Shown here piece after piece: positions 1 to 64,000 of a stretch of DNA of 64,000 nucleotides (its first letter is position 1; each line of letters begins with the position of its first letter). A program made the translations under genes and the position numbers. The stretch lies in the NCBI RefSeq assembly GCF_015694525.1, contig NZ_JADQDM010000018.1, positions 1-64,000 of the forward strand, written 5' to 3'. Under the pieces are notes generated by a model. The model was not told the origin of the DNA and searched no databases. It saw only the letters and a program-made list of their open reading frames with translations. Origin of the DNA: Hymenobacter ruricola (lineage in GTDB: Bacteria > Bacteroidota > Bacteroidia > Cytophagales > Hymenobacteraceae).

Positions 1-101
1 CGTCATGCAGAGCGTCAGCGAAGCATCTTTACCGCAACAGTAACTCCTTTTAATTGGATTACTACAGCGGTAAAGATGCTTCGCTGACGCTCTGCATGAC
101 G
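1..101. repeat. Long palindromic intergenic repeat, family A
   Basis: Positions 1-35 and 67-101 are a perfect 35-bp inverted repeat around a 31-nt AT-rich loop. The arm begins CGTCATGCAGAGCG and ends CATCTTTACCGC. Related arms occur at 8685, 14814 and 18359. This copy has GCGTCAGCG and CTTTACC where others have GCGCAGCG and CTCTACC, and both arms carry the change. The left edge may extend beyond the window. It contains no coding capacity. It could fold as a cruciform or an RNA hairpin; function is unknown. Confidence 0.9.
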
Positions 102-126
102 TTCTGCGAAACCTTATGCGGCGGCC

Positions 127-351
127 CTAGTGGCCGCCGCCGTACGACGGCTTGTCGAGCTCCGGCTTGTCGAGGTTGCGGTTGGGGTGGCGCAGGCCAG
201 CGTCGATGGCCTCCTGCTCCAGGCGGGCCTGGGTGGCCTCGTCGAGGTCGTTTACCGGCAGGTCGCCGGTGCCTTTGGGCAGGCCTTCGCCGGCAGGGGC
301 GCCGTGGTTTTCGCCGGATTGCTGGTTGGTGTTATTGCTTTTGTAGGGCAT
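127..351 (-). CDS. Small hydrophilic hypothetical protein (74 aa)
   Basis: I do not recognise a family. The 74-residue product has no signal peptide or membrane segment. It is rich in Asn, Asp, Glu, Gly and Pro and looks largely disordered. A short Asp/Glu/Ala/Arg/Gln stretch in the middle (about residues 34-50) could form one helix. It ends in a Gly-rich tail with a final His. The ATG at 351 is the only sensible start. It lies 63 nt downstream of another acidic, disordered protein on the same strand (415-915), and the two may be co-transcribed. Real-gene status rests on protein-like composition and on its fit between a repeat and the neighbour. Confidence 0.55.
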   Translation of the reverse strand: MPYKSNNTNQQSGENHGAPAGEGLPKGTGDLPVNDLDEATQARLEQEAIDAGLRHPNRNLDKPELDKPSYGGGH

Positions 352-414
352 GGTGACGGAAGTTAGAATGTGGAAAATGGAAGGATTCTTACTTCGGCTC
401 CGGGCAGCCGGGCC

Positions 415-915
415 TTATTGGTCGATGGCCGAGTCGGAGGCGTTGGGGTCGTTGAGTTCGGCGTTGGTATCGGTGCCGGTGATGGGCGGAATGGGGCGGG
501 GCTCCATCTGGCCCATGCCCACGCGGGAGTTGGGGTTCAACATCTCGTCCACGCCGGGGCGCCGGTCGTGGGCGTCGAGCTCGTCCACGGGGCGGCCCGA
601 GGGGATGATGGAATCGAGGCCGTCATCGTCGGGCAGGTCCTGGTTTTCGCGGCCGGCGCGGCCTTCGTCGTTCGAGCGAATGTTGTCGGGCGGCGGGGCC
701 ATGGAGTCGGCGGTTTCGTTCACGCCTAGCGCGGTTTCGCCGCCGGCCGTATCGGAGCCGTATCCTTCCTTGCCTTCGCGGTTGCCGAAGCCGCCGCGGG
801 CCGCCTCGTTCTTGGGCGGGTCGGCGTTGGGGATGTGGTGGCCGGCCTCCATCTCTTCGTTGGTGGTGTCGTCGTTGATGACGCGGATGGGGCGGTTGTT
901 GGGGTCAATGGCCAT
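415..915 (-). CDS. Acidic, intrinsically disordered hypothetical protein (166 aa)
   Basis: No known domain is visible. The 166 residues are dominated by Asp, Glu, Asn, Gly and Pro, with almost no hydrophobic core and no signal peptide, so the protein is probably cytosolic and disordered. Composition resembles hydrophilin or stress-associated proteins, but that is only a resemblance. The ATG at 915 opens MAIDPNNRPIRVINDD, the only stretch likely to be ordered. The opposite strand is also open across most of this interval, but its products are Arg/Ser/Pro-rich, as expected for a shadow. It is followed on the same strand by the 74-residue protein at 127-351. Confidence 0.65.
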   Translation of the reverse strand: MAIDPNNRPIRVINDDTTNEEMEAGHHIPNADPPKNEAARGGFGNREGKEGYGSDTAGGETALGVNETADSMAPPPDNIRSNDEGRAGRENQDLPDDDGLDSIIPSGRPVDELDAHDRRPGVDEMLNPNSRVGMGQMEPRPIPPITGTDTNAELNDPNASDSAIDQ

Positions 916-1064
916 TATGTTGAGGGGATGAGGGTACGAGGAAGAGGGTAGCAGAGCGGAAGCAGCGTAGAAGAAGGTGTACTTTGGTTCAGCCTTTTGG
1001 GTTGCCCCGGCTCCGCCGCTCCCGTCTCCCCATCTCCCTGCCTTCCCTTCTCCCTCTCAGCATC

Positions 1065-1313
1065 ATGTGGACTGAAACTGACAACAGCCTGCGCCGCAGC
1101 TTCCGCTTTGCCGATTTCAAAACGGCTTTTGCCTTCCTCACCGAGGTGGCCGCCGAGGCCGAGCGCCTCGACCATCACCCCTGGTTCAGCAACGAGTACA
1201 ACGCGGTGGAATTTCGCCTGCGCACCCACGACGCCGGCAACACCGTGACCAAGCGCGACCACCGCCTAGCCGCGGCAATCGACGCCGTGGCGGCGCGCTA
1301 CACTTTTCGCTAA
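1065..1313 (+). CDS. 4a-hydroxytetrahydrobiopterin dehydratase (PCD/DCoH family)
   Basis: The enzyme dehydrates 4a-hydroxytetrahydropterin, recycling the pterin cofactor used by aromatic amino acid hydroxylases. The 82-residue product has the family core: His37-His38-Pro39, then WFSNEYNAVEF, then the THDAGNTVTKRDHRLA segment with the third His. Length is normal for a single-domain cytosolic PCD. The frame is open upstream to 984, but residues encoded there are low-complexity Leu/Pro/Ser. The ATG at 1065 begins at the usual family N-terminus, so I use it. No phenylalanine hydroxylase gene is nearby. Bacteroidota often carry the gene alone. Confidence 0.88.
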   Translation: MWTETDNSLRRSFRFADFKTAFAFLTEVAAEAERLDHHPWFSNEYNAVEFRLRTHDAGNTVTKRDHRLAAAIDAVAARYTFR

Positions 1314-1353
1314 GGGCAGTGCGTGAGGCAGCAGTCTCTGAGTAGAAATACCT

Positions 1354-1791
1354 TTAACTGGTGCCGAGCAGTCCGACCAGCACCATACCGACAGTTAGAA
1401 GCCCTGCTAGTGCCAACGCCCAATAACTCCTCGTCTGGTCAAGCTCCTGAATGAACAGGAAGCGCTTTGGGTTATTGGCGTCATAACGCAACAAGGCATA
1501 TGAATCATCAAAAAACTCGACCTTGTCAGCAAAGAGCATTGTACGGGTATCAAAGAACCATTCTGTGCTCACGCTCTCTCCTTCGATAACCGAACCGGTC
1601 AGCGTTGTGAAACGGACTTTAGGAATTAAATAAGTGCCGTTGCGACCGCGGGAAACCTTTCGCTGACTAACAATGACGCCTTCTTGTTCTATTCCATTTC
1701 GCAGAAGCGTTGAGGCTAGTTTGATTTCATCAAACACGGCGTACGCGACGCTGCCGGGCAAGCATGCAACCAGAAACGCCAGCCAAGTCAT
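1354..1791 (-). CDS. Small two-TM membrane protein, DUF3592-like
   Basis: The 145-residue product starts with a hydrophobic segment (residues 1-19, MTWLAFLVACLPGSVAYAV). A mixed beta-rich extracytoplasmic part of about 95 residues follows, and a second hydrophobic segment lies near the C-terminus. This TM-domain-TM layout, with a region reading GVIVSQRKVSRGRNGTYLIPKVRF, resembles DUF3592 proteins, whose function is unknown. The ATG at 1791 is preferred over an in-frame TTG at 1809. Base composition is visibly lower in GC than the neighbours, which could mean recent acquisition. The family call is a judgement from pattern, not from a search. Confidence 0.6.
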   Translation of the reverse strand: MTWLAFLVACLPGSVAYAVFDEIKLASTLLRNGIEQEGVIVSQRKVSRGRNGTYLIPKVRFTTLTGSVIEGESVSTEWFFDTRTMLFADKVEFFDDSYALLRYDANNPKRFLFIQELDQTRSYWALALAGLLTVGMVLVGLLGTS

Positions 1792-1948
1792 TATTTTATA
1801 GTTTATCAAGCACTAGCAAAGAGAAGGATGCATACAATCATCTTTCTCGGCCACAAGATACTGTTGCAATAATGCGGCCGTGCAGATACGAAGTTTATTC
1901 GCTCTCATGCCAAAGCTTTGAGTCACGGTATTGGCTTAGCCAACCCGC

Positions 1949-1956
1949 TACCTTTG
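1949..1956 (+). promoter_or_regulatory. Bacteroidota -7 box (TACCTTTG) of rsmI
   Basis: TACCTTTG is a perfect match to the Bacteroidota -7 consensus TAnnTTTG. Only 4 nt (CGCC) separate it from the rsmI ATG at 1961. A TTG at 1931-1933 lies 15 nt upstream of the box, closer than the usual -33 spacing. If transcription starts the usual few bases downstream of the box, the rsmI transcript would be leaderless or nearly so. Confidence 0.55.
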
Positions 1957-1960
1957 CGCC

Positions 1961-2731
1961 ATGCCCAACACGGTTCTGTACCTCGTGCCCACGCCCATCG
2001 GCAATCTGGAAGACATCACCCTGCGGGCCATCCGCGTGCTGGGCGAGGTGGGCACGGTGCTCTGCGAAGACACCCGCACCAGCGGCCGCCTGATGCAGCA
2101 CCTGGGCCTGAAAAAGCCGCTCCTCTCCTACCACCTGCACAACGAGCACCAGCAGGTGCCGCGCCTGCTGGCCCGGCTGGAGCAGGGCGAAACCATGGCG
2201 CTGGTATCGGATGCCGGCACGCCCGGAATTTCCGACCCCGGGTTTCTGTTGGTGCGCGAGTGCCTGGCGCGCGGCCTGGGCGTGGAATGCCTGCCGGGCC
2301 CCACGGCGTTTGTGCCGGCGCTGCTGAAATCCGGTTTCGGGGCCGAGCGGTTTACGTTTGAAGGGTTTTTGCCAGTGAAAAAGGGCCGGCAGACGCGCCT
2401 GCAACAGCTCGCTTCGGAAACCCGCACCATGATTTTTTACGAGTCGCCGCACCGCATCGTGAAAACGTTGGGCCAGTTGGCCGAGGTGCTGGGGGCCGAG
2501 CGGCCGGCGTCAGTCAGCCGCGAATTGACGAAATTGTTTGAAGAAACCGTGACCGGCACGCTGGCCAGCCTGGAGGCTGATTTCGCGGCCCGTCCTAGCA
2601 TTAAAGGAGAAATTGTCGTTGTCGTCGAAGGAAATACTGCCCCGCTCGCCCGCGAGCCCCGCCCCGGCCGCGAAGACCGAACCCGCCGCCCCGACGACGA
2701 TGCCGATGACGACCTCGACGGCGGGGACTAG
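1961..2731 (+). CDS. rsmI: 16S rRNA (cytidine(1402)-2'-O)-methyltransferase
   Basis: RsmI methylates the ribose of C1402 in the decoding centre of 16S rRNA, using SAM. The 256-residue protein starts with LYLVPTPIGNLEDITLRA and carries the tetrapyrrole-methylase fold motifs LCEDTRTSGRLM, LVSDAGTPGISDPG and LPGPTAFVPAL. FYESPHRI follows in the second half. After the expected end of the fold (near VVVVEG) there is an acidic 30-residue tail ending DDDADDDLDGGD, which overlaps the start of lnt in another frame. The ATG at 1961 sits 4 nt after a -7 promoter box. It is probably co-transcribed with lnt. Confidence 0.97.
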   Translation: MPNTVLYLVPTPIGNLEDITLRAIRVLGEVGTVLCEDTRTSGRLMQHLGLKKPLLSYHLHNEHQQVPRLLARLEQGETMALVSDAGTPGISDPGFLLVRECLARGLGVECLPGPTAFVPALLKSGFGAERFTFEGFLPVKKGRQTRLQQLASETRTMIFYESPHRIVKTLGQLAEVLGAERPASVSRELTKLFEETVTGTLASLEADFAARPSIKGEIVVVVEGNTAPLAREPRPGREDRTRRPDDDADDDLDGGD

Positions 2732-4391
2732 CGCCCTGTTTCGCCTGCGCACCCCGGTGCTGGGCGCCCTGCTGCTGAGCAGCGGCTGGACGCCGTGGCC
2801 CACGGCCTGGCTGGTGCCGCTGCTGCTCATTGCCTGGGTGCCCTACCTCGTGCTGGAGCGCAAGCTCACGCTGGAAGGCGCCCGCAAAGGCCGCGTGTTT
2901 GCCAGTACCTACCTCATGCTGGTGCTCTGGAACGCCCTCACCACCTGGTGGGTTAGCTATGCGCAGCTGGCGGCCGGCATTGCCGCCGTGGTGCTGAATG
3001 CGCTGCTCATGTGCCTGCCGCTCATGGCATTCCGCCAAACCAAAAAGCGGCTGGGCAACCGTTGGGGCTACCTCTCGCTGCCCATTTACTGGATTGCCTT
3101 CGAGCAACTGCACCTGCACTGGGACCTCACCTGGCCCTGGCTCACGCTGGGCAACGGCTTCGCGGCGGCGCCCGGCTGGGTGCAGTGGTACGAGTACACC
3201 GGCTTTTTGGGCGGCAGCGTGTGGGTGTGGGTGGTGAATCTGCTGCTGTTCCAATTCTTGTTGCACTGGCAACACCTGAAGGCGCAGCAGCCCGATAATT
3301 CGCTGGCGGTAAGCCATTTTCAAGTTGGAAACCGGTTTCGCTGGGCATATTGGGCATGGTTGGCCATTCTGGCGCCAACGGCTCTTTCCCTGGCCATTGG
3401 CAAGAACTACCAGGAAAAAGGCGCGACGACCGAAGTCATCGTGGTGCAACCTAACCTCGACCCCTACGTGGAGAAGTTTGAGGGCGGCCCTCAGTTTGTG
3501 CCCTACGACGAGCAGCTGACGCGCCTGATGAACTTGTCGGAACAGAAAATGACCCCCGAAACCAAGCTCATCCTGTGGCCCGAAACCGCCCTGGAAGAAA
3601 CCTATTGGGAAAACACGATGGAAAGCCACCCCAAAATCCGGCGCGTGCGCGCCTGGCTGGCGCGACATCCCGGCGTGGCCCTGCTCACGGGCATCACCAC
3701 CGTCAACTCCTACCCCAGCCAGGAAGCCGCCAGCGCCACCGCCCGCCACCGCGACGACGTGGGCTACTACGACATCTTTAATGCCGCCGCCTACTTCGCC
3801 GATGCCAGTGCGCCCGTGGCCATCTACCACAAGTCGCGGCTGGTGCCGGGCGTGGAGAAAATTCCGCCCATCCTCAGCAGCGTGCTCAAAAACATTGACT
3901 TGGGCGGCTTTGTGGGCTCGTACGGTAGTCAGGCCGAGCGCACAGTATATGCCGCGCCGGCCAACGCCCCGGCCCTGCGCGTGGCCCCCATCATCTGTTA
4001 TGAGTCCATTTATGGGGATTTTGTGGGCGAGTACGCCCACAACGGCGCCACACTGCTGGGCCTCGTCACCAACGATGCGTGGTGGCACGACTCGCCCGGC
4101 TACCGGCAGCTGCTGAGCTACGGCCAGCTGCGCTGCATCGAAACCCGGCGCGACCTGGCCCGCTCTGCCAACACCGGCTTCACCGGCTTCATCAACCAGA
4201 AAGGCGAAATCACGCAGCGCGAAACGGCCTGGGTGCCCACGGCCAGCCGCGCCACCGTGCACCTGAATACGGAGACAACTTTTTACGTCCGTTTCGGCGA
4301 GCTGATTGGGCGCGGGGCGCAGATTGCGGCGGTGCTGTTGTTGGTAGTGGCTATAGTGGTGGGCTGGCGCCGGAAGCAGCCAGCGGTGTAG
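2700..4391 (+). CDS. lnt: Apolipoprotein N-acyltransferase
   Basis: Lnt adds the third acyl chain to the N-terminal Cys of lipoproteins in the inner membrane. The product (563 aa from ATG 2700) has about six N-terminal hydrophobic segments and then a nitrilase-type domain opening VIVVQPNLDPYVEKF. The expected catalytic landmarks are visible: Glu in LILWPETALEE, Lys in YHKSRLVPGVEK, and Cys in PIICYESIYGDF. A last TM segment precedes the RRKQ C-terminus. The frame is open back to a TTG at 2613, all inside rsmI. ATG 2700 or 2706 gives a normal N-terminus, with a 26-32 nt overlap. Lipoproteins in this window are plausible substrates. Confidence 0.95.
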   Translation: MPMTTSTAGTSALFRLRTPVLGALLLSSGWTPWPTAWLVPLLLIAWVPYLVLERKLTLEGARKGRVFASTYLMLVLWNALTTWWVSYAQLAAGIAAVVLNALLMCLPLMAFRQTKKRLGNRWGYLSLPIYWIAFEQLHLHWDLTWPWLTLGNGFAAAPGWVQWYEYTGFLGGSVWVWVVNLLLFQFLLHWQHLKAQQPDNSLAVSHFQVGNRFRWAYWAWLAILAPTALSLAIGKNYQEKGATTEVIVVQPNLDPYVEKFEGGPQFVPYDEQLTRLMNLSEQKMTPETKLILWPETALEETYWENTMESHPKIRRVRAWLARHPGVALLTGITTVNSYPSQEAASATARHRDDVGYYDIFNAAAYFADASAPVAIYHKSRLVPGVEKIPPILSSVLKNIDLGGFVGSYGSQAERTVYAAPANAPALRVAPIICYESIYGDFVGEYAHNGATLLGLVTNDAWWHDSPGYRQLLSYGQLRCIETRRDLARSANTGFTGFINQKGEITQRETAWVPTASRATVHLNTETTFYVRFGELIGRGAQIAAVLLLVVAIVVGWRRKQPAV

Positions 4392-4498
4392 AGACGCAAT
4401 ACGTTGCGTCTCCTCGTTGAACGCCCTATTAGAACGACCAAAACCGCGCATACTAAACAACATCAGCAACGGGGAGACGCGAAGGGTCGCGTCTCTAC
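4388..4498. repeat. Composite inverted repeat between lnt and IMPase genes
   Basis: GTAGAGACGC at 4388-4397 pairs with GCGTCTCTAC at 4489-4498. Each outer arm also has its own local hairpin: GAGACGCAA/TTGCGTCTC on the left, and GGAGACGCGA/TCGCGTCTC on the right. The element begins inside the last codons of lnt and fills the gap before the next gene. A lone half-copy (GTAGAGACGTAG) is seen at about 61764, at the end of another gene. Confidence 0.75.
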
Positions 4499-4515
4499 AT
4501 CGTTCTCAAACACCT

Positions 4516-5319
4516 ATGCCCCTCGACTTCACCCAACTCTCCCACGACGTAGCGGCCCTGTGCCGCCGCACCGCCGGGTTCATCCGCCAGGAAGCGGCCA
4601 CGTTTGACCGCGCCAAAATTGAGCACAAAGGCCTGCACGACCTCGTGAGCTACGTGGACCAGGAAACCGAGCGCCGCCTCGTGGCCGGCCTGCGCGAGCT
4701 GCTGCCCCAAGCCGGCTTCATCACCGAAGAAGGCACCGCCGGCCCCGACTCGCAAACCGAAGAATTCACCTGGATAATCGACCCGCTCGACGGCACCACC
4801 AACTTCGTGCACGGCCTGCCGGTGTACTCCATCAGCGTGGGTTTGCTGCACGGAACGGAGCTGGCCGTGGGCGTGGTGCACGAGGTGAGCCGCGACGAAA
4901 GCTTCCGGGCCGTGCGCGGCGGCGGGGCGTTTTGCAACGACGCGCCCATCCGCGTCACCGACATTACGGACCTGCACAACTCGCTCATTGCCACGGGCTT
5001 TCCCTACAAAGACTTCGGCAAGATGGAGCCTTTTCTCCAAATTCTCGGCGCATTCATGAACCGCAGCCACGGCGTACGCCGCCTCGGCTCGGCCGCGGTG
5101 GATTTGGCTTACGTGGCCGCCGGGCGCTGCGAAGCCTTTTTTGAATTCAACCTGAACTCCTACGACGTGGCGGCGGGCATTCTGCTGGTGCGCGAGGCCG
5201 GCGGCCACGTCACCCAGTTCCTGACGGATGGCGACCCGCTGTTTGGGCGTGAGGTGGTGGCCAGCAACGGGCACCTGCACGCGCAGGTGCAGGCGGTCAT
5301 CGGCGAGTTCTGGCAGTAG
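4516..5319 (+). CDS. Inositol monophosphatase family protein (SuhB-like)
   Basis: The protein is a Mg-dependent, Li-sensitive type phosphatase that cleaves inositol-1-phosphate or a related phosphate ester. The 267 residues show the metal-site motifs in order: Glu71 in ITEEGTAG, IDPLDGTTNF with Asp89 and Asp92, and the C-terminal NSYDVAAGILLVREAGG with the third-metal Asp. Length is typical. The frame is open from 4417, but the first 33 codons are the inverted repeat at 4388-4498, so ATG 4516 is the real start. It follows lnt on the same strand, separated by the repeat. The physiological substrate cannot be read from sequence. Confidence 0.93.
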   Translation: MPLDFTQLSHDVAALCRRTAGFIRQEAATFDRAKIEHKGLHDLVSYVDQETERRLVAGLRELLPQAGFITEEGTAGPDSQTEEFTWIIDPLDGTTNFVHGLPVYSISVGLLHGTELAVGVVHEVSRDESFRAVRGGGAFCNDAPIRVTDITDLHNSLIATGFPYKDFGKMEPFLQILGAFMNRSHGVRRLGSAAVDLAYVAAGRCEAFFEFNLNSYDVAAGILLVREAGGHVTQFLTDGDPLFGREVVASNGHLHAQVQAVIGEFWQ

Positions 5320-5337
5320 AACAGGAGTTCGTCAGAC

Positions 5338-5423
5338 CGTCATGTCGAGCTGGTCGAGACATCTCGCCGCGGAAAACTGATTACTTACTGCATGCGAGAT
5401 GTCTCGACCAGCTCGACATGACG
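5338..5423. repeat. Long palindromic intergenic repeat, family B
   Basis: Positions 5338-5367 and 5394-5423 form a perfect 30-bp inverted repeat around a 26-nt loop. The arm starts CGTCATGTCGAGC and ends GAGACATCTCGC. It shares the GTCATG outer end with family A but has a different inner end (ACATCTCGC instead of CATCTCTACCGC). Another member lies at 41771-41861. It sits just downstream of the IMPase stop and may act as an RNA hairpin at the 3' end of that transcript. Confidence 0.88.
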
Positions 5424-5466
5424 TTTAACCCGCAAACTTTTCTCTTCGCAACGTAGTTTTTCCCCC

Positions 5467-5676
5467 ATGCTGCTGGTTCTTACTTCCGTCGAAATTCAGT
5501 ATTTCCTGATTGCCGCCCTGTTTGCGGCGGCGGCATTCTACGTGGGCCGCATCTTCTGGCGCGCTTTCTTTAGCAAAACGGCGGCGGGCTGCGCCAAGGG
5601 CTGCGGCGGCGCCTGCGGGCAAATCGATGTGGAAGCCCTGCAACGCACCATCGAACGCCGGGAAACGCGCCGGTAG
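5467..5676 (+). CDS. FeoB-associated-type Cys-rich small membrane protein
   Basis: The 69-residue product has one N-terminal membrane segment (about residues 8-30) followed by a short cytosolic tail with three cysteines at 42, 46 and 50 (GCAKGCGGACG). This Cys-x3-Cys-x3-Cys Gly-rich pattern after a single TM is typical of the small Cys-rich proteins often found next to the ferrous iron transporter FeoB. A metal-relay or stabilising role has been suggested for them. No feoA or feoB is present in this window, so the link to iron is by family resemblance only. A family of GC-rich terminators starts 33 nt after its stop. Confidence 0.72.
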   Translation: MLLVLTSVEIQYFLIAALFAAAAFYVGRIFWRAFFSKTAAGCAKGCGGACGQIDVEALQRTIERRETRR

Positions 5677-5708
5677 CGCCGGCTCCGTTCTATTGCCCCG
5701 AGTATAAC

Positions 5709-5756
5709 CCGCCCCCGCCCTGGCTCCATGTAGCCGGAGCGGGGGCGGTGAGTTTT
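5709..5756 (+). terminator. GC-rich rho-independent-like terminator
   Basis: A 17-bp stem (5709-5725 with 5732-5748, two mismatches) with a short ATG-containing loop is followed by TGAGTTTT. The stem core is CCGCCCCCGC / GCGGGGGCGG. It is placed right after the small Cys-rich membrane protein gene. Its sequence is closely related to the terminator at 8230. Confidence 0.72.
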
Positions 5757-5953
5757 CGGCCCCGCGCATTTTTTGCCATTCTTCCGCCGCCAATGACGGT
5801 AGCCCTCAAACCAACAGGACTTAACCAATTAACACATAATATGCTAAATAGGCGAGGGCATTAATGTAATATAATGTTTTTTACCGGCCCACCTTACGAC
5901 CTTTGAATGCTTCCCTCATTTTCCTCTTTTTATATTTTTTCTCGCTTCATTCT

Positions 5954-8170
5954 ATGCGAAATCTTTTACTGTTCCTGATAACCATTCTGCTGCTGGGCGC
6001 CAGCCCCACCTGGGCCATGCGCCCGCTGTCCAGCGTGGTCGTGCCCAGCGGCACCACTACGACCTTCACCGGGGCGCCCAACCGGGGCACCGGGGCCGTG
6101 ACCACCTACAACAACAACTTTTACCAGAGCATCGAAATCCTAAGCGGCGGCGTGGGCGTGTTCAACGACGGCGAGAACGTGGGCGAGCTGATTGTGCGCA
6201 CGGGCGGCACCGTGCGCTTCGGGGTCAACGGAGAAATCAGCTCAGCCAACCCCAACATCAACTCGTCGGCCACCAACAACCTGACGCTGGAGCCGGGGGC
6301 CATTGTGCAGCTGGCCAATCCCAACGGCCTGCCCTTTGCCACGGGCTACTACAACGCCAACAACCCGAACGACAGTTTTGGTAATGGCAACGGCCCTGCC
6401 TTACCCTACAACATCACGGGCGTGGACGGGGCGTACTACACCTTCCAGGGTAGCGCCGCCCAAACCACCACTGCGCCGGCCGATGCCGCGCGCGGCGGCG
6501 GCACCAGGACCACGGCCAGCGGCATCGCCCTGCCCGGCACGGTAGCCCGGCTCAGCTTCAGCAACAACGGGGGCTTTAACGCTACCGTGACGGTGACCAA
6601 CAACACCAGCGTCACGCAGGAGCTGCACGTTGTGTCTGGCCGGGTGATAGTGGCTTCGGGGGCCACGCTCAGCACCGTGAGCACCAGTACCAGCACCACC
6701 GTTCTCGATTACAACAGCAGCAATGGCGGCGGCAGCGTGGAGGGCCCGGGCACCTTCGCCATCCAGCGCTACATCGACGGCAGCCTCAACAGCGGCACCG
6801 GCTACCGCCACCTCGCCGTGCCCCTGACCAACGCCACAGTGGCCAGCTTCGCCAACGGCAGCTTTACGCCCCGGGTGAATGCCGCCTACAACAGCAACCC
6901 CACCCTGCCCGCCGCCAGCTTCCCCACCGTGTTTAGCTACGACGAAACCAAGGTGGGCGGTGGCGTGGGCCCCGTGGGCTTCGACCAGGGCTGGCAGTCG
7001 CCGGCCGCCCTCACCGACGCCCTTACCCTGGGCCGGGGCTACACCGTGAACATGCCTCCCACCTCCGCCACCGGAGCCACGCTCACCTTCGTGGGCACGC
7101 CCAGCAACCAGGGCGCCCAGTTTAACAGCCTGGGCCATACCACCGCCAACGGCGGCTACCACCTGCTGGGCAATCCCTTTGGCGCCCCCCTCGACTGGAA
7201 CAACGTGGTGAGCAGCGGCACCTTCTACGGCGGCCTGGCTACCGCTCTCTACGTGTTTAAGAGCAACGGCCAGTATGCCGGCAGCTACACCACCTACGTG
7301 CCAGCCGCCCCCAGTAACACCGGCACCAACGTCGTGCCGATGGGCCAGGCGTTCTTCGTTTATAACCCCACCGTGGGCAGCCAGGGCCGCGTTACATTCA
7401 TCCCCAGCCAAACCATCACCAGCTACAGCGCGGCCGTGGCGGGCACCCCCGTGCAGCGCTCTGCCGCCGAAACCCGCACCTACCTCCGCCTGGCGTTGCA
7501 GGATGCCGCCGCCCACGCCCACGAAACGCTGGTGTATTTCGACCCGGCGGCTACCCCCGGCTTCGACCGGCAGTATGATGCCACCTACCTGGCCGGGGCC
7601 GGCCAGCCCGTGTCCGTCAGTACCGAGCAGGGCGGCCAGTCCTACGCCGTCAACGCCCTGCCCACTCTGGGTGCCGCCGACGTAACCGTGCCCCTGCGGC
7701 TGGCGGCCGCCACGGCCGGTACTTATACGCTGCAAGTGGCCGCGCTGGAAAACCTGCCGGCCGGCACCCACGCCTACCTGCTCGACGCTGCCACCGGCCA
7801 GCGCCAGGACCTGGCCACCACGCCCACCGCCAGCGTAACGCTGGCGGCCAACGCCCCGCTCACCAGTCGCTACAGCCTGCTCTTCAGCACCAGCGGCGCC
7901 CTGGCTACCGCCCCCGCCGCGCTGGCCCGGCTGGCCATGCTCTACCCCAACCCCGCGCACGGCACGACGGCCCTATTGCTGCCGGCCGCCCTGCGCGCCG
8001 GCCAGCCCACGCCGGTAGCTATCCTCAACGCCCTTGGCCAGGTGGTGCGCACCGCCACCGCTACCGCCGACGAGTTGGCCCTGCCCCTGGATGGGCTGGC
8101 GGCCGGCCTCTACACCGTGCAAGCCCGCACGGCGGCGGGCACCGTTTCGCGCCGCCTCACCGTAGAATAG
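5954..8170 (+). CDS. Large secreted T9SS type A sorting domain protein
   Basis: This is a cell-surface or secreted protein exported by Sec and then the type IX system. From ATG 5954 the 738-residue product has a clear signal peptide (MRNLLLFLITILLLGASPTWA). A long Thr/Ser/Asn/Gly-rich beta-type region follows, without a domain I can name. It ends in a C-terminal sorting domain of about 80 residues (YPNPAHGTTALLLP, GQVVRTATAT, GLYTVQARTAAGTVSRRL). The frame is open to 5903, but the signal peptide fits ATG 5954. It is monocistronic: a terminator lies upstream at 5709 and a similar one downstream at 8230. A near-match -7 box (GACCTTTG) is at about 5897. The passenger function is unknown; it may be adhesive. 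Confidence 0.9.
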   Translation: MRNLLLFLITILLLGASPTWAMRPLSSVVVPSGTTTTFTGAPNRGTGAVTTYNNNFYQSIEILSGGVGVFNDGENVGELIVRTGGTVRFGVNGEISSANPNINSSATNNLTLEPGAIVQLANPNGLPFATGYYNANNPNDSFGNGNGPALPYNITGVDGAYYTFQGSAAQTTTAPADAARGGGTRTTASGIALPGTVARLSFSNNGGFNATVTVTNNTSVTQELHVVSGRVIVASGATLSTVSTSTSTTVLDYNSSNGGGSVEGPGTFAIQRYIDGSLNSGTGYRHLAVPLTNATVASFANGSFTPRVNAAYNSNPTLPAASFPTVFSYDETKVGGGVGPVGFDQGWQSPAALTDALTLGRGYTVNMPPTSATGATLTFVGTPSNQGAQFNSLGHTTANGGYHLLGNPFGAPLDWNNVVSSGTFYGGLATALYVFKSNGQYAGSYTTYVPAAPSNTGTNVVPMGQAFFVYNPTVGSQGRVTFIPSQTITSYSAAVAGTPVQRSAAETRTYLRLALQDAAAHAHETLVYFDPAATPGFDRQYDATYLAGAGQPVSVSTEQGGQSYAVNALPTLGAADVTVPLRLAAATAGTYTLQVAALENLPAGTHAYLLDAATGQRQDLATTPTASVTLAANAPLTSRYSLLFSTSGALATAPAALARLAMLYPNPAHGTTALLLPAALRAGQPTPVAILNALGQVVRTATATADELALPLDGLAAGLYTVQARTAAGTVSRRLTVE

Positions 8171-8229
8171 GGTAAGCCCGGGTTACTGGTTTTTCGCATC
8201 CTGCATTTTCCTTACCCGTGCGTACAACC

Positions 8230-8276
8230 CGCCCCCGTCCCGGCTCCGTATAGCCGGGGCGGGGGCGTTGGTTTTA
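8230..8276 (+). terminator. GC-rich rho-independent terminator after T9SS gene
   Basis: A 16-bp stem (8230-8245 with 8252-8267, one mismatch) is followed by TTGGTTTT. The arm reads CGCCCCCGTCCCGGCT. It terminates the T9SS substrate gene. Sequence and flanks (ACAACCC before, GTTTT after) closely match the element at 5709, so the two probably share an origin. Confidence 0.8.
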
Positions 8277-8321
8277 GCGCCGCCCGCTCTTCCTTTTATT
8301 ACCCCAAACACCCCCTCCGCC

Positions 8322-8663
8322 ATGCAGGACAAAGAAGAAGAACGGTCGCTTGTCAACGTTGAAAACAAACTGACCAAGGACGGCTTCACCCAGGATTTCA
8401 ACGTCGTGGATGGCCGCCTGCAAACCATCGGCAACGACTCGAACAAGAGCTACGGCCCCGACGAAGTCACCATCGTAGACTTCTACCGCTTCGAGGGCGA
8501 AAGCAACCCCGACGACATGTCCATCCTCTACGCCATTGAGGCCAACGACGGCGTGCGCGGCACCATTTCCTCGGCTTACGGCGTGTACGCCGACTCCGAC
8601 ACCGACGAGTTTCTCAAGCAAGTAGAAGACCTGGGCAAGAACCTGATGAAGGGACACAAGTAA
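8322..8663 (+). CDS. Conserved small Bacteroidota protein of unknown function (113 aa)
   Basis: The 113-residue cytosolic product is acidic, with a DGFTQDFNVVDGRL segment and a central VDFYRFEGESNPDDMSILYA motif. It then has VRGTISSAYGVYADSDTDEF. This pattern is recurrent in Bacteroidota proteins that databases sometimes label phosphoribosylpyrophosphate synthetase. The label is doubtful: the PRPP-binding loop and the length of a real PRPP synthetase are missing. ATG 8322 is chosen because upstream in-frame codons back to 8268 fall in the terminator. It is flanked by a terminator and a long palindrome, so it is probably monocistronic. Confidence 0.78.
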   Translation: MQDKEEERSLVNVENKLTKDGFTQDFNVVDGRLQTIGNDSNKSYGPDEVTIVDFYRFEGESNPDDMSILYAIEANDGVRGTISSAYGVYADSDTDEFLKQVEDLGKNLMKGHK

Positions 8664-8684
8664 GACACCTGTGTCCGTTTGCAA

Positions 8685-8784
8685 AAGAACGTCATGCTGA
8701 GCTTGCCGAAGCATCTCTACCGCACAACTAATTCTAGTTAGTGTTGTAGTAGAGATGCTTCGACAAGCTTAGAATGACGTTCTT
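8685..8784. repeat. Long palindromic intergenic repeat, family A
   Basis: Arms at 8685-8720 and 8749-8784 (36 nt, three mismatches) begin AAGAACGTCATGCTGAGC and end CATCTCTAC. The loop is 28 nt and AT-rich. It lies between convergent genes (8322-8663 and 8803-9822). The right arm is followed by a T-rich run, so it may also terminate transcription. Here the arms have begun to diverge, unlike the copies at 1 and 14814. Confidence 0.85.
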
Positions 8785-8802
8785 TTTTAACCTATTCGCC
8801 GT

Positions 8803-9822
8803 TCAGCCCCACACCTTGGTGCCTTCCGAGCAGTTGCGGCACATCTCAATCTGGTCGCGGCCTTTAAGGAGGCTGCTGCGGAAGCGCTGGTACTTGGGGC
8901 CGCGCCAGAGCTGGGCGAAGGTTTCGGTTTTGAGGTCGCCCTGGCGGTATTCGGCGTCTTTGTCGAAGCAGCAGGGCACCACCAGGCCGTCCCAGGTGAT
9001 GACGCAGGAGTGCCACATTTTCCAGCAGTGGTTGACGAGCTTGTTTTTCAGGCTCCAGGTGCCGTTGGCGTTGTTCTGGTAGCGCGAATAGTAATCAATG
9101 GTCGGGATGAGCGGAGAGCCGTGCTCATGGTCGTAAATCTGGGCGGTTTTGAACCACACATCGTCCACACCCAGCGCGGTGGCCAGCTGTTTGGCGTCGT
9201 CAATCTGGTGCTCGTTGGGCCGCACCACCAGGAACTGAAAGATGATGCGCGGCGTGTCCGAGTTCAGCTCTTTGCGCCACTTCACCACGTTGCGGGTGCC
9301 TTCGAGCACTTTCTCCAGCTTGCCGCCCACGCGGTACTGCTGGTACACGTCCTGCGTGGTGCCATCGAGGGAAATGATAAGGCGGTCGAGGCCGCTTTCC
9401 ACGGTTTTGCGGGCGTTCTGGTCGTTGAGGTAGTGGGCGTTGGTGCTGGTGGCGGTGTAAATGCCTTTATCGGCCGCATACTTCACCAGCTCCAGAAACT
9501 GCGGGTGCAGGTAGGGCTCGCCCTGAAAGTAGAAAATGAGGTACCACAGGCGGCTGGCCACTTCGTCGATGGTGCGCTTGAACAAGTCGCCCTGCAGCAT
9601 GCCCGTGGGCCGCGTGAAAGAGCGCAGGCCGCTGGGGCACTCGGGGCAGCGCAGGTTGCAGCTGGTGGTGGGCTCGAAGCTCAGGGCCATGGGCAGGCCG
9701 CGCAGGCGGGCCTTGCCGGTGAGCTTGCTCAGGATGTAGGACCCCACGATTTGGGCCGTGTTCCAGACCCGCAGCGGCGTGGCTTTCGAGAGAATGTTGA
9801 GGCCGTCGGTGAGCGTGGACAT
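8803..9822 (-). CDS. Radical SAM / SPASM domain protein
   Basis: The protein is a cytosolic iron-sulfur enzyme that generates a 5'-deoxyadenosyl radical. The 339 residues show the cluster motif Cys55-x3-Cys59-x2-Cys62 (SCNLRCPEC), then YFQGEPYLHPQF and LIISLDGTTQDVYQQYR. A C-terminal SPASM-type Cys set (HCWKMWHSC, VVPCCFD, MCRNC) probably holds auxiliary clusters. ATG 9822 is preferred; the frame runs on to 9885, but that part is inside the inverted repeat at 9842-9917. No short peptide precursor is evident next to it, so a role in peptide maturation is not supported. Another possibility is modification of a lipid or surface sugar. The substrate is unknown. Confidence 0.9.
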   Translation of the reverse strand: MSTLTDGLNILSKATPLRVWNTAQIVGSYILSKLTGKARLRGLPMALSFEPTTSCNLRCPECPSGLRSFTRPTGMLQGDLFKRTIDEVASRLWYLIFYFQGEPYLHPQFLELVKYAADKGIYTATSTNAHYLNDQNARKTVESGLDRLIISLDGTTQDVYQQYRVGGKLEKVLEGTRNVVKWRKELNSDTPRIIFQFLVVRPNEHQIDDAKQLATALGVDDVWFKTAQIYDHEHGSPLIPTIDYYSRYQNNANGTWSLKNKLVNHCWKMWHSCVITWDGLVVPCCFDKDAEYRQGDLKTETFAQLWRGPKYQRFRSSLLKGRDQIEMCRNCSEGTKVWG

Positions 9823-9841
9823 GAAAGCGGGATAAAGCAGC

Positions 9842-9917
9842 AGCGCGAACTTTGTAGTTCGCGTCCCCGCGCCGGCCAATGGCATCGTGCGGGGACGCGA
9901 ACTACAAAGTTCGCGCT
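9842..9917. repeat. Perfect 29-bp palindrome with nested hairpins
   Basis: Positions 9842-9870 and 9889-9917 are a perfect 29-bp inverted repeat with an 18-nt loop. Each arm contains its own hairpin (GCGAACT TTGT AGTTCGC). The sequence is unrelated to families A and B. It lies between two minus-strand genes, downstream of the TlpA-like gene and just upstream of the radical SAM gene start at 9822. It could therefore act as a 3' terminator/stabiliser for one and a 5' element for the other. Confidence 0.88.
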
Positions 9918-9940
9918 ACTTAAGTTACGGCTCGGTGCGG

Positions 9941-11557
9941 CTACTTCTTTGTGGCCGGAAGTTCGATGGCGCTGGTGTAGGTGCTGGCCTTGCCGAACGA
10001 CTGGTTGATTTCGTCGATGGCGGCGCGGCTGCTCAGGCGCTTGGGCTTGGTGTTGAGGAAGGTGCCGTCTTCGCCCACCAGCATGTAGGTGGGCACTTCC
10101 TGCAGGGCATATTCCTTGGCAATTGCCGAGCGCAGGCCGCCGCCGGGCACGCGCACTTGCACGCCGGGCAGTTTTTTCACGGTCACCAGCGACTTCCAGG
10201 CCTGCTCGTTCTCGTCCAGCGCGATGTTGATGAAGGCAATGTTCTTGCCCTCAAACTTGCGCATCAGCTCCTGGGCGTAGGCCAGGTCGCGCAGGCAGAG
10301 GCCGTTGGTGCTTTTCCAGAAGTTGAGGTACACCAGCTTGCCGGCAAAATCGTGCAGGTGCACCGTGTCGCCGGTGGCGGTGGCCAGCTTGAAATCGGGC
10401 GCGGGCGCGCCGATGGCAAACTCCTTGTGCCGGTCGAAATCGGTTTGCAGCGTGGGGAAATACTGGTTCTTGGGGTCGTAGTTGCGGAAATCGGCCAGCA
10501 TGGCGGCCGACTGCTTCACGTGCCCGAACCGGAACGACTCCTGCAGGATGCGGCCCAGAATGATGGCGCGCGTGGGGCCGGTGAGCTTCTTGCTGGCCAG
10601 GGCGTAGGAGGCCGGATAGAAATCCGGGTCGGTGCGCTGGTGCTTGTCCTGGGCCACGGCGAAGTGCACGTAGTTGAGCAGGAATTCGTGGTACAGCTCG
10701 CTTTGGGCGGCGTTGGGGTCGTTCAGCAGGCCGGGCTCGCGCAGGAAATTGTAGTAGTCGGGCGCCATTTTCAGCCGGCCTTCGGTGTTCACCACCTGCT
10801 CGCGCAGGTCCTGGAAGGTGAGCTTGTCGTTGGCGTAGGCGTAAACGACCTCGGCGTGGGCGTAGTTATAGAAGTCCTGCGTGAACGACTGCTTGGCGGC
10901 GTGGTCTTCCAGAAACTCGAACTCGTGCTTGCGGCGGTACTCCAGGAAGGACAGGAAGGGCGCTTCGTAAAGCTGAATGTTGTCGGGCAGCACCTGGAAG
11001 CCGTCGTTTTCCACAAACTGGGCGTCGGCTTCCACCAGGTAGTTGTTGGCGTTGGCGCCCTGCTGGCGGTGGCGCTGCTCGTCGGTCAGGTTCGAGCCGT
11101 TGCGCAGCTTGGTGGCCAGGCCCGTAGGCACGTCGTTGGCCTTGAAGCGCAGCGTGCCCGACATGTCGTTGCCTTTGAAACGGGCCTCAATGTCGGTGCC
11201 GGGGTCGAGGTAGAGCGGGGCCACGTCGTCGCCGTACACCAGGTCGGCCTTGGTGGGCCCGTTCACCGGCACGGCCAGCCGGAATTCGCCCTTGTCGCCG
11301 ATTTTGGCGCGAAACAGCTTGTCCTTGGGGTCGAGCGGGTTTTCGCGCAGCGAAATGGACACTGAGTCGGTGGTGGGGCCGCTGATGCGGCCCGTGAGCG
11401 TGGCCGTGCCCCCAGCCGTGGTCTCGGCCGGGGCTTTGCGGGCCGCGGCGCCCACCACGGTGGTAGTGGTACGCCCCTGCCCGTGGCCCAGCAGCGGCCC
11501 CAGCAACAGCGCCGCGCCCAGCAACCGACGCGCGTATAGAGTGAGAGAGGACATCAT
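9941..11557 (-). CDS. TlpA-like thioredoxin-fold protein with a degenerate active site
   Basis: The 538-residue protein has a signal peptide (about residues 1-28). A DUF4369-like or novel N-terminal beta region and a long helical middle part follow. A C-terminal thioredoxin fold begins near residue 383 (IGAPAPDFKL). At the usual WCxxC position the sequence reads FWKSTNGLC, so the nucleophilic first Cys is Asn418 and only Cys421 remains. The cis-Pro region (LQEVPTYMLVGEDG) is kept. Loss of the first Cys argues against disulfide reductase activity; a binding or scaffold role is possible. It is probably periplasmic or anchored. The start is ATG 11557 (or 11554). A promoter about 125 nt upstream is listed separately. 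Confidence 0.86.
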   Translation of the reverse strand: MMSSLTLYARRLLGAALLLGPLLGHGQGRTTTTVVGAAARKAPAETTAGGTATLTGRISGPTTDSVSISLRENPLDPKDKLFRAKIGDKGEFRLAVPVNGPTKADLVYGDDVAPLYLDPGTDIEARFKGNDMSGTLRFKANDVPTGLATKLRNGSNLTDEQRHRQQGANANNYLVEADAQFVENDGFQVLPDNIQLYEAPFLSFLEYRRKHEFEFLEDHAAKQSFTQDFYNYAHAEVVYAYANDKLTFQDLREQVVNTEGRLKMAPDYYNFLREPGLLNDPNAAQSELYHEFLLNYVHFAVAQDKHQRTDPDFYPASYALASKKLTGPTRAIILGRILQESFRFGHVKQSAAMLADFRNYDPKNQYFPTLQTDFDRHKEFAIGAPAPDFKLATATGDTVHLHDFAGKLVYLNFWKSTNGLCLRDLAYAQELMRKFEGKNIAFINIALDENEQAWKSLVTVKKLPGVQVRVPGGGLRSAIAKEYALQEVPTYMLVGEDGTFLNTKPKRLSSRAAIDEINQSFGKASTYTSAIELPATKK

Positions 11558-11681
11558 ATCACGAAATGACCAGCGACCAACAAGCGCCGGCAATTGCCAA
11601 AAATCGACTAAACAACAAAAGGCTTTTAGCGCCGTTACCTATAGTTTCGCGGTAAAAGCATATCAGCACTCCGAAGATACG

Positions 11682-11705
11682 GCGTTTTGATTTATAAAAT
11701 CCAAA
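11682..11705 (-). promoter_or_regulatory. Predicted promoter of the TlpA-like gene
   Basis: On the minus strand, TTTG (plus 11702-11705) is followed after about 12-16 nt of AT-rich DNA by TATCTTCG (plus 11682-11689). The second box is a one-base variant of TAnnTTTG. The start codon is at 11557, implying a leader of roughly 120 nt. Spacing is on the short side, so the -33 assignment is uncertain. Confidence 0.4.
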
Positions 11706-11801
11706 TCCTGCGACAGTTTTTTTGAGCGCCTCTGCCGCCCCCTACTCGACGGAGCCCGTTCCGGCCCGAGGGCACTGACTGATACTCAGCGTGCTTTTTG
11801 G

Positions 11802-13199
11802 CTAGCCGAATAGGCCATTGAGCACTTCGTCGAGGCGGCTCACGGCTTGCACTTTCAACCCAAACCTGGCTAAGTCCAACCCTTTGCCGTTGAACTGAGA
11901 CACGTACATTTCGCGGAATCCCAGCTTTTCGGCTTCGGCCAGGCGCTGGTCGAGGCGCGAGACAGCGCGGATTTCGCCGCTCAGCCCGACTTCCGCGGCC
12001 AGGCACACGTTGCCGGGAATGGGCAGGTCGTTCAGCGACGACACCACGGCGGCGCACACGGCCATGTCGAGGGCGGGGTCGTCGAGGCGCAGGCCGCCGG
12101 CGATGTTCAGGAACACGTCGTGCTGACCCAGGCGCAGGCCGGCGCGCTTCTCGAGCACGGCCAGCAGCATTTGCAGGCGCTTGGCGTCGAAGCCGGTGCT
12201 GCTGCGCTGCGGGGTGCCGTAGGCGGTGGGCGAAACGAGGGCCTGCACCTCCACCAGCAGCGGGCGGTTGCCCTCCAGGGTGGCCCCGATGGCCATGCCG
12301 CTCAGGCTTTCGCCGCGTTGCGAGAGCAGGATTTCGCTCGGGTTGCTCACCTGGCGCAGGCCGTCGCCCTGCATCTCGTAAATACCCAGCTCCGAGGTGC
12401 TGCCGAAGCGGTTTTTGGTGGTGCGCAGGATGCGGTAGCTCAGGTGCCGGTCGCCTTCGAACTGCAGCACGGTGTCTACCATGTGCTCCAGGATTTTGGG
12501 GCCCGCAATGCTGCCGTCCTTCGTGATGTGGCCGATGAGCAGCACGGGCGTGCTGGTTTCCTTGGCAAATTTCAGGAACTCCGCCGTGCACTCGCGCACC
12601 TGGCTCACGCTGCCGGCGCCGCTTTCCACCAGCGTGGAGTGCATGGTCTGGATGGAGTCGATGACGAGGATGTTGGGCTGCACCTGGTCAATCTGGCGGA
12701 AGATGTTCTGGGTGTTGGTTTCGGTGAGGATGTAGCAGCCCGACTGCTGGCCGGCGGCCATGCGCTCGGCCCGCATCTTGATTTGGGCTTCGCTTTCCTC
12801 ACCGCTCACGTAGAGCACCTTCATATTCTTCAGGCTAAGGGCAATCTGGAGCATGAGGGTGCTCTTGCCGATGCCCGGCTCGCCGCCGATGAGGATGATG
12901 GAACCCGGCACGATGCCGCCGCCGAGCACGCGGTTCAACTCGCCGTCGGGGGTGATGATGCGGGGCTCGTCTTCGACCAGGATGTCGCCGAGTTGGACGG
13001 ACTTGGCGGCTTTGGCCAGGTTGCCGCCGGGCACGGTGCTGGCGGGCTTCCACTGGCCGGTGGTGCTGGCCACGGTTTCTTTCTGGACGACTTCTTCGAC
13101 GTAGGTGTTCCACTCGCCGCAGGCCGGGCAGCGGCCTATCCATTTGGCCGACTGCGCGCCGCAGTTCTGGCAAAAAAATACGGTTCTAGCTTTGGCCAT
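11802..13199 (-). CDS. radA: DNA repair protein RadA
   Basis: RadA is a RecA-like ATPase that promotes branch migration in homologous recombination. The 465 residues show the N-terminal zinc finger (Cys10, Cys13, Cys24, Cys27), then a RecA-type ATPase with Walker A GGEPGIGKST near residue 105. The RadA signature KNRFGSTSELGIYEM follows in the middle, and then a C-terminal Lon-like domain with LRLDDPALDMAV and GEIRAVSRLDQRL. Length is normal. ATG 13199 directly precedes the zinc finger. It is transcribed divergently from the histidine kinase at 13374, with 174 nt between them. Confidence 0.98.
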   Translation of the reverse strand: MAKARTVFFCQNCGAQSAKWIGRCPACGEWNTYVEEVVQKETVASTTGQWKPASTVPGGNLAKAAKSVQLGDILVEDEPRIITPDGELNRVLGGGIVPGSIILIGGEPGIGKSTLMLQIALSLKNMKVLYVSGEESEAQIKMRAERMAAGQQSGCYILTETNTQNIFRQIDQVQPNILVIDSIQTMHSTLVESGAGSVSQVRECTAEFLKFAKETSTPVLLIGHITKDGSIAGPKILEHMVDTVLQFEGDRHLSYRILRTTKNRFGSTSELGIYEMQGDGLRQVSNPSEILLSQRGESLSGMAIGATLEGNRPLLVEVQALVSPTAYGTPQRSSTGFDAKRLQMLLAVLEKRAGLRLGQHDVFLNIAGGLRLDDPALDMAVCAAVVSSLNDLPIPGNVCLAAEVGLSGEIRAVSRLDQRLAEAEKLGFREMYVSQFNGKGLDLARFGLKVQAVSRLDEVLNGLFG

Positions 13200-13373
13200 G
13201 AAAGAGTTATTTTCGGGAAATTTAGATACTTAATTACAAGGCCGCCGGAACCGAAAAAGTTGCCTCAAACCGGAAGCATTTCCCCTTCTGACCCATCTGC
13301 TGAAAGGCGCAAGGTACAACCTCGCGCCGCCGGCACCGGGTCAACATTACGCCCGTCGTCGGGTTGCTAGCTC

Positions 13374-14795
13374 ATGGTCGAAATCCCCCCCCTCACCGCC
13401 GCCGACTTGGCCACCGTCACCGCCTTCGCCGGCCTGCCCGACGCCACCCTGGACTGGCTGCTGGCCCACGGCACCGGCCGCACTGCCGCCCACGGCGAAA
13501 CCCTGTTCGAGCCCGGCGCCCCGGCCGAGCTGATGGTGGCCGTCATCCGAGGCGGCATCCAGTTCTACGCCGCGAAGGGAGCTCAGCGCGACCCCATTTT
13601 CCGCGTCGAGGCCGGGCAGGTGACGGGCGTGCTGCCCTACTCGCGGCTGCGCATCATCAACAACCAGGGCACGGCTGTGGGCGACACGTGGCTCTACGCC
13701 CTGCACCGTAACCAGTTTCCGGCCCTGGAGCAGGCCAGCCCCGAGCTCACCCAGCGCCTGGTGGGCGTGATGAACGACCGCAGCCGCGACCAGGTGCGCA
13801 ACCAAGAGCGCGACGACAAGCTGCGTGCCCTGGGCAAGCTCTCGGCTGGCCTCGCCCACGAGCTCAACAACCCCGCCGCTGCCATTGCCCGCGCCGCCCA
13901 GGCCCTGGCCAAACAGGCCACCACCAAACCGAAACTGCTCCAGGAGCTGATAGCGCAATGCCCGGACCCGAGTGCCCTGTTTGCGTTTGCGGCGCTGGCG
14001 GTGCCGGTGGCCGCCACGGCCGAAGCGCCCCCGCTGCACCTCTCGCCCATGCAGCAATCGCAGCGCGAAGACGAGCTGGCCGACTGGCTCACGGACCAAG
14101 GCGTGGCCGACGCGTACCGCATCGCGCCGGGGCTGGTCGAAACCGGTTTGACGGAGCAAACCCTGGGCGCTGCGGCCGAGGTGCTGCCGCCCGCCGCCCG
14201 GCCGGCCGCCTTTGCTTGGCTGGAGTGCCAGCAGTCGACACTGCGCCTGATTCACGACGTGCAGGAAGCCGGCGCCCGCATCAGCAAGCTGGTGGCCGAC
14301 GTGAAAACCTACTCGCACATGGACCGCGCCGGCGGCTTCGAGCTGCTTGACCTTACCGCCGGCCTCGACAGCACGCTCAACATGCTGGGCTACCAGCTGC
14401 GCGAAAAGAACGTGCGCCTCACCCGCGACTACGCCCCCGACCTGCCCCAGATTCGCGGCCAGGTCAGCAGCCTCAACCAGGTTTGGACCAACCTCATCGA
14501 CAACGCCCTTGACGCCCTGCCCGCGCAAGGCGGCGAACTCACGCTGCGCACCCGCCGCGAAGGCGATTTCGTGCGCGTGTTTCTCATTGATAACGGTTCA
14601 GGCATCCCGGCGGACGTGCTGCCGCATATTTTTGAGCCGTTTTACACCACCAAGCAAGCCGGCTCCGGCTCTGGCCTGGGGCTCGATATCGCGCAGCGCA
14701 TCATCCGGCAGCACGACGGGCGGCTGGAAGTTGATTCCAAGCCGGGGCGTACCGAGTTTTGCGCCTGGCTGCCGGTGGCCGCGCCGTTGGCATAA
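13374..14795 (+). CDS. Soluble sensor histidine kinase with cyclic-nucleotide-binding-like domain
   Basis: The 473-residue protein has no membrane segment. Residues 10-130 resemble a Crp-type cyclic-nucleotide-binding domain (GETLFEPGAPAELMVAVIRGG). The HisKA box is GLAHELNNPAAA with His162. The HATPase part has the N box (QVWTNLIDNALDALP), G1 (LIDNGSGIPADVLPHIFEPFY) and G2 (GSGSGLGLDI). An Ala/Gln-rich insert of roughly 100 residues separates HisKA from the last dimerisation helix. It is followed after 131 nt by a receiver-oxidoreductase fusion, its likely partner. Codons 4-7 contain a run of eight C. The ligand is not known; the domain could sense something other than cAMP. Confidence 0.9.
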   Translation: MVEIPPLTAADLATVTAFAGLPDATLDWLLAHGTGRTAAHGETLFEPGAPAELMVAVIRGGIQFYAAKGAQRDPIFRVEAGQVTGVLPYSRLRIINNQGTAVGDTWLYALHRNQFPALEQASPELTQRLVGVMNDRSRDQVRNQERDDKLRALGKLSAGLAHELNNPAAAIARAAQALAKQATTKPKLLQELIAQCPDPSALFAFAALAVPVAATAEAPPLHLSPMQQSQREDELADWLTDQGVADAYRIAPGLVETGLTEQTLGAAAEVLPPAARPAAFAWLECQQSTLRLIHDVQEAGARISKLVADVKTYSHMDRAGGFELLDLTAGLDSTLNMLGYQLREKNVRLTRDYAPDLPQIRGQVSSLNQVWTNLIDNALDALPAQGGELTLRTRREGDFVRVFLIDNGSGIPADVLPHIFEPFYTTKQAGSGSGLGLDIAQRIIRQHDGRLEVDSKPGRTEFCAWLPVAAPLA

Positions 14796-14813
14796 TTTAA
14801 AACACAATCCTTT

Positions 14814-14908
14814 GAACGTCATGCAGAGCGCAGCGAAGCATCTCTACCGCGAAGAGTAAATAATTGTTATTGCGGTAGAGATGCTTCGCTGCGCTCTGCA
14901 TGACGTTC
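14814..14908. repeat. Long palindromic intergenic repeat, family A (perfect 37-bp arms)
   Basis: Positions 14814-14850 and 14872-14908 form a perfect 37-bp inverted repeat with a 21-nt loop. The arm starts GAACGTCATGCAGAGCGCAG and ends CATCTCTACCGC. It lies inside the apparent kinase/receiver operon and ends 18 nt before the next ATG, so transcripts reading through would have a very stable hairpin just ahead of the downstream gene. Confidence 0.93.
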
Positions 14909-14926
14909 TCTCTCAGAAAACAACCC

Positions 14927-16585
14927 ATGGCCACTCCCAAACCCATCATTCTCGCCGTCGACGACGACCCCCAGGTGCTGGCCGCCATCGCCCGCGACCT
15001 GCGCCAGGAGTTCAGCCAAGACTACCGCATCGTGCGCGTCAATTCCGGCCCCGAAGCCCTCGAAACCATCAGGGAACTGCACGCCAAGGAAGAACCCCTG
15101 GCCCTGATTATCGCCGACCAGCGCATGCCCCAGCTCGAAGGCGTGGAGCTGCTCACGGCCTCGCGGGAGTTTTTCCCGGAGACCAAGCGCGTGCTCCTCA
15201 CGGCCTACGCCGACACCGAGGCCGCCGTGCGCGCCATCAACTCGGCCCGGCTCGACCACTACCTGATGAAGCCCTGGGACCCGCCCGAAAACCTCCTCTA
15301 CCCCACCCTGCACGACCTACTGGACGCCTGGCAGGCCACTCACAAGCCCAAGTTCGACGGCGTGCGCCTGATTGGCTTTCAATGGTCGCCGCTCTCGCAC
15401 GAGCTCAAGGATTTCCTCAGCGGCTACATGGTGGGCTACCAGTGGCTCGACTACGAAACCAGCGCCGAAGCCCAAGCCCTGGTGAAAGCCCGCGGCTTCG
15501 AATCCACCGACCTGCCCCTCATCATCTGCGCCGACGGCAAGGCCGTGGCCAACCCCAGCAAGACCGACCTCGCCAATCACCTCGGCATCGCCAACCAGCC
15601 CTTGCAGGAGATGTACGACGTGGTGGTGGTGGGCGCCGGCCCCAGCGGCCTGGCCGCCGCCGTGTACGGCGCCAGCGAAGGCCTCAAAACCCTCATCATT
15701 GAGCGCCAGACGCCCGGCGGCCAGGCGGGCACCAGCTCGCGCATCGAGAACTACCTGGGCTTCCCCACCGGCCTGAGCGGCGCCGAGCTGGCCTTCCGCT
15801 CCTGGACCCAGGCCATCCGCCTCGGCGCCGAGTTTCTGGCGCCGCAGGAAGTCACCAATCTCTGCATTCAGGACGGCTACAAGGTCCTCACTCTGGGCGA
15901 TGGCCGCGAGGTGAGCACCAAGGCCGTGGTGCTGAGCACCGGCGTGAGCTACCGCACGCTCGACGTGCCGGGCATGGACCGCCTCAGCGGCGCGGGCGTG
16001 TACTACGGCGCGGCCCGCACCGAGGCCCGCAGCTGCGACGAGCAGGACGTGTACATCGTGGGCGGCGGCAACTCGGCCGGGCAGGCGGCCATGTACCTGG
16101 CCACCTATGCCCGCAAAGTTTACATTGTCATCCGCGGGGCCAATCTGGCCGCCAGCATGTCGGCGTATTTGATTGAGCAGATTCGCAACACGCCCAACAT
16201 CGAGCTGCTGCCCTTCTCCCAAATCCGGGAAGTGTGCGGCCAGGACCACCTCGAAGCCGTGATGATTGACATCAACGGCACCGTGGAGAAGCGGCCAGCG
16301 CGGGCGCTGTTCGTCTTCATCGGCGCCAAGCCCAGCACCGAATGGGTGTGCGACCAAGTGGTGTGCGACGGCAAAGGCTTCGTCCTCACCGGCCGCGACC
16401 TCGTGGCCGACCCGCGCTACGCCCAAATCTGGAAAAAGACCAGGGAGCCTTATCTGCTCGAAACCTGCGTGCCGGGCATCTTTTCGGCCGGCGACAGCCG
16501 CGCCGGCGCCATGGCCCGCGTGGCCTCGGCCGTGGGCGAGGGCAGCATGGCCATCAAGTTCGTGCACCAGTACCTCGACGAGTAG
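14927..16585 (+). CDS. Fused receiver / glutaredoxin-like / thioredoxin reductase-like flavoprotein
   Basis: The 552-residue protein has three parts. Residues 5-130 are a receiver domain (VDDDPQV, Asp64 in [10 protein letters not shown], Lys115 in YLMKPWD). Residues 145-222 look like a glutaredoxin/thioredoxin-fold domain without CxxC ([10 protein letters not shown] at the active-site position, LPLIICADG later). Residues 229-552 are an FAD/NAD(P)H oxidoreductase ([48 protein letters not shown]). The CATC redox pair of true thioredoxin reductases is absent; the equivalent stretch is [15 protein letters not shown]. The start at ATG 14927 removes repeat-encoded codons. It is likely controlled by phosphotransfer from the kinase at 13374. 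The reaction and electron acceptor are unknown. Confidence 0.9.
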
Positions 16586-16589
16586 GGCG

Positions 16590-17291
16590 CTAATGGGCGG
16601 GCGCCGCGCCGGCCAGGCGGTTGTAGCGGGCGATGAGGCGCGGAATGTCCTGATAGAGCCTTGTGCCGCTTAGCTCGGCCCGGCGCACCGAGTCGGCAAG
16701 GGCGGGGGTGGCGCGCAGGAAATCAGCCAGCATGGGGCCAAACTGTTTGCCGGGCAGTAGCACCGTCATGGTCGAGTCGCCCGGACCAGGGACGCGCAAG
16801 TACCAGTACCAGCTGTCGGTGATGCCTTTGGTGGCCGCGCGAATATGGGACACGGCTCCTACGAGCGGCACCACTTCCAGCCAGCCGCCCTCGTAGCTCC
16901 TCTGCTCAAACAACTCCAGATGGGGGCCCGCTACGCGGCGCTCCACCAACCCCACGAATGGTCGGCCGGGCAGGTGTAGCGGCACCAGCTCACGCCCCCG
17001 CCGGCGCACCCACCGCACCTGCGTGTACTTTATGAGTACCGGCTTGGGTCGGGGCAAGCTGGCCGGGTGGCGCCAGGTGAAATAAAAGCCCTCAAGCTCA
17101 GCGGTTCCGTCATTCATGAAGCCATAGTGCAGCTTGCCCTTGCTGGTACAGAGCAGCACCGGCGGCACATAATAGCCACTTTTGGGTTGCAGCGTGTCCG
17201 TGGCGGGGTGATGCACTTCCGCCGACTGAGCCGCGGCGTTGGCAAACGAAAAGCAAAGCAACCCTTTGAGCGCAAGCTTGATAAAACGCAT
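16590..17291 (-). CDS. Secreted hypothetical protein (233 aa)
   Basis: From ATG 17291 the product has a signal peptide (MRFIKLALKGLLCFSFANAAAQS, roughly 22 residues) and then a mature part of about 210 residues. The mature part is rich in Arg, Pro and aromatic residues and has no domain I recognise. Segments such as KSGYYVPPVLLCTSKGKLHYGF and WYWYLRVPGPGDSTMTVLLPG suggest a beta-rich fold. The frame is open to 17378, but those codons give an Arg-rich non-signal N-terminus. It converges on the flavoprotein gene with a 4-nt gap and no terminator. It is probably periplasmic. Confidence 0.7.
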   Translation of the reverse strand: MRFIKLALKGLLCFSFANAAAQSAEVHHPATDTLQPKSGYYVPPVLLCTSKGKLHYGFMNDGTAELEGFYFTWRHPASLPRPKPVLIKYTQVRWVRRRGRELVPLHLPGRPFVGLVERRVAGPHLELFEQRSYEGGWLEVVPLVGAVSHIRAATKGITDSWYWYLRVPGPGDSTMTVLLPGKQFGPMLADFLRATPALADSVRRAELSGTRLYQDIPRLIARYNRLAGAAPAH

Positions 17292-17448
17292 TGTGGCAGG
17301 ACGTATGGCTATGCAGGATGAAATAAAGATACGTCCCGCTACGGTGGTGCACCAATGCCGCCGCCGCCGCATAAGCACTTCTTAACCGCCGTTATAACTA
17401 TGCCATTAGGCCCGTCAGTACGGTGGTTAAATGCTGCTTGTTCATGAC

Positions 17449-18327
17449 TTACGTGCGCACCACCAACTGCTCGGGCAGGTGCATGAGGTAGTCGCCGTAG
17501 CCGCTTTTGCGCAGGGGCTCGGCCAGGGCGCGCAACTGGTCGGCGTTGATAAAGCCCTGGCGGTACGCTATTTCTTCGATGGCGCCCACCTTCAGGCCCT
17601 GGCGCTGCTCAATTACGCGCACGAATTCACCGGCCTGCATCAGGCTCTCGAACGTGCCGGTATCGAGCCAGGCCGTGCCGCGGCCCAGAATGCCCACCTT
17701 GAGGGTGCCGCGCCGCAGGTACTCGCGGTTCACGTCCGTGATTTCGTACTCGCCGCGCGGGCTGGGCTTCAGCCCGCGGGCAATTTCGATGACGTCGTTG
17801 TCGTAGAAATACAGGCCGGGCACGGCGTAGTTGCTCTTGGGCGTGGCCGGCTTTTCTTCAATGCTGAGGGCTTTCTTGTTGGCATCGAACTCCACCACGC
17901 CGTAGCGCTCGGGGTCGAGCACGTGGTAGGCGAAAACCACGCCGCCGGTGGGGTCGCTGTTGGCTTTCAGCAGGGCCTCCAGGCCGGCGCCGTAGAAAAT
18001 ATTGTCGCCTAGCACCAGCGCCACCTTGTCCTGGCCGATGAAGTCGGCCCCAATTACGAAGGCCTGCGCCAGGCCGTTGGGTACCTCCTGCACGGCGTAT
18101 TGGAAGTCGCAGCCCAGGCTGCGCCCGTCGCCGAGCAGCTTCTGGAACTGCGCCTGGTCGTGCGGCGTGGTGATAATCAGCACTTCCCGGATGCCCGCCA
18201 TCAGCAGAATCGACAGCGGATAGTAAATCATCGGCTTGTCGTACACGGGCATGAGCTGCTTGCTCACGGCCAGCGTGAGCGGGTGCAGGCGGGTGCCGGA
18301 GCCCCCGGCGAGGATGATGCCTTTCAT
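17449..18327 (-). CDS. rmlA: Glucose-1-phosphate thymidylyltransferase
   Basis: RmlA makes dTDP-glucose from glucose-1-phosphate and dTTP, the first step to dTDP-deoxysugars. The 292 residues show the nucleotidyl-transferase signature [16 protein letters not shown], the Lys of [18 protein letters not shown], and [23 protein letters not shown] and [10 protein letters not shown] also match the RmlA family. Length is normal. It is the last gene of the minus-strand nucleotide-sugar operon, separated from its upstream neighbour by a long palindrome. rmlB is two genes upstream; rmlC and rmlD are absent from the window. Confidence 0.97.
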
Positions 18328-18358
18328 GGGATGAGGAAAGTCGTACTTGTGAATTTCA

Positions 18359-18454
18359 GAACGTCATGCCGAGCTTGTCGAAGCATCTCTACCGCGCAAG
18401 TAATCAGGGTTACTCCTGCGGTAGAGATGCTTCGACAAGCTCAGCACGACGTTC
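18359..18454. repeat. Long palindromic intergenic repeat, family A
   Basis: Arms 18359-18395 and 18418-18454 (37 nt, two mismatches, 22-nt loop) begin GAACGTCATGCCGAGCTTG and end CATCTCTACCGC. The element occupies most of the 141-nt gap between the SDR epimerase gene and rmlA. The middle of the arm (GAGCTTGTCGAAGC) matches the copy at 8685, not the GCGCAGCGAAGC type at 14814. Confidence 0.88.
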
Positions 18455-18468
18455 CTTTTAGCTTGACG

Positions 18469-19476
18469 CTAGTTTCTTTCTTTGATAAACTCCTGATTGG
18501 CTTTGAACCAGTCCAGCGTCTGCCGCAGGCCCTCGCGGATGCGGATTTGTGGGTCGTAGCCCAGCAGGTTTCGGGCCTTGGAAATGTCGGCCAGGGAGTC
18601 GCGGATGTCGCCGGCGCGGTCGGGGCCGAACTTCGGCGCCAGGTCGGAGCCGGCTTCTTCGCGCAGGATGTCATACATCTGCACCAGGGAGGTGCGGTCG
18701 CCCACCGCAATGTTGTAGACCTGGCCCAGTGCCTCCGGCTTCTGCACCAGCGCGGCCCGGATGTTGGCCTGCACGCAGTTTTCCACGAAGGTAAAGTCGC
18801 GGGTCTGGCCGCCGTCGCCGTTGAGGGTGGGCGCCTGGTTTTGCAGAATGGCGTCGATGAACAGCGGAATCACGGCCGCGTAGGCCCCGCCCGGGTCCTG
18901 GCGCGGGCCGAAGATGTTGAAGTAGCGCAGCCCGATGATTTCCATGCCGTAGGTGCGGGCAAACACGTCGGCGTACAGCTCGTTGGCGTACTTCGTCACG
19001 GCATAAGGCGAGAGCGGCTTGCCGATGCGGTCCTCCACCTTGGGCAGGCCGGGGTGGTCGCCGTAGGTGGAGCTGCTGGCCGCGTACACGAAGCGCTTCA
19101 CGCCCGCGTCCTTGGCCGCGGTCAGCATCTGCACGAAGCCGCCCACGTTCACGTCGTTGGTCAGCACGGGGTCTTTGATGGAACGCGGCACCGAGCCGAG
19201 GGCGGCTTCGTGCAGCACCACGTCCACGCCGGCGCAGGCGTTGGCACACACGGCCGCGTCGCGGATGTCGCCGTCCAAGATTTCCAGGCGCGCGTCGCCG
19301 GCAAACAGCGCCAGGTTTTTGCGGAAGCCGTTGGAGTAGTTGTCCAGCGTCCGCACTTTTTTGACGCCGTATTTCAGCAGGTACTCCACGATGTTGGAGC
19401 CGATGAAGCCCGCGCCGCCGGTAACGAGAAAAGTCAGATTATCGAGCGGCTGCTCGTGGAAAGGGTTTTCGTACAT
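18469..19476 (-). CDS. NAD-dependent sugar epimerase, UDP-GlcNAc C4-epimerase-like (WbpP/TviC type)
   Basis: This is an extended SDR acting on a nucleotide sugar in the cytosol. The 335 residues show the NAD motif VTGGAGFIGSNIVEYL, HEAALGSVPRS, SSSTYGDHPGLPKVE and the catalytic YAVTKYANE. SVPRSIKDPVLTNDVNVGG and GLRYFNIFGPRQDPGGAYAAVIPLF are typical of the WbpP/TviC group, which interconverts UDP-GlcNAc and UDP-GalNAc. Together with the dehydrogenase at 21834 this suggests synthesis of UDP-GalNAcA. Substrate assignment is by family and context. It sits between two intergenic palindromes in the operon. Confidence 0.88.
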   Translation of the reverse strand: MYENPFHEQPLDNLTFLVTGGAGFIGSNIVEYLLKYGVKKVRTLDNYSNGFRKNLALFAGDARLEILDGDIRDAAVCANACAGVDVVLHEAALGSVPRSIKDPVLTNDVNVGGFVQMLTAAKDAGVKRFVYAASSSTYGDHPGLPKVEDRIGKPLSPYAVTKYANELYADVFARTYGMEIIGLRYFNIFGPRQDPGGAYAAVIPLFIDAILQNQAPTLNGDGGQTRDFTFVENCVQANIRAALVQKPEALGQVYNIAVGDRTSLVQMYDILREEAGSDLAPKFGPDRAGDIRDSLADISKARNLLGYDPQIRIREGLRQTLDWFKANQEFIKERN

Positions 19477-19481
19477 AAAGT

Positions 19482-19568
19482 CAGTTAACAGTTATCAGTG
19501 AGCAGTGAACAGTTATAAAAATGGCTATTGAACGATGCTGTCCACTACTCACTGATAACTGTTAACTG
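19482..19568. repeat. Inverted repeat of the TTAACAGTTATCAGT type
   Basis: Positions 19482-19507 and 19543-19568 pair over 26 bp with one mismatch; the loop is 35 nt. The arm reads CAGTTAACAGTTATCAGTGA and onward. Each arm is itself built from short direct repeats of the type ACAGTTATCAGT/AGCAGTGAACAGT. The sequence is unrelated to the neighbouring junction repeats. It fills the gap between rmlB and the epimerase gene. Confidence 0.88.
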
Positions 19569-19578
19569 AAGCGCAGCG

Positions 19579-20634
19579 CTACCGCCCGGCGTACTGCTTG
19601 GCGTTGTAATCCTGGTAAGCGCCGCTCGTTACGTGGTTCAGCCACTCCTCGTTTTCGAGGTACCAGTCCACGGTTTGGGCCAGGCCCTGCTCGAAGGTGA
19701 CGGAGGGCTTCCAGCCCAGCTCGTTCATTATTTTAGAGGAATCGATGGCGTAGCGCATGTCGTGGCCGGCGCGGTCGGTCACGAACTTGATGAGCTGGCG
19801 CGAGGTGCCCGGCGCCTGGCCGGTTTTCTCGTCCACCACGTCGCACAGCAGCTCAATGAGCTTGAGGTTTTGCCACTCGTTCACGCCGCCGATGTTGTAG
19901 GTTTCGCCGGGTTTACCCCGGTGAAACACCGCGTCGATGGCCGTGGCGTGGTCTTTCACAAACAGCCAGTCGCGCACGTTTTCGCCTTTGCCGTACACGG
20001 GCACGGGCTGGCCGGTGCGCAGCCGGTGAATGGCCAGCGGAATGAGCTTTTCGGGGAAGTGGTTGGGGCCGTAGTTGTTCGAGCAGTTGCTGAGCTTGAT
20101 GGGCAGGCCGTAGGTGTGGTGCCAGGCCCGCACAAAGTGGTCGGAGCTGGCCTTGGAGGCCGAGTAGGGCGAGCGGGGGTCGTAGGCGGTTTCCTCGGTG
20201 AACATCTCGGGCCCGAAATCCAGCGAGCCGTACACCTCGTCGGTGCTCACGTGGTAGAACACGTGGCCGGCGTAGCCGCCGGGCTGCCAGAGGTGGCGCG
20301 CCGCGTTCAGCAAATTCACCGTGCCGATGACGTTGGTTTTCACAAACGCCATGGGGTCGGTGATGCTGCGGTCCACGTGGCTTTCGGCCGCAAGGTGAAT
20401 CACGGCATCGGGCGCCTCGTGGGCAAACAACTGGTCGACGAAGTTCTGGTCGGCAATGTCGCCCTTGACGAACTTGTAGTTCGGCGCCTGCTTCACGTCA
20501 CGCAGGTTCTCCAGATTGCCGGCGTAGGTCAGCGCGTCGAGGTTGAGAATCTGGTAGTTCGGGTACTTTGTCACGAACAGCCGCACAACGTGTGAGCCAA
20601 TGAAGCCGGCGCCGCCAGTAATGAGGATTTTCAT
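19579..20634 (-). CDS. rmlB: dTDP-glucose 4,6-dehydratase
   Basis: RmlB converts dTDP-glucose into dTDP-4-keto-6-deoxyglucose. The 351 residues carry the NAD motif ITGGAGFIGSHVVRLF, then LDALTYAGNLENL, HLAAESHVDRSI and the THR-type catalytic region VSTDEVYGSL. YSASKASSDHFVRAWHHTYGLP and SNNYGPNHFPEKLIPL follow, all diagnostic. ATG 20634 is the start; the frame continues to 20712 only through repeat DNA. It belongs to the nucleotide-sugar operon; its product may feed a 6-deoxysugar made by enzymes encoded elsewhere. Confidence 0.97.
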   Translation of the reverse strand: MKILITGGAGFIGSHVVRLFVTKYPNYQILNLDALTYAGNLENLRDVKQAPNYKFVKGDIADQNFVDQLFAHEAPDAVIHLAAESHVDRSITDPMAFVKTNVIGTVNLLNAARHLWQPGGYAGHVFYHVSTDEVYGSLDFGPEMFTEETAYDPRSPYSASKASSDHFVRAWHHTYGLPIKLSNCSNNYGPNHFPEKLIPLAIHRLRTGQPVPVYGKGENVRDWLFVKDHATAIDAVFHRGKPGETYNIGGVNEWQNLKLIELLCDVVDEKTGQAPGTSRQLIKFVTDRAGHDMRYAIDSSKIMNELGWKPSVTFEQGLAQTVDWYLENEEWLNHVTSGAYQDYNAKQYAGR

Positions 20635-20641
20635 GCAGTAG

Positions 20642-20728
20642 GTGAGTAAGTGGGTAAATGAGTAAGTGAGCTGGCAAGCAAATGAGTAGCGCACGTTGGC
20701 CCACTTACTCATTTACCCACTTACTCAC
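20642..20728. repeat. Inverted repeat of the GTGAGTAAGTGGGTAAATGAG type, overlapping the galE stop
   Basis: Positions 20642-20668 and 20702-20728 are a perfect 27-bp inverted repeat with a 33-nt loop. The arm is made of GAGTAAGTG / GGTAAATG units, so it is internally repetitive. The right arm includes the galE stop codon (20725-20727), so the element is joined directly to the gene's last codons. It fills the gap between galE and rmlB. Confidence 0.9.
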
Positions 20729-21741
20729 TTACCAAGCGTCTGCTGCCACTTCCAGGCGCTGGTCAGGGCCTCGGCCAGGGAGCCTTCCGTTTTGAATCCG
20801 AGCACGGTTTCGGCCTTCGTGGCGTCGGCGTAGATGGCGGGCACGTCGCCGGTGCGGCGGGGGCCCAGCTCCACGTTCAGCTTCTGGCCGCTCACTTCCT
20901 CGAAGGTGCGCACCACTTCCAGCACGCTGTTGCCGCGGCCGGTGCCCACGTTGAAGATTTCGACCCGCTCGGTGGCCTGCTTTTCCAACAAGCGGCGCAC
21001 GGCCACCACGTGGGCCTTGGCCAGGTCCACCACGTAGATGTAGTCGCGCACGCAGGAGCCGTCGGGCGTGTCGTAGTCGGTGCCGTACACGGTCAGCTTT
21101 TCGCGGATGCCGGCCGCCGTCTGGGTGATGAACGGCACGAGGTTGTTGGGCACGCCCAGGGGCAGTTCGCCGATTTTGGCCGACGGATGCGCCCCGATGG
21201 GGTTGAAGTAGCGCAGCAAAATGGTGCGCGGCCCGCCCGCGGCGGCCACGTCGGTGAGGATGTCCTCGGCCATTTGCTTGGTGGCGCCGTAGGGCGAGGT
21301 GGCCTTTTTGGTGGGCGTGGCCTCGGTCACGGGCAGCGCGTCGGGCACGCCGTACACGGTGCACGACGAGGAAAACACCAAAGACTCCACTCCAAATTCG
21401 GGCATCACCGCCAACAGGGCCAGCAACGAGTCGAGGTTGTTGCGGTAGTAAGCCAACGGCTTCTGCACCGACTCGCCCACGGCCTTGAAGGCGGCGAAGT
21501 GCACCACGCCGACAATGCCGGGCTCGGCCGCGAACACCGTGCGCAGGGCCGCCTCGTCGGCACAATTGATGCGATACACCGGCACCTTGCTTCCCAGAAT
21601 GCCCTCAATACCGGCCAGGGCCGATTCCTGGGAATTGCTGAAGTCATCGACAATAATGGGCTGGTAACCGGCCTGGCGCAGCTCCACTACCGCGTGCGAG
21701 CCGATGTAGCCAGCGCCGCCAGTGACAAGTATTTTTTTCAT
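20725..21741 (-). CDS. galE: UDP-glucose 4-epimerase
   Basis: GalE interconverts UDP-glucose and UDP-galactose. The 338 residues show VTGGAGYIGSHAVVELRQAG, then HFAAFKAVGESVQKPL, SSSCTVYG and catalytic Tyr/Lys in SPYGATKQMAED. LRYFNPIGAHPSAKIGE and DYDTPDGSCVRDYIYVVDLA follow. These are the classical GalE landmarks and the length is standard. The final Gly-Lys codons and the TGA lie in the flanking inverted repeat, so the C-terminal end may have been set by insertion of that element. It is the third gene of the operon as transcribed. Confidence 0.97.
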   Translation of the reverse strand: MKKILVTGGAGYIGSHAVVELRQAGYQPIIVDDFSNSQESALAGIEGILGSKVPVYRINCADEAALRTVFAAEPGIVGVVHFAAFKAVGESVQKPLAYYRNNLDSLLALLAVMPEFGVESLVFSSSCTVYGVPDALPVTEATPTKKATSPYGATKQMAEDILTDVAAAGGPRTILLRYFNPIGAHPSAKIGELPLGVPNNLVPFITQTAAGIREKLTVYGTDYDTPDGSCVRDYIYVVDLAKAHVVAVRRLLEKQATERVEIFNVGTGRGNSVLEVVRTFEEVSGQKLNVELGPRRTGDVPAIYADATKAETVLGFKTEGSLAEALTSAWKWQQTLGK

Positions 21742-21747
21742 AAGCTA

Positions 21748-21807
21748 TTAGCGGTTAGTCGTCAGCCGTCAGCTTTTTCAGGGCTGCTCCGAAGAGCTAA
21801 CCGCTAA
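21748..21807. repeat. Inverted repeat of the AGCTATTAGCGGTTAG type
   Basis: TTAGCGGTTAG at 21748-21758 pairs perfectly with CTAACCGCTAA at 21797-21807. Both flanks contain further AGCTNTTAGC/AGCTAACAGC and GTCAGC units (21744-21825), so the whole gap between the dehydrogenase gene and galE is a degenerate composite of short repeats. It is distinct in sequence from the repeats at the other operon junctions. Confidence 0.75.
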
Positions 21808-21833
21808 CAGCTTTCAGCTAACAGCTACATTTA

Positions 21834-23129
21834 TTACAGGCTCCAGTACTGAATGTCTTTCATCTTGCCCCGGTAGAGGCCTTTGATGTCGACGAGCACG
21901 GCGTTGGCGGAAGTGATGGATTGGAAATAAGCTTCGTCTTTCTCGGCGTAGGGCAAGTGGCCCACGGCCACAATCACGGCGTCGTAGTCTTTGCGCACGT
22001 CGTCGTTGGGCGTCAGGCGGAAGCCGTACTCGTGGTGCAGCTCGTTGGAATCGGCGTGCGGGTCCACAATGTCGACGTTTACCGAGAAGTTTTTCAGCTC
22101 CTGAATCACGTCGGCTACCTTAGAATTGCGGATGTCTTCCACGTTCTCCTTGAAGGTGGCGCCCATCACCAGCACGCGGCTTTTGGCCACGTCCTTGCCT
22201 TTCTTAATCATCATCTGCACCGTTTTCCGGGCGATGTAGGCGCCCATGTTGTCGTTGGTGGTGCGGCCGCTCAGGATAACCTTGGCGTCGTAGCCCAGCT
22301 CTTTGGCCTTGTAGGTCAGGTAGTACGGGTCGACGCCGATGCAGTGGCCGCCCACCAGGCCGGGCGAGAATTTCAGGAAATTCCACTTCGTGCCGGCCGC
22401 TTCCAGCACCTCGTAGGTGTTGATGCTCATGCGGTCGAAAATCATCGACAGCTCGTTCATCAGGGCAATGTTGACGTCGCGCTGGGTGTTTTCGATGATT
22501 TTGGCGGCTTCGGCCACCCGGATGCTGCTGGCGCGGTGCACGCCGGCGTCCACCACCAGCTCGTACACTTTGGCAATGGTGTCGAGGGCTTCGTCGTCGT
22601 TGCCGCTCACCACTTTCACAATGCGGCGCAGGGTGTGCTCCTTGTCGCCGGGGTTGATGCGCTCGGGCGAGTAGCCCACCTTGAAATCGTTCGGGAACTT
22701 CAGGCCCGACAGCCGCTCAATCACCGGAATGCAGTCTTCCTCGGTGCAGCCGGGGTACACGGTGCTCTCAAACACCACGTAATCGCCCTTTTTAATCACC
22801 TTGCCCACCGACGACGACGCGCCGAGCAGCGGCTTGAGGTCGGGCATGGCGTGCTCGTCGATGGGCGTGGGCACGGCCACGATGTAAAAGCTGGCCTGGC
22901 GCAGCACGTCGAGCGAATCGGTGAAGGTGATGTCGCAGCCGTCGAACGCGGCTTTGTCCAGCTCGCCGCTGGGGTCGACGCCCTGTTTCATCTGGGCCAC
23001 GCGGCCGGCGTTGATGTCGAAGCCAATAACCTTCAGCTGCTTCGCGAATTCGAGGGCGATGGGCAAGCCCACGTAGCCGAGGCCGATAACGGCCAGGGTG
23101 GCCTCTTTGCGCAATAATTGGTCGTACAC
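21834..23129 (-). CDS. Nucleotide sugar dehydrogenase (UDP-HexNAc dehydrogenase, WbpO/TviB-like)
   Basis: The enzyme oxidises C6 of a UDP-hexose derivative to the uronic acid with two NAD. The 431 residues include the Rossmann motif VIGLGYVGLPIALEFA, then VPTPIDEH and FESTVYPGCTEE, and SPERINPGDKEHTL. The catalytic Cys is in GLVGGHCIGVDPYYL, and the C-terminal MGATFKENVEDIRNSK is typical. PERINPGD and the overall pattern fit the WbpO/TviB/WecC group rather than UDP-glucose dehydrogenase. With the C4-epimerase at 18469 it could make UDP-GalNAcA. It is followed by a repeat and then galE; the acetyltransferase gene ends 4 nt upstream. Confidence 0.92.
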   Translation of the reverse strand: MYDQLLRKEATLAVIGLGYVGLPIALEFAKQLKVIGFDINAGRVAQMKQGVDPSGELDKAAFDGCDITFTDSLDVLRQASFYIVAVPTPIDEHAMPDLKPLLGASSSVGKVIKKGDYVVFESTVYPGCTEEDCIPVIERLSGLKFPNDFKVGYSPERINPGDKEHTLRRIVKVVSGNDDEALDTIAKVYELVVDAGVHRASSIRVAEAAKIIENTQRDVNIALMNELSMIFDRMSINTYEVLEAAGTKWNFLKFSPGLVGGHCIGVDPYYLTYKAKELGYDAKVILSGRTTNDNMGAYIARKTVQMMIKKGKDVAKSRVLVMGATFKENVEDIRNSKVADVIQELKNFSVNVDIVDPHADSNELHHEYGFRLTPNDDVRKDYDAVIVAVGHLPYAEKDEAYFQSITSANAVLVDIKGLYRGKMKDIQYWSL

Positions 23130-23133
23130 GTAG

Positions 23134-23760
23134 TTAGATTTTCGAGGTTCGTTTGTCGTTTTTGGTGAGCGGGCGCACTGACTGCTGGTCGGCGCTGAGC
23201 TCGTATTGTTCGCCGCTTTCGGGGCAGATGGCCCGGCGCTGGGCGTCGAAGGCCAGGCGGTGGCCGTAGGCGCTCATCCAGCCCCGGAGCCGGGCCGGCG
23301 TACCGTAGACGAGGGCGTAGGCCGGCACGTCGTGCGTGACCACGCTGCCCGCGCCCACGAAGGCGTAGCGCCCCAGCCGCACGCCGCACACGATGGTGGC
23401 GTTGGCGCCCACCGTCACGCCCTGCTCCAGGTAGGTGGGCTGGTACTGGCCGGCGCCCTTGCGGGGCACGGCGCTGCGCGGGTTTTTCACGTTGGTAAAC
23501 ACCACGGAGGGGCCCAGAAACACGTCGTCTTCGCACACCACGCCGCCGTAGAGGCTCACGTTGTTTTGCACCTTCACGTTGCGGCCCAGCGTCACGCCGT
23601 CGGCCACGAACACGTTCTGGCCCAGGTTGCAGTCTTCGCCCACGTCGGCGCCCGCCGAGATGTGGCAGAAGTGCCACACGCGGCTGCCGCGGCCCACCTG
23701 GCAGCCCTCGTCCAGGACGGCCGTGGGGTGGGCGTAGTAATCGGCGGCGGGGTGCGGCAT
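23134..23760 (-). CDS. Hexapeptide-repeat N-acetyltransferase (WbpD/WlbB-like)
   Basis: The 208-residue protein is a left-handed beta-helix acyltransferase: imperfect hexapeptides run from about residue 15 to 150 ([41 protein letters not shown]). [18 protein letters not shown] and [17 protein letters not shown] match WbpD-type enzymes, which acetylate a 3-amino group on a UDP-linked uronic acid. The partner dehydrogenase/aminotransferase (WbpB, WbpE) is not in the window, so the exact substrate is uncertain. The last 50 residues are polar and extend beyond the helix. It is the first gene of the minus-strand operon, with a promoter box 25 nt upstream. Confidence 0.88.
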
Positions 23761-23785
23761 GCGGGCAAGCGGGTGGTTCAGCCGG

Positions 23786-23825
23786 CAAAGGTAAGGCGGC
23801 GGGCGGGGTTGGGTTCGTACTTTTG
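23786..23825. promoter_or_regulatory. Divergent promoter pair between acetyltransferase and Uma2 genes
   Basis: On the minus strand TACCTTTG (plus 23786-23793) faces the sugar operon start at 23760. On the plus strand TACTTTTG (23818-23825) faces the Uma2 gene start at 23852. Both are perfect TAnnTTTG boxes, about 25 nt from their start codons and 24 bp apart, so their upstream regions overlap. No clear -33 TTG is visible for either. Confidence 0.6.
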
Positions 23826-23851
23826 GGTAATTCCCTCAATCCGACTGCATC

Positions 23852-24451
23852 ATGGGCCTGCCTGCGTTCCAACTTCCCGAAGAATCGGTTTACGTTTCAG
23901 TCGATGACTACCTCGCGCTCGAATTCGAAGCCGCTACCCGCCACGAGTACGCCAACGGCCGCGTGTGGGCGATGGCGGGCGCCGAGATGGTCCACAACGA
24001 TATCAACTACAACCTCAATCAAGTCATTGGCCCGCAGTTGCGCGGAAAAGGCTGCAAAGCCAATATGAGCGACTTGCGGGTGCAAACGAAAAACCGCTCC
24101 GGCTATCTATACCCCGACACAGTAGTGGTTTGTGGTACGCCCATGCTTTCTGATGAGGTGAGGCCCCGGTCCCTGACCAATCCGGTGCTCATTGTGGAAG
24201 TGACATCGGCCTCAACGGCCGAGCGCGACCATTACGAAAAATTCGCCCTTTACCGGCACATTATCAGCCTACGCCAGTACCTCATGCTCAGCTCCGAAGA
24301 GGTGCACGCCGAACTCTATACCCTGGACGAAGTGGGCCGCTGGATATACACTGAAACCCGCGACCTCTCCGCTGTGCTGGACCTGAGCAGCATCAGCTGC
24401 CAAGTGCCGCTGGCGGAGGTGTATGCGGGCGTTGAGTTGGTAAAGACTTGA
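23852..24451 (+). CDS. Uma2 family (DUF820) restriction-endonuclease-fold protein
   Basis: The 199 residues match the Uma2/DUF820 pattern. An N-terminal SVDDYLALEFEAATRHEYANGR region is followed by AMAGAEMVHNDINYNLNQ. The PD-(D/E)XK core is YLYPDTVVVCG with a later VLIVEVTSAST and KFALYRHI. The Asp of YPD, the Glu of VEV and a downstream Lys fit the nuclease active site. These proteins are common in cyanobacteria and some Bacteroidota, often as many scattered copies, and their biological role is unclear. It stands alone here on the plus strand with its own -7 box, convergent with the gene at 24453. Confidence 0.93.
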   Translation: MGLPAFQLPEESVYVSVDDYLALEFEAATRHEYANGRVWAMAGAEMVHNDINYNLNQVIGPQLRGKGCKANMSDLRVQTKNRSGYLYPDTVVVCGTPMLSDEVRPRSLTNPVLIVEVTSASTAERDHYEKFALYRHIISLRQYLMLSSEEVHAELYTLDEVGRWIYTETRDLSAVLDLSSISCQVPLAEVYAGVELVKT

Positions 24452-24452
24452 T

Positions 24453-24806
24453 TTAGTCGCGCAATGCTTCAGCGTAGTCATGCATCATGAATATGAGAGC
24501 AAGTGCTGCCGCTGCTAAGAAAAACAAGACGCTGAATCCCGCCAGGATGCCGTCGCCTGTCCGAGCATGAGCGCTTCGAAGCGCCTTATACAAAGCCCAT
24601 AGATTGAGTGCTAATCCAACGACATAAACTAAAGCAGCCAACGCTCCTTGGTGGCGTGTATGGAGGGGCAGCCAGCTGTTTGAAGCAGTAAGGGCAGTTG
24701 CAATCACAATTACTAGTTGCCAGACCAAGCTCCCCAGAATGGTTCCAGCAAAACCTTTCAAAAACAGCCCGCGCACCTTAGCTGGAGCGGTTTCCGGCTT
24801 CTCCAT
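24453..24806 (-). CDS. Small multi-pass membrane protein (117 aa), unknown function
   Basis: From ATG 24806 the product has a short cytosolic start (MEKPETAPAKVRGLFLKG), then three hydrophobic segments (about residues 18-40, 52-73 and 82-108) and an acidic end. No family is recognised. The frame extends to 24947, but that part is antisense to the dehydrogenase 3' end and is Arg/Pro-rich. Codon use is less GC-rich than in neighbours. It starts 5 nt after the stop of the aldehyde dehydrogenase gene, so it is probably translated from the same transcript. Confidence 0.62.
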   Translation of the reverse strand: MEKPETAPAKVRGLFLKGFAGTILGSLVWQLVIVIATALTASNSWLPLHTRHQGALAALVYVVGLALNLWALYKALRSAHARTGDGILAGFSVLFFLAAAALALIFMMHDYAEALRD

Positions 24807-24811
24807 GATGC

Positions 24812-26254
24812 CTACAGCTTCACGCACACGTTCTGGGCCTCGGTGAAAAACCGCAGCGCTTCCAGGCCGCCTTCGCGGCCCACGCCGGAGTTTTTCATGC
24901 CGCCGAAAGGCGTGCGCAGGTCGCGGTGCAGCCAAGTATTCACCCACACGATGCCCGAGTGCAGCTGGTGGCTCACGCGGTGGGCGCGTTGCAGGTCGCG
25001 CGTCCAGAGGGTGGCCGAGAGGCCGTAATCGGTGCTGTTGGCCCAGGCCAGGGCTTCCTCTTCGGTGTCGAAGGGCGTGAGGGTGACGACAGGGCCGAAG
25101 ATTTCTTCCTGGTTGGTGCGGCAGTCGAAGGGCAGGTTTTCAAACACCGTGGGCTCCAGGAAGTAGCCGTCGGCACAGCGGCCGGGCACGGTGGCGCGGT
25201 GGCCGCCGGCCAGCAGCACGCCGCCTTCCTCGTGGGCCAGCCGGATGTAGTCCAGCACTTTGTTCAGGTGCGCTTCGCTCACGAGGGCGCCTTGCTTGGT
25301 GTCGGCTTCCAGCGGGTCGCCGATTTTCTGCGCCTCCAGCTGCTTCAGAAACTCGGTTTTAAACGCCTCGTAGATGGGCCGCTCGATGAAAATGCGGGAG
25401 CCGCAGAGGCAAATCTGGCCCTGGTTGGCGAAGCTGCTGCGGACGCTGGTGGCCACGGCGGCGGCCAGGTCGCAGTCGGCGAAGATGAGGTTCGGGTTTT
25501 TGCCGCCCAGCTCCAAGCTGAGCTTTTTGAACATTGGCGCGGCGGTGCGGGCCAGGTGCCGCCCGGTGGCGGTGCCCCCCGTGAAGCTGATGGCCTTGAT
25601 GCCCGGATGCTCCACGATGGCCTGCCCGCAGTTCGGCCCGTTGCCGTGCACGATGTTGAGCACGCCGGCCGGCAAGCCCGCTTCCATGCACAGCTCGCTC
25701 AGGAAAAAGGCGGTGGCCGGCGTGATTTCCGAGGGCTTGGCCACTACGCAGCAGCCCACGGCCAGGGCCGGCGCTATTTTCCAGGTGAAGAGGTAGAGTG
25801 GCAGGTTCCAGGGCGAGATGCAGCCCACCACGCCCACGGGGTGGCGCACGGTGTAGTTCACGGCCACGCCTTCCTGCACGTGGGCCTCGGTGGCAAAGTG
25901 CTGGGCGGCCGTGCCAAAGAAGTGGAAGTTGCTGGCCGCGCGCGGGATGTCCATCACGCGGGCCAGGGCCAGGGGCTTGCCATTGTCCTGGCTTTCGGCG
26001 CGGGCCAGACGCTCCAGGTTGGCGTCGATGAGGTCGGCAACTTTGACCAGCAGGCGGCCGCGCTCCTCGGCCGGCAAGGCGCGCCAGGCGGGCAGGGCGG
26101 CTTCGGCGGCGGCCACGGCGGCGGCCACGTCTTCGGGGCCGGAATCCGGAATCTGGCCGTACACCTGCCCGGTGGCGGGCTCGATGTTGTCGAGAAAACG
26201 GCCGGCCCGGGGCGGCACCAGCTGGCCATTAACGTAATTGAGCAGGCGGAGCAT
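24812..26254 (-). CDS. Aldehyde dehydrogenase, 2-aminomuconate-semialdehyde dehydrogenase-like (ALDH8A1 type)
   Basis: The NAD-dependent enzyme likely oxidises 2-aminomuconic semialdehyde to 2-aminomuconate in kynurenine catabolism. The 480 residues have the ALDH core: Asn150 in ISPWNLPLYL, Glu248 in SLELGGKNPNLIF and Cys282 in NQGQICLCGSRIF. FGGMKNSGVGREGG lies near the C-terminus. ALARVMDIPRAASNF, YTVRHPVGVVG and RSSFANQGQICLC are closer to the ALDH8A1/2-hydroxymuconic semialdehyde group than to general ALDHs. The kynurenine genes at 44.6-52.8 kb support this. It lies 10 nt downstream of a GT-C gene, so the transcript mixes two functions. The start is ATG 26254. Confidence 0.88.
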   Translation of the reverse strand: MLRLLNYVNGQLVPPRAGRFLDNIEPATGQVYGQIPDSGPEDVAAAVAAAEAALPAWRALPAEERGRLLVKVADLIDANLERLARAESQDNGKPLALARVMDIPRAASNFHFFGTAAQHFATEAHVQEGVAVNYTVRHPVGVVGCISPWNLPLYLFTWKIAPALAVGCCVVAKPSEITPATAFFLSELCMEAGLPAGVLNIVHGNGPNCGQAIVEHPGIKAISFTGGTATGRHLARTAAPMFKKLSLELGGKNPNLIFADCDLAAAVATSVRSSFANQGQICLCGSRIFIERPIYEAFKTEFLKQLEAQKIGDPLEADTKQGALVSEAHLNKVLDYIRLAHEEGGVLLAGGHRATVPGRCADGYFLEPTVFENLPFDCRTNQEEIFGPVVTLTPFDTEEEALAWANSTDYGLSATLWTRDLQRAHRVSHQLHSGIVWVNTWLHRDLRTPFGGMKNSGVGREGGLEALRFFTEAQNVCVKL

Positions 26255-26264
26255 GGCGGTTGGT

Positions 26265-27608
26265 TTAATCGTTGAGCCGGCGCTCCGGCAGGTCAGTCGG
26301 GGCCAGCGCGAGGGGTAGGGCAACGGGGTTCCGGCTAAAGTTTTGCCGAATGAGCAGCCATTCCTGCCGCCACTGGGTGAGGCGGTAAAGCTTTACGAAG
26401 CCCAGCACCATGGCCACCGCAAACAAGCCGGCTACGAAGAGCGGGTCGAACACCAGCACCGAGTACTTGCGCAGTTTCAGAAACTGGAGCACGCTTTCCA
26501 GATTGAGAACATAAGCTACCGACGTCAGCACGTAGGGCAGGTAGTCACGCTTCAAAAAGGCGTAGGCGGCTAAGAACAGCATGGCGGCATGCCAGTACCG
26601 TTCGTGCATCTGGGTGTTGAAGAACGCAAAGCAGAGGGGAATCAGCCCGCAGCTGAGCAGGACAATGGAGAAGTCATCCGGGTTAGACTCGCTGGCGGCC
26701 GGCGCAACGGGCGGGCGACGCAGCTTGCGAAGCGACAGCACCAGCAACGGAAACAGGGCGAGCGCCGATGCCAAAAAAAACAGCAGCAAGCCCCAGGTGC
26801 GGTACATAAGCCCGGCGTATAGGCCGGTATCGGCCACGCCCACGGGGTCCGGGTCGGGGGCGAGGGCGTACCAAAAATTGAACGCATTCATGGAGAGCAC
26901 CGGATATGTGTTGGCCGCGCCCAGATTGAATTTGATAATCTGGGGCAGGTAATTTTCGTCGCTCCACCAAATGAAGGGCGCCAGGATGAGCGTGGCCAAC
27001 ACGGCGCTGGCCCCGACGGCCAGCCCCAGTCGTTGGGGCCGCTGCCACCACAGCGGCGCCCACAGCAGCAGCAGGGGCGGCATGAAAATGATGGCCTGGG
27101 TTTTGGCCGACAACGCCAGCACGAAAAACAAAGCACTGGCCACGGCGCGCTGCCGCACGGCCAGCACCACGGCCCCGAACACAAAGAAGGTGTAAATGGC
27201 ATCGACTTGCGCCCACACCAGGGTGTTGTAGAGGTAGCCCAAGTTCAGCAGCAGCAGCAGGACCAGCCCAAACCGACGCTCGCGCTCGCGCACCAGCGAA
27301 GCCGCCCAGAACGCCCCCGCAAAATCAAACACCAGCGTGTAGGCCTTCAGCCAGTGACTGTAGTAAATGAGTTTTTCCACGTCGCCCATCAGCCAGCCAT
27401 TGAACCACAGGATGTAATGGTAGAACGGATTGTAGTTGTTACCGGGCGACTGGTACACGTTGCCCAGCCCGTGGTAGAAAATGTCTTTAGACCAAGCCAC
27501 CCAAAAGCTCATGTCGCTTTCGTGCGCAGCGTGGGGCACCAGCAGCAGCAGCAGCGTGAAGAGCAGAAACGTGTAGGTGAGTTGCCGACGTAGCGAGAGG
27601 GTGCCCAT
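26265..27608 (-). CDS. GT-C-type membrane glycosyltransferase (447 aa)
   Basis: The product is a polytopic membrane protein with about ten hydrophobic segments. Acidic residues lie in the first extracytoplasmic loop (HESDMSFWVAWSKD), and a later loop has NTQMHERYWHAA. The HERY-type motif after an aromatic-rich loop is typical of GT-C enzymes that use polyprenyl-phosphate sugars on the periplasmic side. No closer family can be assigned by eye. ATG 27608 is used because codons upstream are Pro/Ser-rich. It follows the GT2 gene by 64 nt and precedes the dehydrogenase by 10 nt on the same strand. A polyprenyl-phosphate sugar made by that GT2 is a plausible donor. Confidence 0.82.
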   Translation of the reverse strand: MGTLSLRRQLTYTFLLFTLLLLLVPHAAHESDMSFWVAWSKDIFYHGLGNVYQSPGNNYNPFYHYILWFNGWLMGDVEKLIYYSHWLKAYTLVFDFAGAFWAASLVRERERRFGLVLLLLLNLGYLYNTLVWAQVDAIYTFFVFGAVVLAVRQRAVASALFFVLALSAKTQAIIFMPPLLLLWAPLWWQRPQRLGLAVGASAVLATLILAPFIWWSDENYLPQIIKFNLGAANTYPVLSMNAFNFWYALAPDPDPVGVADTGLYAGLMYRTWGLLLFFLASALALFPLLVLSLRKLRRPPVAPAASESNPDDFSIVLLSCGLIPLCFAFFNTQMHERYWHAAMLFLAAYAFLKRDYLPYVLTSVAYVLNLESVLQFLKLRKYSVLVFDPLFVAGLFAVAMVLGFVKLYRLTQWRQEWLLIRQNFSRNPVALPLALAPTDLPERRLND

Positions 27609-27672
27609 GCGTGAAGTGAAAAGCGAGCCGAGGGGTGGCGTGCAGCCGGCGGGCGCGCAGGGAAATGAAAAG

Positions 27673-28629
27673 CTAGAAGGGTTCTGGGCCGGGCGCGGGC
27701 GCCGGGAGGTCCGATTCGGCGATGATGTAAAGCGGGCGCTGGCGCACGTTGGCACTGAGGCGGGCCACGTACTCACCAATGACCCCCAACGCGATGAGTT
27801 GCACCCCGCCCAAGAACAGGATGCTCATCATCAGCGAGGCCCAGCCCGGCTCGTAGTCGTGCCACACCAAGCGAGAATACAGCGTGTAGAGCATCAGCAA
27901 AAAGGCCACGCCCGACACGGTGAAGCCCATGAGCGTGGCGGCCTTGAGCGGCGCGTCCGAAAAGCTCGTGATGCCGTCGAGGGCGAAGCTGAGCATTTTG
28001 CGGTAGGTGTAGCCGGTTTGGCCGCCAGCCCGCTCGGCCCGGTCGTACTCCAAGAACGTTTGGCGAAAGCCCACCCAGGCTATCTGCCCGCGCAGAAACT
28101 TGTGCTGCTCGGGCATCTGGCGCAGGGTGCGCACCACCCGCCGCGAAATAATGCGAAAATCGCCGGTATCCACTGGAATCGATACGTGGGTGATGCGGGC
28201 CAGCAAGCGATAAAACACTTTGGCAGTCAGCTTTTTCGCGTAGCTTTCACCCTGCCGCGAGCGGCGCTTGGCGTACACCACGTCGTATCCTTGCCCCAGT
28301 TTGGCGTAAAGGTCCGTGATGAGTTCGGGCGGGTCCTGCAGGTCGGCGTCGATGATGACCACGGCTCCGCCCTGCGAGTGGTCGAGCCCGGCTGTGACCG
28401 CAATCTGGTGGCCAAAATTGCGGCTGAAGTCCAAGTAGTGCACTCGCAGGTCGCGGGCGGCCAGCGCCTTCAGCATCGGCAGGGACCGGTCGCGCGAGCC
28501 ATCGTTGACGAAAATCAGCTCAAACCCATTGGCCAAAACCATAGGCTCCAGCACGCTGAGCAGGCGCCGGTACAACTCGTCAATGTTGGTTTCCTCGTTG
28601 TAGATGGGAATGATGACGGACAAGTCCAC
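27673..28629 (-). CDS. GT2 polyprenyl-phosphate glycosyltransferase with C-terminal TM segments (GtrB/ArnC-like)
   Basis: The 318-residue protein opens with the GT-A core LSVIIPIYNEETNIDEL, then FVNDGSRDRS, NFGHQIAVTAGLDHSQG and the metal-binding VIIDADLQDPPELI. After GDFRIISRRV and KFLRGQIAWVG it has two C-terminal membrane segments (about residues 230-255 and 268-290). This layout is that of GtrB/ArnC-type enzymes that transfer a sugar from a nucleotide sugar to undecaprenyl phosphate. It sits upstream of a GT-C gene that could use the lipid-linked sugar, and 37 nt downstream of a methyltransferase gene. The sugar is not predictable. Confidence 0.92.
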   Translation of the reverse strand: MDLSVIIPIYNEETNIDELYRRLLSVLEPMVLANGFELIFVNDGSRDRSLPMLKALAARDLRVHYLDFSRNFGHQIAVTAGLDHSQGGAVVIIDADLQDPPELITDLYAKLGQGYDVVYAKRRSRQGESYAKKLTAKVFYRLLARITHVSIPVDTGDFRIISRRVVRTLRQMPEQHKFLRGQIAWVGFRQTFLEYDRAERAGGQTGYTYRKMLSFALDGITSFSDAPLKAATLMGFTVSGVAFLLMLYTLYSRLVWHDYEPGWASLMMSILFLGGVQLIALGVIGEYVARLSANVRQRPLYIIAESDLPAPAPGPEPF

Positions 28630-28666
28630 GTGGGCTATAAAAAACTAAAAGGTGAAATTTTAAAAC

Positions 28667-29425
28667 TCAGGCTGGTTTTTGGGCCAGGGCAAACACGCTC
28701 ACGCCCAGCGGCAGGTTGAAGAGGCGCAGCAAGCGGTTTTCGATTTTCATCCACCACAACAGCAGGCTGTTAGCCGGTCCCACGAGGTGGCGCAGGTCAC
28801 CGGTGGAGCGCGGGTTTATTCCCTTCGAAACCGGTCCCGACGTCAACCGACGCCCGAGCCGCAGCGTTGCCGCCGGAAAATAGAGGGCTGCGTTCCAGAA
28901 CGAACTGCGCTGGATGTGCAGGCTGGCCCGTTGCAGGGCGTCCACCAAGCCTTGGCGGGAATAGCGGCGGAAATGGTGGTTCATCACGTCGTGCTCGCTC
29001 CAGAGGTGGGCATGGGCCGGCACAAACACCAGGAGCCGCCCGCCGGGCTTCAGCACACGGGCCCACTCGCGCAAGGTGCCGGTTTCGTCCTCGATGTGTT
29101 CGAGCACGTCGGACGCAACAACCAAATCAAAGTGCCGGTCGGCAAATTCAAGGGCGGCGCCGTCCATCACCGCGGCGTTGGCCACGCCGCGGGCGCGGGC
29201 CAGTTCAATGGCCGGCTCGCTCACGTCGATGCCCGTCACGTCGGTGTAGCCGGCGGCACGCAGGCGCTGCATCAGGGGGCCGCCCGAGCAGCCGATTTCC
29301 AGAATGGCGGCCGTGCGGGGCAGCTGCAAGCCGGCGATGAGGTCGTACACCGCGTCGCGGCGGCTGGCAAACCACCAATGTTCTTCTTCGAGTTGGTGGT
29401 ATTTGGCTTCGTAAGTCAGGTCCAT
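28667..29425 (-). CDS. SAM-dependent methyltransferase (class I, 252 aa)
   Basis: The protein carries an N-terminal helix with EEEHWWFASRRDAV, then motif I ILEIGCSGGPLMQRL, DVTGIDVSEPAIELAR and FDLVVASDVLEHIEDE. VLKPGGRLLVFVPAHAHLWS follows. This pattern is common among methyltransferases in glycan clusters. The last 80 residues include hydrophobic, aromatic-rich segments that may associate with the membrane. The ATG at 29425 is 6 nt after a perfect -7 box, so codons upstream of it are excluded. It heads an apparent unit of five minus-strand genes that ends at 24453. The substrate could be a lipid carrier or sugar; this is inference. Confidence 0.87.
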   Translation of the reverse strand: MDLTYEAKYHQLEEEHWWFASRRDAVYDLIAGLQLPRTAAILEIGCSGGPLMQRLRAAGYTDVTGIDVSEPAIELARARGVANAAVMDGAALEFADRHFDLVVASDVLEHIEDETGTLREWARVLKPGGRLLVFVPAHAHLWSEHDVMNHHFRRYSRQGLVDALQRASLHIQRSSFWNAALYFPAATLRLGRRLTSGPVSKGINPRSTGDLRHLVGPANSLLLWWMKIENRLLRLFNLPLGVSVFALAQKPA

Positions 29426-29431
29426 GCCGAG

Positions 29432-29439
29432 CAAAAGTA
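29432..29439 (-). promoter_or_regulatory. -7 box (TACTTTTG) of the methyltransferase gene
   Basis: TACTTTTG on the minus strand is a perfect TAnnTTTG match and ends 6 nt before the ATG at 29425. As with rsmI, this spacing implies a leaderless or almost leaderless transcript. No TTG lies at the expected -33 distance. Confidence 0.5.
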
Positions 29440-29570
29440 CGGCACGAAGTCGTCGTCGCCGCCGGGCCGAAACGCTGGCTTGGCTTCGTGCTTTTTTCCC
29501 GATGCGAGTGGGCTGCCCGCATCGCCCGCCCTGCGCCAAGGAAGTAGCGCCGGGCCGTGGCACCAGGGCC

Positions 29571-31880
29571 TCAAGGCCTCAGCGAATACGTGTTTTTGAC
29601 CAACCGCCGCCGGGCGCCCGTGCCGATGTAGTAATACACGTCGGTATTAACAGGGCGAATGAGCAAGTCGTCGGCCAGCAGGTCGTGGTTTTGATACAGC
29701 ACTTCGATGCGTTGCACGCCGGGCTGCACCCGAAACGGCACCACGATGCGCACCCAGTCGCCCATCACCTCGGTGGCCTTGCGGCTGTCCACCACCGATT
29801 CCGCGGTGCCGCCGTCGGCGTAATGGGAAACGACCCGCATGTTGCCGAAGCCGTAGTCGGTTTTGCCATTTATCCACACCGAGGCTTCGTAGCGGCCCGT
29901 GTCGGCCGGGGCCGGCACGGGCCCGTCGTAGAGGGTTGAAAATTTATCCTGTGGCTCATAGAAGGCCCCGGCGCCCAAGCGGCCGCGCCGGTCCGCGGCC
30001 TGAGCGAAGTCCTGCACCAGCACGCCGGCGGCCGTGGTTGTGAAGAGCCCGCCCGGCCGCGGCTTGAGGGTCGGCAACAGCGAGTCGGCCTTTGCCTGTT
30101 CCCGGGGCAAGTCGGTGGCGGCCAGGGCGGCCAGCGGCAATTCGTAGAGGGAGGCTTCGGGGGTTTGCACCAGCAGGTGGGCCAGGCCCACGAGCCGCTG
30201 CTCGGCGTCGGACAGGATATCGGGCGTCACAAGCAGCAGCAGGGGCTTGTTGTTGGGGAAATGCGCCAGCAGTTCCCTGGGCACCAAGGGGCTGCTAAAC
30301 AACTGGATGTGCTGCATGGCCTCCCCCACCGAAGAGCGGGGAATGTGGTTGGCCAACAGCGGCAACCCGCTGATGGCGGAGGCTTTATAGGCCTGAAAAA
30401 TGGAATTGCCGCTCCCGGCCTGGTCAAATTTGTCGGTGCCCATGTTGTAGTACGGCACGGGCAAAATGGCTTGGAATTCGGAAAAGCCGCGGTTTTTCCA
30501 CGTCAGTTGCGAAACCGGGCTGGAGCTGGGGTCCAGAAAGTCGTTGGCGCCGGTGTTGGCCATCACCCTTGTGGCTTCGGTGGACACTTGCAGCCACGCC
30601 TCGGCGCCCCAGAACAACAGCACCGGCAGCCCCACCCACGCCAGCGCGCCCAGCCGCCGCCGGCGCAGGTACCGCCACAGCCGGTAAAGGCAATACGCCG
30701 TGTAGGTAGTGGCCACGTAATAAAAAGGCCAGGCGAAGCGCCCCAGCGACCGAAACTGTTTCACTTGCCCGGCGTGCTCGGTGAGCCACTCGAAGCCGTG
30801 CCACTTAAAGGGCACGCCAAAAGAGAAAATCAGCAGCAGGGAAGCAGCCCACAGCCCGGTGCGCAAATGCAGCGGCGCCGCCGGCCGGCCCAGGCGGCGC
30901 CACCGGCGGCGCGCCAGCACCGCCGCCGTGCCCAAAAGGCAAGAGGCCGCCAAGGTGACCGTGCTGACCAGGCCGACGTAAGAAAAGCCTTCCGAGCTGG
31001 CGGGCTCGTCGCCGGGCCACTGCGCCTGCCACCAGTCGTAGACGGGGCCCATCACCGGGGTGAACACCGTGCCGGGCGTGGCCACGAACACCAGCAGGCC
31101 GTAGGGGTTGGGCGGCCGGTCGGTCACGTGGTCGGTGGCCCAGAGGTAGCCGCGGAACAGGAGCAGCGGCAGCGCCGCCGTCAGCGCCAGGCGCAGCAGC
31201 CACCGCCGCAGGCGGGGCTGCTGCCAGGCCAGCACCAGCACGTGCCCCAGCAAAAACGCGCAGCCCACCGCTAAGAAATACGGCATCACGGCCCCAATCA
31301 GCAGAATGCTGACGGTGAACACAATGTACCAGCGCCACCGGCCCGGCGCCTCCTGCATCCGGATGATGCAGTACCACAGCCACGGCACAAACCACGCGTA
31401 GCTAAGCATCAGGTGCCCGTCGAGGCGCAGTACCTGGGGCGACATGAACCCGATAATCAGGGCCAGCAGCCCGGCGTAGAGCACGGGCAGGCGGGTGCGC
31501 CGCAGCACCGCATATAGCACCACCGGCGTAATCACCAGGGAGCTCAGGCCCAGCAGGTTGAGAATGGCCACCGAGTACCGCCCGGCTGGCACACCGTGCC
31601 GGTGCAAGAAGCCCATGATGGTGGCAAGCAGCGGCTGCAGGTTGGGGTAATTGAAATGCTCGCCGTAAGGGTAGTTCATGCCCGTGAAGCGCAGGCCCAT
31701 GTCATGCATCACGTAGAAGGCCGTGACGTAATAGCTCTGCAGCATGTCGCCGCTCGGGTTGAAATAAAAGTCGTTGGGATTAGCCAGTACGGGGCCGAAC
31801 AGCACCGCCGTCAGCGCCAGGGCCGCCAGGGCCACGCCGCCCATGCCCAGCCAGTGCAGCTTGCGGAAAGATGAACTCAT
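29571..31880 (-). CDS. Large GT-C-like membrane protein with extracytoplasmic C-terminal domain (769 aa)
   Basis: From ATG 31880 the product starts with a TM helix and an acidic loop (NPNDFYFNPSGDMLQSYY). About eleven more TM segments follow, up to residue 440. A long extracytoplasmic region of about 320 residues comes next. The last 120 residues (from about GAFYEPQDKFSTLYDG to LIRPVNTDVYY) look like a jelly-roll/CBM-like beta domain similar in layout to the lipoproteins at 34951 and 35471. A polyprenyl-sugar-dependent transferase or YfhO-like protein are both possible. It is transcribed alone, 145 nt upstream of the methyltransferase unit, and divergent from the GT2 at 32225. Confidence 0.78.
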   Translation of the reverse strand: MSSSFRKLHWLGMGGVALAALALTAVLFGPVLANPNDFYFNPSGDMLQSYYVTAFYVMHDMGLRFTGMNYPYGEHFNYPNLQPLLATIMGFLHRHGVPAGRYSVAILNLLGLSSLVITPVVLYAVLRRTRLPVLYAGLLALIIGFMSPQVLRLDGHLMLSYAWFVPWLWYCIIRMQEAPGRWRWYIVFTVSILLIGAVMPYFLAVGCAFLLGHVLVLAWQQPRLRRWLLRLALTAALPLLLFRGYLWATDHVTDRPPNPYGLLVFVATPGTVFTPVMGPVYDWWQAQWPGDEPASSEGFSYVGLVSTVTLAASCLLGTAAVLARRRWRRLGRPAAPLHLRTGLWAASLLLIFSFGVPFKWHGFEWLTEHAGQVKQFRSLGRFAWPFYYVATTYTAYCLYRLWRYLRRRRLGALAWVGLPVLLFWGAEAWLQVSTEATRVMANTGANDFLDPSSSPVSQLTWKNRGFSEFQAILPVPYYNMGTDKFDQAGSGNSIFQAYKASAISGLPLLANHIPRSSVGEAMQHIQLFSSPLVPRELLAHFPNNKPLLLLVTPDILSDAEQRLVGLAHLLVQTPEASLYELPLAALAATDLPREQAKADSLLPTLKPRPGGLFTTTAAGVLVQDFAQAADRRGRLGAGAFYEPQDKFSTLYDGPVPAPADTGRYEASVWINGKTDYGFGNMRVVSHYADGGTAESVVDSRKATEVMGDWVRIVVPFRVQPGVQRIEVLYQNHDLLADDLLIRPVNTDVYYYIGTGARRRLVKNTYSLRP

Positions 31881-32224
31881 GCAAAAAAGGGAAAGAAAGC
31901 TCCTTTGAATTAAAGCAAGGCCGGTGGGCCGTGGGGTGAGCGGCGGCTGGCGGCGGCGCAGCCACCGCCCTGAGCGGCGCAAAAAGCGCACCGCTTGGCA
32001 GCAAGCCCAGTGTTTCGGTTTTCGCAGCGTTCAAAATTAGGGCTGAATTGGCAAGTAGACACTTCGGGCAAGGCCACTAGGCCCCAAACCAGGTTTAAAT
32101 CCTTGTGTCATTCCCAATTCTGGGCATATTGCGCGGTTCGGCCTTTCCGAAGTTCCAGACGCCGAAAGCCCGCCGTAGCTTTGTTGTGTGGTGGGCTCTG
32201 TCGGCTACGCCTTTATTCTCGTTT
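31881..32224. other. 344-nt divergent intergenic region
   Basis: No coding capacity is supported here. The region separates the minus-strand membrane protein (start 31880) from the plus-strand GT2 (start 32225). It holds a perfect plus-strand -7 box at 32176-32183 and, on the minus strand, TAATTTTG (plus 32032-32039). It has lower GC than the flanking genes. Confidence 0.6.
32176..32183 (+). promoter_or_regulatory. -7 box (TAGCTTTG) of the ALG5-like GT2 gene
   Basis: TAGCTTTG is a perfect TAnnTTTG match 41 nt before the ATG at 32225. The -33 region does not show a clear TTG. The implied leader is about 35 nt. Confidence 0.5.
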
Positions 32225-33025
32225 ATGGCCGTTCCTCTCCTTTCCCTTATCGTCCCAGCTTATAACGAAGCCACGCGGTTGGGCAATACCATTGAGCAAG
32301 CGCTGGCTTATTTGCAGGCGCAGCCTTACCGCAGCGAAGTCATTGTCGTCAACGACGGGTCGACCGACAACACCACCCAGGTGGCCGAGGCCGTTTTTGC
32401 GGCGCAGGCGGGCCGCATTGCCACGCGGCTGCTGAGCTACCAGCCCAACCGGGGCAAAGGCTACGCCGTGCGCCAGGGCCTGCTAGCCGCCCAGGGCCAG
32501 GTGGCCTTGTTTTCAGACGCCGACTTATCGACGCCGATTGACGAGCTGCCGCAGTTGCTCAACCCCATTCTGGCGGGCCAGTTCGACATCGTTTTCGGTT
32601 CGCGGGCGCTCGACCCTAGCCTCGTTGGCACGCACCAGCCGTGGTTGCGGGAGCAAAGCGGCCGGTTTTTCAACCTGGTGATGCGGCTGGCGACCGGGCT
32701 GCCCTACGTCGACACGCAGTGTGGCTTCAAGGCGTTTCGGCTCGACGTGTGCCGCCCCATCGCGGAGGGGGCCATCCTGGACCGGTTTGGCTTCGATGTG
32801 GAACTCCTGTACCTGGCCTACAAGGCCGGCCTGCGCCTGCACGAGCAACCCGTGCGGTGGAACGACGCCGCGGGCAGCAAGGTGGGCGTGCTCGGTGGCC
32901 TCGATGGCTTCCGGGAATTGCACCAGCTCCGCCGCAGGGCGCGGCGCGGCCGCTACGACGACACCCTGCGGCGCACCCGGGAAGCCATGGCCAAGCCCGC
33001 GCCGCTGCTGCAACCGGAGCCGTAG
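32225..33025 (+). CDS. GT2 dolichyl-phosphate glucosyltransferase-like enzyme (ALG5 type)
   Basis: The 266-residue protein has the GT-A motifs LSLIVPAYNEATRLGNTI, VIVVNDGSTDNT, NRGKGYAVRQGLLAAQG and FSDADLSTPIDELPQLL. FDIVFGSRALDPSL, DTQCGFKAFR and ILDRFGFDVELLYLA follow. This ordered set is characteristic of dolichyl-phosphate beta-glucosyltransferase (ALG5) homologues. They load glucose or a similar sugar onto a polyprenyl phosphate at the cytosolic face. It has no C-terminal TM segments. Start ATG 32225 is preferred over 32105, which lies upstream of the promoter box. The gene is followed after 68 nt by a GT-C protein that could be the user. Confidence 0.9.
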   Translation: MAVPLLSLIVPAYNEATRLGNTIEQALAYLQAQPYRSEVIVVNDGSTDNTTQVAEAVFAAQAGRIATRLLSYQPNRGKGYAVRQGLLAAQGQVALFSDADLSTPIDELPQLLNPILAGQFDIVFGSRALDPSLVGTHQPWLREQSGRFFNLVMRLATGLPYVDTQCGFKAFRLDVCRPIAEGAILDRFGFDVELLYLAYKAGLRLHEQPVRWNDAAGSKVGVLGGLDGFRELHQLRRRARRGRYDDTLRRTREAMAKPAPLLQPEP

Positions 33026-33093
33026 GCCCGCCGCGCGGCCAGCGGAAAGCGGCCGCCGTCTGCCCCGTTTTTTCAACCTGACCCAACTGTCCC

Positions 33094-34686
33094 ATGCCTG
33101 ATTTTTCGCCTTCTTCGCCTAGCCAACGATGGATGGTACCCCTCTTTTTTTTGGCGGTGCTGGTGCTGGGCCTGCTGGTGTTTCGCGATTACGGCCTGTC
33201 CATCGATGAAAACCAGCAGCGCGATACGGGCATGATTTCGCTCAAGCACGTAGCGCTGAAAGTGGCCCCCGCCTGGGTGAAGGCCGACCACGATTTTGAC
33301 AAATACAACACGCCCCTGGCCGAATACTACGACCGCGACTACGGCACGGCCTTCGAAACGCCGGTATGCCTGGCCGAGCGCCTGTTGGGCTTGTCAGACG
33401 GCGGCGACAAGTTTTTGTTCCGGCACCTGTGCACGTTTTTGGTGTGCTTCGGGGGGCTGATTGCCGTGTACCAGCTGGCGGCGCGGCGCTTCCGCAACTG
33501 GCGGCTGGGCCTGTTGGCCGCGCTGTGGCTCCTGCTCTCGCCGCGGCTCTTTGCCGAGTTCTTTTACAACGACAAAGACGCCGTGTTCATGGCCCTGTTC
33601 GCCATTGCCACCAACACGGGCGTGCGGCTGTTGCTTCGCCCCACGGCGCGCCGGGCCGCCTGGCACGCCCTCGTCTGCGCCATCACCATCGACGTGCGCA
33701 TCATGGGCGTGCTGCTGCCCTTGCTGACGGTGGCCCTGCTGGGGTGGCGCGCCCTGCGCGGGGAAGTGCGCTGGCCGCGGGCGGTGGGCACCAGCGCGCT
33801 GTATCTGGTGGTGCTGGCCGGCGCGGTGGTGGCGCTGTGGCCCTACCTGTGGCCAGCGCCACTCGACAACTTTGTGGCGGCCTTTGAGAAGATGAGTGCT
33901 TTCCGCTGGGGCGGCATGGTGCTGTACCGGGGCGATTTCATCATCGCCACCGACCTGCCCTGGCACTACGCGCTGGTGTGGATGGCCATCACCACCCCCG
34001 TGCTGTACGTGGGCGCCGGCTTGCTGGGGCTGGGGCTGGTGGTGCGGCAGGTGGTGCGGCAGCGCTGGCGCTTGTGGCAGGACGAAGCCGGCCTGCAGGA
34101 CGTGGTGTTTCTGGGCTTGTTTGCGGGGCCGTTGCTGGCGGTGATTGCGCTGCACTCGGTGCTCTACGACGGGTGGCGGCAGGTGTATTTTGTGTACCCG
34201 GCGTTTTTGCTGCTGGCCCTGCGCGGCTGGGTGGCCGCGGCCGCCTGGCGGCCGCGCTGGGCGTGGTGGCCCAAAGCGCTTTACGGTGCCACCGCGCTGA
34301 GCGCGCTCGTCATTGCAGCGCAGATGGTGCGCGACCACCCGCTGCAAAACGTGTACTTCAACGTGCTGGCCGGCCGGCACGTGGCCGAGCGCTTCGAAAT
34401 GGACTATTGGGGCCTGGGCTATCGCCAGGACCTGGAATACATCATTGAGCACGAAACGCGGCCCGTGGTCACGGTGTTTGCGCCTGGCCCCAGCCCCGCC
34501 GAATTCAACCGCCTGATGCTGCCGGCTTTCCAGCGCGAGCGCCTGCAGTTTGTAGACAAACCTGAGAACGCCGACTACTTCATCACGAACTACCGCTGGC
34601 ACCCGGAGCCCTATCCCTACGATTTCGAGGTGCATCAGGTGCGGGCCGACGGGCGGCGGGTGCATTCGGTGTTCCGCCTGCGCTGA
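33094..34686 (+). CDS. GT-C/GT39-like membrane glycosyltransferase (530 aa)
   Basis: The polytopic protein has about ten TM segments. A first loop carries the acidic pair of DYGLSIDENQQRD. SPRLFAEFFYNDKDAVFMALF and IDVRIMGVLL lie mid-protein, and ALHSVLYDGWRQVYFVYPAF comes before the last TMs. A soluble tail of about 130 residues ends in HPEPYPYDFEVHQV. It is clearly paralogous to the protein at 48446-50071, which shares the same motifs in the same order. Such proteins transfer a sugar from a polyprenyl phosphate to an extracytoplasmic acceptor. The gene begins with an eight-T run near codon 18. The probable donor source is the ALG5-like GT2 immediately upstream. Confidence 0.85.
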   Translation: MPDFSPSSPSQRWMVPLFFLAVLVLGLLVFRDYGLSIDENQQRDTGMISLKHVALKVAPAWVKADHDFDKYNTPLAEYYDRDYGTAFETPVCLAERLLGLSDGGDKFLFRHLCTFLVCFGGLIAVYQLAARRFRNWRLGLLAALWLLLSPRLFAEFFYNDKDAVFMALFAIATNTGVRLLLRPTARRAAWHALVCAITIDVRIMGVLLPLLTVALLGWRALRGEVRWPRAVGTSALYLVVLAGAVVALWPYLWPAPLDNFVAAFEKMSAFRWGGMVLYRGDFIIATDLPWHYALVWMAITTPVLYVGAGLLGLGLVVRQVVRQRWRLWQDEAGLQDVVFLGLFAGPLLAVIALHSVLYDGWRQVYFVYPAFLLLALRGWVAAAAWRPRWAWWPKALYGATALSALVIAAQMVRDHPLQNVYFNVLAGRHVAERFEMDYWGLGYRQDLEYIIEHETRPVVTVFAPGPSPAEFNRLMLPAFQRERLQFVDKPENADYFITNYRWHPEPYPYDFEVHQVRADGRRVHSVFRLR

Positions 34687-34886
34687 AGTAGAGCGAACAA
34701 GCAGCCAGCGCCCCGGCAAGCGTCCGAAACAGCCGTCAGGCCGCGCGCCTTTCCCCGGCCCAGCCAATAGGCAGCGCTAACGCCTCGATTCCCCAGGTTG
34801 GTTTGTTAGACCCGGTTTGGGAGAAATCATTCGAGTTATCCATCCTGAAGCCGGCCAGAAGTGTCTTAAGTATGGCCAAAAGCCAG

Positions 34887-34894
34887 TAGATTTG
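34887..34894 (+). promoter_or_regulatory. -7 box (TAGATTTG) of the tandem lipoprotein operon
   Basis: TAGATTTG matches TAnnTTTG perfectly and lies 56 nt upstream of the proposed GTG start at 34951. The preceding 200 nt (34687-34886) between the GT-C gene and this box contain nothing else I can identify. Confidence 0.5.
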
Positions 34895-34950
34895 TGGCGG
34901 CTTTTTGCAGCACCTTGTTTTCTAATAATTCATTTTTTACTCTTTGCTTC

Positions 34951-35499
34951 GTGTCTAAGTTTTCCTCTCTTTTGGCCTGTGCCACAGTTGCGTCTCTACT
35001 GGGCGCTTGTTCCAGCAACGAGTCTGTTGATTTGCCTCAGGGCATGGTGACGCGCAACAACTTCGAAAACGTGCAGGGCTGGGGCGGGGCCAATGAAGCC
35101 AGCGTGACGACGGAGAAGGCCCACTCGGGCAAATCGTCTATCTGTGTAAACCCCCAGGTGGAGTACAGCTACACCTACAACCGCACGCTGGGCCAAATGA
35201 CTTCCGGCAAGCCCAAAAAACTCACGGTGGAAGGCTGGGCCTGGGTGCCCGACAAAAACGCCAAGGCCTCCGTTACGGTGGAAATCAAACACTCTCCCAC
35301 CAGCAACAGCACGGTGTTTTACGAAGGCCTGGATTTGGTTTCCTCGGTAGACGGATTCAAGGACTGGAAAAAAGTAAAGAAGACGTTCACCCTTCCCGAT
35401 TCGGTGGCGTTCAACAACGCGGTGAAAGTGTACGTGTGGCGGGGCTCCAGCCCGTCGCCGGTGTACTTCGATGACATGGCCATTAGCCTTGAAAACTAG
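34951..35499 (+). CDS. Lipoprotein with jelly-roll/CBM-like domain (182 aa)
   Basis: The GTG at 34951 gives a classical lipoprotein signal peptide, VSKFSSLLACATVASLLGAC, with lipobox LLGAC at residues 16-20. An alternative ATG at 34894 would add 19 residues that fit poorly. The mature part (about 160 residues) reads as a beta-sandwich: VTRNNFENVQGWG, KAHSGKSSICV, KLTVEGWAWVPDKNA, then VYFDDMAISLEN. Carbohydrate-binding modules often look like this. It overlaps the next gene, a paralog, by 29 nt. It is predicted to face the periplasm or cell surface. The ligand is not known. Confidence 0.82.
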   Translation: MSKFSSLLACATVASLLGACSSNESVDLPQGMVTRNNFENVQGWGGANEASVTTEKAHSGKSSICVNPQVEYSYTYNRTLGQMTSGKPKKLTVEGWAWVPDKNAKASVTVEIKHSPTSNSTVFYEGLDLVSSVDGFKDWKKVKKTFTLPDSVAFNNAVKVYVWRGSSPSPVYFDDMAISLEN

Positions 35500-36052
35500 T
35501 TTTTGGCGCGTAGGCGCGGCCACGGCGGGGCTGGCGCTGCTGGCGGCCTGCTCCTCGCACGACGACGCCGGGGACTGGATTGGCGACGTGGTGACGGCCA
35601 ACGACTACGAGGCCGTGATGGGCTGGGTGCCGGGCGCCACGTCCATCACGCGCGACCACGCCCACTCCGGCCGCTACGCCGACCGCGTGGATGCCGCCCA
35701 CGAATGGGGCGTTACGTTTCAGGCCCCCCTGGGGCAGGCCAGCGTGCATGCGCTGCGCGGCCTCGACATCGAAGCCTGGGCTTACGCCAAAGAGGTGCAG
35801 CCGGCCGCCACGGCTTCGCTGCAAGTAGAAGTGTGGGCCCACGGCCCCGGACAGGACCCCGCGCCGCTGTTTAGCGGGAGCATGCCGTTGGCCGCGCAGC
35901 TTCAGGACTCCTGCGTGTGGACCAAAGTCAACTCCCGGTTTACCCTGCCGCCCAGTATGCCCTACGACGCCAACCTCCGCATTTTCCTGTGGCGCTCGAC
36001 GGCTAAAAAGGCGGCGTACCTCGACGACATTCGGGTGAAAGCCCTCGAATAA
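35471..36052 (+). CDS. Second lipoprotein with jelly-roll/CBM-like domain (193 aa)
   Basis: The product has a lipoprotein signal ending in LALLAAC and then a beta-sandwich-like domain that parallels the upstream gene: VTANDYEAVMGWVPG, HAHSGRYADRV, GLDIEAWAYAKEV, then AAYLDDIRVKALE. Asn-Asp/Phe-Glu, Ala-His-Ser-Gly and the Trp/Asp-Asp positions line up, so the two arose by tandem duplication. The start may be ATG 35471 or the TTG at 35489, which gives the cleaner signal MKTSFWRVGAATAGLALLAA. It overlaps the previous gene by 11-29 nt and leads into a GT-C gene 20 nt downstream. Confidence 0.82.
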   Translation: MTWPLALKTSFWRVGAATAGLALLAACSSHDDAGDWIGDVVTANDYEAVMGWVPGATSITRDHAHSGRYADRVDAAHEWGVTFQAPLGQASVHALRGLDIEAWAYAKEVQPAATASLQVEVWAHGPGQDPAPLFSGSMPLAAQLQDSCVWTKVNSRFTLPPSMPYDANLRIFLWRSTAKKAAYLDDIRVKALE

Positions 36053-36071
36053 GGCGTTTCTTCCTTTGCTT

Positions 36072-37403
36072 ATGCGCCTTCTCCGGTTTTTTGTTCAGGC
36101 CCGGCCCCGGCAGTGGGGCTGGTTGTGGCTGTTGGGCTGCTGGCTGGCCGTGTGGGCCGAGTTGGAGCTGCTCACCGATTCGCGCAATTACTACGGGCCC
36201 ATGTGGAGCCCCGTGCTGTTGCTGGCGGCCGGGGCGGTGCTGTGCGGCTGCGCGCTGGGTTTCTGGCTGCGGCGCCCGGCCGTGGCGCCGGCGGCCGAGG
36301 CGGTGCTGCGCCGCGTGCCCGTGGCGGGGCTGCTGCTGCTGCTGGGCGGCGGCTGGGTGCTCTCGGTGCAGGCGCCGGCGGTGGCCACCCGGCCGGTCAG
36401 CCTTAACTACTCCGACGTCATCGTCATTCTGCAAACCTACGTGAGCCGGTTTCGGAGCGGTGAAGTGGTGTACCGCTACCTCACCAACCTCTCGTACCCG
36501 CTCTTTCCGAACCACTTGCCCATGCAGTGGCTGCCTTACGTGCCGGCCGACGCGCTGGGCATCGACTACCGCTGGTGGGCCATGGGCTTGCTGCTGCTGC
36601 TTGGTTTTGGGGCCTACCAACTGGTGCTGGTGCGGCAGCCGCTGTCGTGGCTGGAGTTTGGGCTCAAGGCCTTGCTGCCGGCCTACTTTGTGGTGCGACT
36701 CATTCAGGCCAACCCCGACATTTACTCGCTGACCTGCGAGCCCACCATCATTTGCTACTACTGCCTGCTGGCGGCCAGCGTGTTGGGGCGGTCGGCCGGG
36801 CTGCAAGCCACGGCCCTGGTGTTGTGCCTCATGTCGCGCTACTCGGTGGTGTTCTGGGTGCCGTTTTTCTTGTGGGTGCTGTGGCGGGAAGTAAGCCCGC
36901 GCCACGCGCTGGTGGTGGCGGGCCTGACGGGGGCCGGCATTCTGGGCGTTTACGTGGTGCCTTTTCTGAGCCACGACTGGACAATTTTCTCGCACGCACT
37001 GGCCGAGTACCGCATTGCCACGCTGGGCGAGTGGAGCCGCAGCTCCGGCACCGACTTGCCCGTGCACGTGTTTGGGGGCACGGGGGTGGCCTCGTGGTTT
37101 TACACCTACGGCCCGGAGAGCATCAGCGAGCGCATCACGCTGCTGCAGCGCACGCACGTGGTGGTTTCGGCGGGCGTGGTGGCGCTGGTGGCCTGGCTGT
37201 ACTACCGCCTGCGCCACCGCCTCGACTACCGCCTGGCGGCCCTCATCGGGCTGAAGCTGTACCTGGCAACGTTCTACTCTTTTTTGCAGATTCCGTACCT
37301 GTACCTGACTTCCCTGAGCCTGTTCATTTCGCTTTTTGTGGTGATGACCGTTGGGTTTCGGCGGGCACCGGAGGCGCCAACCGCTGTTGCGGGGCACGCG
37401 TAA
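36072..37403 (+). CDS. GT-C/GT87-like membrane glycosyltransferase (443 aa)
   Basis: The product has around eleven TM segments. An extracytoplasmic loop after the third TM holds SLNYSDVIVILQTYVSRFRSGEVVYRYL, where the Asp is the likely catalytic acid of GT-C enzymes. LIQANPDIYSLTCEPTIICYY and SRYSVVFWVPFFLWV follow. The family placement as DUF2029/GT87 is tentative. The start is ATG 36072 in place of an in-frame TTG 6 nt upstream. It follows the tandem lipoproteins by 20 nt and precedes the GH16 gene by 42 nt, so it is probably part of the same operon. The donor is presumably a polyprenyl-phosphate sugar. Confidence 0.82.
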   Translation: MRLLRFFVQARPRQWGWLWLLGCWLAVWAELELLTDSRNYYGPMWSPVLLLAAGAVLCGCALGFWLRRPAVAPAAEAVLRRVPVAGLLLLLGGGWVLSVQAPAVATRPVSLNYSDVIVILQTYVSRFRSGEVVYRYLTNLSYPLFPNHLPMQWLPYVPADALGIDYRWWAMGLLLLLGFGAYQLVLVRQPLSWLEFGLKALLPAYFVVRLIQANPDIYSLTCEPTIICYYCLLAASVLGRSAGLQATALVLCLMSRYSVVFWVPFFLWVLWREVSPRHALVVAGLTGAGILGVYVVPFLSHDWTIFSHALAEYRIATLGEWSRSSGTDLPVHVFGGTGVASWFYTYGPESISERITLLQRTHVVVSAGVVALVAWLYYRLRHRLDYRLAALIGLKLYLATFYSFLQIPYLYLTSLSLFISLFVVMTVGFRRAPEAPTAVAGHA

Positions 37404-37445
37404 GGGGTTCTGCCGCTTCACCTGTTCCACAGCGTTTGTTTTGCC

Positions 37446-38819
37446 ATGATGTTGCAGTGCTTTCGCGTGGGGTTGCTGCTGCTCCTGCTGAGCGGGGCCA
37501 GCAGCCTGACCGGCGCTGCCCAGCGCCGGGTAAACTACGCGGACTGGAAGCTGGAGTGGGCCGAAGAATTCAATGGGCCCGTCGATACGCTTTCGTTGAT
37601 GACGCGCTGGCGGTTTGCCTACCCCTGGGGTCGCAACCTCGATGCCAATTCGGAACTGCAGTACTACACCGGTACGGGCGTGCGGCCCGGCACAAACGGC
37701 ACGCTGAATCTGGTTTCGGCCCGCTTGCCGCAGTCCATCCCCTACCGCCGCAAGCAACTCACCTATTCGTCGGGGATGCTCATCAGCCACCACCCCGCCG
37801 ATTCCTTACGGCCCCAGGGGTGCCAGCCCGACAATGGCTTCAGCTACGGCTTGTTTGAGGTGCGGTGCCGGCAGCCGTATGACGGCGCTTCGTTTCCGGC
37901 GTTCTGGCTATGGGGGGGCGTGCCCGATGAAGTTGACGTTTTTGAGGCCAATCGCGCAATGTTCAATAGCACCCTGCACATCACCGGGGGTGGCTTCTGG
38001 CGGCCCAGCCGCACCAAACACGATGAATGCAGCTGCTCGTTTCACAACGTCGATGCGCATGAAGACCTTCACACCCAGTTTCATACCTATGGGTTGGAGT
38101 GGTTGCCCAACGAACTCATTTTTTATTTTGATGGTGTCCCCATTCGCCACGAAACGCGCTTGGTTCCCGAGGGCTGCGCCATGTACCTCATCGTCAATCT
38201 GGCCGTGTCGGACTGGGTGGGCGTGCCCGGCGACACGTTGGCCCTCGATTACATCCGCGTGTACCGACCGCGGCGGCTGCCGTCCACCACCCTGGTGCGG
38301 CACGGGGGCGAAGGGCCTTTTTCCGAATTGGAATGGCTGCCGTGGGAGCAAAAGCCCGGCCGCCTCGACGTTTCCAGGCACCAAAGCTGGACGGCCACGC
38401 CCCGCCCTGACCACCGGCTGGAGCTTTTCCTGACCGACAACCGCAACCCCCTCTGCGACCAGGAATTTCCGCTGCCGCACGAAGGCCGCTGGGCCCCGCC
38501 GTGGGTCGTCGTCGACAACCTCCCCGCCCTGGCCCTTCATTTCGCGCAAGCCGAACCCGTGGCCTGGACGCTGGCCAACGCCCTGGGCCTCCCGGTGGCG
38601 CGGGGCACCATCGCCGCGCCAACGGACGCGGCCAGGGCCCCGCGCTGGCCGCGCGACATGCCGCCCGGCGCATACACGCTGCACCTGCGCCAGGGCGAGG
38701 CAACGGTGGTGCACCCGGTGGTGCTGCTGGGCCGCACCCGCCACGACGCCACCCCGACGGCCACGTGGCTGCTGCCGGCCCCGTTGCCCCAGGCGCCGAC
38801 TTCGGAGGTCGCCCCCTAG
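37446..38819 (+). CDS. Secreted glycoside hydrolase family 16 (GH16)
   Basis: GH16 enzymes cleave beta-1,3/1,4-glucans, galactans and related polysaccharides with retention. The 457-residue protein starts with a signal peptide (residues 1-26). A jelly-roll catalytic domain opens with WKLEWAEEFNGPVDTLS and holds the signature DEVDVFEANR. There Glu162, Asp164 and Glu167 match the nucleophile, helper and acid/base. WLPNELIFYFDGVPIRHE also fits. A C-terminal part of about 170 residues is less defined. It could trim or remodel the glycan made by the surrounding transferases. It lacks an obvious T9SS domain, so it is probably periplasmic. The substrate is undetermined. Confidence 0.92.
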   Translation: MMLQCFRVGLLLLLLSGASSLTGAAQRRVNYADWKLEWAEEFNGPVDTLSLMTRWRFAYPWGRNLDANSELQYYTGTGVRPGTNGTLNLVSARLPQSIPYRRKQLTYSSGMLISHHPADSLRPQGCQPDNGFSYGLFEVRCRQPYDGASFPAFWLWGGVPDEVDVFEANRAMFNSTLHITGGGFWRPSRTKHDECSCSFHNVDAHEDLHTQFHTYGLEWLPNELIFYFDGVPIRHETRLVPEGCAMYLIVNLAVSDWVGVPGDTLALDYIRVYRPRRLPSTTLVRHGGEGPFSELEWLPWEQKPGRLDVSRHQSWTATPRPDHRLELFLTDNRNPLCDQEFPLPHEGRWAPPWVVVDNLPALALHFAQAEPVAWTLANALGLPVARGTIAAPTDAARAPRWPRDMPPGAYTLHLRQGEATVVHPVVLLGRTRHDATPTATWLLPAPLPQAPTSEVAP

Positions 38820-38931
38820 CAGTCAGGCGAGCCCTCGTTCGCGCGCTTTCGGCCGCAATTCCAGCAAAACGCGGTTATTTGCGGCTTAAAGGTGGGCTTA
38901 TTGCCCGGCTTTCCTCGTGCTTACTATTTCC

Positions 38932-40785
38932 ATGAAATCTCGCATTGCCCATCCGTATTCGCTGCTGGCCATCCTGTTACTGTTTGTGCTGATGGTGCAG
39001 GCCCGGCTGTGGGCGCCCTACTGGGACACGCACAACGTGCAGGCCATCCTGACCTGGGATGCCATGGGATACTACATCTACCTGCCGGCGCACTTCATTT
39101 ACCACGACCTGGGGCACATGGCGTTTGCCAGCGACATCATGCGCGAGTACAACCCCAGCAGCTCGTTCTACCAGGCCTTTCAGGTGCCGGGTGGGCCCGA
39201 GGGCCAGCTCGTGACCAAGTACACCTGCGGCCTGGCCCTGCTCTGGACGCCGTTTTTTTTTCTGGGGCACTGGGCCGCCGGGTGGCTGGGCTACCCGCAG
39301 GACGGGTTTTCGGTGCCTTACCAGATTGCCATTGCCTTCGGCGGGCTGCTGTTTGCGTTGCTGGGGCTGGGGCTGCTGCGCCGCGTGCTGCTGCGCTACT
39401 TCTCCGACGTGGTGACCACGCTGGTGCTGGTGCTGCTGGTGCTGGGCTCCAACTACTTCCAGTACGCCGTGTTCGACGCGGCCATGGCGCACAACTACCT
39501 TTTCACGGGCTACGCGCTGCTGCTCTGGCTCACCATTCGGTGGCACGAGCGGCCCACGCGGCTCGGGGCGTTTTTCATTGGCCTCACGCTGGGAATTTTG
39601 GTGCTCATCCGGCCTTCCGAGGCGGTGGCGGCCGTGGTGCCGCTGCTGTGGAACGTGGGCTCGGTGGCGGCCGTGCGCGCCAAGCTGGCGTTGCTGAAAG
39701 AGCGGTGGGCGGATGTGCTGCTGCTGGCGCTGGGCGGCTTGCTGGGCGTGCTGCCGCAGGCGCTGTACTGGCACTGGGCCACCGGGCATTTCCTGTTTTA
39801 TAGCTACGGCGACCAGCATTTTAGCTTTTTCAAGCCGCACTTGTGGAGCGTGCTCTTCAGCTTTCGCAAGGGCTGGCTGCTGTATTCGCCCCTGCTGCTG
39901 GTGCCGCTGGCGGGCCTGGCGGTGCTGTGGCGCACGCACCGGGCGCTGGCCGTGCCGGTGCTGGCCTTCACCGTGCTGAACCTGTGGGTGGTGTCGGCCT
40001 GGGACATCTGGTGGTACGGCGGCAGCATTGGGCAGCGCGCGCTGGTGCAGAGCTATGCCGTGCTGGCCCTGCCATACGCCGCCGTGGTGGCCTGGCTGCT
40101 GATGCCCGAGCGCCGGCCTGCCCTGCGGGTAGCGGCCGTGGTGGTGGCCGTGCTGCTGGTCGATTTGAACCTGTTTCAGCACTGGCAGTACATGCGTTCC
40201 ATCATTAACCCCGAGGAAATGAACCGGCGCTACTACTTCGCGGTGTTCAACAAAACCATGCCTTCGCAGTCGGACTACGCCATGCTCGACGTGAAGACGC
40301 ACCTGCCAAAATCGGAGCGGCACTACAAGCCGCAGCCCTTGGGCAAGCTCGACTTTGAAAACCAGCCGGTGGATGCCGCCAGCGGCATTTCGGCCGACCA
40401 GGGCTATTTCAGCCGCCAGTCCTTCCACGCCGACCAGGCCCACGCCTACGGCCCGGCCCTCACCCTCAAGCTCGGTGAGGCCGGCCTGCAGCCGGGCCAG
40501 TACGTGCGCGCCTCCTGCCGGGTGTTCTCGGACTACGGCGCCTGGGGCAACAAGCTGGTGATGAGCGTGGAGCGCAACGGCAAAAACCTCGATTGGAACG
40601 CCGTGCGCCTGCAAAACAACCTCAGCCTGAACCGCAGTTGGAACCTGGTGTACTTCGACGCGCCCCTGCCCGACGATGCCCTGCCCGACGACGTGCTCAA
40701 AGTCTATGTGCTGAGCGACGGCGGCTCCAGCTGCTACATCGACGACGTGCAGGCCGAGTTGATGAAGCCCAAAACCGGTTGGTAG
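38932..40785 (+). CDS. GT-C-like membrane protein with C-terminal jelly-roll/CBM-like domain (617 aa)
   Basis: About eleven TM segments occupy residues 10-420. The first loop has WAPYWDTHNVQAILTWDAMGYY, with Asp residues in the usual GT-C catalytic position. Residues from roughly 480 to 617 form a soluble domain (KLDFENQPVDAASG, DQAHAYGPALTLKLG, then SCYIDDVQAELMKPK) whose layout repeats that of the two lipoproteins upstream. A run of nine T occurs in the coding region at 39253-39261. Start ATG 38932 is used in place of GTG 38917. A terminator ends it at 40845. It could be a transferase carrying its own acceptor-binding module; this is inference. Confidence 0.82.
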   Translation: MKSRIAHPYSLLAILLLFVLMVQARLWAPYWDTHNVQAILTWDAMGYYIYLPAHFIYHDLGHMAFASDIMREYNPSSSFYQAFQVPGGPEGQLVTKYTCGLALLWTPFFFLGHWAAGWLGYPQDGFSVPYQIAIAFGGLLFALLGLGLLRRVLLRYFSDVVTTLVLVLLVLGSNYFQYAVFDAAMAHNYLFTGYALLLWLTIRWHERPTRLGAFFIGLTLGILVLIRPSEAVAAVVPLLWNVGSVAAVRAKLALLKERWADVLLLALGGLLGVLPQALYWHWATGHFLFYSYGDQHFSFFKPHLWSVLFSFRKGWLLYSPLLLVPLAGLAVLWRTHRALAVPVLAFTVLNLWVVSAWDIWWYGGSIGQRALVQSYAVLALPYAAVVAWLLMPERRPALRVAAVVVAVLLVDLNLFQHWQYMRSIINPEEMNRRYYFAVFNKTMPSQSDYAMLDVKTHLPKSERHYKPQPLGKLDFENQPVDAASGISADQGYFSRQSFHADQAHAYGPALTLKLGEAGLQPGQYVRASCRVFSDYGAWGNKLVMSVERNGKNLDWNAVRLQNNLSLNRSWNLVYFDAPLPDDALPDDVLKVYVLSDGGSSCYIDDVQAELMKPKTGW

Positions 40786-40787
40786 CA

Positions 40788-40938
40788 GTCATTGCGAGCG
40801 CAGCGAAGCAATCCGTCCTGTCAAAACCAGACACTTTGAAATGTGAAAAGCCCCGGCACTGCGCAGTGTCGGGGCTTTTCAGTTGAGCTAGTCACAACTC
40901 AAAGCTGGTCGCTTTGGTAGGACAGATTGCTTCGCTGC
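40788..40938. repeat. Degenerate palindromic repeat with a terminator in its loop
   Basis: GCAGCGAAGCAAT at 40800-40812 pairs with ATTGCTTCGCTGC at 40926-40938; the outer ends (GTCATTGCGAGC on the left) have diverged. The arm resembles family A's middle (GCGCAGCGAAGC). The wide loop contains the strong hairpin at 40845-40880. It lies between convergent genes. Confidence 0.7.
40845..40880. terminator. Strong bidirectional rho-independent terminator
   Basis: GAAAAGCCCCGGCACTG / CAGTGTCGGGGCTTTTC is a 17-bp stem with one wobble mismatch and a 2-nt turn. It starts with A's and ends with T's, so it can work on both strands. It lies between the plus-strand GT-C gene (stop 40785) and the minus-strand GT2 gene (stop 40957). 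Confidence 0.92.
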
Positions 40939-40956
40939 AAGCGCAGCGACCGGGCA

Positions 40957-41682
40957 TTACTGCCCCAGCAGGCCGTATTTCAGAATGCAATAGATGGCCC
41001 GGAAGCCGTCGCGCCAGCCAATTTTCTTGCCCTCGGCGTAGGTGCGGCCGTAGTAGCTGATGCCCACTTCGTAGATGCGGGCGTCTTTCACGCGGGCCAC
41101 TTTGGCGGTTACTTCGGGCTCGAAACCAAAGCGGTTTTCTTCCAGCCGCAGGCCCTGGATGATATCGCGCCGGAACATCTTGTAGCACGTTTCCATGTCC
41201 GTCAGGTTCAGGTCGGTGCACATGTTGGAAAGGAAGGTGAGCCAGGCGTTGCCGATGCTGTGCCAGAAAAACAACACGCGGTGCGGGTTGCCGCCCATGA
41301 AGCGCGAGCCAAACACCACGTCGGCAAAGCCCTTCAACACCGGCTTTATCAGCAGGTTGTATTCCTCGGGGTCGTATTCCAGGTCGGCGTCCTGAATGAT
41401 GACGTAGTCGCCGGTGGCCTCGCGGATGCCCGTGTGCAGCGCCGCGCCCTTGCCTTGGTTCACGGCGTGCTCCAGCAGGCGCAGGCCCATCTCGGGGTAG
41501 CGCGCGGCGTAGGCCCGGATGGTGTCGCCCGAGGCATCGGTGGAGCAGTCGTTGACGAGGATGATTTCCTTGGCGATGTTATTCACCAGCTTCAGCTCCC
41601 GCAGCAAATCCAGAATCTGGTGAATGGTGCGCGCCTCGTTGTAAACGGGGATGACGATGGAAAGCGTATCGAATTTTACCAC
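40957..41682 (-). CDS. GT2 dolichol-phosphate mannosyltransferase-like enzyme (DPM1 type)
   Basis: The 241-residue cytosolic enzyme has the motifs [60 protein letters not shown] and [34 protein letters not shown] and [18 protein letters not shown] follow. This is the DPM1-like subgroup that makes a polyprenyl-phosphate sugar from a nucleotide sugar. The C-terminal TM segments of GtrB-type enzymes are absent. The start codon is GTG at 41682. A perfect -7 box lies 31 nt upstream. It converges on the preceding GT-C gene, with a terminator between. It may supply one of several lipid-linked donors used by GT-C enzymes nearby. Confidence 0.92.
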
Positions 41683-41713
41683 AAGAAAAAAGCTGGGCCG
41701 GGCGAAGGAATAG

Positions 41714-41721
41714 CAAAGGTA
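41714..41721 (-). promoter_or_regulatory. -7 box (TACCTTTG) of the DPM1-like gene
   Basis: TACCTTTG on the minus strand matches TAnnTTTG perfectly and ends 31 nt before the GTG start at 41682. No obvious -33 TTG is visible. Confidence 0.55.
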
Positions 41722-41770
41722 AACGCTGACGCCGGGCTTAAGGAACCGGGCTTAAGGAAGAGGAAGGAAC

Positions 41771-41861
41771 GTCATGTCGAACTTGTTGAGACATCTCGCG
41801 TGCCGCCACTAATCAACTGATTACTGCCCCGGGCGAGATGTCTCGACAGGCTCGACATGAC
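41771..41861. repeat. Palindromic intergenic repeat, family B
   Basis: Arms 41771-41799 and 41833-41861 (29 nt, three mismatches) begin GTCATGTCGAAC and end GAGACATCTCGC, closely related to the copy at 5338. The loop is 33 nt. It lies between the SDR gene (stop 41882) and the DPM1-like gene's promoter. Confidence 0.85.
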
Positions 41862-41881
41862 CATTTTTTGCGCATCAGGCG

Positions 41882-42673
41882 TCAAAGCGAGCCCGTGCGG
41901 CCGCCGTCCACGGGCACGCTGGTGCCGTTGATGTAGCCGGCGGCCGGCGAGGCCAGGAAGGCCACGGCCGCCGCCACTTCTTCGGCCTGCCCGAAGCGGC
42001 GCGCCGGAATGGTTTTCAGCATGTCGGCCTCAATGGCATCGGCCGGCTGGCCGGTCTGGGCCACTTTCTTCTCGATGAGGGAATGGTGGCGCTGAGTGAG
42101 CGTGGCGCCGGGCAGCACGTTGTTCACCGTGATGCCGAGCGGGCCCAGCTCGTTGGCCAGGGTTTTGGCCCAGCTGGCCACGGCCCCGCGAATGGTGTTG
42201 CTCACGCCCAGCCCGGCCAGCGGAATTTTCACTGAGGTGCTGATGATGTTGATGATGCGCCCGAACCCGGCCGCCCGCATGCCCGGCACCAGGGCCTGCG
42301 CCAGCAAGTGGTTGCAGATAACGTGCTGGTTGAACGCCACCCGTAAGGCATCAACCGGCGCCTCCAGCAGCGGGCCGCCAGCGGGGCCGCCCGTGTTGTT
42401 CACGAGAATGTGGAAGCCGGCGGGGTGCTGCGCCAGGTAGGCCTGCACCACGTCGGCCACGTGGCTGGGGTCGTCGAAGTCGGCCACCAGGTAGTCGTGC
42501 GCCTGGCCGGTAGGGGCGGGCAGGGCGGCGGCCACTTCGCGCAGCCGGTCTTCGTTGCGGGCCAGCAGCGTGATGGCGCAGCCGCTTTCGGCCAACGCTT
42601 CGGCCACGGCCCGGCCAATGCCCTGGGTGCTGCCGCCCACCAGGGCGCGGCGGTTTTCTAAGGAGAGGTTCAT
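41882..42673 (-). CDS. Atypical SDR oxidoreductase lacking the catalytic Tyr/Lys
   Basis: The 263-residue protein has an SDR Rossmann core: nucleotide motif GGSTQGIG (residues 13-20), ILVNNTGGP, IINIISTS and the C-terminal GYINGTSVPVDGG. Where classical SDRs have YxxxK, the sequence reads GVSNTIRGAV, so Tyr appears replaced by Ser and Lys by Arg. This matches the BKR-like SDR-like subgroup, in which the catalytic tetrad is imperfect. Neighbours include the haaO/ACMSD/kynU genes across a GT-C gene, so a role in that pathway is possible but unproven. ATG 42673 is the start. It is probably co-transcribed with the GT-C gene 28 nt upstream. Confidence 0.85.
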   Translation of the reverse strand: MNLSLENRRALVGGSTQGIGRAVAEALAESGCAITLLARNEDRLREVAAALPAPTGQAHDYLVADFDDPSHVADVVQAYLAQHPAGFHILVNNTGGPAGGPLLEAPVDALRVAFNQHVICNHLLAQALVPGMRAAGFGRIINIISTSVKIPLAGLGVSNTIRGAVASWAKTLANELGPLGITVNNVLPGATLTQRHHSLIEKKVAQTGQPADAIEADMLKTIPARRFGQAEEVAAAVAFLASPAAGYINGTSVPVDGGRTGSL

Positions 42674-42701
42674 GTTTTGCAAGTCGGGTTAAGTCAAATA
42701 A

Positions 42702-44459
42702 TTAGCGGGCGGGCGGCGTGAGCAGCACGTAGCCGTCCACCAGCTGCTCGCGGTAGCCGTAGGGCCGCAGCAGCTCGCGCAGAAACAGGTGGGCTGGTTG
42801 CTCGCGGAAAGCGGGGGTGATGACGAAGGCGGCCGGGTCGTACTGGCGCAGGAAGGCCTGCACCTGCGGGGCGGTGGGCGGCGCGGGGGCCACGGTGTCG
42901 GGCTTGGTTTGGCGGAAGAGCACGGCGCCCAGCACGGGGTCGTTTTGCAGCCCGGCAAACACCTCCGGCGGCACCCGCGCCGTATAACCGACGGGCACTT
43001 TTTTCTCGTGCACCGTTTGATAAAACAGGTACTCTCGCTCGAATTTCCCGACTTCGCGGTGGCCGCTGGAAAGCCCCAGCGGCACCGGAATCATGGTCTT
43101 GCCGGGCAATTTGGCCACTTCGTGGAACACCCGCGGCACGGCCTCGCGCGAGGTGCGCTCGTAGGGTTTCGGCCAATACTCGAACAGCACCAGGGCAGCC
43201 AGCAGCAGGCTGAGCGCGGTGCGCGACGCGGCGGGCAGGCGCGCCTGCCAGGCCGCCTCCAGGGCGCTGAAGGTGAGGATGGGTAGCAACAACCCAACCA
43301 TCATAATCCAGCGGGTGGGGCAGCGGACGTTGTTGAAAAACGGGACGAAGTGCAGCAGGGCCGTGGGCAGCTGCAGGCGGTCGTGGCCGTGCACGCGCAG
43401 GGCGGGCAGGGTCAGCATCACGAAAAAAAGCAGCACCCAGGCCAGTGGCCGGCCCTCGGGCGCCTGCGCCACGGCCGAGGTGGGCCGGCGGTGGGCCTTG
43501 CGCAAGGCCCACAAGCCCAGCGCCAGCAGCGGCAGCGCGTAACCCATGAACAAGGTGTTCTCCAGCGAGCCGGGCGTGTTGAACACCTGCGGGTTGTGGT
43601 AGAGCCGGGCGGCCCAGTCCCAGTACACGAAGCGGCTGGTGGGCGGCGGCATGATGAACGCGACCACGTCGCCGCCCCACCAGAAGCCGCCGTTGTCTTC
43701 CAGCCCCGAGCGGCGCAGCAGCCGAATGACGACGTGGCTCACCGCCAAAATGCCGCCCAGCCAGGCCCAGGTGCGCCACTCGCGCCACCGGATGCGGCCC
43801 AGCCCCAGCCAGAACCACGCCGCGTAGGCCAGCGAAAAATACAGCAGCCCAAACAGTACGTAATAGTCGCTCAGCAGCGTGACCACGCCCAGCGCCACGC
43901 ACCCCGCCACGGCTTTCCAGCTGCGGATGGCCGGCAGAAATTTCTTTTCTTCAAACCGAAACGCGTTCAGAAAAGCCAGCACGTAGAACGGCACCGTGGC
44001 CGTGAGCACCAGGTTGTAATGCTCGGGCAGGCGCTGCAGCTTGTAGGGCGAATAGGCGAAAACGAAGCCGGCCAATAAACACAGCAGCGGGCTGTGCACC
44101 CAGCGCCGGGCCAGCAGGTAGGCCCCGGCCGCCGACAAGGAGTAGCTCAGCAGCAGGCCGATGTTGAGGGCCAGCAGGTCGTTGTTCACCAGCAGGCTGA
44201 TGAGGCCGATGATGGGCGTGTAAGTGTGCAGTATCAGCCAGGAACCCAGCGGGTAGAACAGCCAGTCGGTGTGGAACACGGGCTGGCCGGTGTGCACCGC
44301 CATGCGGAAATGCCAGGTGTTCCAGGGGAACACGTAGGTATCGTGCCCCGGCACCACCAGAAACGACGAGGTGAAATGCGCCGCCAGTGGCCAGGTAAGA
44401 ACGGCGAACAGCAAGCCGTAGAAGGCCACCAGCAAGCCCAGGCGCAGCCAGTATTTCAT
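42702..44459 (-). CDS. GT-C-like membrane protein (585 aa)
   Basis: From ATG 44459 (MKYWLRLGLLVAFYG) the protein has about eleven TM segments. A first loop has HDTYVFPWNTWHFRMAVHTG, where the Asp/His may be active-site residues, and a soluble C-terminal part has about 130 residues. Family assignment is limited to GT-C-like membrane protein; YfhO-type proteins share this layout. The frame stays open upstream to 45707, but that stretch is antisense to two well-supported genes and has no TM segment. It is divergent from haaO, with a promoter box 62 nt upstream, and is followed after 28 nt by the atypical SDR. Confidence 0.78.
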   Translation of the reverse strand: MKYWLRLGLLVAFYGLLFAVLTWPLAAHFTSSFLVVPGHDTYVFPWNTWHFRMAVHTGQPVFHTDWLFYPLGSWLILHTYTPIIGLISLLVNNDLLALNIGLLLSYSLSAAGAYLLARRWVHSPLLCLLAGFVFAYSPYKLQRLPEHYNLVLTATVPFYVLAFLNAFRFEEKKFLPAIRSWKAVAGCVALGVVTLLSDYYVLFGLLYFSLAYAAWFWLGLGRIRWREWRTWAWLGGILAVSHVVIRLLRRSGLEDNGGFWWGGDVVAFIMPPPTSRFVYWDWAARLYHNPQVFNTPGSLENTLFMGYALPLLALGLWALRKAHRRPTSAVAQAPEGRPLAWVLLFFVMLTLPALRVHGHDRLQLPTALLHFVPFFNNVRCPTRWIMMVGLLLPILTFSALEAAWQARLPAASRTALSLLLAALVLFEYWPKPYERTSREAVPRVFHEVAKLPGKTMIPVPLGLSSGHREVGKFEREYLFYQTVHEKKVPVGYTARVPPEVFAGLQNDPVLGAVLFRQTKPDTVAPAPPTAPQVQAFLRQYDPAAFVITPAFREQPAHLFLRELLRPYGYREQLVDGYVLLTPPAR

Positions 44460-44520
44460 ACGCGTTGGGATGGAGTGCTCAGGTGAACGGCAGAAAACAC
44501 GACTGAATTGGCCGCGTCGA

Positions 44521-44528
44521 CAAAAGTA
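44521..44528 (-). promoter_or_regulatory. -7 box (TACTTTTG) of the GT-C / SDR unit
   Basis: TACTTTTG on the minus strand is a perfect TAnnTTTG match 61 nt before the ATG at 44459. On the other strand TAGCTTAG near 44590 is a one-base variant that may serve haaO (start 44625), so the 165-nt gap probably holds divergent promoters. Confidence 0.5.
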
Positions 44529-44624
44529 GCGCATGCGTGCACCCCGGCGCGAGGCGCCTGCCCGAAAGCGCAAAACGCCGCCCCGGCCGTAGCTTAGCAG
44601 TCCCAACCACCCACCCCAGTCGCC

Positions 44625-45155
44625 ATGATAACCCGCCCCTTCAACTTCCAAAAGTGGATTGACGAACACCGCCATTTGCTGAAACCCCCGGTGGGCAACC
44701 AGCAGGTGTTCAAAGACAATAAAGACTTCATCGTGATGGTGGTGGGCGGCCCCAACGCCCGCAAAGACTACCACGTGGACGCCGGCGAGGAGCTGTTCTG
44801 GCAGGTGGAGGGCACGATGACCGTCAAAATCATCGAGGACGGCCAGCCCGTCGACATCACCATCGGGCCGGGCGAGATGTTCCTGCTGCCGCCGAATGTG
44901 CCACACTCGCCGCGCCGCCCGGCTGGCACCGTGGGCCTGGTGCTGGAGCGCTACCGCGAGGGCGGCGAGCTCGACGGCTTCCAGTGGTACTGCGAAAACT
45001 GCGGCCACAAGCTGTATGAGGAGTTTGCCGAAATCACCGACATCGTGGCCCAGCTGCCGCCCATCATGAACGCCTTCTGGCAGGACGACGCCAAGCGCAC
45101 CTGCACCAACTGCGGCACCTACATGGAGGCCCCCGCGCCGGTGACCCCCGCCTAG
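44625..45155 (+). CDS. haaO: 3-hydroxyanthranilate 3,4-dioxygenase
   Basis: The enzyme opens the ring of 3-hydroxyanthranilate to 2-amino-3-carboxymuconate semialdehyde. The 176 residues form a cupin with Fe ligands His50, Glu56 and His94, in the contexts KDYHVDAGEELFWQ and LPPNVPHSPRRPAGT. A second rubredoxin-like metal site is formed by Cys123, Cys126, Cys160 and Cys163, as in bacterial enzymes. EELFWQVEGTMTVKIIEDG is diagnostic. Length is standard. It leads directly into the decarboxylase gene after 9 nt, and the two surely form one operon. Confidence 0.96.
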   Translation: MITRPFNFQKWIDEHRHLLKPPVGNQQVFKDNKDFIVMVVGGPNARKDYHVDAGEELFWQVEGTMTVKIIEDGQPVDITIGPGEMFLLPPNVPHSPRRPAGTVGLVLERYREGGELDGFQWYCENCGHKLYEEFAEITDIVAQLPPIMNAFWQDDAKRTCTNCGTYMEAPAPVTPA

Positions 45156-45164
45156 CCCCGCGCC

Positions 45165-46205
45165 GTGCTTTCCATCGACATCCACACCCACATTCTGCCC
45201 GAGCGCTGGCCCGATTTGAAGGAGCGCTACGGCTACGGGGGCTTCATCCGGCTGGACCACCACAAGCCCTGCTGCGCCCGCATGATGCAGGACGACAAGT
45301 TCTTCCGCGAGGTGCAGGACAACTGCTGGGACCCCGAAGTGCGCCTGCGCGAGTACGACCAGTTTGGCGTGCAGGTGCAGGTGCTCAGCACCGTGCCCGT
45401 CATGTTCAGCTACTGGGCCCAGCCGCTGGATTGCCTGGATTTGAGCCAATTGCTCAACGACCACATTGCCGACGTGGTGCACCGCTACCCCAGCCGCTTC
45501 GTGGGCCTGGGCACCCTGCCGATGCAAGCGCCCAAGCTGGCCATCCGGGAGCTGGAGCGCTGCCTGAAAATTGGGCTGGCCGGCGTGCAGATTGGCTCGC
45601 ACGTGAACGACTGGAACCTCGACGCGCCTGAGCTTTTCGAAGTTTTTGCTGCCGCCGAGGAGCTGGGCGCCTGCGTATTTGTGCATCCCTGGGACATGAT
45701 GGCCCAAGGCAAAATGCCCAAGTACTGGCTGCCCTGGCTGGTGGGCATGCCCGCCGAAAGCACGCTGGCGCTATGCTCGCTGATATTTGGCGGGGTGCTG
45801 GAGCGACTGCCGCGCCTGCGCGTGGCGGTGGCCCACGGCGGGGGCTCGTTTGCCAGCACCATCGGGCGCATCGAGCACGGCTGGCAGGTGCGGCCCGACC
45901 TCTGCGCCATCGACAACCCCCACAACCCGCGCAACTACCTGGGCAAGTTCTGGGTCGACTCGCTGGTGCACGACCCATTGATGCTTGACTACCTGGTGAA
46001 GACCCTGGGCGCCGACAAAATCACGCTCGGCACCGACTACCCCTTCCCGCTGGGCGAGCTGGAGCCCGGGCAGCTCATCAAGTCCATGCCGTTTTCAAAC
46101 GACATTAAGGAGCGGATGCTCGGCCAGAACGCCCTGGATTGGCTGGGCCTGGCGCGCGCGCAGTTCGGCCCCCAGCTGCTGGGCACGGCCACCGGCTTGC
46201 GCTAA
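45165..46205 (+). CDS. Amidohydrolase: 2-amino-3-carboxymuconate-6-semialdehyde decarboxylase (ACMSD)
   Basis: The Zn-dependent decarboxylase removes CO2 from the product of HaaO, diverting flux from quinolinate to 2-aminomuconate semialdehyde. The 346 residues open [18 protein letters not shown], giving the metal ligands His7 and His9. His174 of [14 protein letters not shown], a later His (AVAHGGGSF) and Asp of [11 protein letters not shown] complete the amidohydrolase site. [17 protein letters not shown] is typical of ACMSD. The start is GTG 45165, 9 nt after the haaO stop. The kynureninase gene follows 144 nt later with its own -7 box. Confidence 0.94.
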
Positions 46206-46336
46206 ACAGCTCCGGCCGCCCCCGTTATTTACATTAGCGCCTGGCACCTCGGGTACAGGCCCGATGTAAGGTACACCGGGGCTTGGGGGCGGTGGATGCC
46301 ATAACCTTTTGTTAGCATCGGCAGCGGCTTTGGGCC

Positions 46337-46344
46337 GACCTTTG
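46337..46344 (+). promoter_or_regulatory. -7-like box (GACCTTTG) directly before kynU
   Basis: GACCTTTG matches TAnnTTTG at seven of eight positions and ends 5 nt before the kynU ATG at 46350. TTTTG at 46307-46311 is a possible -33 element, but the 25-nt spacing is long. Like rsmI, the arrangement implies a nearly leaderless transcript. Confidence 0.42.
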
Positions 46345-46349
46345 CGCGC

Positions 46350-47624
46350 ATGACTGCCCCGCATTCCCTTGCCCCCGCCGCCGAGCTCGACGCGGCCGAT
46401 GCTTTAGCTTCTTTCCGCCAGGAATTTCACTTGCCGCTCGGGCCCGACGGCCGGCCCTGCGCCTACTTCTGCGGCAACTCGCTGGGCCTGCAGCCCAAAG
46501 CCGCCCGCGCCGCCGCCGAGCAGGAGTTCGACGCCTGGGAGCGGCTGGGCGTGGAAGGCCATTTCCACGGCGTGTCGCCCTGGATGCACTACCACGAAAC
46601 CCTCACCGACGCCACCGCGCGGCTGGTGGGCGCCCAGCCCATTGAGGTGGTGGTGATGAACAACCTGACGGTGAACCTGCACTTGCTGCTGGTGTCGTTT
46701 TACCGCCCCACGGCCACGCGCTACAGGATTTTGATGGAAGGCGGCGCCTTTCCGTCGGACCAGTACGCCATCGAAAGCCAGGCCCGCCTGCACGGCCTCG
46801 ACCCGGCCGCGGCCATTGTGGAGCTGGTGCCGCGCCCCGGCGAGCACACCCTGCGCACCGAAGACATTGAGGCCACCATTGCCGGGCTGGGCGAGTCGCT
46901 GGCCACCGTCCTCATCGGCGGCGTGAACTACTACACGGGCCAGGCTTTCGACATGGCGGCCATTGCCCGCGCCGGCCACGCCGTGGGCGCCACCGTGGGT
47001 TTCGACCTGGCCCACGCCGCCGGCAACCTCGACCTGCGCCTGCACGACTGGGACGTGGACTTTGCCTGCTGGTGCTCCTACAAATACCTCAACTCCGGGC
47101 CCGGCGGCACATCGGGCGTGTTCGTGCACGAGCGGTTTGCCAATCGGCCCGATTTGGTGCGCCTGGCCGGCTGGTGGGGCCACGACCCGTCCGACCGGTT
47201 TCAAATGAAAAAAGGCTTCCGGCCCATGGCCGGCGCGGCCGGCTGGCAGCTCTCGAATGCCCAGATTTTCCCGATGGCCATTCACCGGGCCAGCCTGGAG
47301 CTGGTGGACCGTGCCGGCGGCATGCCGGCCCTGCGCCGCAAAAGCGAGCAGCTCACGGCCCGGCTCGAAAGCCAGATTCGCGCTCTGAACCTGCCCGCCG
47401 ACAAGCTCGAAATCATCACCCCCGCCGACCCGGCCCAGCGCGGCTGCCAGCTCTCAGTGCTGGTGCACGAGCGCGGGCGCGAACTGTTCGATTACCTGGC
47501 CAGCGTGGGCGTCATTGCCGATTGGCGCGAGCCCAATGTTATTCGGATGGCACCCGTGCCGCTCTACAATTCGTTTGAGGACGTGGACCGGGCGGGCGAA
47601 GCGCTGGCGCGCTTCTTCAGTTAA
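46350..47624 (+). CDS. kynU: Kynureninase
   Basis: The PLP enzyme cleaves 3-hydroxykynurenine (or kynurenine) to 3-hydroxyanthranilate (or anthranilate) and alanine. The 424 residues have YFCGNSLGLQPK near the start, then HETLTDATARLVGA, LMEGGAFPSDQYAIESQ, FDLAHAAGNL (PLP Asp219 and His222) and the Schiff-base Lys245 in CWCSYKYLNSGPGG. GWWGHDPSDRFQM follows. Length and motifs are typical. The stop codon lies in an inverted repeat (47619-47735). It fits between KMO (51406) and HaaO (44625) in the pathway. Confidence 0.97.
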   Translation: MTAPHSLAPAAELDAADALASFRQEFHLPLGPDGRPCAYFCGNSLGLQPKAARAAAEQEFDAWERLGVEGHFHGVSPWMHYHETLTDATARLVGAQPIEVVVMNNLTVNLHLLLVSFYRPTATRYRILMEGGAFPSDQYAIESQARLHGLDPAAAIVELVPRPGEHTLRTEDIEATIAGLGESLATVLIGGVNYYTGQAFDMAAIARAGHAVGATVGFDLAHAAGNLDLRLHDWDVDFACWCSYKYLNSGPGGTSGVFVHERFANRPDLVRLAGWWGHDPSDRFQMKKGFRPMAGAAGWQLSNAQIFPMAIHRASLELVDRAGGMPALRRKSEQLTARLESQIRALNLPADKLEIITPADPAQRGCQLSVLVHERGRELFDYLASVGVIADWREPNVIRMAPVPLYNSFEDVDRAGEALARFFS

Positions 47625-47735
47625 GAGTTAAAAGGTAAGAGTGGAGTGTTAGGGCCACTATGCGCCAGTGGCGGCTAAAACAGCCCTCTCACTCGCCAGC
47701 TTTTGCCTTCAACTCTTACCTTTTAACTCTTAACT
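47619..47735. repeat. Inverted repeat of the AGTTAAGAGTTAAAAGG type, overlapping the kynU stop
   Basis: Positions 47619-47642 and 47712-47735 are a perfect 24-bp inverted repeat around a 69-nt loop. The arm is internally repetitive (AGTTAAGAGTTAAAAGGTAAG). The left arm contains the kynU stop codon (47622-47624) and the right arm ends 12 nt before the next gene. It belongs to the same general class as the repeats at 19482 and 20642, but the words differ. Confidence 0.88.
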
Positions 47736-47747
47736 CCTAACTAGAAG

Positions 47748-48422
47748 ATGGAAGATTACGCCGCCAAGATGCTGCTCAAAACCGATGCGGCCCTGCGCGA
47801 ATACGTGACCGGCCATGTGCAGTACCGCGAGGCCGCCGTGCTCGCGGCCCTCGACGAGCTGCGCCGCCGCGGCCAGCCCGCGCCCGAAGAAGCCGAGCTG
47901 CGCCCCGGCCTCGAAGCCGCGGCCGCCGAGCAGCGCCTGCGCGACGAGGCCGCCGAAGCCGAGCGCCGGCAGCTCAGCGCCGCGGCCGCCGACCCGGACG
48001 CCGCGGCCGGGCCGGCGCTGTACTCGCCGGCGGCCATTGTGCTGTTTTCGCTGCTCTTCACCATGATAATGGGCGGCGTGCTGCTGGGCATGAACCTCTA
48101 CCGCCTGGGCCAAAAGCGGGCGGCGCTGGGGCTGGCCGTGTTCGTGCTGGCCTACGTGTTTGTGGGCAGCAAGCTGCTGGAGCCGCTGATGCTGTCGCTG
48201 GGCATGAGCCCGCTGCTGGGCGGGGTGCTGTTCAACATTCCGGCGGCGCTGCTCTACGGCTTGTGGGTGTGGCCGCGCTACGTGGGCGGCATCAGCTACC
48301 GCAGCCGCAGCGTGCTGGTGCCGGTGCTGCTCTATTTTCTGTTTGCCTGGGGCGCGATGAAAATGATTCCCTACCTGCCCCAAACCGAGCGCCAGAAGCT
48401 GGAGCGCCTGATGCAGAAGTAA
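47748..48422 (+). CDS. Membrane protein with cytosolic helical head (224 aa)
   Basis: No family is recognised. Residues 1-85 are Ala/Glu/Arg-rich and likely helical (AALDELRRRGQPAPEEAEL and onward). Four hydrophobic segments follow at about residues 93-115, 124-146, 150-170 and 182-205, then a charged tail. Protein-like codon use and the start 12 nt after the repeat support a real gene. The head could form a coiled coil. It converges on the GT-C gene at 48446 with a 23-nt gap and no terminator visible. A role related to kynurenine catabolism or to glycan export cannot be inferred. Confidence 0.68.
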   Translation: MEDYAAKMLLKTDAALREYVTGHVQYREAAVLAALDELRRRGQPAPEEAELRPGLEAAAAEQRLRDEAAEAERRQLSAAAADPDAAAGPALYSPAAIVLFSLLFTMIMGGVLLGMNLYRLGQKRAALGLAVFVLAYVFVGSKLLEPLMLSLGMSPLLGGVLFNIPAALLYGLWVWPRYVGGISYRSRSVLVPVLLYFLFAWGAMKMIPYLPQTERQKLERLMQK

Positions 48423-48445
48423 AACCCGCCGCGGCCAGCGGCGCG

Positions 48446-50071
48446 CTACCACTTGTAGAGCACCGTCAGGGCTTTGATGCCGTAGGGTTTCACCGCGTAC
48501 ACTTCGTTGCCCAGGCTGTCGGGGTACGGCTCGGGGTGCACGCGGTAGGCGCCCAAAAAGTACTGCGCTTTGCCGGGGGCATTTTCACGGAAGCGGGCCC
48601 GGTCTTCGGGCTTCATGATGGCGAGGTTGTTGTCGATGAGGCCGGGGTTTGTGGTCCGCACGTTGATTTGCGGCGAGGGGTCGTGTCGCGCAATCCACTC
48701 CAGGCCCTGCCGGTACGTGAGGGCCCAGTAGTCGCGCTCGAACTGCGTTTCCACCTCGGCCGGCGACAGGAAGGAAAAATACACCTGCTCCTGCGGGTGC
48801 GCCTGCACCATCCGGCCGATGGTGTACAGCATCTCGCCGCCCGCCAGCACGGCCGCGCCCAGCGCCACCGGCCGGGCCCAGCGGTAGTGCCGGCCAAGCT
48901 GCCAAACCGAGCCAGCGCCCCGCACGGCCAGCAAGAGCAGCGCCGGGTACACGAAATACAGGTGCCGCCAGCCGTCGTAGATAACCGAGTGCAGCACAAT
49001 CACCATGGCAATGGGCAGGATGAACCAGCCCAGAAAGAGGATGTCCAGCCGCCCCGCGAAGGTGCGCAGATGCGCCAGGTGGCGGCGCACCAACGCGGCC
49101 AGCGCCCCCAGCACCCCCAGCACAAAAGCCGCCGTGTAGGCCACCGGCGTGGTGATGACAATCCAGACCGGGGCGTAGTGCCAGGGCAACTCCAGCGTCG
49201 ACACGCGGCGGCCCATGTAGAGCACCTCCGCAATGAAGCGAAACTTCTTCATGTTGTCGAAGGCGGTGAGAAAGTTTCGAACCGGGGCCTCCCACAGGTA
49301 GGGCCACCCCAGGTAGATGCCCACCACCGCGGCCCCCAGAAACACCGGCACCACCTGGCCCAGGCGCCGCCCGCGCTGCGGCTCGCGCGGGCCAAACAGG
49401 GCTTCCAGCGCCAGCATGCCCAGGGTCATGGCCACCAGCAGAATGCCGAGAATGCGCACGTCGACCGCCGCCGCGGTGGCCAGGCCGTGCACCACGGCGC
49501 GCCGCCAGGTAGGCCGCTCCAACAAGCGCACCAGCGTGTAGATTCCCAGGGTGAAAAACGCCAGAAACACAATGTCTTTGCCGTTGTAAAATGACTCGGC
49601 GAAAAAGCGCGGCGACAGCACCAGCAGCGTGCTGGCCAGCAGGCCCACGCGCGTGCTCCGGAAGCGGACGCGGGCCGTTTTGTACAGGGCCCAGACGCCC
49701 ATCATAAACACCACGAAAACCGCGAAGTGACGCGTCAGGAAATACGTGCGCGAGTCTTCGATGCCGAACACCACTTTGTCCAGCAGGGCCAGCGGCATCT
49801 CGAAAAACACGCCGTGGTCGTTTTCCACGTAGCCGTGGATGTCGGGCGTGTTCGGGAAGAAGTTGTTGTTCGGCGCAACTAGGCCCACTGCGTACCTGGC
49901 GCTCACCATGCCGTTGGTGCGGTCCGCCTGCTCGTCCCACGACACGCCGTAGTCCTTGTAAAAGCACAGCCCCAGCAGCAGCAGCAGCACAAAATACCCG
50001 CGCACGTAGAAAGTGCGCGGGTCGGCGGCAAACGCAGCGCGCAAGGCGTCTCGCAGGCGGTAGAAAAGCAT
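48446..50071 (-). CDS. GT-C/GT39-like membrane glycosyltransferase, paralog of 33094 (541 aa)
   Basis: About ten TM segments. Shared with the paralog are DYGVSWDEQADRTNG (acidic first loop), SPRFFAESFYNGKDIVFLAFF, VDVRILGILL, FRFIAEVLYMG, LELPWHYAPVWIVITTPVAY and LHSVIYDGWRHLYFVYPAL. The soluble tail ends in RVHPEPYPDSLGNEVYAV. The first-loop Asp-Glu pair fits the catalytic site of polyprenyl-sugar-dependent transferases. Start ATG 50071 lies 43 nt after a perfect -7 box. It separates kynU/membrane protein from AlkB and KMO and is not in an obvious operon. Confidence 0.84.
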   Translation of the reverse strand: MLFYRLRDALRAAFAADPRTFYVRGYFVLLLLLGLCFYKDYGVSWDEQADRTNGMVSARYAVGLVAPNNNFFPNTPDIHGYVENDHGVFFEMPLALLDKVVFGIEDSRTYFLTRHFAVFVVFMMGVWALYKTARVRFRSTRVGLLASTLLVLSPRFFAESFYNGKDIVFLAFFTLGIYTLVRLLERPTWRRAVVHGLATAAAVDVRILGILLVAMTLGMLALEALFGPREPQRGRRLGQVVPVFLGAAVVGIYLGWPYLWEAPVRNFLTAFDNMKKFRFIAEVLYMGRRVSTLELPWHYAPVWIVITTPVAYTAAFVLGVLGALAALVRRHLAHLRTFAGRLDILFLGWFILPIAMVIVLHSVIYDGWRHLYFVYPALLLLAVRGAGSVWQLGRHYRWARPVALGAAVLAGGEMLYTIGRMVQAHPQEQVYFSFLSPAEVETQFERDYWALTYRQGLEWIARHDPSPQINVRTTNPGLIDNNLAIMKPEDRARFRENAPGKAQYFLGAYRVHPEPYPDSLGNEVYAVKPYGIKALTVLYKW

Positions 50072-50114
50072 AAGGTTCGCTTTGTTGGAATGACCGGTCG
50101 GGGCCGTGGTTCCC

Positions 50115-50143
50115 CAAAAGTACTTCCCGCGTCTTTATTCAAA
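50115..50143 (-). promoter_or_regulatory. Promoter of the GT-C gene at 48446
   Basis: On the minus strand TTTG (plus 50140-50143) is followed after 17 nt by TACTTTTG (plus 50115-50122), a perfect -7 box. The ATG at 50071 is 43 nt downstream. This is one of the best two-box matches in the window. Confidence 0.6.
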
Positions 50144-50237
50144 TGGCTCGTTTCGGGCGCAGTGGCTTCCCTGCGGCGCGCCCTTTCCCCGAACCGCGCG
50201 GTGCCGTTCCTTTGCCGCCCGCCTTCCTGCTTGTTTC

Positions 50238-50852
50238 ATGGCCCTGCTTCCCCTGTCGCTGCCCCAGGCCGACCTGCTCTTCGACCCCGCCTTCCTGCCC
50301 GCCGCCGAGGCCGCGGCCCTGCTGGCGCAGCTCACGGCCGAAGTGGCCTGGGAGCAGCGCACCATCCGGCTGTTTGGGCAGGAGTCTCCGCAGCCCCGCC
50401 TCACGGCCTGGTACGGCGACGCCGACGCCCGCTACACCTATTCCGGCCTGGCCTGGGAGCCCCGGCCCTGGACACCCGCCCTGTTGGCCCTGCGCCAGCG
50501 CCTGGAAGCCGCCACCGCCAGCCGTTTCAACAGCGTGCTGCTGAACCTGTACCGCGACGGCCGCGACGGCATGGGCTGGCACGCCGACGACGAACCCGAG
50601 TTGGGCCCCGCGCCCGCCATTGCCTCGCTCAGCCTGGGCGCCACGCGCCGGTTTCGGCTGCGGCCCCGCGCCGGCTTGGTTCACCCGCCGTTGTCGCTCG
50701 ATTTGGGTAGCGGCAGCTTGCTGCTCATGCGCGGCCCCACCCAACGGCACTGGCAGCACGCGCTGCCCAAAACCACCCGCCCCCTCGGCCCGCGCCTCAA
50801 CCTCACTTTTCGCTGGGTGGCCGGCAGTCCCGCCGGACCGGCTTATTCTTAG
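50238..50852 (+). CDS. AlkB-like 2-oxoglutarate/Fe(II)-dependent dioxygenase
   Basis: The enzyme removes alkyl groups (1-methyladenine, 3-methylcytosine) from DNA or RNA by oxidation. The 204 residues keep the full site: NSVLLNLYRDGRDGMGWHAD with His115 and Asp117, distal His174 in QRHWQHALPK, and the 2-oxoglutarate-binding Arg186 and Arg192 (RLNLTFR). RLTAWYGDADARYTYSG and SLSLGATRRFRLR are typical of ALKBH2/3-like bacterial proteins. ATG 50238 is preferred; the frame runs back to 50106 across the divergent promoter of the GT-C gene. A TTCCTTTG near 50205 may be its -7 box. No ada or other repair gene is adjacent. Confidence 0.94.
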   Translation: MALLPLSLPQADLLFDPAFLPAAEAAALLAQLTAEVAWEQRTIRLFGQESPQPRLTAWYGDADARYTYSGLAWEPRPWTPALLALRQRLEAATASRFNSVLLNLYRDGRDGMGWHADDEPELGPAPAIASLSLGATRRFRLRPRAGLVHPPLSLDLGSGSLLLMRGPTQRHWQHALPKTTRPLGPRLNLTFRWVAGSPAGPAYS

Positions 50853-50942
50853 TAGCCCGCAAGCTGGCCCGGAAATATTTTCTGTTTTCGCGCCTGGTGT
50901 TTACACACTGGCGCCGCTTTTTATTCCTTAAAAGCCAGCGCA

Positions 50943-51197
50943 TTAATAACGGATATCAGGATGCCCCTGCAGTTGGGGGTCGCCGTCTTCGCCCACGATG
51001 TAGTCGCCCACCCGCAGGGCCGTCACCACGGGCTTGGGCGGCGTGGGCGCGGGCCAACGGTGGCGCCAGGCCGCGGTGCTGGCCTTGCGTGCCGCTGCAG
51101 TTTCAGCGGGCGCCAGCAGCACGGCGCGCCGCCGGCCGACCCGAAAGCGCCACCGCAAATACCCCATGCACTTGTAGCGAAAACGAAAATGAGTCAT
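50943..51197 (-). CDS. Possible small basic hypothetical protein (84 aa)
   Basis: The 50853-51405 interval has no firm gene. A minus-strand frame from ATG 51197 gives an 84-residue product that is Arg- and aromatic-rich at the start (MTHFRFRYKCMGYLRWRFR). It has an Ala/Pro linker and an ordered-looking end (VVTALRVGDYIVGEDGDPQL). A near-consensus box (CACCTTTG) lies 3 nt upstream of the ATG. No family is recognised. It could also be a chance frame. Another possibility is a small nucleic-acid-binding protein, given the high Arg content. Confidence 0.4.
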   Translation of the reverse strand: MTHFRFRYKCMGYLRWRFRVGRRRAVLLAPAETAAARKASTAAWRHRWPAPTPPKPVVTALRVGDYIVGEDGDPQLQGHPDIRY

Positions 51198-51405
51198 AGT
51201 CAAAGGTGTTTTAGTTCTAATTCGTCAAAGGTCCGGTGGCGGTTGCCTTGCCCGATTTTTTTACGACCAGCCCTAGTAAATACCCGATGAGTACAATCGA
51301 CTTCCCGGCGGGGAAGGCCGGGTGGCGGGCCAAAGCCCCGGCGGCGACGTAGCTTCGCTGCCGGCCCGCCCGTCGGGGGCGGCTTCACCCTTTTCCGCAT
51401 TGTTC

Positions 51406-52779
51406 ATGGCTGCTTTTTCGTCCATTTCGCCCGCTTCCGAGCCGCTCACCGTGATGGGCGCCGGCCTGGTGGGCTCACTGCTGTCCTTGTATCTGGCCCG
51501 CCGGGGGCACCCCGTGCAGGTGTTCGAGCGCCGCGCCGACCCGCGCCGGGCGGGCTTTCAGGAAGGTCGCTCCATCAACCTGGCCCTTTCCGACCGCGGC
51601 TGGCGGGCCCTGGAAGGCGTGGGCGTGGCCGACGACATTCGCCAAGTGGGCATTCCGATGTATTGCCGGGTGATGCACGATGCGCACGGCCAGCTCACCC
51701 AGCAGCCCTACGGCCAGGACGGCCAGGCCATTTACTCCGTGAACCGCGGCCACCTCAACCGCCGCCTGCTCGACCTGGCCGAGGCCCAGCCGCAGGTGCG
51801 CCTGCAGTTCGGCCAGCAGTGCCTGGGCATCGACCTCAAAAAGCAGGAGCTGCACTTGCTCGACGCGGCCACCCAGCAGGAGCACACCGAGCCCTACACC
51901 CGCCTGTTTGGCACCGACGGCGCGTTTTCCGCGGTGCGCGGTGCGCTGCAAAAGACTGACCGCTACGACTATTCGCAGCAGTACCTGGAGTACGGCTACA
52001 AGGAGCTCACCATCGAGGCCGGCCCCGGCGGTGCCTGGCAGCTGGAAAAAAACGCCCTGCACATCTGGCCGCGCGGGCAGTACCTCATGATTGCGCTGCC
52101 CAACCTCGACGGTTCCTTCAACTGCACCCTGTTTTTCCCTTACGAGGGCCCCGAAAGCTTTGCCGCACTGCAAACGCCGGCCGACGTCGTGGCCTTTTTC
52201 GGCCGCGTGTTTCCCGACGCCGTGCCGCTGATGCCGGCCCTCACGGAGGAATTTTTCACGCACCCCACGGGCTCGCTGGTCACCATCCGCTGCTTTCCGT
52301 GGAAGTACGACGATGTGCTGCTGCTCGGCGACGCCTCGCACGCCATCGTGCCGTTTTACGGGCAGGGCATGAACGCGGGGTTTGAGGATTGCAGCGTGCT
52401 CAACCAGCTGCTCGACCAGCACGGCGACACCGCCTGGCCCGCCATCTTCGCCGAATTTCAGGCCCAGCGCAAGCCCAACACCGACGCCATGGCCGACCTG
52501 GCCGTGTACAACTTCGTGGAAATGCGCGACCGGGTGGCCGACCCGCGCTTCCTGCTCCAAAAGAAAATCGAGGCCAAAATCTCCGCCCAATACCCCGGCC
52601 GCTGGACGCCGCTGTACTCGCAGGTCACGTTTTCGCACACGCCCTACGCCGAAGCCTGGACCGCTGGCCAGCGCCAGGACGCCATCATGGCCCGCCTCAT
52701 GCCCCACATTCAGGCCGAAGCCGACTTCGACCGGCCCGAAGTGCAGGCGCTGGTGGAGCAGGAAATGGCCGCGCGCTAA
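51406..52779 (+). CDS. kmo: Kynurenine 3-monooxygenase
   Basis: KMO hydroxylates kynurenine to 3-hydroxykynurenine with FAD and NADPH. The 457 residues have the FAD motif VMGAGLVGSLLSLYLARRG, then the KMO signature RSINLALSDRGWRALEGVG. FGTDGAFSAVRGAL, the GD-type motif LLLGDASHAIVPFYGQGMNAGFED, and NFVEMRDRVADPRFLLQ in the C-terminal part follow. Length and order are typical of bacterial KMO. ATG 51406 is used; the frame is open to 51322. It lies 3.8 kb from kynU, behind a GT-C gene and AlkB, so the pathway genes are split into separate units. The C-terminal membrane-binding helices of mammalian KMO are absent. Confidence 0.96.
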   Translation: MAAFSSISPASEPLTVMGAGLVGSLLSLYLARRGHPVQVFERRADPRRAGFQEGRSINLALSDRGWRALEGVGVADDIRQVGIPMYCRVMHDAHGQLTQQPYGQDGQAIYSVNRGHLNRRLLDLAEAQPQVRLQFGQQCLGIDLKKQELHLLDAATQQEHTEPYTRLFGTDGAFSAVRGALQKTDRYDYSQQYLEYGYKELTIEAGPGGAWQLEKNALHIWPRGQYLMIALPNLDGSFNCTLFFPYEGPESFAALQTPADVVAFFGRVFPDAVPLMPALTEEFFTHPTGSLVTIRCFPWKYDDVLLLGDASHAIVPFYGQGMNAGFEDCSVLNQLLDQHGDTAWPAIFAEFQAQRKPNTDAMADLAVYNFVEMRDRVADPRFLLQKKIEAKISAQYPGRWTPLYSQVTFSHTPYAEAWTAGQRQDAIMARLMPHIQAEADFDRPEVQALVEQEMAAR

Positions 52780-52951
52780 CGAGCGCACTCAGTATGTGTT
52801 GCTTGCGACTGGCAAAACTAACTACCTTTCACTCGCCGCGCGTCCGCCGTTAGGCGGCTGCCGGCTTTTGCGCTGCGAGTGGTTACTTTATACCGGCGAA
52901 TGACTGTTTCGGTGGTTCGCGTTGTTGCCCGCTACCCTCTCCTTCCTCTCT

Positions 52952-53659
52952 ATGTTAACATGCGCCATTATTGACGACGACGAGATTAATCGTCTGACTC
53001 TGGAACATTACGTCGAGCTCACGCCCGACCTTAAGCTGGTTGGCTCGCTGGCCGACGGCATTGCCGGGCTCACATTTTTCCGGGAAGGCGGCAAGGTAGA
53101 CGTGCTGTTTCTCGACATCGAGATGCCCCACCTCAGCGGCCTGGAGCTGCTACGGGTGCTCACCGACCCGCCCGAGGTCATCATCACCACTGCCCGCCAG
53201 GACTTTGCCGTGGACGCCTTCGAGCTGCGCGTGACCGATTACCTGGTGAAGCCGTTTGATTTTGCCCGCTTCACGCAAGCCGTGCAGCGGGTGCAGGCCC
53301 GGCGCGGCGGCGCGGCCCCGGCGGCGGCCGAAGCGCCGGCCAACGCCGACCTGTTTGTGAAGGTGAACAGCCGCATGGTGCGCATCAACTTCGAGGACGT
53401 GCTGTACGTGGAAGCCCTGTCCGACTACGTCAACATCGTGACGGCCAAGCAGAAATACATCGTCTACACCACGCTCAAGGCCCTGGAAACCCGGCTCAGT
53501 CCCTTTCCCAACTTCATTCGGGTGCACCGCAGCTATTTGCTGAACACCCAGCAGATTGAGTCCATCGAAGACAACACCGCCAACCTGCGCGGCGGCCACT
53601 TCGTGCCCATCGGCAAGTCGTACCAGGAAAGCTTTTACAAAAGCCTGCAGCGGATTTAG
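52952..53659 (+). CDS. LytTR family response regulator
   Basis: The 235-residue DNA-binding regulator has a receiver domain (residues 1-120: CAIIDDDEIN, Asp in VLFLDIEMPHLSG, Thr in IITTARQ, Lys in DYLVKPFDF). An Ala-rich linker and a LytTR domain follow (LFVKVNSRMVRINFEDVLYVEA, NFIRVHRSYLLN, FVPIGKSYQESF). No sensor kinase gene is adjacent, so its partner is encoded elsewhere. The start is ATG 52952, in preference to 52922. Its end overlaps the stop of the convergent exonuclease gene by four nucleotides. The targets are unknown. Confidence 0.95.
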   Translation: MLTCAIIDDDEINRLTLEHYVELTPDLKLVGSLADGIAGLTFFREGGKVDVLFLDIEMPHLSGLELLRVLTDPPEVIITTARQDFAVDAFELRVTDYLVKPFDFARFTQAVQRVQARRGGAAPAAAEAPANADLFVKVNSRMVRINFEDVLYVEALSDYVNIVTAKQKYIVYTTLKALETRLSPFPNFIRVHRSYLLNTQQIESIEDNTANLRGGHFVPIGKSYQESFYKSLQRI

Positions 53660-54291
53660 GACGCCGGCGCGGGGCCGGGCTCGTCGGGCGCGGGCGGGGC
53701 CACTTGCTGGTACAGCGGCAGCTGGTAGAACGGCCGCAGCAGGCGCACCACGTCCAGGGCGTCGGCCAGGGCTTCGTGGGCCACTTCGCGGTCGGGGAAG
53801 CGGGCGCGGGCCTTGCAGATGCTCATGCTGGGCAGTCGGCTGTCTTTGTGCCAGTTGAGGTAGAATGCGGCCGGGTCGAGCATGGCCGGCTCGGCGCGCA
53901 CGGCCTGGCCGTAGCCGGGCAGCGCTTTCAGAAAGCCCAGGTCGAACACGCCGATGTTTTTGCCCGCCATGGTCACGGCCACGCAGCCCGTAGCGTCGGC
54001 CCGGAAGCCGTGGGCCAGCAGAAACTCGCGCAGCTGGGGCAGCAGCTCGGCGGGCGTGCACAGCTCGGGGTTGGGGTCTTGGCGGGCCAGCTCCTGCAGC
54101 AGGCGGGCGTTGAGGGCCAGGGCGCCGGCGCTGCCCACGTACTCGGGGTGGCGCACCACCCGCCGGAAGGCGGGCAGCTCGGGCAGGGGCCGGGGGTGGC
54201 GGCTGTCTTCGATGACGGCGGCCAGCTCCAGCACCTGGTGCCGCTGGGGGTGGGAGCCGGAAGTTTCAAGGTCGAGGGAAACGTAGCGCAT
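53656..54291 (-). CDS. DEDDh 3'-5' exonuclease (oligoribonuclease / DnaQ-like)
   Basis: The 211-residue nuclease has the ExoI motif SLDLETSGSHP (Asp7, Glu9), the ExoII Asp117 in AGKNIGVFDLGFL and the ExoIII His172/Asp177 in AHEALADALD. This is the DEDDh group, which removes nucleotides from 3' ends with two metal ions. A YLNWH segment and length near 200 suggest an RNase T/oligoribonuclease or DnaQ-epsilon-like role. The final 25 residues are Pro/Ala-rich. It is convergent with the LytTR regulator gene with no terminator, so antisense read-through is possible. Confidence 0.88.
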   Translation of the reverse strand: MRYVSLDLETSGSHPQRHQVLELAAVIEDSRHPRPLPELPAFRRVVRHPEYVGSAGALALNARLLQELARQDPNPELCTPAELLPQLREFLLAHGFRADATGCVAVTMAGKNIGVFDLGFLKALPGYGQAVRAEPAMLDPAAFYLNWHKDSRLPSMSICKARARFPDREVAHEALADALDVVRLLRPFYQLPLYQQVAPPAPDEPGPAPAS

Positions 54292-54534
54292 GCCTCCCGT
54301 GTACGCGCCCGCCCAAAACCCGGTGGCCCCCGCCGCAGGTGCGCATCATAAAGCCGTGGGGCTGGCGTTGTTCGGCGGGGCCGGGCCCGCAGGGCCGGAA
54401 ATCCCATTTTTCGCCGGCCGTTTTTGGGGTCCTAGCCAGGCCCTCGTATCATTATGGGTTTTATATATGCGATAAAACCGGTATTTACGGCCCATTTTTT
54501 TTGCTTCGCCCTGACGTAGATTTAGCACGCTGAT

Positions 54535-55314
54535 TTGAAAACAAGCCCTTTCTACTTTTCTGTTTTGATAAAATTCTTCAGTATCGCGGCGGGCCTGCTG
54601 GCGCTCGCGGGCGGGCCCGCCACGGCCCAAACTACGGCGGCTCCGCTGCCCGCCCCCGTGCTGCAGTCGGTGGCGGCGGTGCGGCAGCAGTACGCGGCCT
54701 CCTTCACCGGCCACCCGGAGCTATTTAACGGCCCGGAGTATGTGGACTATTCCCGGCGCTACCACGAGCGCACGGGCCACCAGTTTTTTCTCACGCCCGA
54801 GGCCATGCCCGGCAGCGTACAGTACAACGGCCAGTATTTCGGCAATCAACAGTTGACTTACGACGTGGTGCTGGACCAAGTGGTGCTGCGCCACCCCACC
54901 AACCCGCTGTTGCTGCGCCTGCTCAACGAGCGGGTGGAAAGCTTCATCATCGACGGCCACCGGTTCGTGCGTGTGGTGGCCGACAGCACCACCGGCAATG
55001 CCATTCGCACGGGCTATTTCGAAGTGCTGGCCGAGGGCCGGGCGCAGCTGCTGGCCCGCCGCTCCAAACGCATGCAGGAGCACATCCTCCAACAGCAACT
55101 CGACGTCGAGTTCGTTTCCACCGAGCGGCTGTTTCTCCGCAAGGCGGGCGTTTTCTACCCCATCAAAAGCAAGGGCGCAGCGCTGCGCGTGTTTGCCGAC
55201 AAAAGCAAAGACGTGCAGCAGTACCTGCAAAGCCACAAGCTGGGGTTCAAGAAACAGCAGCTGGAAGCGTCGGTGCAGCAACTGGCCACCTACTACAACG
55301 GCCTGCCGCAGTAG
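54535..55314 (+). CDS. Secreted hypothetical protein, first gene of an outer-membrane operon (259 aa)
   Basis: The TTG at 54535 gives MKTSPFYFSVLIKFFSIAAG and then a signal cleavage near ATAQTTA. No ATG provides a better N-terminus. The mature part (about 225 residues) has a beta-rich stretch (GHQFFLTPEAMPGSVQYNGQ, VVLDQVVLRHPTNPLLL) followed by a Lys/Gln-rich helix-like end. I do not recognise the family. A one-base variant -7 box (TAGATTTA) lies at 54517. It starts 45 nt upstream of the TonB receptor, so it probably belongs to that operon and may work with it in the periplasm. Confidence 0.75.
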   Translation: MKTSPFYFSVLIKFFSIAAGLLALAGGPATAQTTAAPLPAPVLQSVAAVRQQYAASFTGHPELFNGPEYVDYSRRYHERTGHQFFLTPEAMPGSVQYNGQYFGNQQLTYDVVLDQVVLRHPTNPLLLRLLNERVESFIIDGHRFVRVVADSTTGNAIRTGYFEVLAEGRAQLLARRSKRMQEHILQQQLDVEFVSTERLFLRKAGVFYPIKSKGAALRVFADKSKDVQQYLQSHKLGFKKQQLEASVQQLATYYNGLPQ

Positions 55315-55359
55315 CCGCCCGGCGTCCTTTCCCTTTTTCCCGTGCCATTTTCTTTTCGT

Positions 55360-58125
55360 ATGAAGCCTGTTTACACGGTGCTTTTCGTTGCACTTTTCGC
55401 GCTGCTGGGCCGGACGGGCCACGCCCAGCAGTCGGAAAAACCCATCACGGGCGATTTTGCGCATCTGCCTTTTGAACAATTTGCCCGCCAGCTGGAAGCG
55501 CAAACCCCCTACCGTTTCTACTTCGACCCCCGGGCCGTGGACAGCCTGTTTGTGACGCTGCAAGTGCGCGAGCAGCCGGTGCGGGCGGTGGTGGAGCGGG
55601 CGCTGCAGAACACGCCTTTTCATTTCGTGGTCGACGATGAAAACCGGGTATTCGTGTCGTCGGGCGCGGCCATCAGCCCGGCCCCGGCCACCGATTTTTA
55701 CGCGCCCAAGGCCGTTACCGGCGCCGTGGCGCAAGAAGACGAAACCAGCAACGAGCCGGCCGCCCGCTCGCGCTACGTGAGCGCCTCCGAATACCGGGTG
55801 TATACCATTGGGACGGCGGGCAGCGCCGCGGGGCGGGCTACGCTGGCTGGCCACATCCGAGCCCAGAAAACCGGCGAGCCGGTGATTGGGGCGTCCATTT
55901 ACTCCGAAGCCCCGAACGTGGGGGCCAGCACCGACCAGTTCGGCGCGTTTTCGCTGACCATGCCGCCCGGCCGTTACGACCTCAAAATCCGGGGCGTGGG
56001 CATCAAAAACACCAAGCGGCAAGTAGTGCTGCGGGGCGACGGCAAGCTGGAGATTGAAGTGGAAGAAGACATCGTGGCCCTGAAGGAAGTGGTGATTGAG
56101 GCCGAGAAAGACAAGAACGTGTCGGGCATGCAGATGGGCCTGGAAAAGCTCGACATCAAGACCATGCGGCAGGTGCCCACCGCTTTTGGCGAAACCGACA
56201 TCCTGCGGGTGGTGATGACGCTGCCCGGCGTGAAAACCGTGGGCGAAGGCAGCACCGGCCTCAACGTGCGCGGCGGCGCGACGGACCAGAACCTGATTCT
56301 GTTCAACGACGCCACCATCTACAATCCCTCGCACCTGTTCGGCTTTTTCTCGGCCTTCAACCCCGACATTTTGCAGGGCGTGGAGCTGTACAAGAGCGCC
56401 ATTCCGGCTAAGTACGGCGGGCGCTTGTCGTCGGTGCTCGACATCACGACGCGCGAGGGCAACAAGAAAAAGCTGTCGGGCTCGGGCGGCATCGGCCCGC
56501 TCACCAGCCGCCTCACGCTGGAAGGGCCACTGGTGACGGACAAAAGCTCGTTCATCCTGAGCGGGCGTGCCAGCTACTCCGATTGGATTTTGCGGCAGCT
56601 GTCCGACAAGAACTTTGCCCAGAGTTCAGCCGGATTTTATGACATTACGGGCCACATCAGCCACGAGATTAACGAGAAGAATTCGGTGTACGCCACGGGC
56701 TATTTCAGTTCCGACCGGTTCCGGCTGGCCAGCGACACGGCCTACCACTACACCAACCAAACGGCCACCCTCAAGTGGCGCCACAACTTCACCAACCAGC
56801 TCTTTGGCGTGCTCACGGGCACTTACAGCCACTACGCCTACGACGTGAGCAGCACCAGAAACAGCGTGTCGGCGTCGGAGCTTAAGTACGCCATCACCCA
56901 GAGCGGGCTGAAGGCGGACCTGAGCTACTACCCCAACTCGCGCCACACCGTGGACTTCGGCGGCAGCACGCTGCTCTACAACACCCAGCCGGGCAGCCTG
57001 CAGCCGCTGGGCGCGGCCTCGCTGGTGCGGCCCGACGTGCTGGACCCCGAGCGGGCCCTGGAAAGCGCCCTGTACGTGTCCGACAAGTTCGACATCACGC
57101 CGCGCTTTTCGGTGTCGGCGGGGTTGCGCTACTCGTTTTTCCAGGCGCTGGGGCCGCGCGACGTGTACCAGTACGTGCCCGGCGAGCCCCGCACCGAAAG
57201 CACCATCACCGACACGGTGCGCTACGGCGCCAACAAGGTGCTGGCCAATTACCACGGGCCCGAATACCGCCTCTCGGCCCGCTACTCGCTCAGCGAGAAA
57301 TCGAGCGTGAAAGCCAGCTATACCCGCACCCGCCAGTACATTCACCAACTCACCAACACGGCCTCCGTCTCGCCCACCGACGTGTGGAAGCTGAGCGACG
57401 CCACCCTGCGGCCCCAGGTGGGCGACCAGTACTCGGTGGGCTACTACCGCAACTTCAAGGCGAACACCATCGAGGCGTCGGTCGAGGCGTATTACAAGAC
57501 GCTGCGCGACTTCGTGGACTACAAAAGCGGGGCCACGCTGGTGCTCAACCACCACATCGAAACCGACATCATCAACGCCCAGGGCAAGGCCTACGGCGTG
57601 GAGGTTTTCGTGAAAAAGCTCACCGGCAAGCTCAACGGCTGGGCGAGCTACACCTACTCCCGCTCGCTGGTGCAGGTGAACGCGGCCACCACCGCCGAAA
57701 TGATTAACGGCGGCAACTATTACCCCAGCAACTTCGACAAGCCCCACGATTTCACGCTGGTGGGCAACTACCGCTTCAGCCGGCGCTTCAGCACCTCGCT
57801 CAACTTCAACTACAGCACGGGGCGGCCCATCACCCTGCCGCTGTCGAAGTACTACCTCGGCAACTCGCTGCGCGTGTACTACTCCGACCGCAACGCCTAC
57901 CGCGTGCCCGATTACCTGCGCCTCGACCTGGCCGTGAACATTGAGGGCAACCACCGCGTGAAAAAGCTGGCCCACAGCTCCTGGACGGTGGGCGTGTACA
58001 ACCTCACCGGCCGTCGCAACCCCTACTCCATTTACTTCAAGTCGGTGGGCGGCCAGATAAAGGGGTACCAGCTGTCGATTTTCGGCAACCCCATCCCCAC
58101 CATCACCTACAATTTCAAGTTCTGA
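55360..58125 (+). CDS. SusC-like TonB-dependent receptor with STN domain (921 aa)
   Basis: An outer-membrane beta-barrel protein that imports or senses a ligand with TonB energy. Residues 1-21 are the signal peptide. Residues 30-105 form an STN/secretin-like N-domain (FEQFARQLEAQTPYRFYF). A carboxypeptidase-regulatory-like domain follows (TLAGHIRAQKTGEPVIGASI), then the plug (MGLEKLDIKTMRQVPTAFGETD, LNVRGGATDQNLILFNDATI) and a long barrel ending PTITYNFKF with a terminal aromatic. The STN domain suggests signalling to an anti-sigma factor, but no such gene lies nearby. ATG 55360 is preferred over GTG 55342. The next gene begins at the stop (TGATG). Confidence 0.92.
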   Translation: MKPVYTVLFVALFALLGRTGHAQQSEKPITGDFAHLPFEQFARQLEAQTPYRFYFDPRAVDSLFVTLQVREQPVRAVVERALQNTPFHFVVDDENRVFVSSGAAISPAPATDFYAPKAVTGAVAQEDETSNEPAARSRYVSASEYRVYTIGTAGSAAGRATLAGHIRAQKTGEPVIGASIYSEAPNVGASTDQFGAFSLTMPPGRYDLKIRGVGIKNTKRQVVLRGDGKLEIEVEEDIVALKEVVIEAEKDKNVSGMQMGLEKLDIKTMRQVPTAFGETDILRVVMTLPGVKTVGEGSTGLNVRGGATDQNLILFNDATIYNPSHLFGFFSAFNPDILQGVELYKSAIPAKYGGRLSSVLDITTREGNKKKLSGSGGIGPLTSRLTLEGPLVTDKSSFILSGRASYSDWILRQLSDKNFAQSSAGFYDITGHISHEINEKNSVYATGYFSSDRFRLASDTAYHYTNQTATLKWRHNFTNQLFGVLTGTYSHYAYDVSSTRNSVSASELKYAITQSGLKADLSYYPNSRHTVDFGGSTLLYNTQPGSLQPLGAASLVRPDVLDPERALESALYVSDKFDITPRFSVSAGLRYSFFQALGPRDVYQYVPGEPRTESTITDTVRYGANKVLANYHGPEYRLSARYSLSEKSSVKASYTRTRQYIHQLTNTASVSPTDVWKLSDATLRPQVGDQYSVGYYRNFKANTIEASVEAYYKTLRDFVDYKSGATLVLNHHIETDIINAQGKAYGVEVFVKKLTGKLNGWASYTYSRSLVQVNAATTAEMINGGNYYPSNFDKPHDFTLVGNYRFSRRFSTSLNFNYSTGRPITLPLSKYYLGNSLRVYYSDRNAYRVPDYLRLDLAVNIEGNHRVKKLAHSSWTVGVYNLTGRRNPYSIYFKSVGGQIKGYQLSIFGNPIPTITYNFKF

Positions 58126-59306
58126 TGAAGGCCTTTTCTCTTTCGGCGCGCCGGGCTTTGCTCTGGGGCCTGGCGGTGCTGCTGGGCAGCTGCACCGACC
58201 CCTATATGCCCGACGTCATCACTTCGCCCGAGGCGTTGATGGTGGTAGATGGGTACCTCAACAGCCAAGGGGTAACCACTATCCGGCTGTCGCGCGCCTA
58301 CGGCATTGCCGCCAAAACGGCGCCGCCCGCCGAAACCCGGGCCACGGTGTACATCGAAGACGAGGGGGGCGCGCGCGTCGTGCTGCGCGAAAGCAGCACC
58401 GCGGGCACCTACGTTTCCGACAACGTGACCCTGAACCCGGCCCGTAACGTTCGGCTCCACTTCCGCACGGCCACGGGCAAAGAATACGCCTCCGACTATG
58501 TGCCGGTGAAAACTACCCCGCCCATCGACGCCGTGAAGTGGCGCATCGAAAACAACGATTTGAACATCTACGTCGACACCCACGACGACACCAGCGCCTC
58601 GCAGTACTACCGTTGGGAAACCGACGAAACCTGGGAGATTTATCCGGTATACTCGCCGGGGATTGAGTATTCGAACGGGGGCATCCGCCCCATTTCGGCG
58701 CGGCTTCCCAGCATTTGCTGGGGTAACCAGCGCTCCAATGCCGTGCACATAGCCAAAACCACGGGCCTGACGAAAGACGTAGTGGCCGACTTCCCGCTGC
58801 GCCGGCTGCCGGCCAATTCCGAGCGCTTTTACAGCCGCTACAGCATCCTTGTGCAGCAGCAGGTCCTTACCCGCCCCGAATTCGAGTACTGGACACTGCT
58901 GCGCAAGAACACCGAAAGCATCGGTTCGCTCTTCGACCCGCAGCCCAGCCAGCTCACCGGCAATGTGCACTGCCTCAGCAGCCCGGCCGAAGCGGTGCTG
59001 GGCTACGTGGGAGCGCACTCGCTGGTTGAAAAACGCATTTTCATCAGCCGCGCCGACCTGCCCCGCGACCAGCGCGTGCTCACCGGCTACGAGGCCTGCG
59101 TCCCGCCCGACACGGTGTACATCAGCGGGCCGCGGGCTGCGCGGTCCCCCGAGGCCACTATTTTGAGAAACGCATTTTTGTCGCAGCTATACCTGCCCCT
59201 GGGTTACGTCGTCAATAACGGCAGCACGGGCTACACGGCCAAGCCGCGCGACTGTATAGACTGCCGCACGCGGGGCGCCTCCGTCAAGCCCTCTTTCTGG
59301 CCCTAA
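58125..59306 (+). CDS. DUF4249 family outer-membrane lipoprotein (393 aa)
   Basis: DUF4249 lipoproteins are commonly paired with the SusC-like receptors of this operon type; function is unknown, possibly ligand capture. The product has a signal ending LAVLLGSCTDPYMPDV, so the lipobox Cys is residue 23. Then EALMVVDGYLNSQGVTTIRLSRA, a segment diagnostic of the family, and a beta-rich mature domain follow, with Cys pairs in the last third (VPPDTVYI, DCIDCRTRG). The start codon overlaps the TGA of the receptor, so translation is coupled. It precedes the MG2-domain gene by 19 nt. Confidence 0.93.
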   Translation: MKAFSLSARRALLWGLAVLLGSCTDPYMPDVITSPEALMVVDGYLNSQGVTTIRLSRAYGIAAKTAPPAETRATVYIEDEGGARVVLRESSTAGTYVSDNVTLNPARNVRLHFRTATGKEYASDYVPVKTTPPIDAVKWRIENNDLNIYVDTHDDTSASQYYRWETDETWEIYPVYSPGIEYSNGGIRPISARLPSICWGNQRSNAVHIAKTTGLTKDVVADFPLRRLPANSERFYSRYSILVQQQVLTRPEFEYWTLLRKNTESIGSLFDPQPSQLTGNVHCLSSPAEAVLGYVGAHSLVEKRIFISRADLPRDQRVLTGYEACVPPDTVYISGPRAARSPEATILRNAFLSQLYLPLGYVVNNGSTGYTAKPRDCIDCRTRGASVKPSFWP

Positions 59307-59325
59307 CCTTCAGCAGTGCCTCTTT

Positions 59326-61767
59326 ATGCGTAGCCACTTTCTTGCTGCTTTCTCCGTTCTTCGCCCAGCCCGGAGCGCCGGGCTGGCCCTGGCGCTAAGC
59401 CTGGCTGGCCCCGCTGCCCAGGCCCAGTTCCAGGGCTTCACCCCTACCGACTCGTTGAGCCCGGCCGGCCGGCTGGCGCGCTACGAGCAGCGCACGCCCC
59501 ACGAAAAACTCTACCTGCACCTCGACCGGCCGGTGTACCTGAGCGGCGAAACCATGTGGTTTAAGGTGTACGCTGTGGACGGCACCGCCGCCCGCCCCCT
59601 CACGCTGAGCAGTGTGGCTTACGTTGAGGTGCTCGATGCTCAGCACCAGCCGGTGCTGCAAGGCAAAGTGGCCTTGCGCAACGCCACCGGGCAGGGCTCG
59701 TTCGTGCTGCCCTCGGGGCTGGGGGCCGGCACCTACACCGTGCGGGCCTACACCAGCTGGATGAAGAATTTCGGGCCCGATTTCTTTTTCCACGCCGCCG
59801 TTACCGTCATCAACCCGGCCGTGGCCTCGGGGGCCCTCAGCCAGGACTCCGCCTCCTACGAGGCCCAGTTTTTCCCCGAAGGCGGCAACCTGGTGCGCGG
59901 CCTGACGAGCACGGTGGCGGTGAAAGTAACCGACAAAGCCGGCAAGGGCATCGCCGGGGCGCAGGGCAAAGTACTGAACCCCAGCGGCGCCGTGGTGGCC
60001 ACTTTCCAGACGCAACGCCTGGGGCTGGGCACGTTCACACTCACGCCCACGGCCGGGCCGGGCGCTTACACAGCCGAAGTAGCGCTGGGCAAAAAGCTGA
60101 AAATCAGTCGCAAGCTGCCTCGCGTATTTGAGCAAGGCTACGTGCTGCACCTCGACGACACCGGCCCCGACCAACTGGCCGTGACCGTGAGCGCCACCAC
60201 GACCCTGCCCGAAACCGTGTTTCTGCTGGGCCACTCGCGCCAGCAGGCGGCCGTGGCCCTATCGGCCCAGCTCGTGAACGGCCGGGCCCAGTTTGTCGTC
60301 AGCAAAGCGCAGTTGCTGGAAGGGGTTTCGCACCTCACTTTGTTCAACGGCGCCCAGCAGCCCGTGTGCGAGCGGTTGTATTTCCAACGCCCCACGCACG
60401 CCCTGGCCGTGGCGGTGCAGCCCGACAAGGCCCAGTACACCACCCGCGACAAAGTGCTCCTGCAGGTGAGCGGCGCCGACCAGCAAACGCCCGTCGCCGC
60501 GAATCTGTCGATGGCGGTGTACCGGCTCGACTCGCTGACCACGACTCAGGCCACTGCCATCGACCGCTACCTGTGGTTGACCTCCGACCTCAAAGGCGCC
60601 GTGGAAAACCCAGATTATTACTTCACGGCCACCGGCCCCGAAGCCGCCGCCGCCGCCGACAACCTCATGCTGACCCAGGGCTGGAGCCGCTTCCGCTGGG
60701 AAAACGTGCTGGCCCCCGCCCCGCCGCCATTCGAGTTCATGCCCGAGCCCAACGGCCTAGTGGTGCAGGCGCAGTTGCTGCAGGCGGGCACCGGCAGGCC
60801 GCGCGTGGGCACACTCACCTACCTGGCCTCCCCGAGCCGCATCACGCGGCTGAGCACCTCGCTGAGTGACGCCAAAGGCCGCGTAAAATTTGAGGTGCCC
60901 TACCTGACCGGGCCACGCGACATCATGCTGCAAACCGATGCCCAACAGGACACCACCTGCCAAATCACAGTGCTTAACCCGTTTTCGGAACGCTATGCCG
61001 AAGCCGTGAGGCCACCGTTTGGCCTGAGTGCGCGCTTCCAGCACGACTACGCGAAGCGGTACCTGCAGGCCCAGGTACAGAACGTGTTTTCGGGCCGGTA
61101 CCGCAACCGCTACGCGGCGGAACGGGTGGACAGCACGTCGTTTTTTGGCCGGCCCGACGAACTGTATTACCTCGACAAGTACACCCGCTTCAAGGTGATG
61201 GAGGAGGTGCTGCGCGAATACGTGCCCGGCGTGCTGGTGCGCATTCAGAAAGGCGGCTACCGCCTGATGGTGGCCGACAAGATAAACCAAACAGTACTCT
61301 CGGCAGCTCCCATGGTGCTCCTGGATGGTGTGCCCGTGTTCAACATCAACCACATCATGGCTATAAACCCGCTGAAAATTCAGCGTCTGGAAGTCATGGA
61401 CAGCCGCTATTTCCACGGCCTCGCGCTATACAATGGCCTCGTGAGCTTCACCACCTACAAGGGCGACTTGGAGGGCTTCGCGCTCGACGCCCGCGTGCTG
61501 GTGCAGCAGTACGAGGGCGTGCAGCGGCAGCGCGAATTCTACGCGCCCCGCTACGAAACCGACCAGGAGAAAACCAGCCGCCTGCCCGACCTGCGCAACC
61601 TGCTGTACTGGAACCCCGAAATCTCGACCACGGGCGCGGAAGCCAGGAAACTGGAGTTCTACACCGGCGACCAGGCCGGCCGCTACCTTGTAGTGACGCA
61701 GGGCCTGAGCAGCACGGGCCTGGCGGGCAGCAGCCGCGTGGTGCTGGAAGTGAAGCCGGCGCTGTAG
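59326..61767 (+). CDS. Alpha-2-macroglobulin MG2-like / TonB-plug-like secreted protein (813 aa)
   Basis: The protein has a signal peptide (about 33 residues, ending AQAQ) and then LYLHLDRPVYLSGETMWFKV, the MG2 signature. Beta-sandwich repeats follow through residue 600, and a C-terminal part reads PMVLLDGVPVFNINHIMAINPLKIQRLEV and SFTTYKGDLEGF, which resembles a TonB plug domain without a barrel. Such proteins occur next to SusC-like/DUF4249 genes in Bacteroidota. A role in surface presentation or regulation of the receptor is plausible but unproven. It is the last gene of the four-gene operon. It converges with the minus-strand T9SS gene, 20 nt apart, with no terminator visible. Confidence 0.87.
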   Translation: MRSHFLAAFSVLRPARSAGLALALSLAGPAAQAQFQGFTPTDSLSPAGRLARYEQRTPHEKLYLHLDRPVYLSGETMWFKVYAVDGTAARPLTLSSVAYVEVLDAQHQPVLQGKVALRNATGQGSFVLPSGLGAGTYTVRAYTSWMKNFGPDFFFHAAVTVINPAVASGALSQDSASYEAQFFPEGGNLVRGLTSTVAVKVTDKAGKGIAGAQGKVLNPSGAVVATFQTQRLGLGTFTLTPTAGPGAYTAEVALGKKLKISRKLPRVFEQGYVLHLDDTGPDQLAVTVSATTTLPETVFLLGHSRQQAAVALSAQLVNGRAQFVVSKAQLLEGVSHLTLFNGAQQPVCERLYFQRPTHALAVAVQPDKAQYTTRDKVLLQVSGADQQTPVAANLSMAVYRLDSLTTTQATAIDRYLWLTSDLKGAVENPDYYFTATGPEAAAAADNLMLTQGWSRFRWENVLAPAPPPFEFMPEPNGLVVQAQLLQAGTGRPRVGTLTYLASPSRITRLSTSLSDAKGRVKFEVPYLTGPRDIMLQTDAQQDTTCQITVLNPFSERYAEAVRPPFGLSARFQHDYAKRYLQAQVQNVFSGRYRNRYAAERVDSTSFFGRPDELYYLDKYTRFKVMEEVLREYVPGVLVRIQKGGYRLMVADKINQTVLSAAPMVLLDGVPVFNINHIMAINPLKIQRLEVMDSRYFHGLALYNGLVSFTTYKGDLEGFALDARVLVQQYEGVQRQREFYAPRYETDQEKTSRLPDLRNLLYWNPEISTTGAEARKLEFYTGDQAGRYLVVTQGLSSTGLAGSSRVVLEVKPAL

Positions 61768-61787
61768 AGACGTAGTTCGACCTGTAT

Positions 61788-64000
61788 TTACTCGACAGCT
61801 ACCCGCCGGATAACTACGCCTGCCGTGCACTCTACGCGCAGCACATAGACGCCGGTAGGCAGTGTTGCCGTGTTTAGGGTTGTTTCGGTCCGAATGACCG
61901 GCTGCCTCAGCACGACCCGGCCAAGGGCATCAAGCAATGCAAGGGTGCGCGGCTGGTCAGCCATGTTGAGGCGGACGTGTAGAACATCGCGCGCCGGTAC
62001 GGGCCATACGGCCGGTGGCACCCGGGACTGTTTAGAGGCCACGGCCAGCACGTTGGCGTCAATAAAGCGAGCTAAGCCATTGGTTGGCAAGCTGCTTACG
62101 TTGGCGAAACTGCCGGCCATCAAAACGGCTCCATTGGGCTGAATCAGGATGGTATTGACTCTATACCCGGGCCCGTTGAACGCTTGGTAGCTCGGGTCGG
62201 TGCTGCCCGATGGCAACAGCCGCATGGTGGCGGGTGCCGAAACAATGGCGGGAAATGGGAGTATGCCGGCCAGCAGCCGCTGATTGGGCTGTACCTGCAT
62301 TGTGGTAACGGATTGGTTGTTAAGTGTGACGTTGAACGCCGCATCCACCTGGCCCGTGACTTCTAATCTCCCGAGGTAGAATGCCGTAGCTGCGTTAACA
62401 GTAGCCTCCTGGTACTGGTACACAATTCTTCCCTGCCCGTCTTGCGCAAGTAGCGTCGCCGTAGGGCGTTGCGGGGTATAAAGCACTGCCGCAAAAGAAT
62501 TATCGAGCGCACCCGTTGGCAGCCACCGCCACAGGGTTGCATTTGGCGCGTTCAGATAGCCGCTGGCCAGGATTTTGCCATCGGGCTGCAGTTGCACGGC
62601 TTGGGCACCATAGCCACTGGGGTGAAAGTTGGAATCAAGCTGGCCGTTGTCCAGCAGGCGTACCAGGCCTTGATAGGCATTGCCGCCGCTCTGGCCCCAG
62701 GCAATTCCGTAGCTTCTGATAAGCGCTTTACCATCCGTTTGCACCAGTACCTGAGCCACGTCCGGATAAGAAGAAGGGAAAGCTGAGAGAGAGGGCTGGT
62801 AGGTGACATCAAGTTGCCCGGACGGTAGCAGGCGGGCTAAAGTAGGGCGTCGCCCACCTCCAACATTTGTGAAATCGCCCGCCACCAACAGCTTCCCATC
62901 GGCCTGCAACGCCAGTGTCGTCACCCGGGCTTCGGGCGGGGCGGCCGTCACGCAGTACAGCGAATCCGGAATTCCGTTTGCTTGCAGCCGCGCCAGTCCT
63001 CCCGAGACAGCCAAGCCATTTATCTCCGTGAAATCGCCCCCGACCAGAATTTTACCATCTGGCTGCAATGCCATCGCATTCACTGCGCCGACTGTTTGCA
63101 GCAGCACGGCTGGCAGCGCGTTGTTGCGTTGGCCAGTTGGCGTAAGCAAGGCTAGCGGCGTAGGGGCAGTAGTTGTTCCGCCATAGCGCAGTGTTAAGCC
63201 CGTGACCAGTAGCTCGCCCGTTGCGAGCATGTGAACCCAATTCGGACTATAACTAGCGGCCCCTCCGTTATTAAATGTCGCGTCTAACAGCCCGCCGGGA
63301 GTAAAAGCCACCAGTGCTCCCGTCGTCGTGTTTCCTATAGTGGCGACGCGCGATTTCACAATAATGCGACCGGTGCCGGGCTGCACTTGCACGAGCGGAG
63401 CCCCCGCCACCCAGTCGTCATCGAAAGTATCGAACGCCCCTAAGTAGTTGTACAATATGGCATCAAGCCTACCAGTAGTGGGCAACAGACGCGTCAGATG
63501 CCCATACGAGTCTACCACCAGTATTTTACCATCGGCCAATACGGTTAATCCGAATACTTTTCCAAGGCCGGCTACGAGCCCCGTTTGGAAGGTACTGTCT
63601 ATTCTCCCAGTGGTCAGTAATCGCACCACATTGGAATAGCCCTGTGGCATTTGGGGCAAACGGCCATCAAGTCGTCCGCCAACCAGAATTTTGCCATCGG
63701 CCTGCAACGCCATGCAAAAGCCCGCTTGGTTAGGCTGGGTACCAACAGTAATAGGGGCAAAATATGGCGCGGCCGCCCGGAAAGCCGTATCCAACGTTCC
63801 ATCGGGGTTGAGCCGTACAATTACGGTGGTGCTTAATCCGTTGAATTGAGTGAATGCCCCACACATCAGCAGTTTGCCATTGGGCTGCTCCAGCATATGC
63901 AAAACGAATGCATTGGGACCGGCTCCAGCGTTGAACGACGCATCGGGCGTCCCGTCCGCATTGAGCAACAGCAACGCTTGACGGCTCACTGCACCGGATT
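61788..64000 (-). CDS. Delta-60-repeat T9SS-exported protein, 5' end outside window
   Basis: Only the C-terminal 737 or so residues are visible; the frame remains open to the right edge and no start is visible. The body consists of repeated units of the form LQPDGKILVGGDFTEINGL / RLxxxGxxDxxF, i.e. delta-60 repeats that form a beta-propeller-like surface structure. At least eight copies lie between 62100 and 63950. The end is a type A T9SS sorting domain (WPVPARDVLHVRLN, LLDALGRVVLRQ, LPTGVYVLRVECTAGVVIRR). The coding DNA is less GC-rich than its neighbours. Such proteins are probably exported and surface-attached; their role is unknown. Confidence 0.92.
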   Translation of the reverse strand, partial: SGAVSRQALLLLNADGTPDASFNAGAGPNAFVLHMLEQPNGKLLMCGAFTQFNGLSTTVIVRLNPDGTLDTAFRAAAPYFAPITVGTQPNQAGFCMALQADGKILVGGRLDGRLPQMPQGYSNVVRLLTTGRIDSTFQTGLVAGLGKVFGLTVLADGKILVVDSYGHLTRLLPTTGRLDAILYNYLGAFDTFDDDWVAGAPLVQVQPGTGRIIVKSRVATIGNTTTGALVAFTPGGLLDATFNNGGAASYSPNWVHMLATGELLVTGLTLRYGGTTTAPTPLALLTPTGQRNNALPAVLLQTVGAVNAMALQPDGKILVGGDFTEINGLAVSGGLARLQANGIPDSLYCVTAAPPEARVTTLALQADGKLLVAGDFTNVGGGRRPTLARLLPSGQLDVTYQPSLSAFPSSYPDVAQVLVQTDGKALIRSYGIAWGQSGGNAYQGLVRLLDNGQLDSNFHPSGYGAQAVQLQPDGKILASGYLNAPNATLWRWLPTGALDNSFAAVLYTPQRPTATLLAQDGQGRIVYQYQEATVNAATAFYLGRLEVTGQVDAAFNVTLNNQSVTTMQVQPNQRLLAGILPFPAIVSAPATMRLLPSGSTDPSYQAFNGPGYRVNTILIQPNGAVLMAGSFANVSSLPTNGLARFIDANVLAVASKQSRVPPAVWPVPARDVLHVRLNMADQPRTLALLDALGRVVLRQPVIRTETTLNTATLPTGVYVLRVECTAGVVIRRVAVE

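Follow-up and report, generated by a model that had tools for sequence, protein, structure and literature searches.

Several described systems resemble parts of a locus that we have analysed in Hymenobacter ruricola. The Gtr and GT136 pentofuranose systems are presented in PMC11127046 as three-component GT-C glycosylation, and on that account they combine a polyprenyl-phosphate sugar synthase with a GT-C enzyme acting outside the cytoplasm and give rise to serotype-like variety. The mycobacterial arabinosyltransferases EmbC and AftD carry a C-terminal jelly-roll CBM behind a GT-C core, and the CBM domain of EmbC is described as binding the acceptor (PMC3044687). For AftA and AftB, the discussion of PMC12802301 proposes that separate lipoproteins, LpqZ and FecB, supply a CBM-like role. 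Within the Bacteroidota, the LFG locus for the outer chains of the O-glycan begins with metG and then wzx, has species-variable glycosyltransferase content between conserved genes, and its chain is thought to be built in the cytoplasm, as far as the description in PMC12871550 goes.

We examined positions 1–64,000 of contig NZ_JADQDM010000018.1 (assembly GCF_015694525.1), a stretch of 64,000 nucleotides referred to below as the window, with 24453–50071 as the interval of interest. The interval shares with the three-component systems a combination of lipid-sugar synthase candidates and GT-C-type genes, but differs from them in that the genome has no GtrA, no flippase was found at the locus, CBM-type lipoproteins are present and up to eight GT-C-type genes occur in one locus. 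It shares with EmbC and AftD a GT-C core followed by a jelly-roll, here in a predicted model, although in a different phylum and with a related domain that also occurs as separate lipoproteins. The species-variable glycosyltransferase content recalls the LFG locus as described, whereas neither metG nor wzx is present in the locus.

We consider it fairly likely that the interval holds a species-variable, O-antigen-like surface-glycosylation island of Hymenobacter, in which sugars would be added in the periplasm from polyprenyl-phosphate donors and CBM-type lipoproteins would present the acceptors; the island probably decorates the cell surface. The extracytoplasmic glycosylation module of the original prediction is plausible in view of the GT-C genes and the lipid-sugar synthase candidates, and every open reading frame named there was found close to its predicted place. 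That inventory had missed the kynurenine genes, the domain shared by the lipoproteins and the protein encoded at 38917, the species-by-species turnover and the paralogy of 33094 and 48446. For comparison we used 36 same-genus loci anchored on HAAO, counted by six-frame profile searches with family profiles built from an earlier ORF-caller set that missed genes in several genomes. GT-C-type genes were found in 34 of these loci and lipoproteins in 32. The clustering is therefore not due to chance, and the conservation of clustering in relatives, which had been set in advance as a test of the prediction, is borne out within the genus.

GT2 synthase candidates, donor supply and polymer genes

The three GT2 genes reported earlier all match PF00535. 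They comprise a PgfS/ArnC-like polyprenyl-phosphate sugar synthase candidate (27673–28629, reverse strand), a dolichyl-phosphate hexose transferase-like gene (32225–33025, forward strand) and a DPM1/AglJ-like gene, also a candidate polyprenyl-phosphate sugar synthase, which has relatives across many Bacteroidota (40957–41682, reverse strand). The specific NCBIfam models match all three below cut-off, and we regard them as candidate lipid-sugar synthases that, judged by their family, would load single sugars onto polyprenyl phosphate at the cytoplasmic side. The predicted SAM-dependent methyltransferase (28667–29426, reverse strand) is also present. Outside the interval, the reverse strand carries at 17449–23760 genes for RfbA, a TviC-like epimerase, RfbB, GalE, a TviB-like nucleotide-sugar dehydrogenase and a hexapeptide acetyltransferase, with RfbA, RfbB and GalE scoring above the curated cut-offs and the TviB and TviC models below theirs. 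These nucleotide-sugar genes are a neighbouring donor supply, and some members of the genus likewise have them next to the island.

A genome-wide search with the GtrA flippase model PF04138 gave no match, with 7 of 14 control genomes positive, and no flippase was found at the locus, which weighs against the favoured island; in it, the loaded lipids would be flipped by a protein outside the GtrA family. Neither Wzx nor Wzy was found among the locus genes scanned, in keeping with the predicted difference from a Wzx/Wzy locus, and the PF04932 and PF01943 matches of the genome lie on other contigs, among them C15, where a Wzx-type gene is found 2 kb from a Wzy_C gene. The published metG-wzx arrangement was not found in the genome: on C27, the contig with metG, the only match to PF01943, the flippase model searched, is about 138 kb away, and this Wzx-type match scores below the family cut-off.

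An accessory GH16 glycoside hydrolase is encoded at 37446–38819 on the forward strand (PF00722, E 1.8e-11), as predicted, and contains the motif E-V-D-V-F-E, which we take to be the GH16 signature. GH16 occurs in just 3 of the 36 loci, and its membership of a conserved lipoprotein, GT-C and GH16 trio, raised in the original prediction, is not supported. The same count weighs on the reading in which the polytopic proteins would build an exopolysaccharide for secretion, trimmed by GH16, and would not modify protein or LPS. The hydrolase itself, the CBM-type domains and the nucleotide-sugar genes next door would all suit such a polymer, but the interval genes scanned include no polymerase, co-polymerase or export family and the paired Wzx-type and Wzy_C genes are on C15, and we hold this reading to be improbable.

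Polytopic proteins and the GT-C fold

By a simple hydropathy count, each of the seven polytopic proteins has 8–10 hydrophobic segments, in agreement with their earlier description. The clearest case is the product of 38917–40785 (forward strand), with a core at residues ~4–449 and a C-terminal CBM-like jelly-roll at ~469–617. Its predicted model (pLDDT 78, pTM 0.76) gives for the core a Z score of 24.0 to ALG12 (rmsd 4.0, 348 residues aligned), and of 21.4 to AglB, 20.2 to ArnT and 19.4 to Pmt4 over ~340–370 residues, and Emb proteins are its top Foldseek matches; in this structure comparison, a fold that is missing from the VIA list is not thereby spoken against. A GT-C fold glycosyltransferase is thus shown by the predicted model. 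PMT_2 is matched by 9 of 19 members of the family at E values up to 1 (best 4.2e-7), and the window copy has no PMT_2 match in the same Pfam scan.

The proteins encoded at 48446–50071 (reverse strand) and 33094–34686 (forward strand) are paralogues with 44% identity (family F6). The former matches PMT_2 at 42.0 bits (cut-off 26.1) and PMT at 37.5 bits (cut-off 22.7), so that a GT-C fold is supported by Pfam. The latter reaches 17.2 bits with PMT_2 (E 0.0063), below the same cut-off, and remains a PMT_2-like GT-C candidate with indirect support through its paralogue.

The four other proteins are putative GT-Cs, a point that weighs against the favoured island, and the predicted GT-C folds stand to this extent by model for one protein and by sequence for two. 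These four are encoded at 26265–27608 (reverse strand, family F15), 29571–31880 (reverse strand, family F2, with a long C-terminal tail), 36072–37403 (forward strand, family F3, directly after the lipoprotein genes) and 42702–44459 (reverse strand, family F1, with the gene start near 44459). Profile comparison relates the 42702 and 29571 families to each other; both have weak Pfam matches, in single members only, and an AlphaFold model of 42702, built on a shallow alignment of five rows, has a pLDDT of 41. The window copies of 36072 and 26265 have no Pfam match, none of the seven proteins has an NCBIfam match, and searches of PDB sequences with the profiles of four families returned 1, 4, 4 and 0 chains, none of them credible (best E 0.15).

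The acidic first loops noted in the original prediction are reflected in the alignments of four families, which retain an acidic residue behind the first helix. This aspartate is nearly invariant in 19 rows and invariant in 7 rows of the 38917 family, nearly invariant in 16 rows of the 42702 family and invariant in 13 rows of the 29571 family (one over-long ORF each left out of 17 and 14 rows), and the 33094/48446 family has D-E at this point (7 rows). The GT-C membrane enzymes, one by its modelled fold and the rest by inference, would hand the sugars on to an acceptor on the periplasmic side.

Lipoproteins and the jelly-roll domain

The two tandem lipoproteins are encoded on the forward strand at 34951–35499 and 35471–36052, with a 29-base overlap, and belong to one family. 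The CBM_4_9 model matches the first at 32.7 bits (cut-off 25.9) and the second at 16.3 bits, below cut-off. The lipobox cysteine (C20) is invariant in 24 of 24 aligned sequences (the window's own pair plus 22 out of 30 listed relatives), in accord with their prediction as lipoproteins, and a loose lipobox pattern is found in 55 of the 60 lipoprotein genes of the 36 loci. The lipoprotein profile also matches residues 471–614 of the 38917 protein (1.4e-11). In the predicted model this C-terminal domain compares with a porphyran-binding CBM at Z 11.8 and with CBM16 at Z 11.1, and Foldseek places it with CBM22 (E 1.5e-4). Sugar binding does not follow from the jelly-roll fold, since its matches also include domains from binary-toxin translocases, from Vip3 and from a phage tailspike.

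Gene order links the lipoproteins to the GT-C proteins. In the 36 loci, without correction for shared ancestry, 37 of 60 lipoprotein genes lie directly 5' of a co-directional GT-C gene and 13 directly 3', and in a held-out set, where GT-C families are found in 12 of 12, the same holds for 27 of 29 on either side. The role of LpqZ and FecB, a separate lipoprotein that lends sugar binding to a GT-C with no CBM of its own, is a proposal in the discussion of PMC12802301, whereas here the domain is shared and 77 of 89 lipoprotein genes (50/60 and 27/29) adjoin a GT-C gene. A lipoprotein gene lies directly upstream of 24 of 55 short-tail GT-Cs and 6 of 93 long-tail ones (Fisher p 1e-7 for 148 GT-Cs, ancestry uncorrected, with a cut of 110 residues chosen by us). 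The 38917 family has the opposite trend, with an upstream lipoprotein for 5 of 8 long, jelly-roll-bearing members and 3 of 16 short ones, one of the three being a fragment. Because the long proteins often have an upstream lipoprotein, the lipoproteins are not a simple replacement for a missing fused module, and we have dropped that explanation.

The CBM-type jelly-rolls, fused to the C-termini of some GT-Cs or standing beside others as lipoproteins, would bind or present the acceptor glycan, a role that we infer from the domain sharing, the gene order and the EmbC precedent. The domain sharing and the gene order provide evidence, in a phylum far from the mycobacteria, for the idea that GT-Cs can have a separate sugar-binding lipoprotein, and they hint at enzymes of this type acting together with a distinct sugar-binding partner. 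More tentatively, the GT-Cs could be two-part machines, each a membrane catalytic protein with a separable acceptor-binding lipoprotein, fused or split, whose combinatorial, species-specific pairs build the whole surface glycan sugar by sugar in the periplasm without en-bloc flipping; we see this as possible, with the balance against it.

Turnover of the island and its kynurenine neighbourhood

Across all regions read there are 14 polytopic or GT-C-type sequence families, several without a Pfam name, and the 36 loci hold 34 different GT-C family sets, counting the empty set; the family of 26265 occurs in 2 loci. With GT-C and lipoprotein genes being exchanged, lost and duplicated, every species would come to have a glycan of its own, in the manner of O-antigen loci. 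In the comparison with the nearest relative, the majority of island genes show much lower similarity than the majority of flanking genes. The turnover is uneven, since compared with genome G024 the GT2 at 40957 is 98% identical and the island's short-chain dehydrogenase (SDR; 41882–42682, reverse strand), a frequent neighbour, 96%.

This variability bears on a different reading, in which the island is the periplasmic part of a general Bacteroidota protein O-glycosylation, one GT-C being the OTase or ligase and the others extending a species-specific outer glycan. The wide occurrence of relatives of the DPM1-like GT2 and the presence of PMT-type GT-Cs speak for it. Phylum-wide machinery would be expected, however, and the lipoprotein family was found, in 241 genomes searched, in 19 of the 20 same-genus genomes listed and in 2 genomes of other families, while none of the GT-C families extends to all 36 loci, the most widespread one occurring in 19 genomes. 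We think this reading unlikely, if less so than the exopolysaccharide one. The families offer candidates for periplasmic sugar transfer in the Bacteroidota, where, according to a review, the O-glycan OTase and ligase are undiscovered.

The interval also holds a 3-HAO dioxygenase (44625), an amidohydrolase at the ACMSD position (45165) and a kynureninase (46350), together at 44625–47624 on the forward strand, as well as the SDR and an aldehyde dehydrogenase. The amidohydrolase has no NCBIfam match and is presumably ACMSD-like, judging by its position. The aldehyde dehydrogenase (24812–26245, reverse strand) resembles 2-hydroxymuconic semialdehyde dehydrogenase (TIGR03216, 570 bits, below the cut-off of 693) and is by position a kynurenine-type flank. 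Both it and the kynurenine genes are outside the glycan module, and the region is a glycan island merged with tryptophan catabolism, which corrects an easy misreading of it as a single functional cluster.

Were the kynurenine pathway and the GT-Cs nonetheless one functional unit, making perhaps a surface coat regulated by tryptophan or a glycan with aromatic decoration, this would account for their co-occurrence in 34 of 36 loci, for the 10 of 28 loci in which GT-Cs separate HAAO from KYNU, always in the direction of the kynurenine genes, and for the GT-C genes beside HAAO in 8 of 8 genomes in which KYNU is not beside HAAO (on another contig in 5 of the 8). A shared direction would, however, also arise if insertions the other way round disrupted the operon. 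An AlkB-like gene and a small membrane protein likewise recur as frequent neighbours, and in genome G026 the order is SDR-HAAO-KYNU-KMO and no GT-C was found. In a genome from another family the GT-C/lipoprotein/GT2 cluster lies on contig C1 and HAAO on C3, so that the kynurenine neighbourhood is probably incidental. We regard a joint unit as highly improbable; in the surface-glycosylation island that we favour, the kynurenine genes would be an old neighbour outside the pathway. A literature search found no published work joining Hymenobacter, glycosyltransferases and kynurenine, and none of the papers found on glycosyltransferase clusters and exopolysaccharide in Hymenobacter, judged by title, concerns this locus. 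Beyond the interval, the forward strand encodes an FAD monooxygenase (51397–52779, PF01494), which we take from its position to be kynurenine monooxygenase-like.

Gene content and conservation of the island

The interval 24453-50071 of the window holds three GT2 glycosyltransferase genes, seven polytopic proteins, two lipoproteins (34951 and 35471), one methyltransferase and one GH16 hydrolase, within a genome of 6 Mb. All the glycan genes listed in the original prediction are thus present, although that inventory passed over the kynurenine genes of the same interval, namely a 3-HAO dioxygenase (HAAO, 44625), an amidohydrolase in the ACMSD position (45165), kynureninase (KYNU, 46350) and, counted with them, an aldehyde dehydrogenase (24812). 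Just beyond lies an FAD enzyme (51397) that, from its position, we take to be kynurenine monooxygenase (KMO)-like. Ahead of the interval, at 17449-23760, stand nucleotide-sugar genes (RfbA, RfbB, GalE, TviB/TviC-like and an acetyltransferase). Farther upstream, a single ORF (14900-16585) combines a response-regulator receiver with a thioredoxin-reductase-like domain, and relatives of it occur at the same place in two compared genomes, G022 and G024. A Uma2-family gene (23852-24451) at the island edge shows 52-55% identity in the relatives that have it; the genes around it mostly exceed 75%.

HAAO served as the anchor for comparison. It is present in 35 of 36 same-genus relatives (G027 is the one without it), giving 36 loci with the window's own genome, G000, and the surrounding DNA was read for 40 kb in most relatives, 60 kb in G022 and 20-36 kb in G004, G011, G017, G018, G025, G028 and G036. 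Six-frame profile searches revealed GT-C-type families in 34 of the 36 loci, the lipoproteins in 32, GT2 genes of the 40957 and 27673 types in 25 each, and GH16 in 3. The two loci without GT-C are G026, where the gene order is SDR-HAAO-KYNU-AlkB-KMO, and G025, where the contig ends about 3 kb past HAAO. Over every region read (five of them surrounding a distant KYNU), the GT-C-type genes number 148 and fall into 14 sequence families, with a median of 4 and a maximum of 8 per HAAO locus; 34 different family sets occur among the 36 loci, one set being common to two loci and two loci being empty. Because the profiles had been built from the very loci counted, we used a separate held-out set of 12 same-genus genomes, picked by matches in a whole-genome lipoprotein search. 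GT-C families were found in all 12, and HAAO lay within the stretch read in 11, the twelfth being interrupted by a contig end. We regard the region as a genuine glycosylation island that is conserved yet varies between species, and whose general chemistry is ordinary.

Assignment of the polytopic proteins

A model of the protein at 38917, built from 7 alignment rows (mean pLDDT 78, pTM 0.76), has a predicted GT-C fold, its residues up to about 449 giving Z scores of 24.0 with ALG12, 21.4 with AglB, 20.2 with ArnT and 19.4 with Pmt4. Residues 469-617 of the model match carbohydrate-binding modules (porphyran-binding CBM, Z 11.8; CBM16, Z 11.1), but Vip3 and a phage tailspike score about as high. 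Foldseek ranked Emb arabinosyltransferases first, with a high r.m.s.d. over the whole chain, followed by CBM22 and also binary-toxin translocase domains; in the Emb enzymes and 38917 alike, a GT-C core is joined to a CBM (CBM-like in 38917). At E up to 1, Pfam PMT_2 is matched by 9 of 19 relatives of 38917 (best 4.2e-7) and not by the window copy. The protein at 48446 lies above the PMT_2 cut-off and its paralogue at 33094 below it. The 42702 and 29571 families are homologous by profile comparison (probability 95), with no credible link to any named family; the predicted model of 42702 gave no usable fold, and 36072 and 26265 matched no family. Because of these results, the suggestion of seven GT-C-like proteins holds at three strengths: by model for 38917, with sequence support as probable GT-C for 48446 and 33094, and as candidates for 42702, 29571, 36072 and 26265. 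Enzyme activities of the island proteins are putative.

Lipoprotein pairing and known systems

The notable feature of the island is the repeated pairing of GT-C-type genes with genes for CBM-type lipoproteins. Every one of 24 aligned lipoproteins has the lipobox cysteine and the same two tryptophans, and the lipoprotein profile also finds the C-terminal domain of the long 38917-type proteins (1.4e-11 for the window copy); one domain therefore occurs both fused and free. Thirty-seven of 60 lipoprotein genes immediately precede a GT-C gene of the same direction at no more than 600 bases, 13 immediately follow one, 2 precede one at a greater distance and 8 show neither arrangement. A lipoprotein stands directly upstream of 30 of the 69 genes of families F0, F3 (36072), F7 and F9-F12, and of none of the 79 of F1 (42702), F2 (29571), F4-F6 (F6 comprising 33094 and 48446), F8 and F15 (26265). 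In the held-out set, taking the next annotated gene at any distance, 27 of 29 lipoprotein genes were flanked in the same direction by a GT-C-type or other polytopic gene, which lay 3' of the lipoprotein gene in 20 cases and 5' of it in 7. A search of 241 genomes from the order found the lipoprotein family in 21. Among the genomes listed, these comprise 19 of 20 from the same genus and 2 from other families, and the 9 same-family genomes of other genera have no match (200 genomes without a match stand outside this listing). In each of the 19, the matches lie together within a single stretch no longer than about 12 kb.

The fused CBM-like domain of the 38917 type recalls the C-terminal CBM of EmbC, which binds the acceptor according to PMC3044687, and the free lipoproteins recall LpqZ and FecB, proposed in PMC12802301 to lend CBM-like help to AftA and AftB. 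In the island, the CBM-type modules may likewise bind an acceptor; sugar transfer would take place in the periplasm, and the product would be located at the surface. The parts of the island agree with extracytoplasmic glycosylation that draws on polyprenyl-phosphate sugars, the scheme of the three-component systems described in PMC11127046, but the flippase of those systems is missing from the island parts. Searches with the flippase models GtrA and PF01943 found no GtrA in the G000 genome, whereas 7 of 14 control genomes were positive. The island does not match the LFG arrangement, the outer-chain locus of Bacteroidota O-glycosylation (PMC12871550), since metG lies about 138 kb from the sole PF01943 match on its contig. 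Nor is it a standard Wzx/Wzy locus, in agreement with the original prediction; those families match on other contigs, for example as a pair on contig C15. At 16-19 kb and 38.9 kb, C15 carries Wzx-type, Wzy_C and PMT_2 genes, perhaps a polysaccharide locus of conventional type in this genome.

Kynurenine neighbours and turnover

In 10 of 28 loci the interval from HAAO to KYNU contains GT-C genes, which in each case run co-directionally with the kynurenine genes. GT-C genes also adjoin HAAO in all eight genomes where KYNU stands apart, whether on a different contig (5 genomes) or at a distance of 43-58 kb (3 genomes). Against a coupling of the two gene groups stands G107, from another family of the order, whose methyltransferase-GT2-F0-F3-F2-GT2-lipoprotein-F4 cluster (stretch L275, 1-11 kb) is on contig C1 and whose HAAO is on C3. 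Because of this separation we take the glycan module to be the unit, with the kynurenine genes as its neighbours. In G051, the other genome outside the genus with the lipoprotein, no GT-C of the island's families lies beside it. The short forms in the 38917-family tree that are embedded among kynurenine genes fall in two clades, a pattern that would fit an ancient tandem pair from which copies were later lost.

Compared with G024, the genome most closely related to it, G000 shows 80-98% identity for most flanking genes, with Uma2 (54%) and a small membrane protein (60%) falling below this range. Identities within the island are 48% for both lipoproteins, 60% for 36072, 68% for 29571, 77% for 27673 and 83% for 42702, the exceptions being 38917 (89%) and the GT2 at 40957 (98%), and several GT-C genes occur in just one of the two genomes. 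We read this divergence as turnover as in surface-glycan loci. In Hymenobacter arizonensis (stretch L144, 5534-7261) a relative of 42702 is broken across several frames and contains a stop, in line with island turnover or with a sequencing fault.
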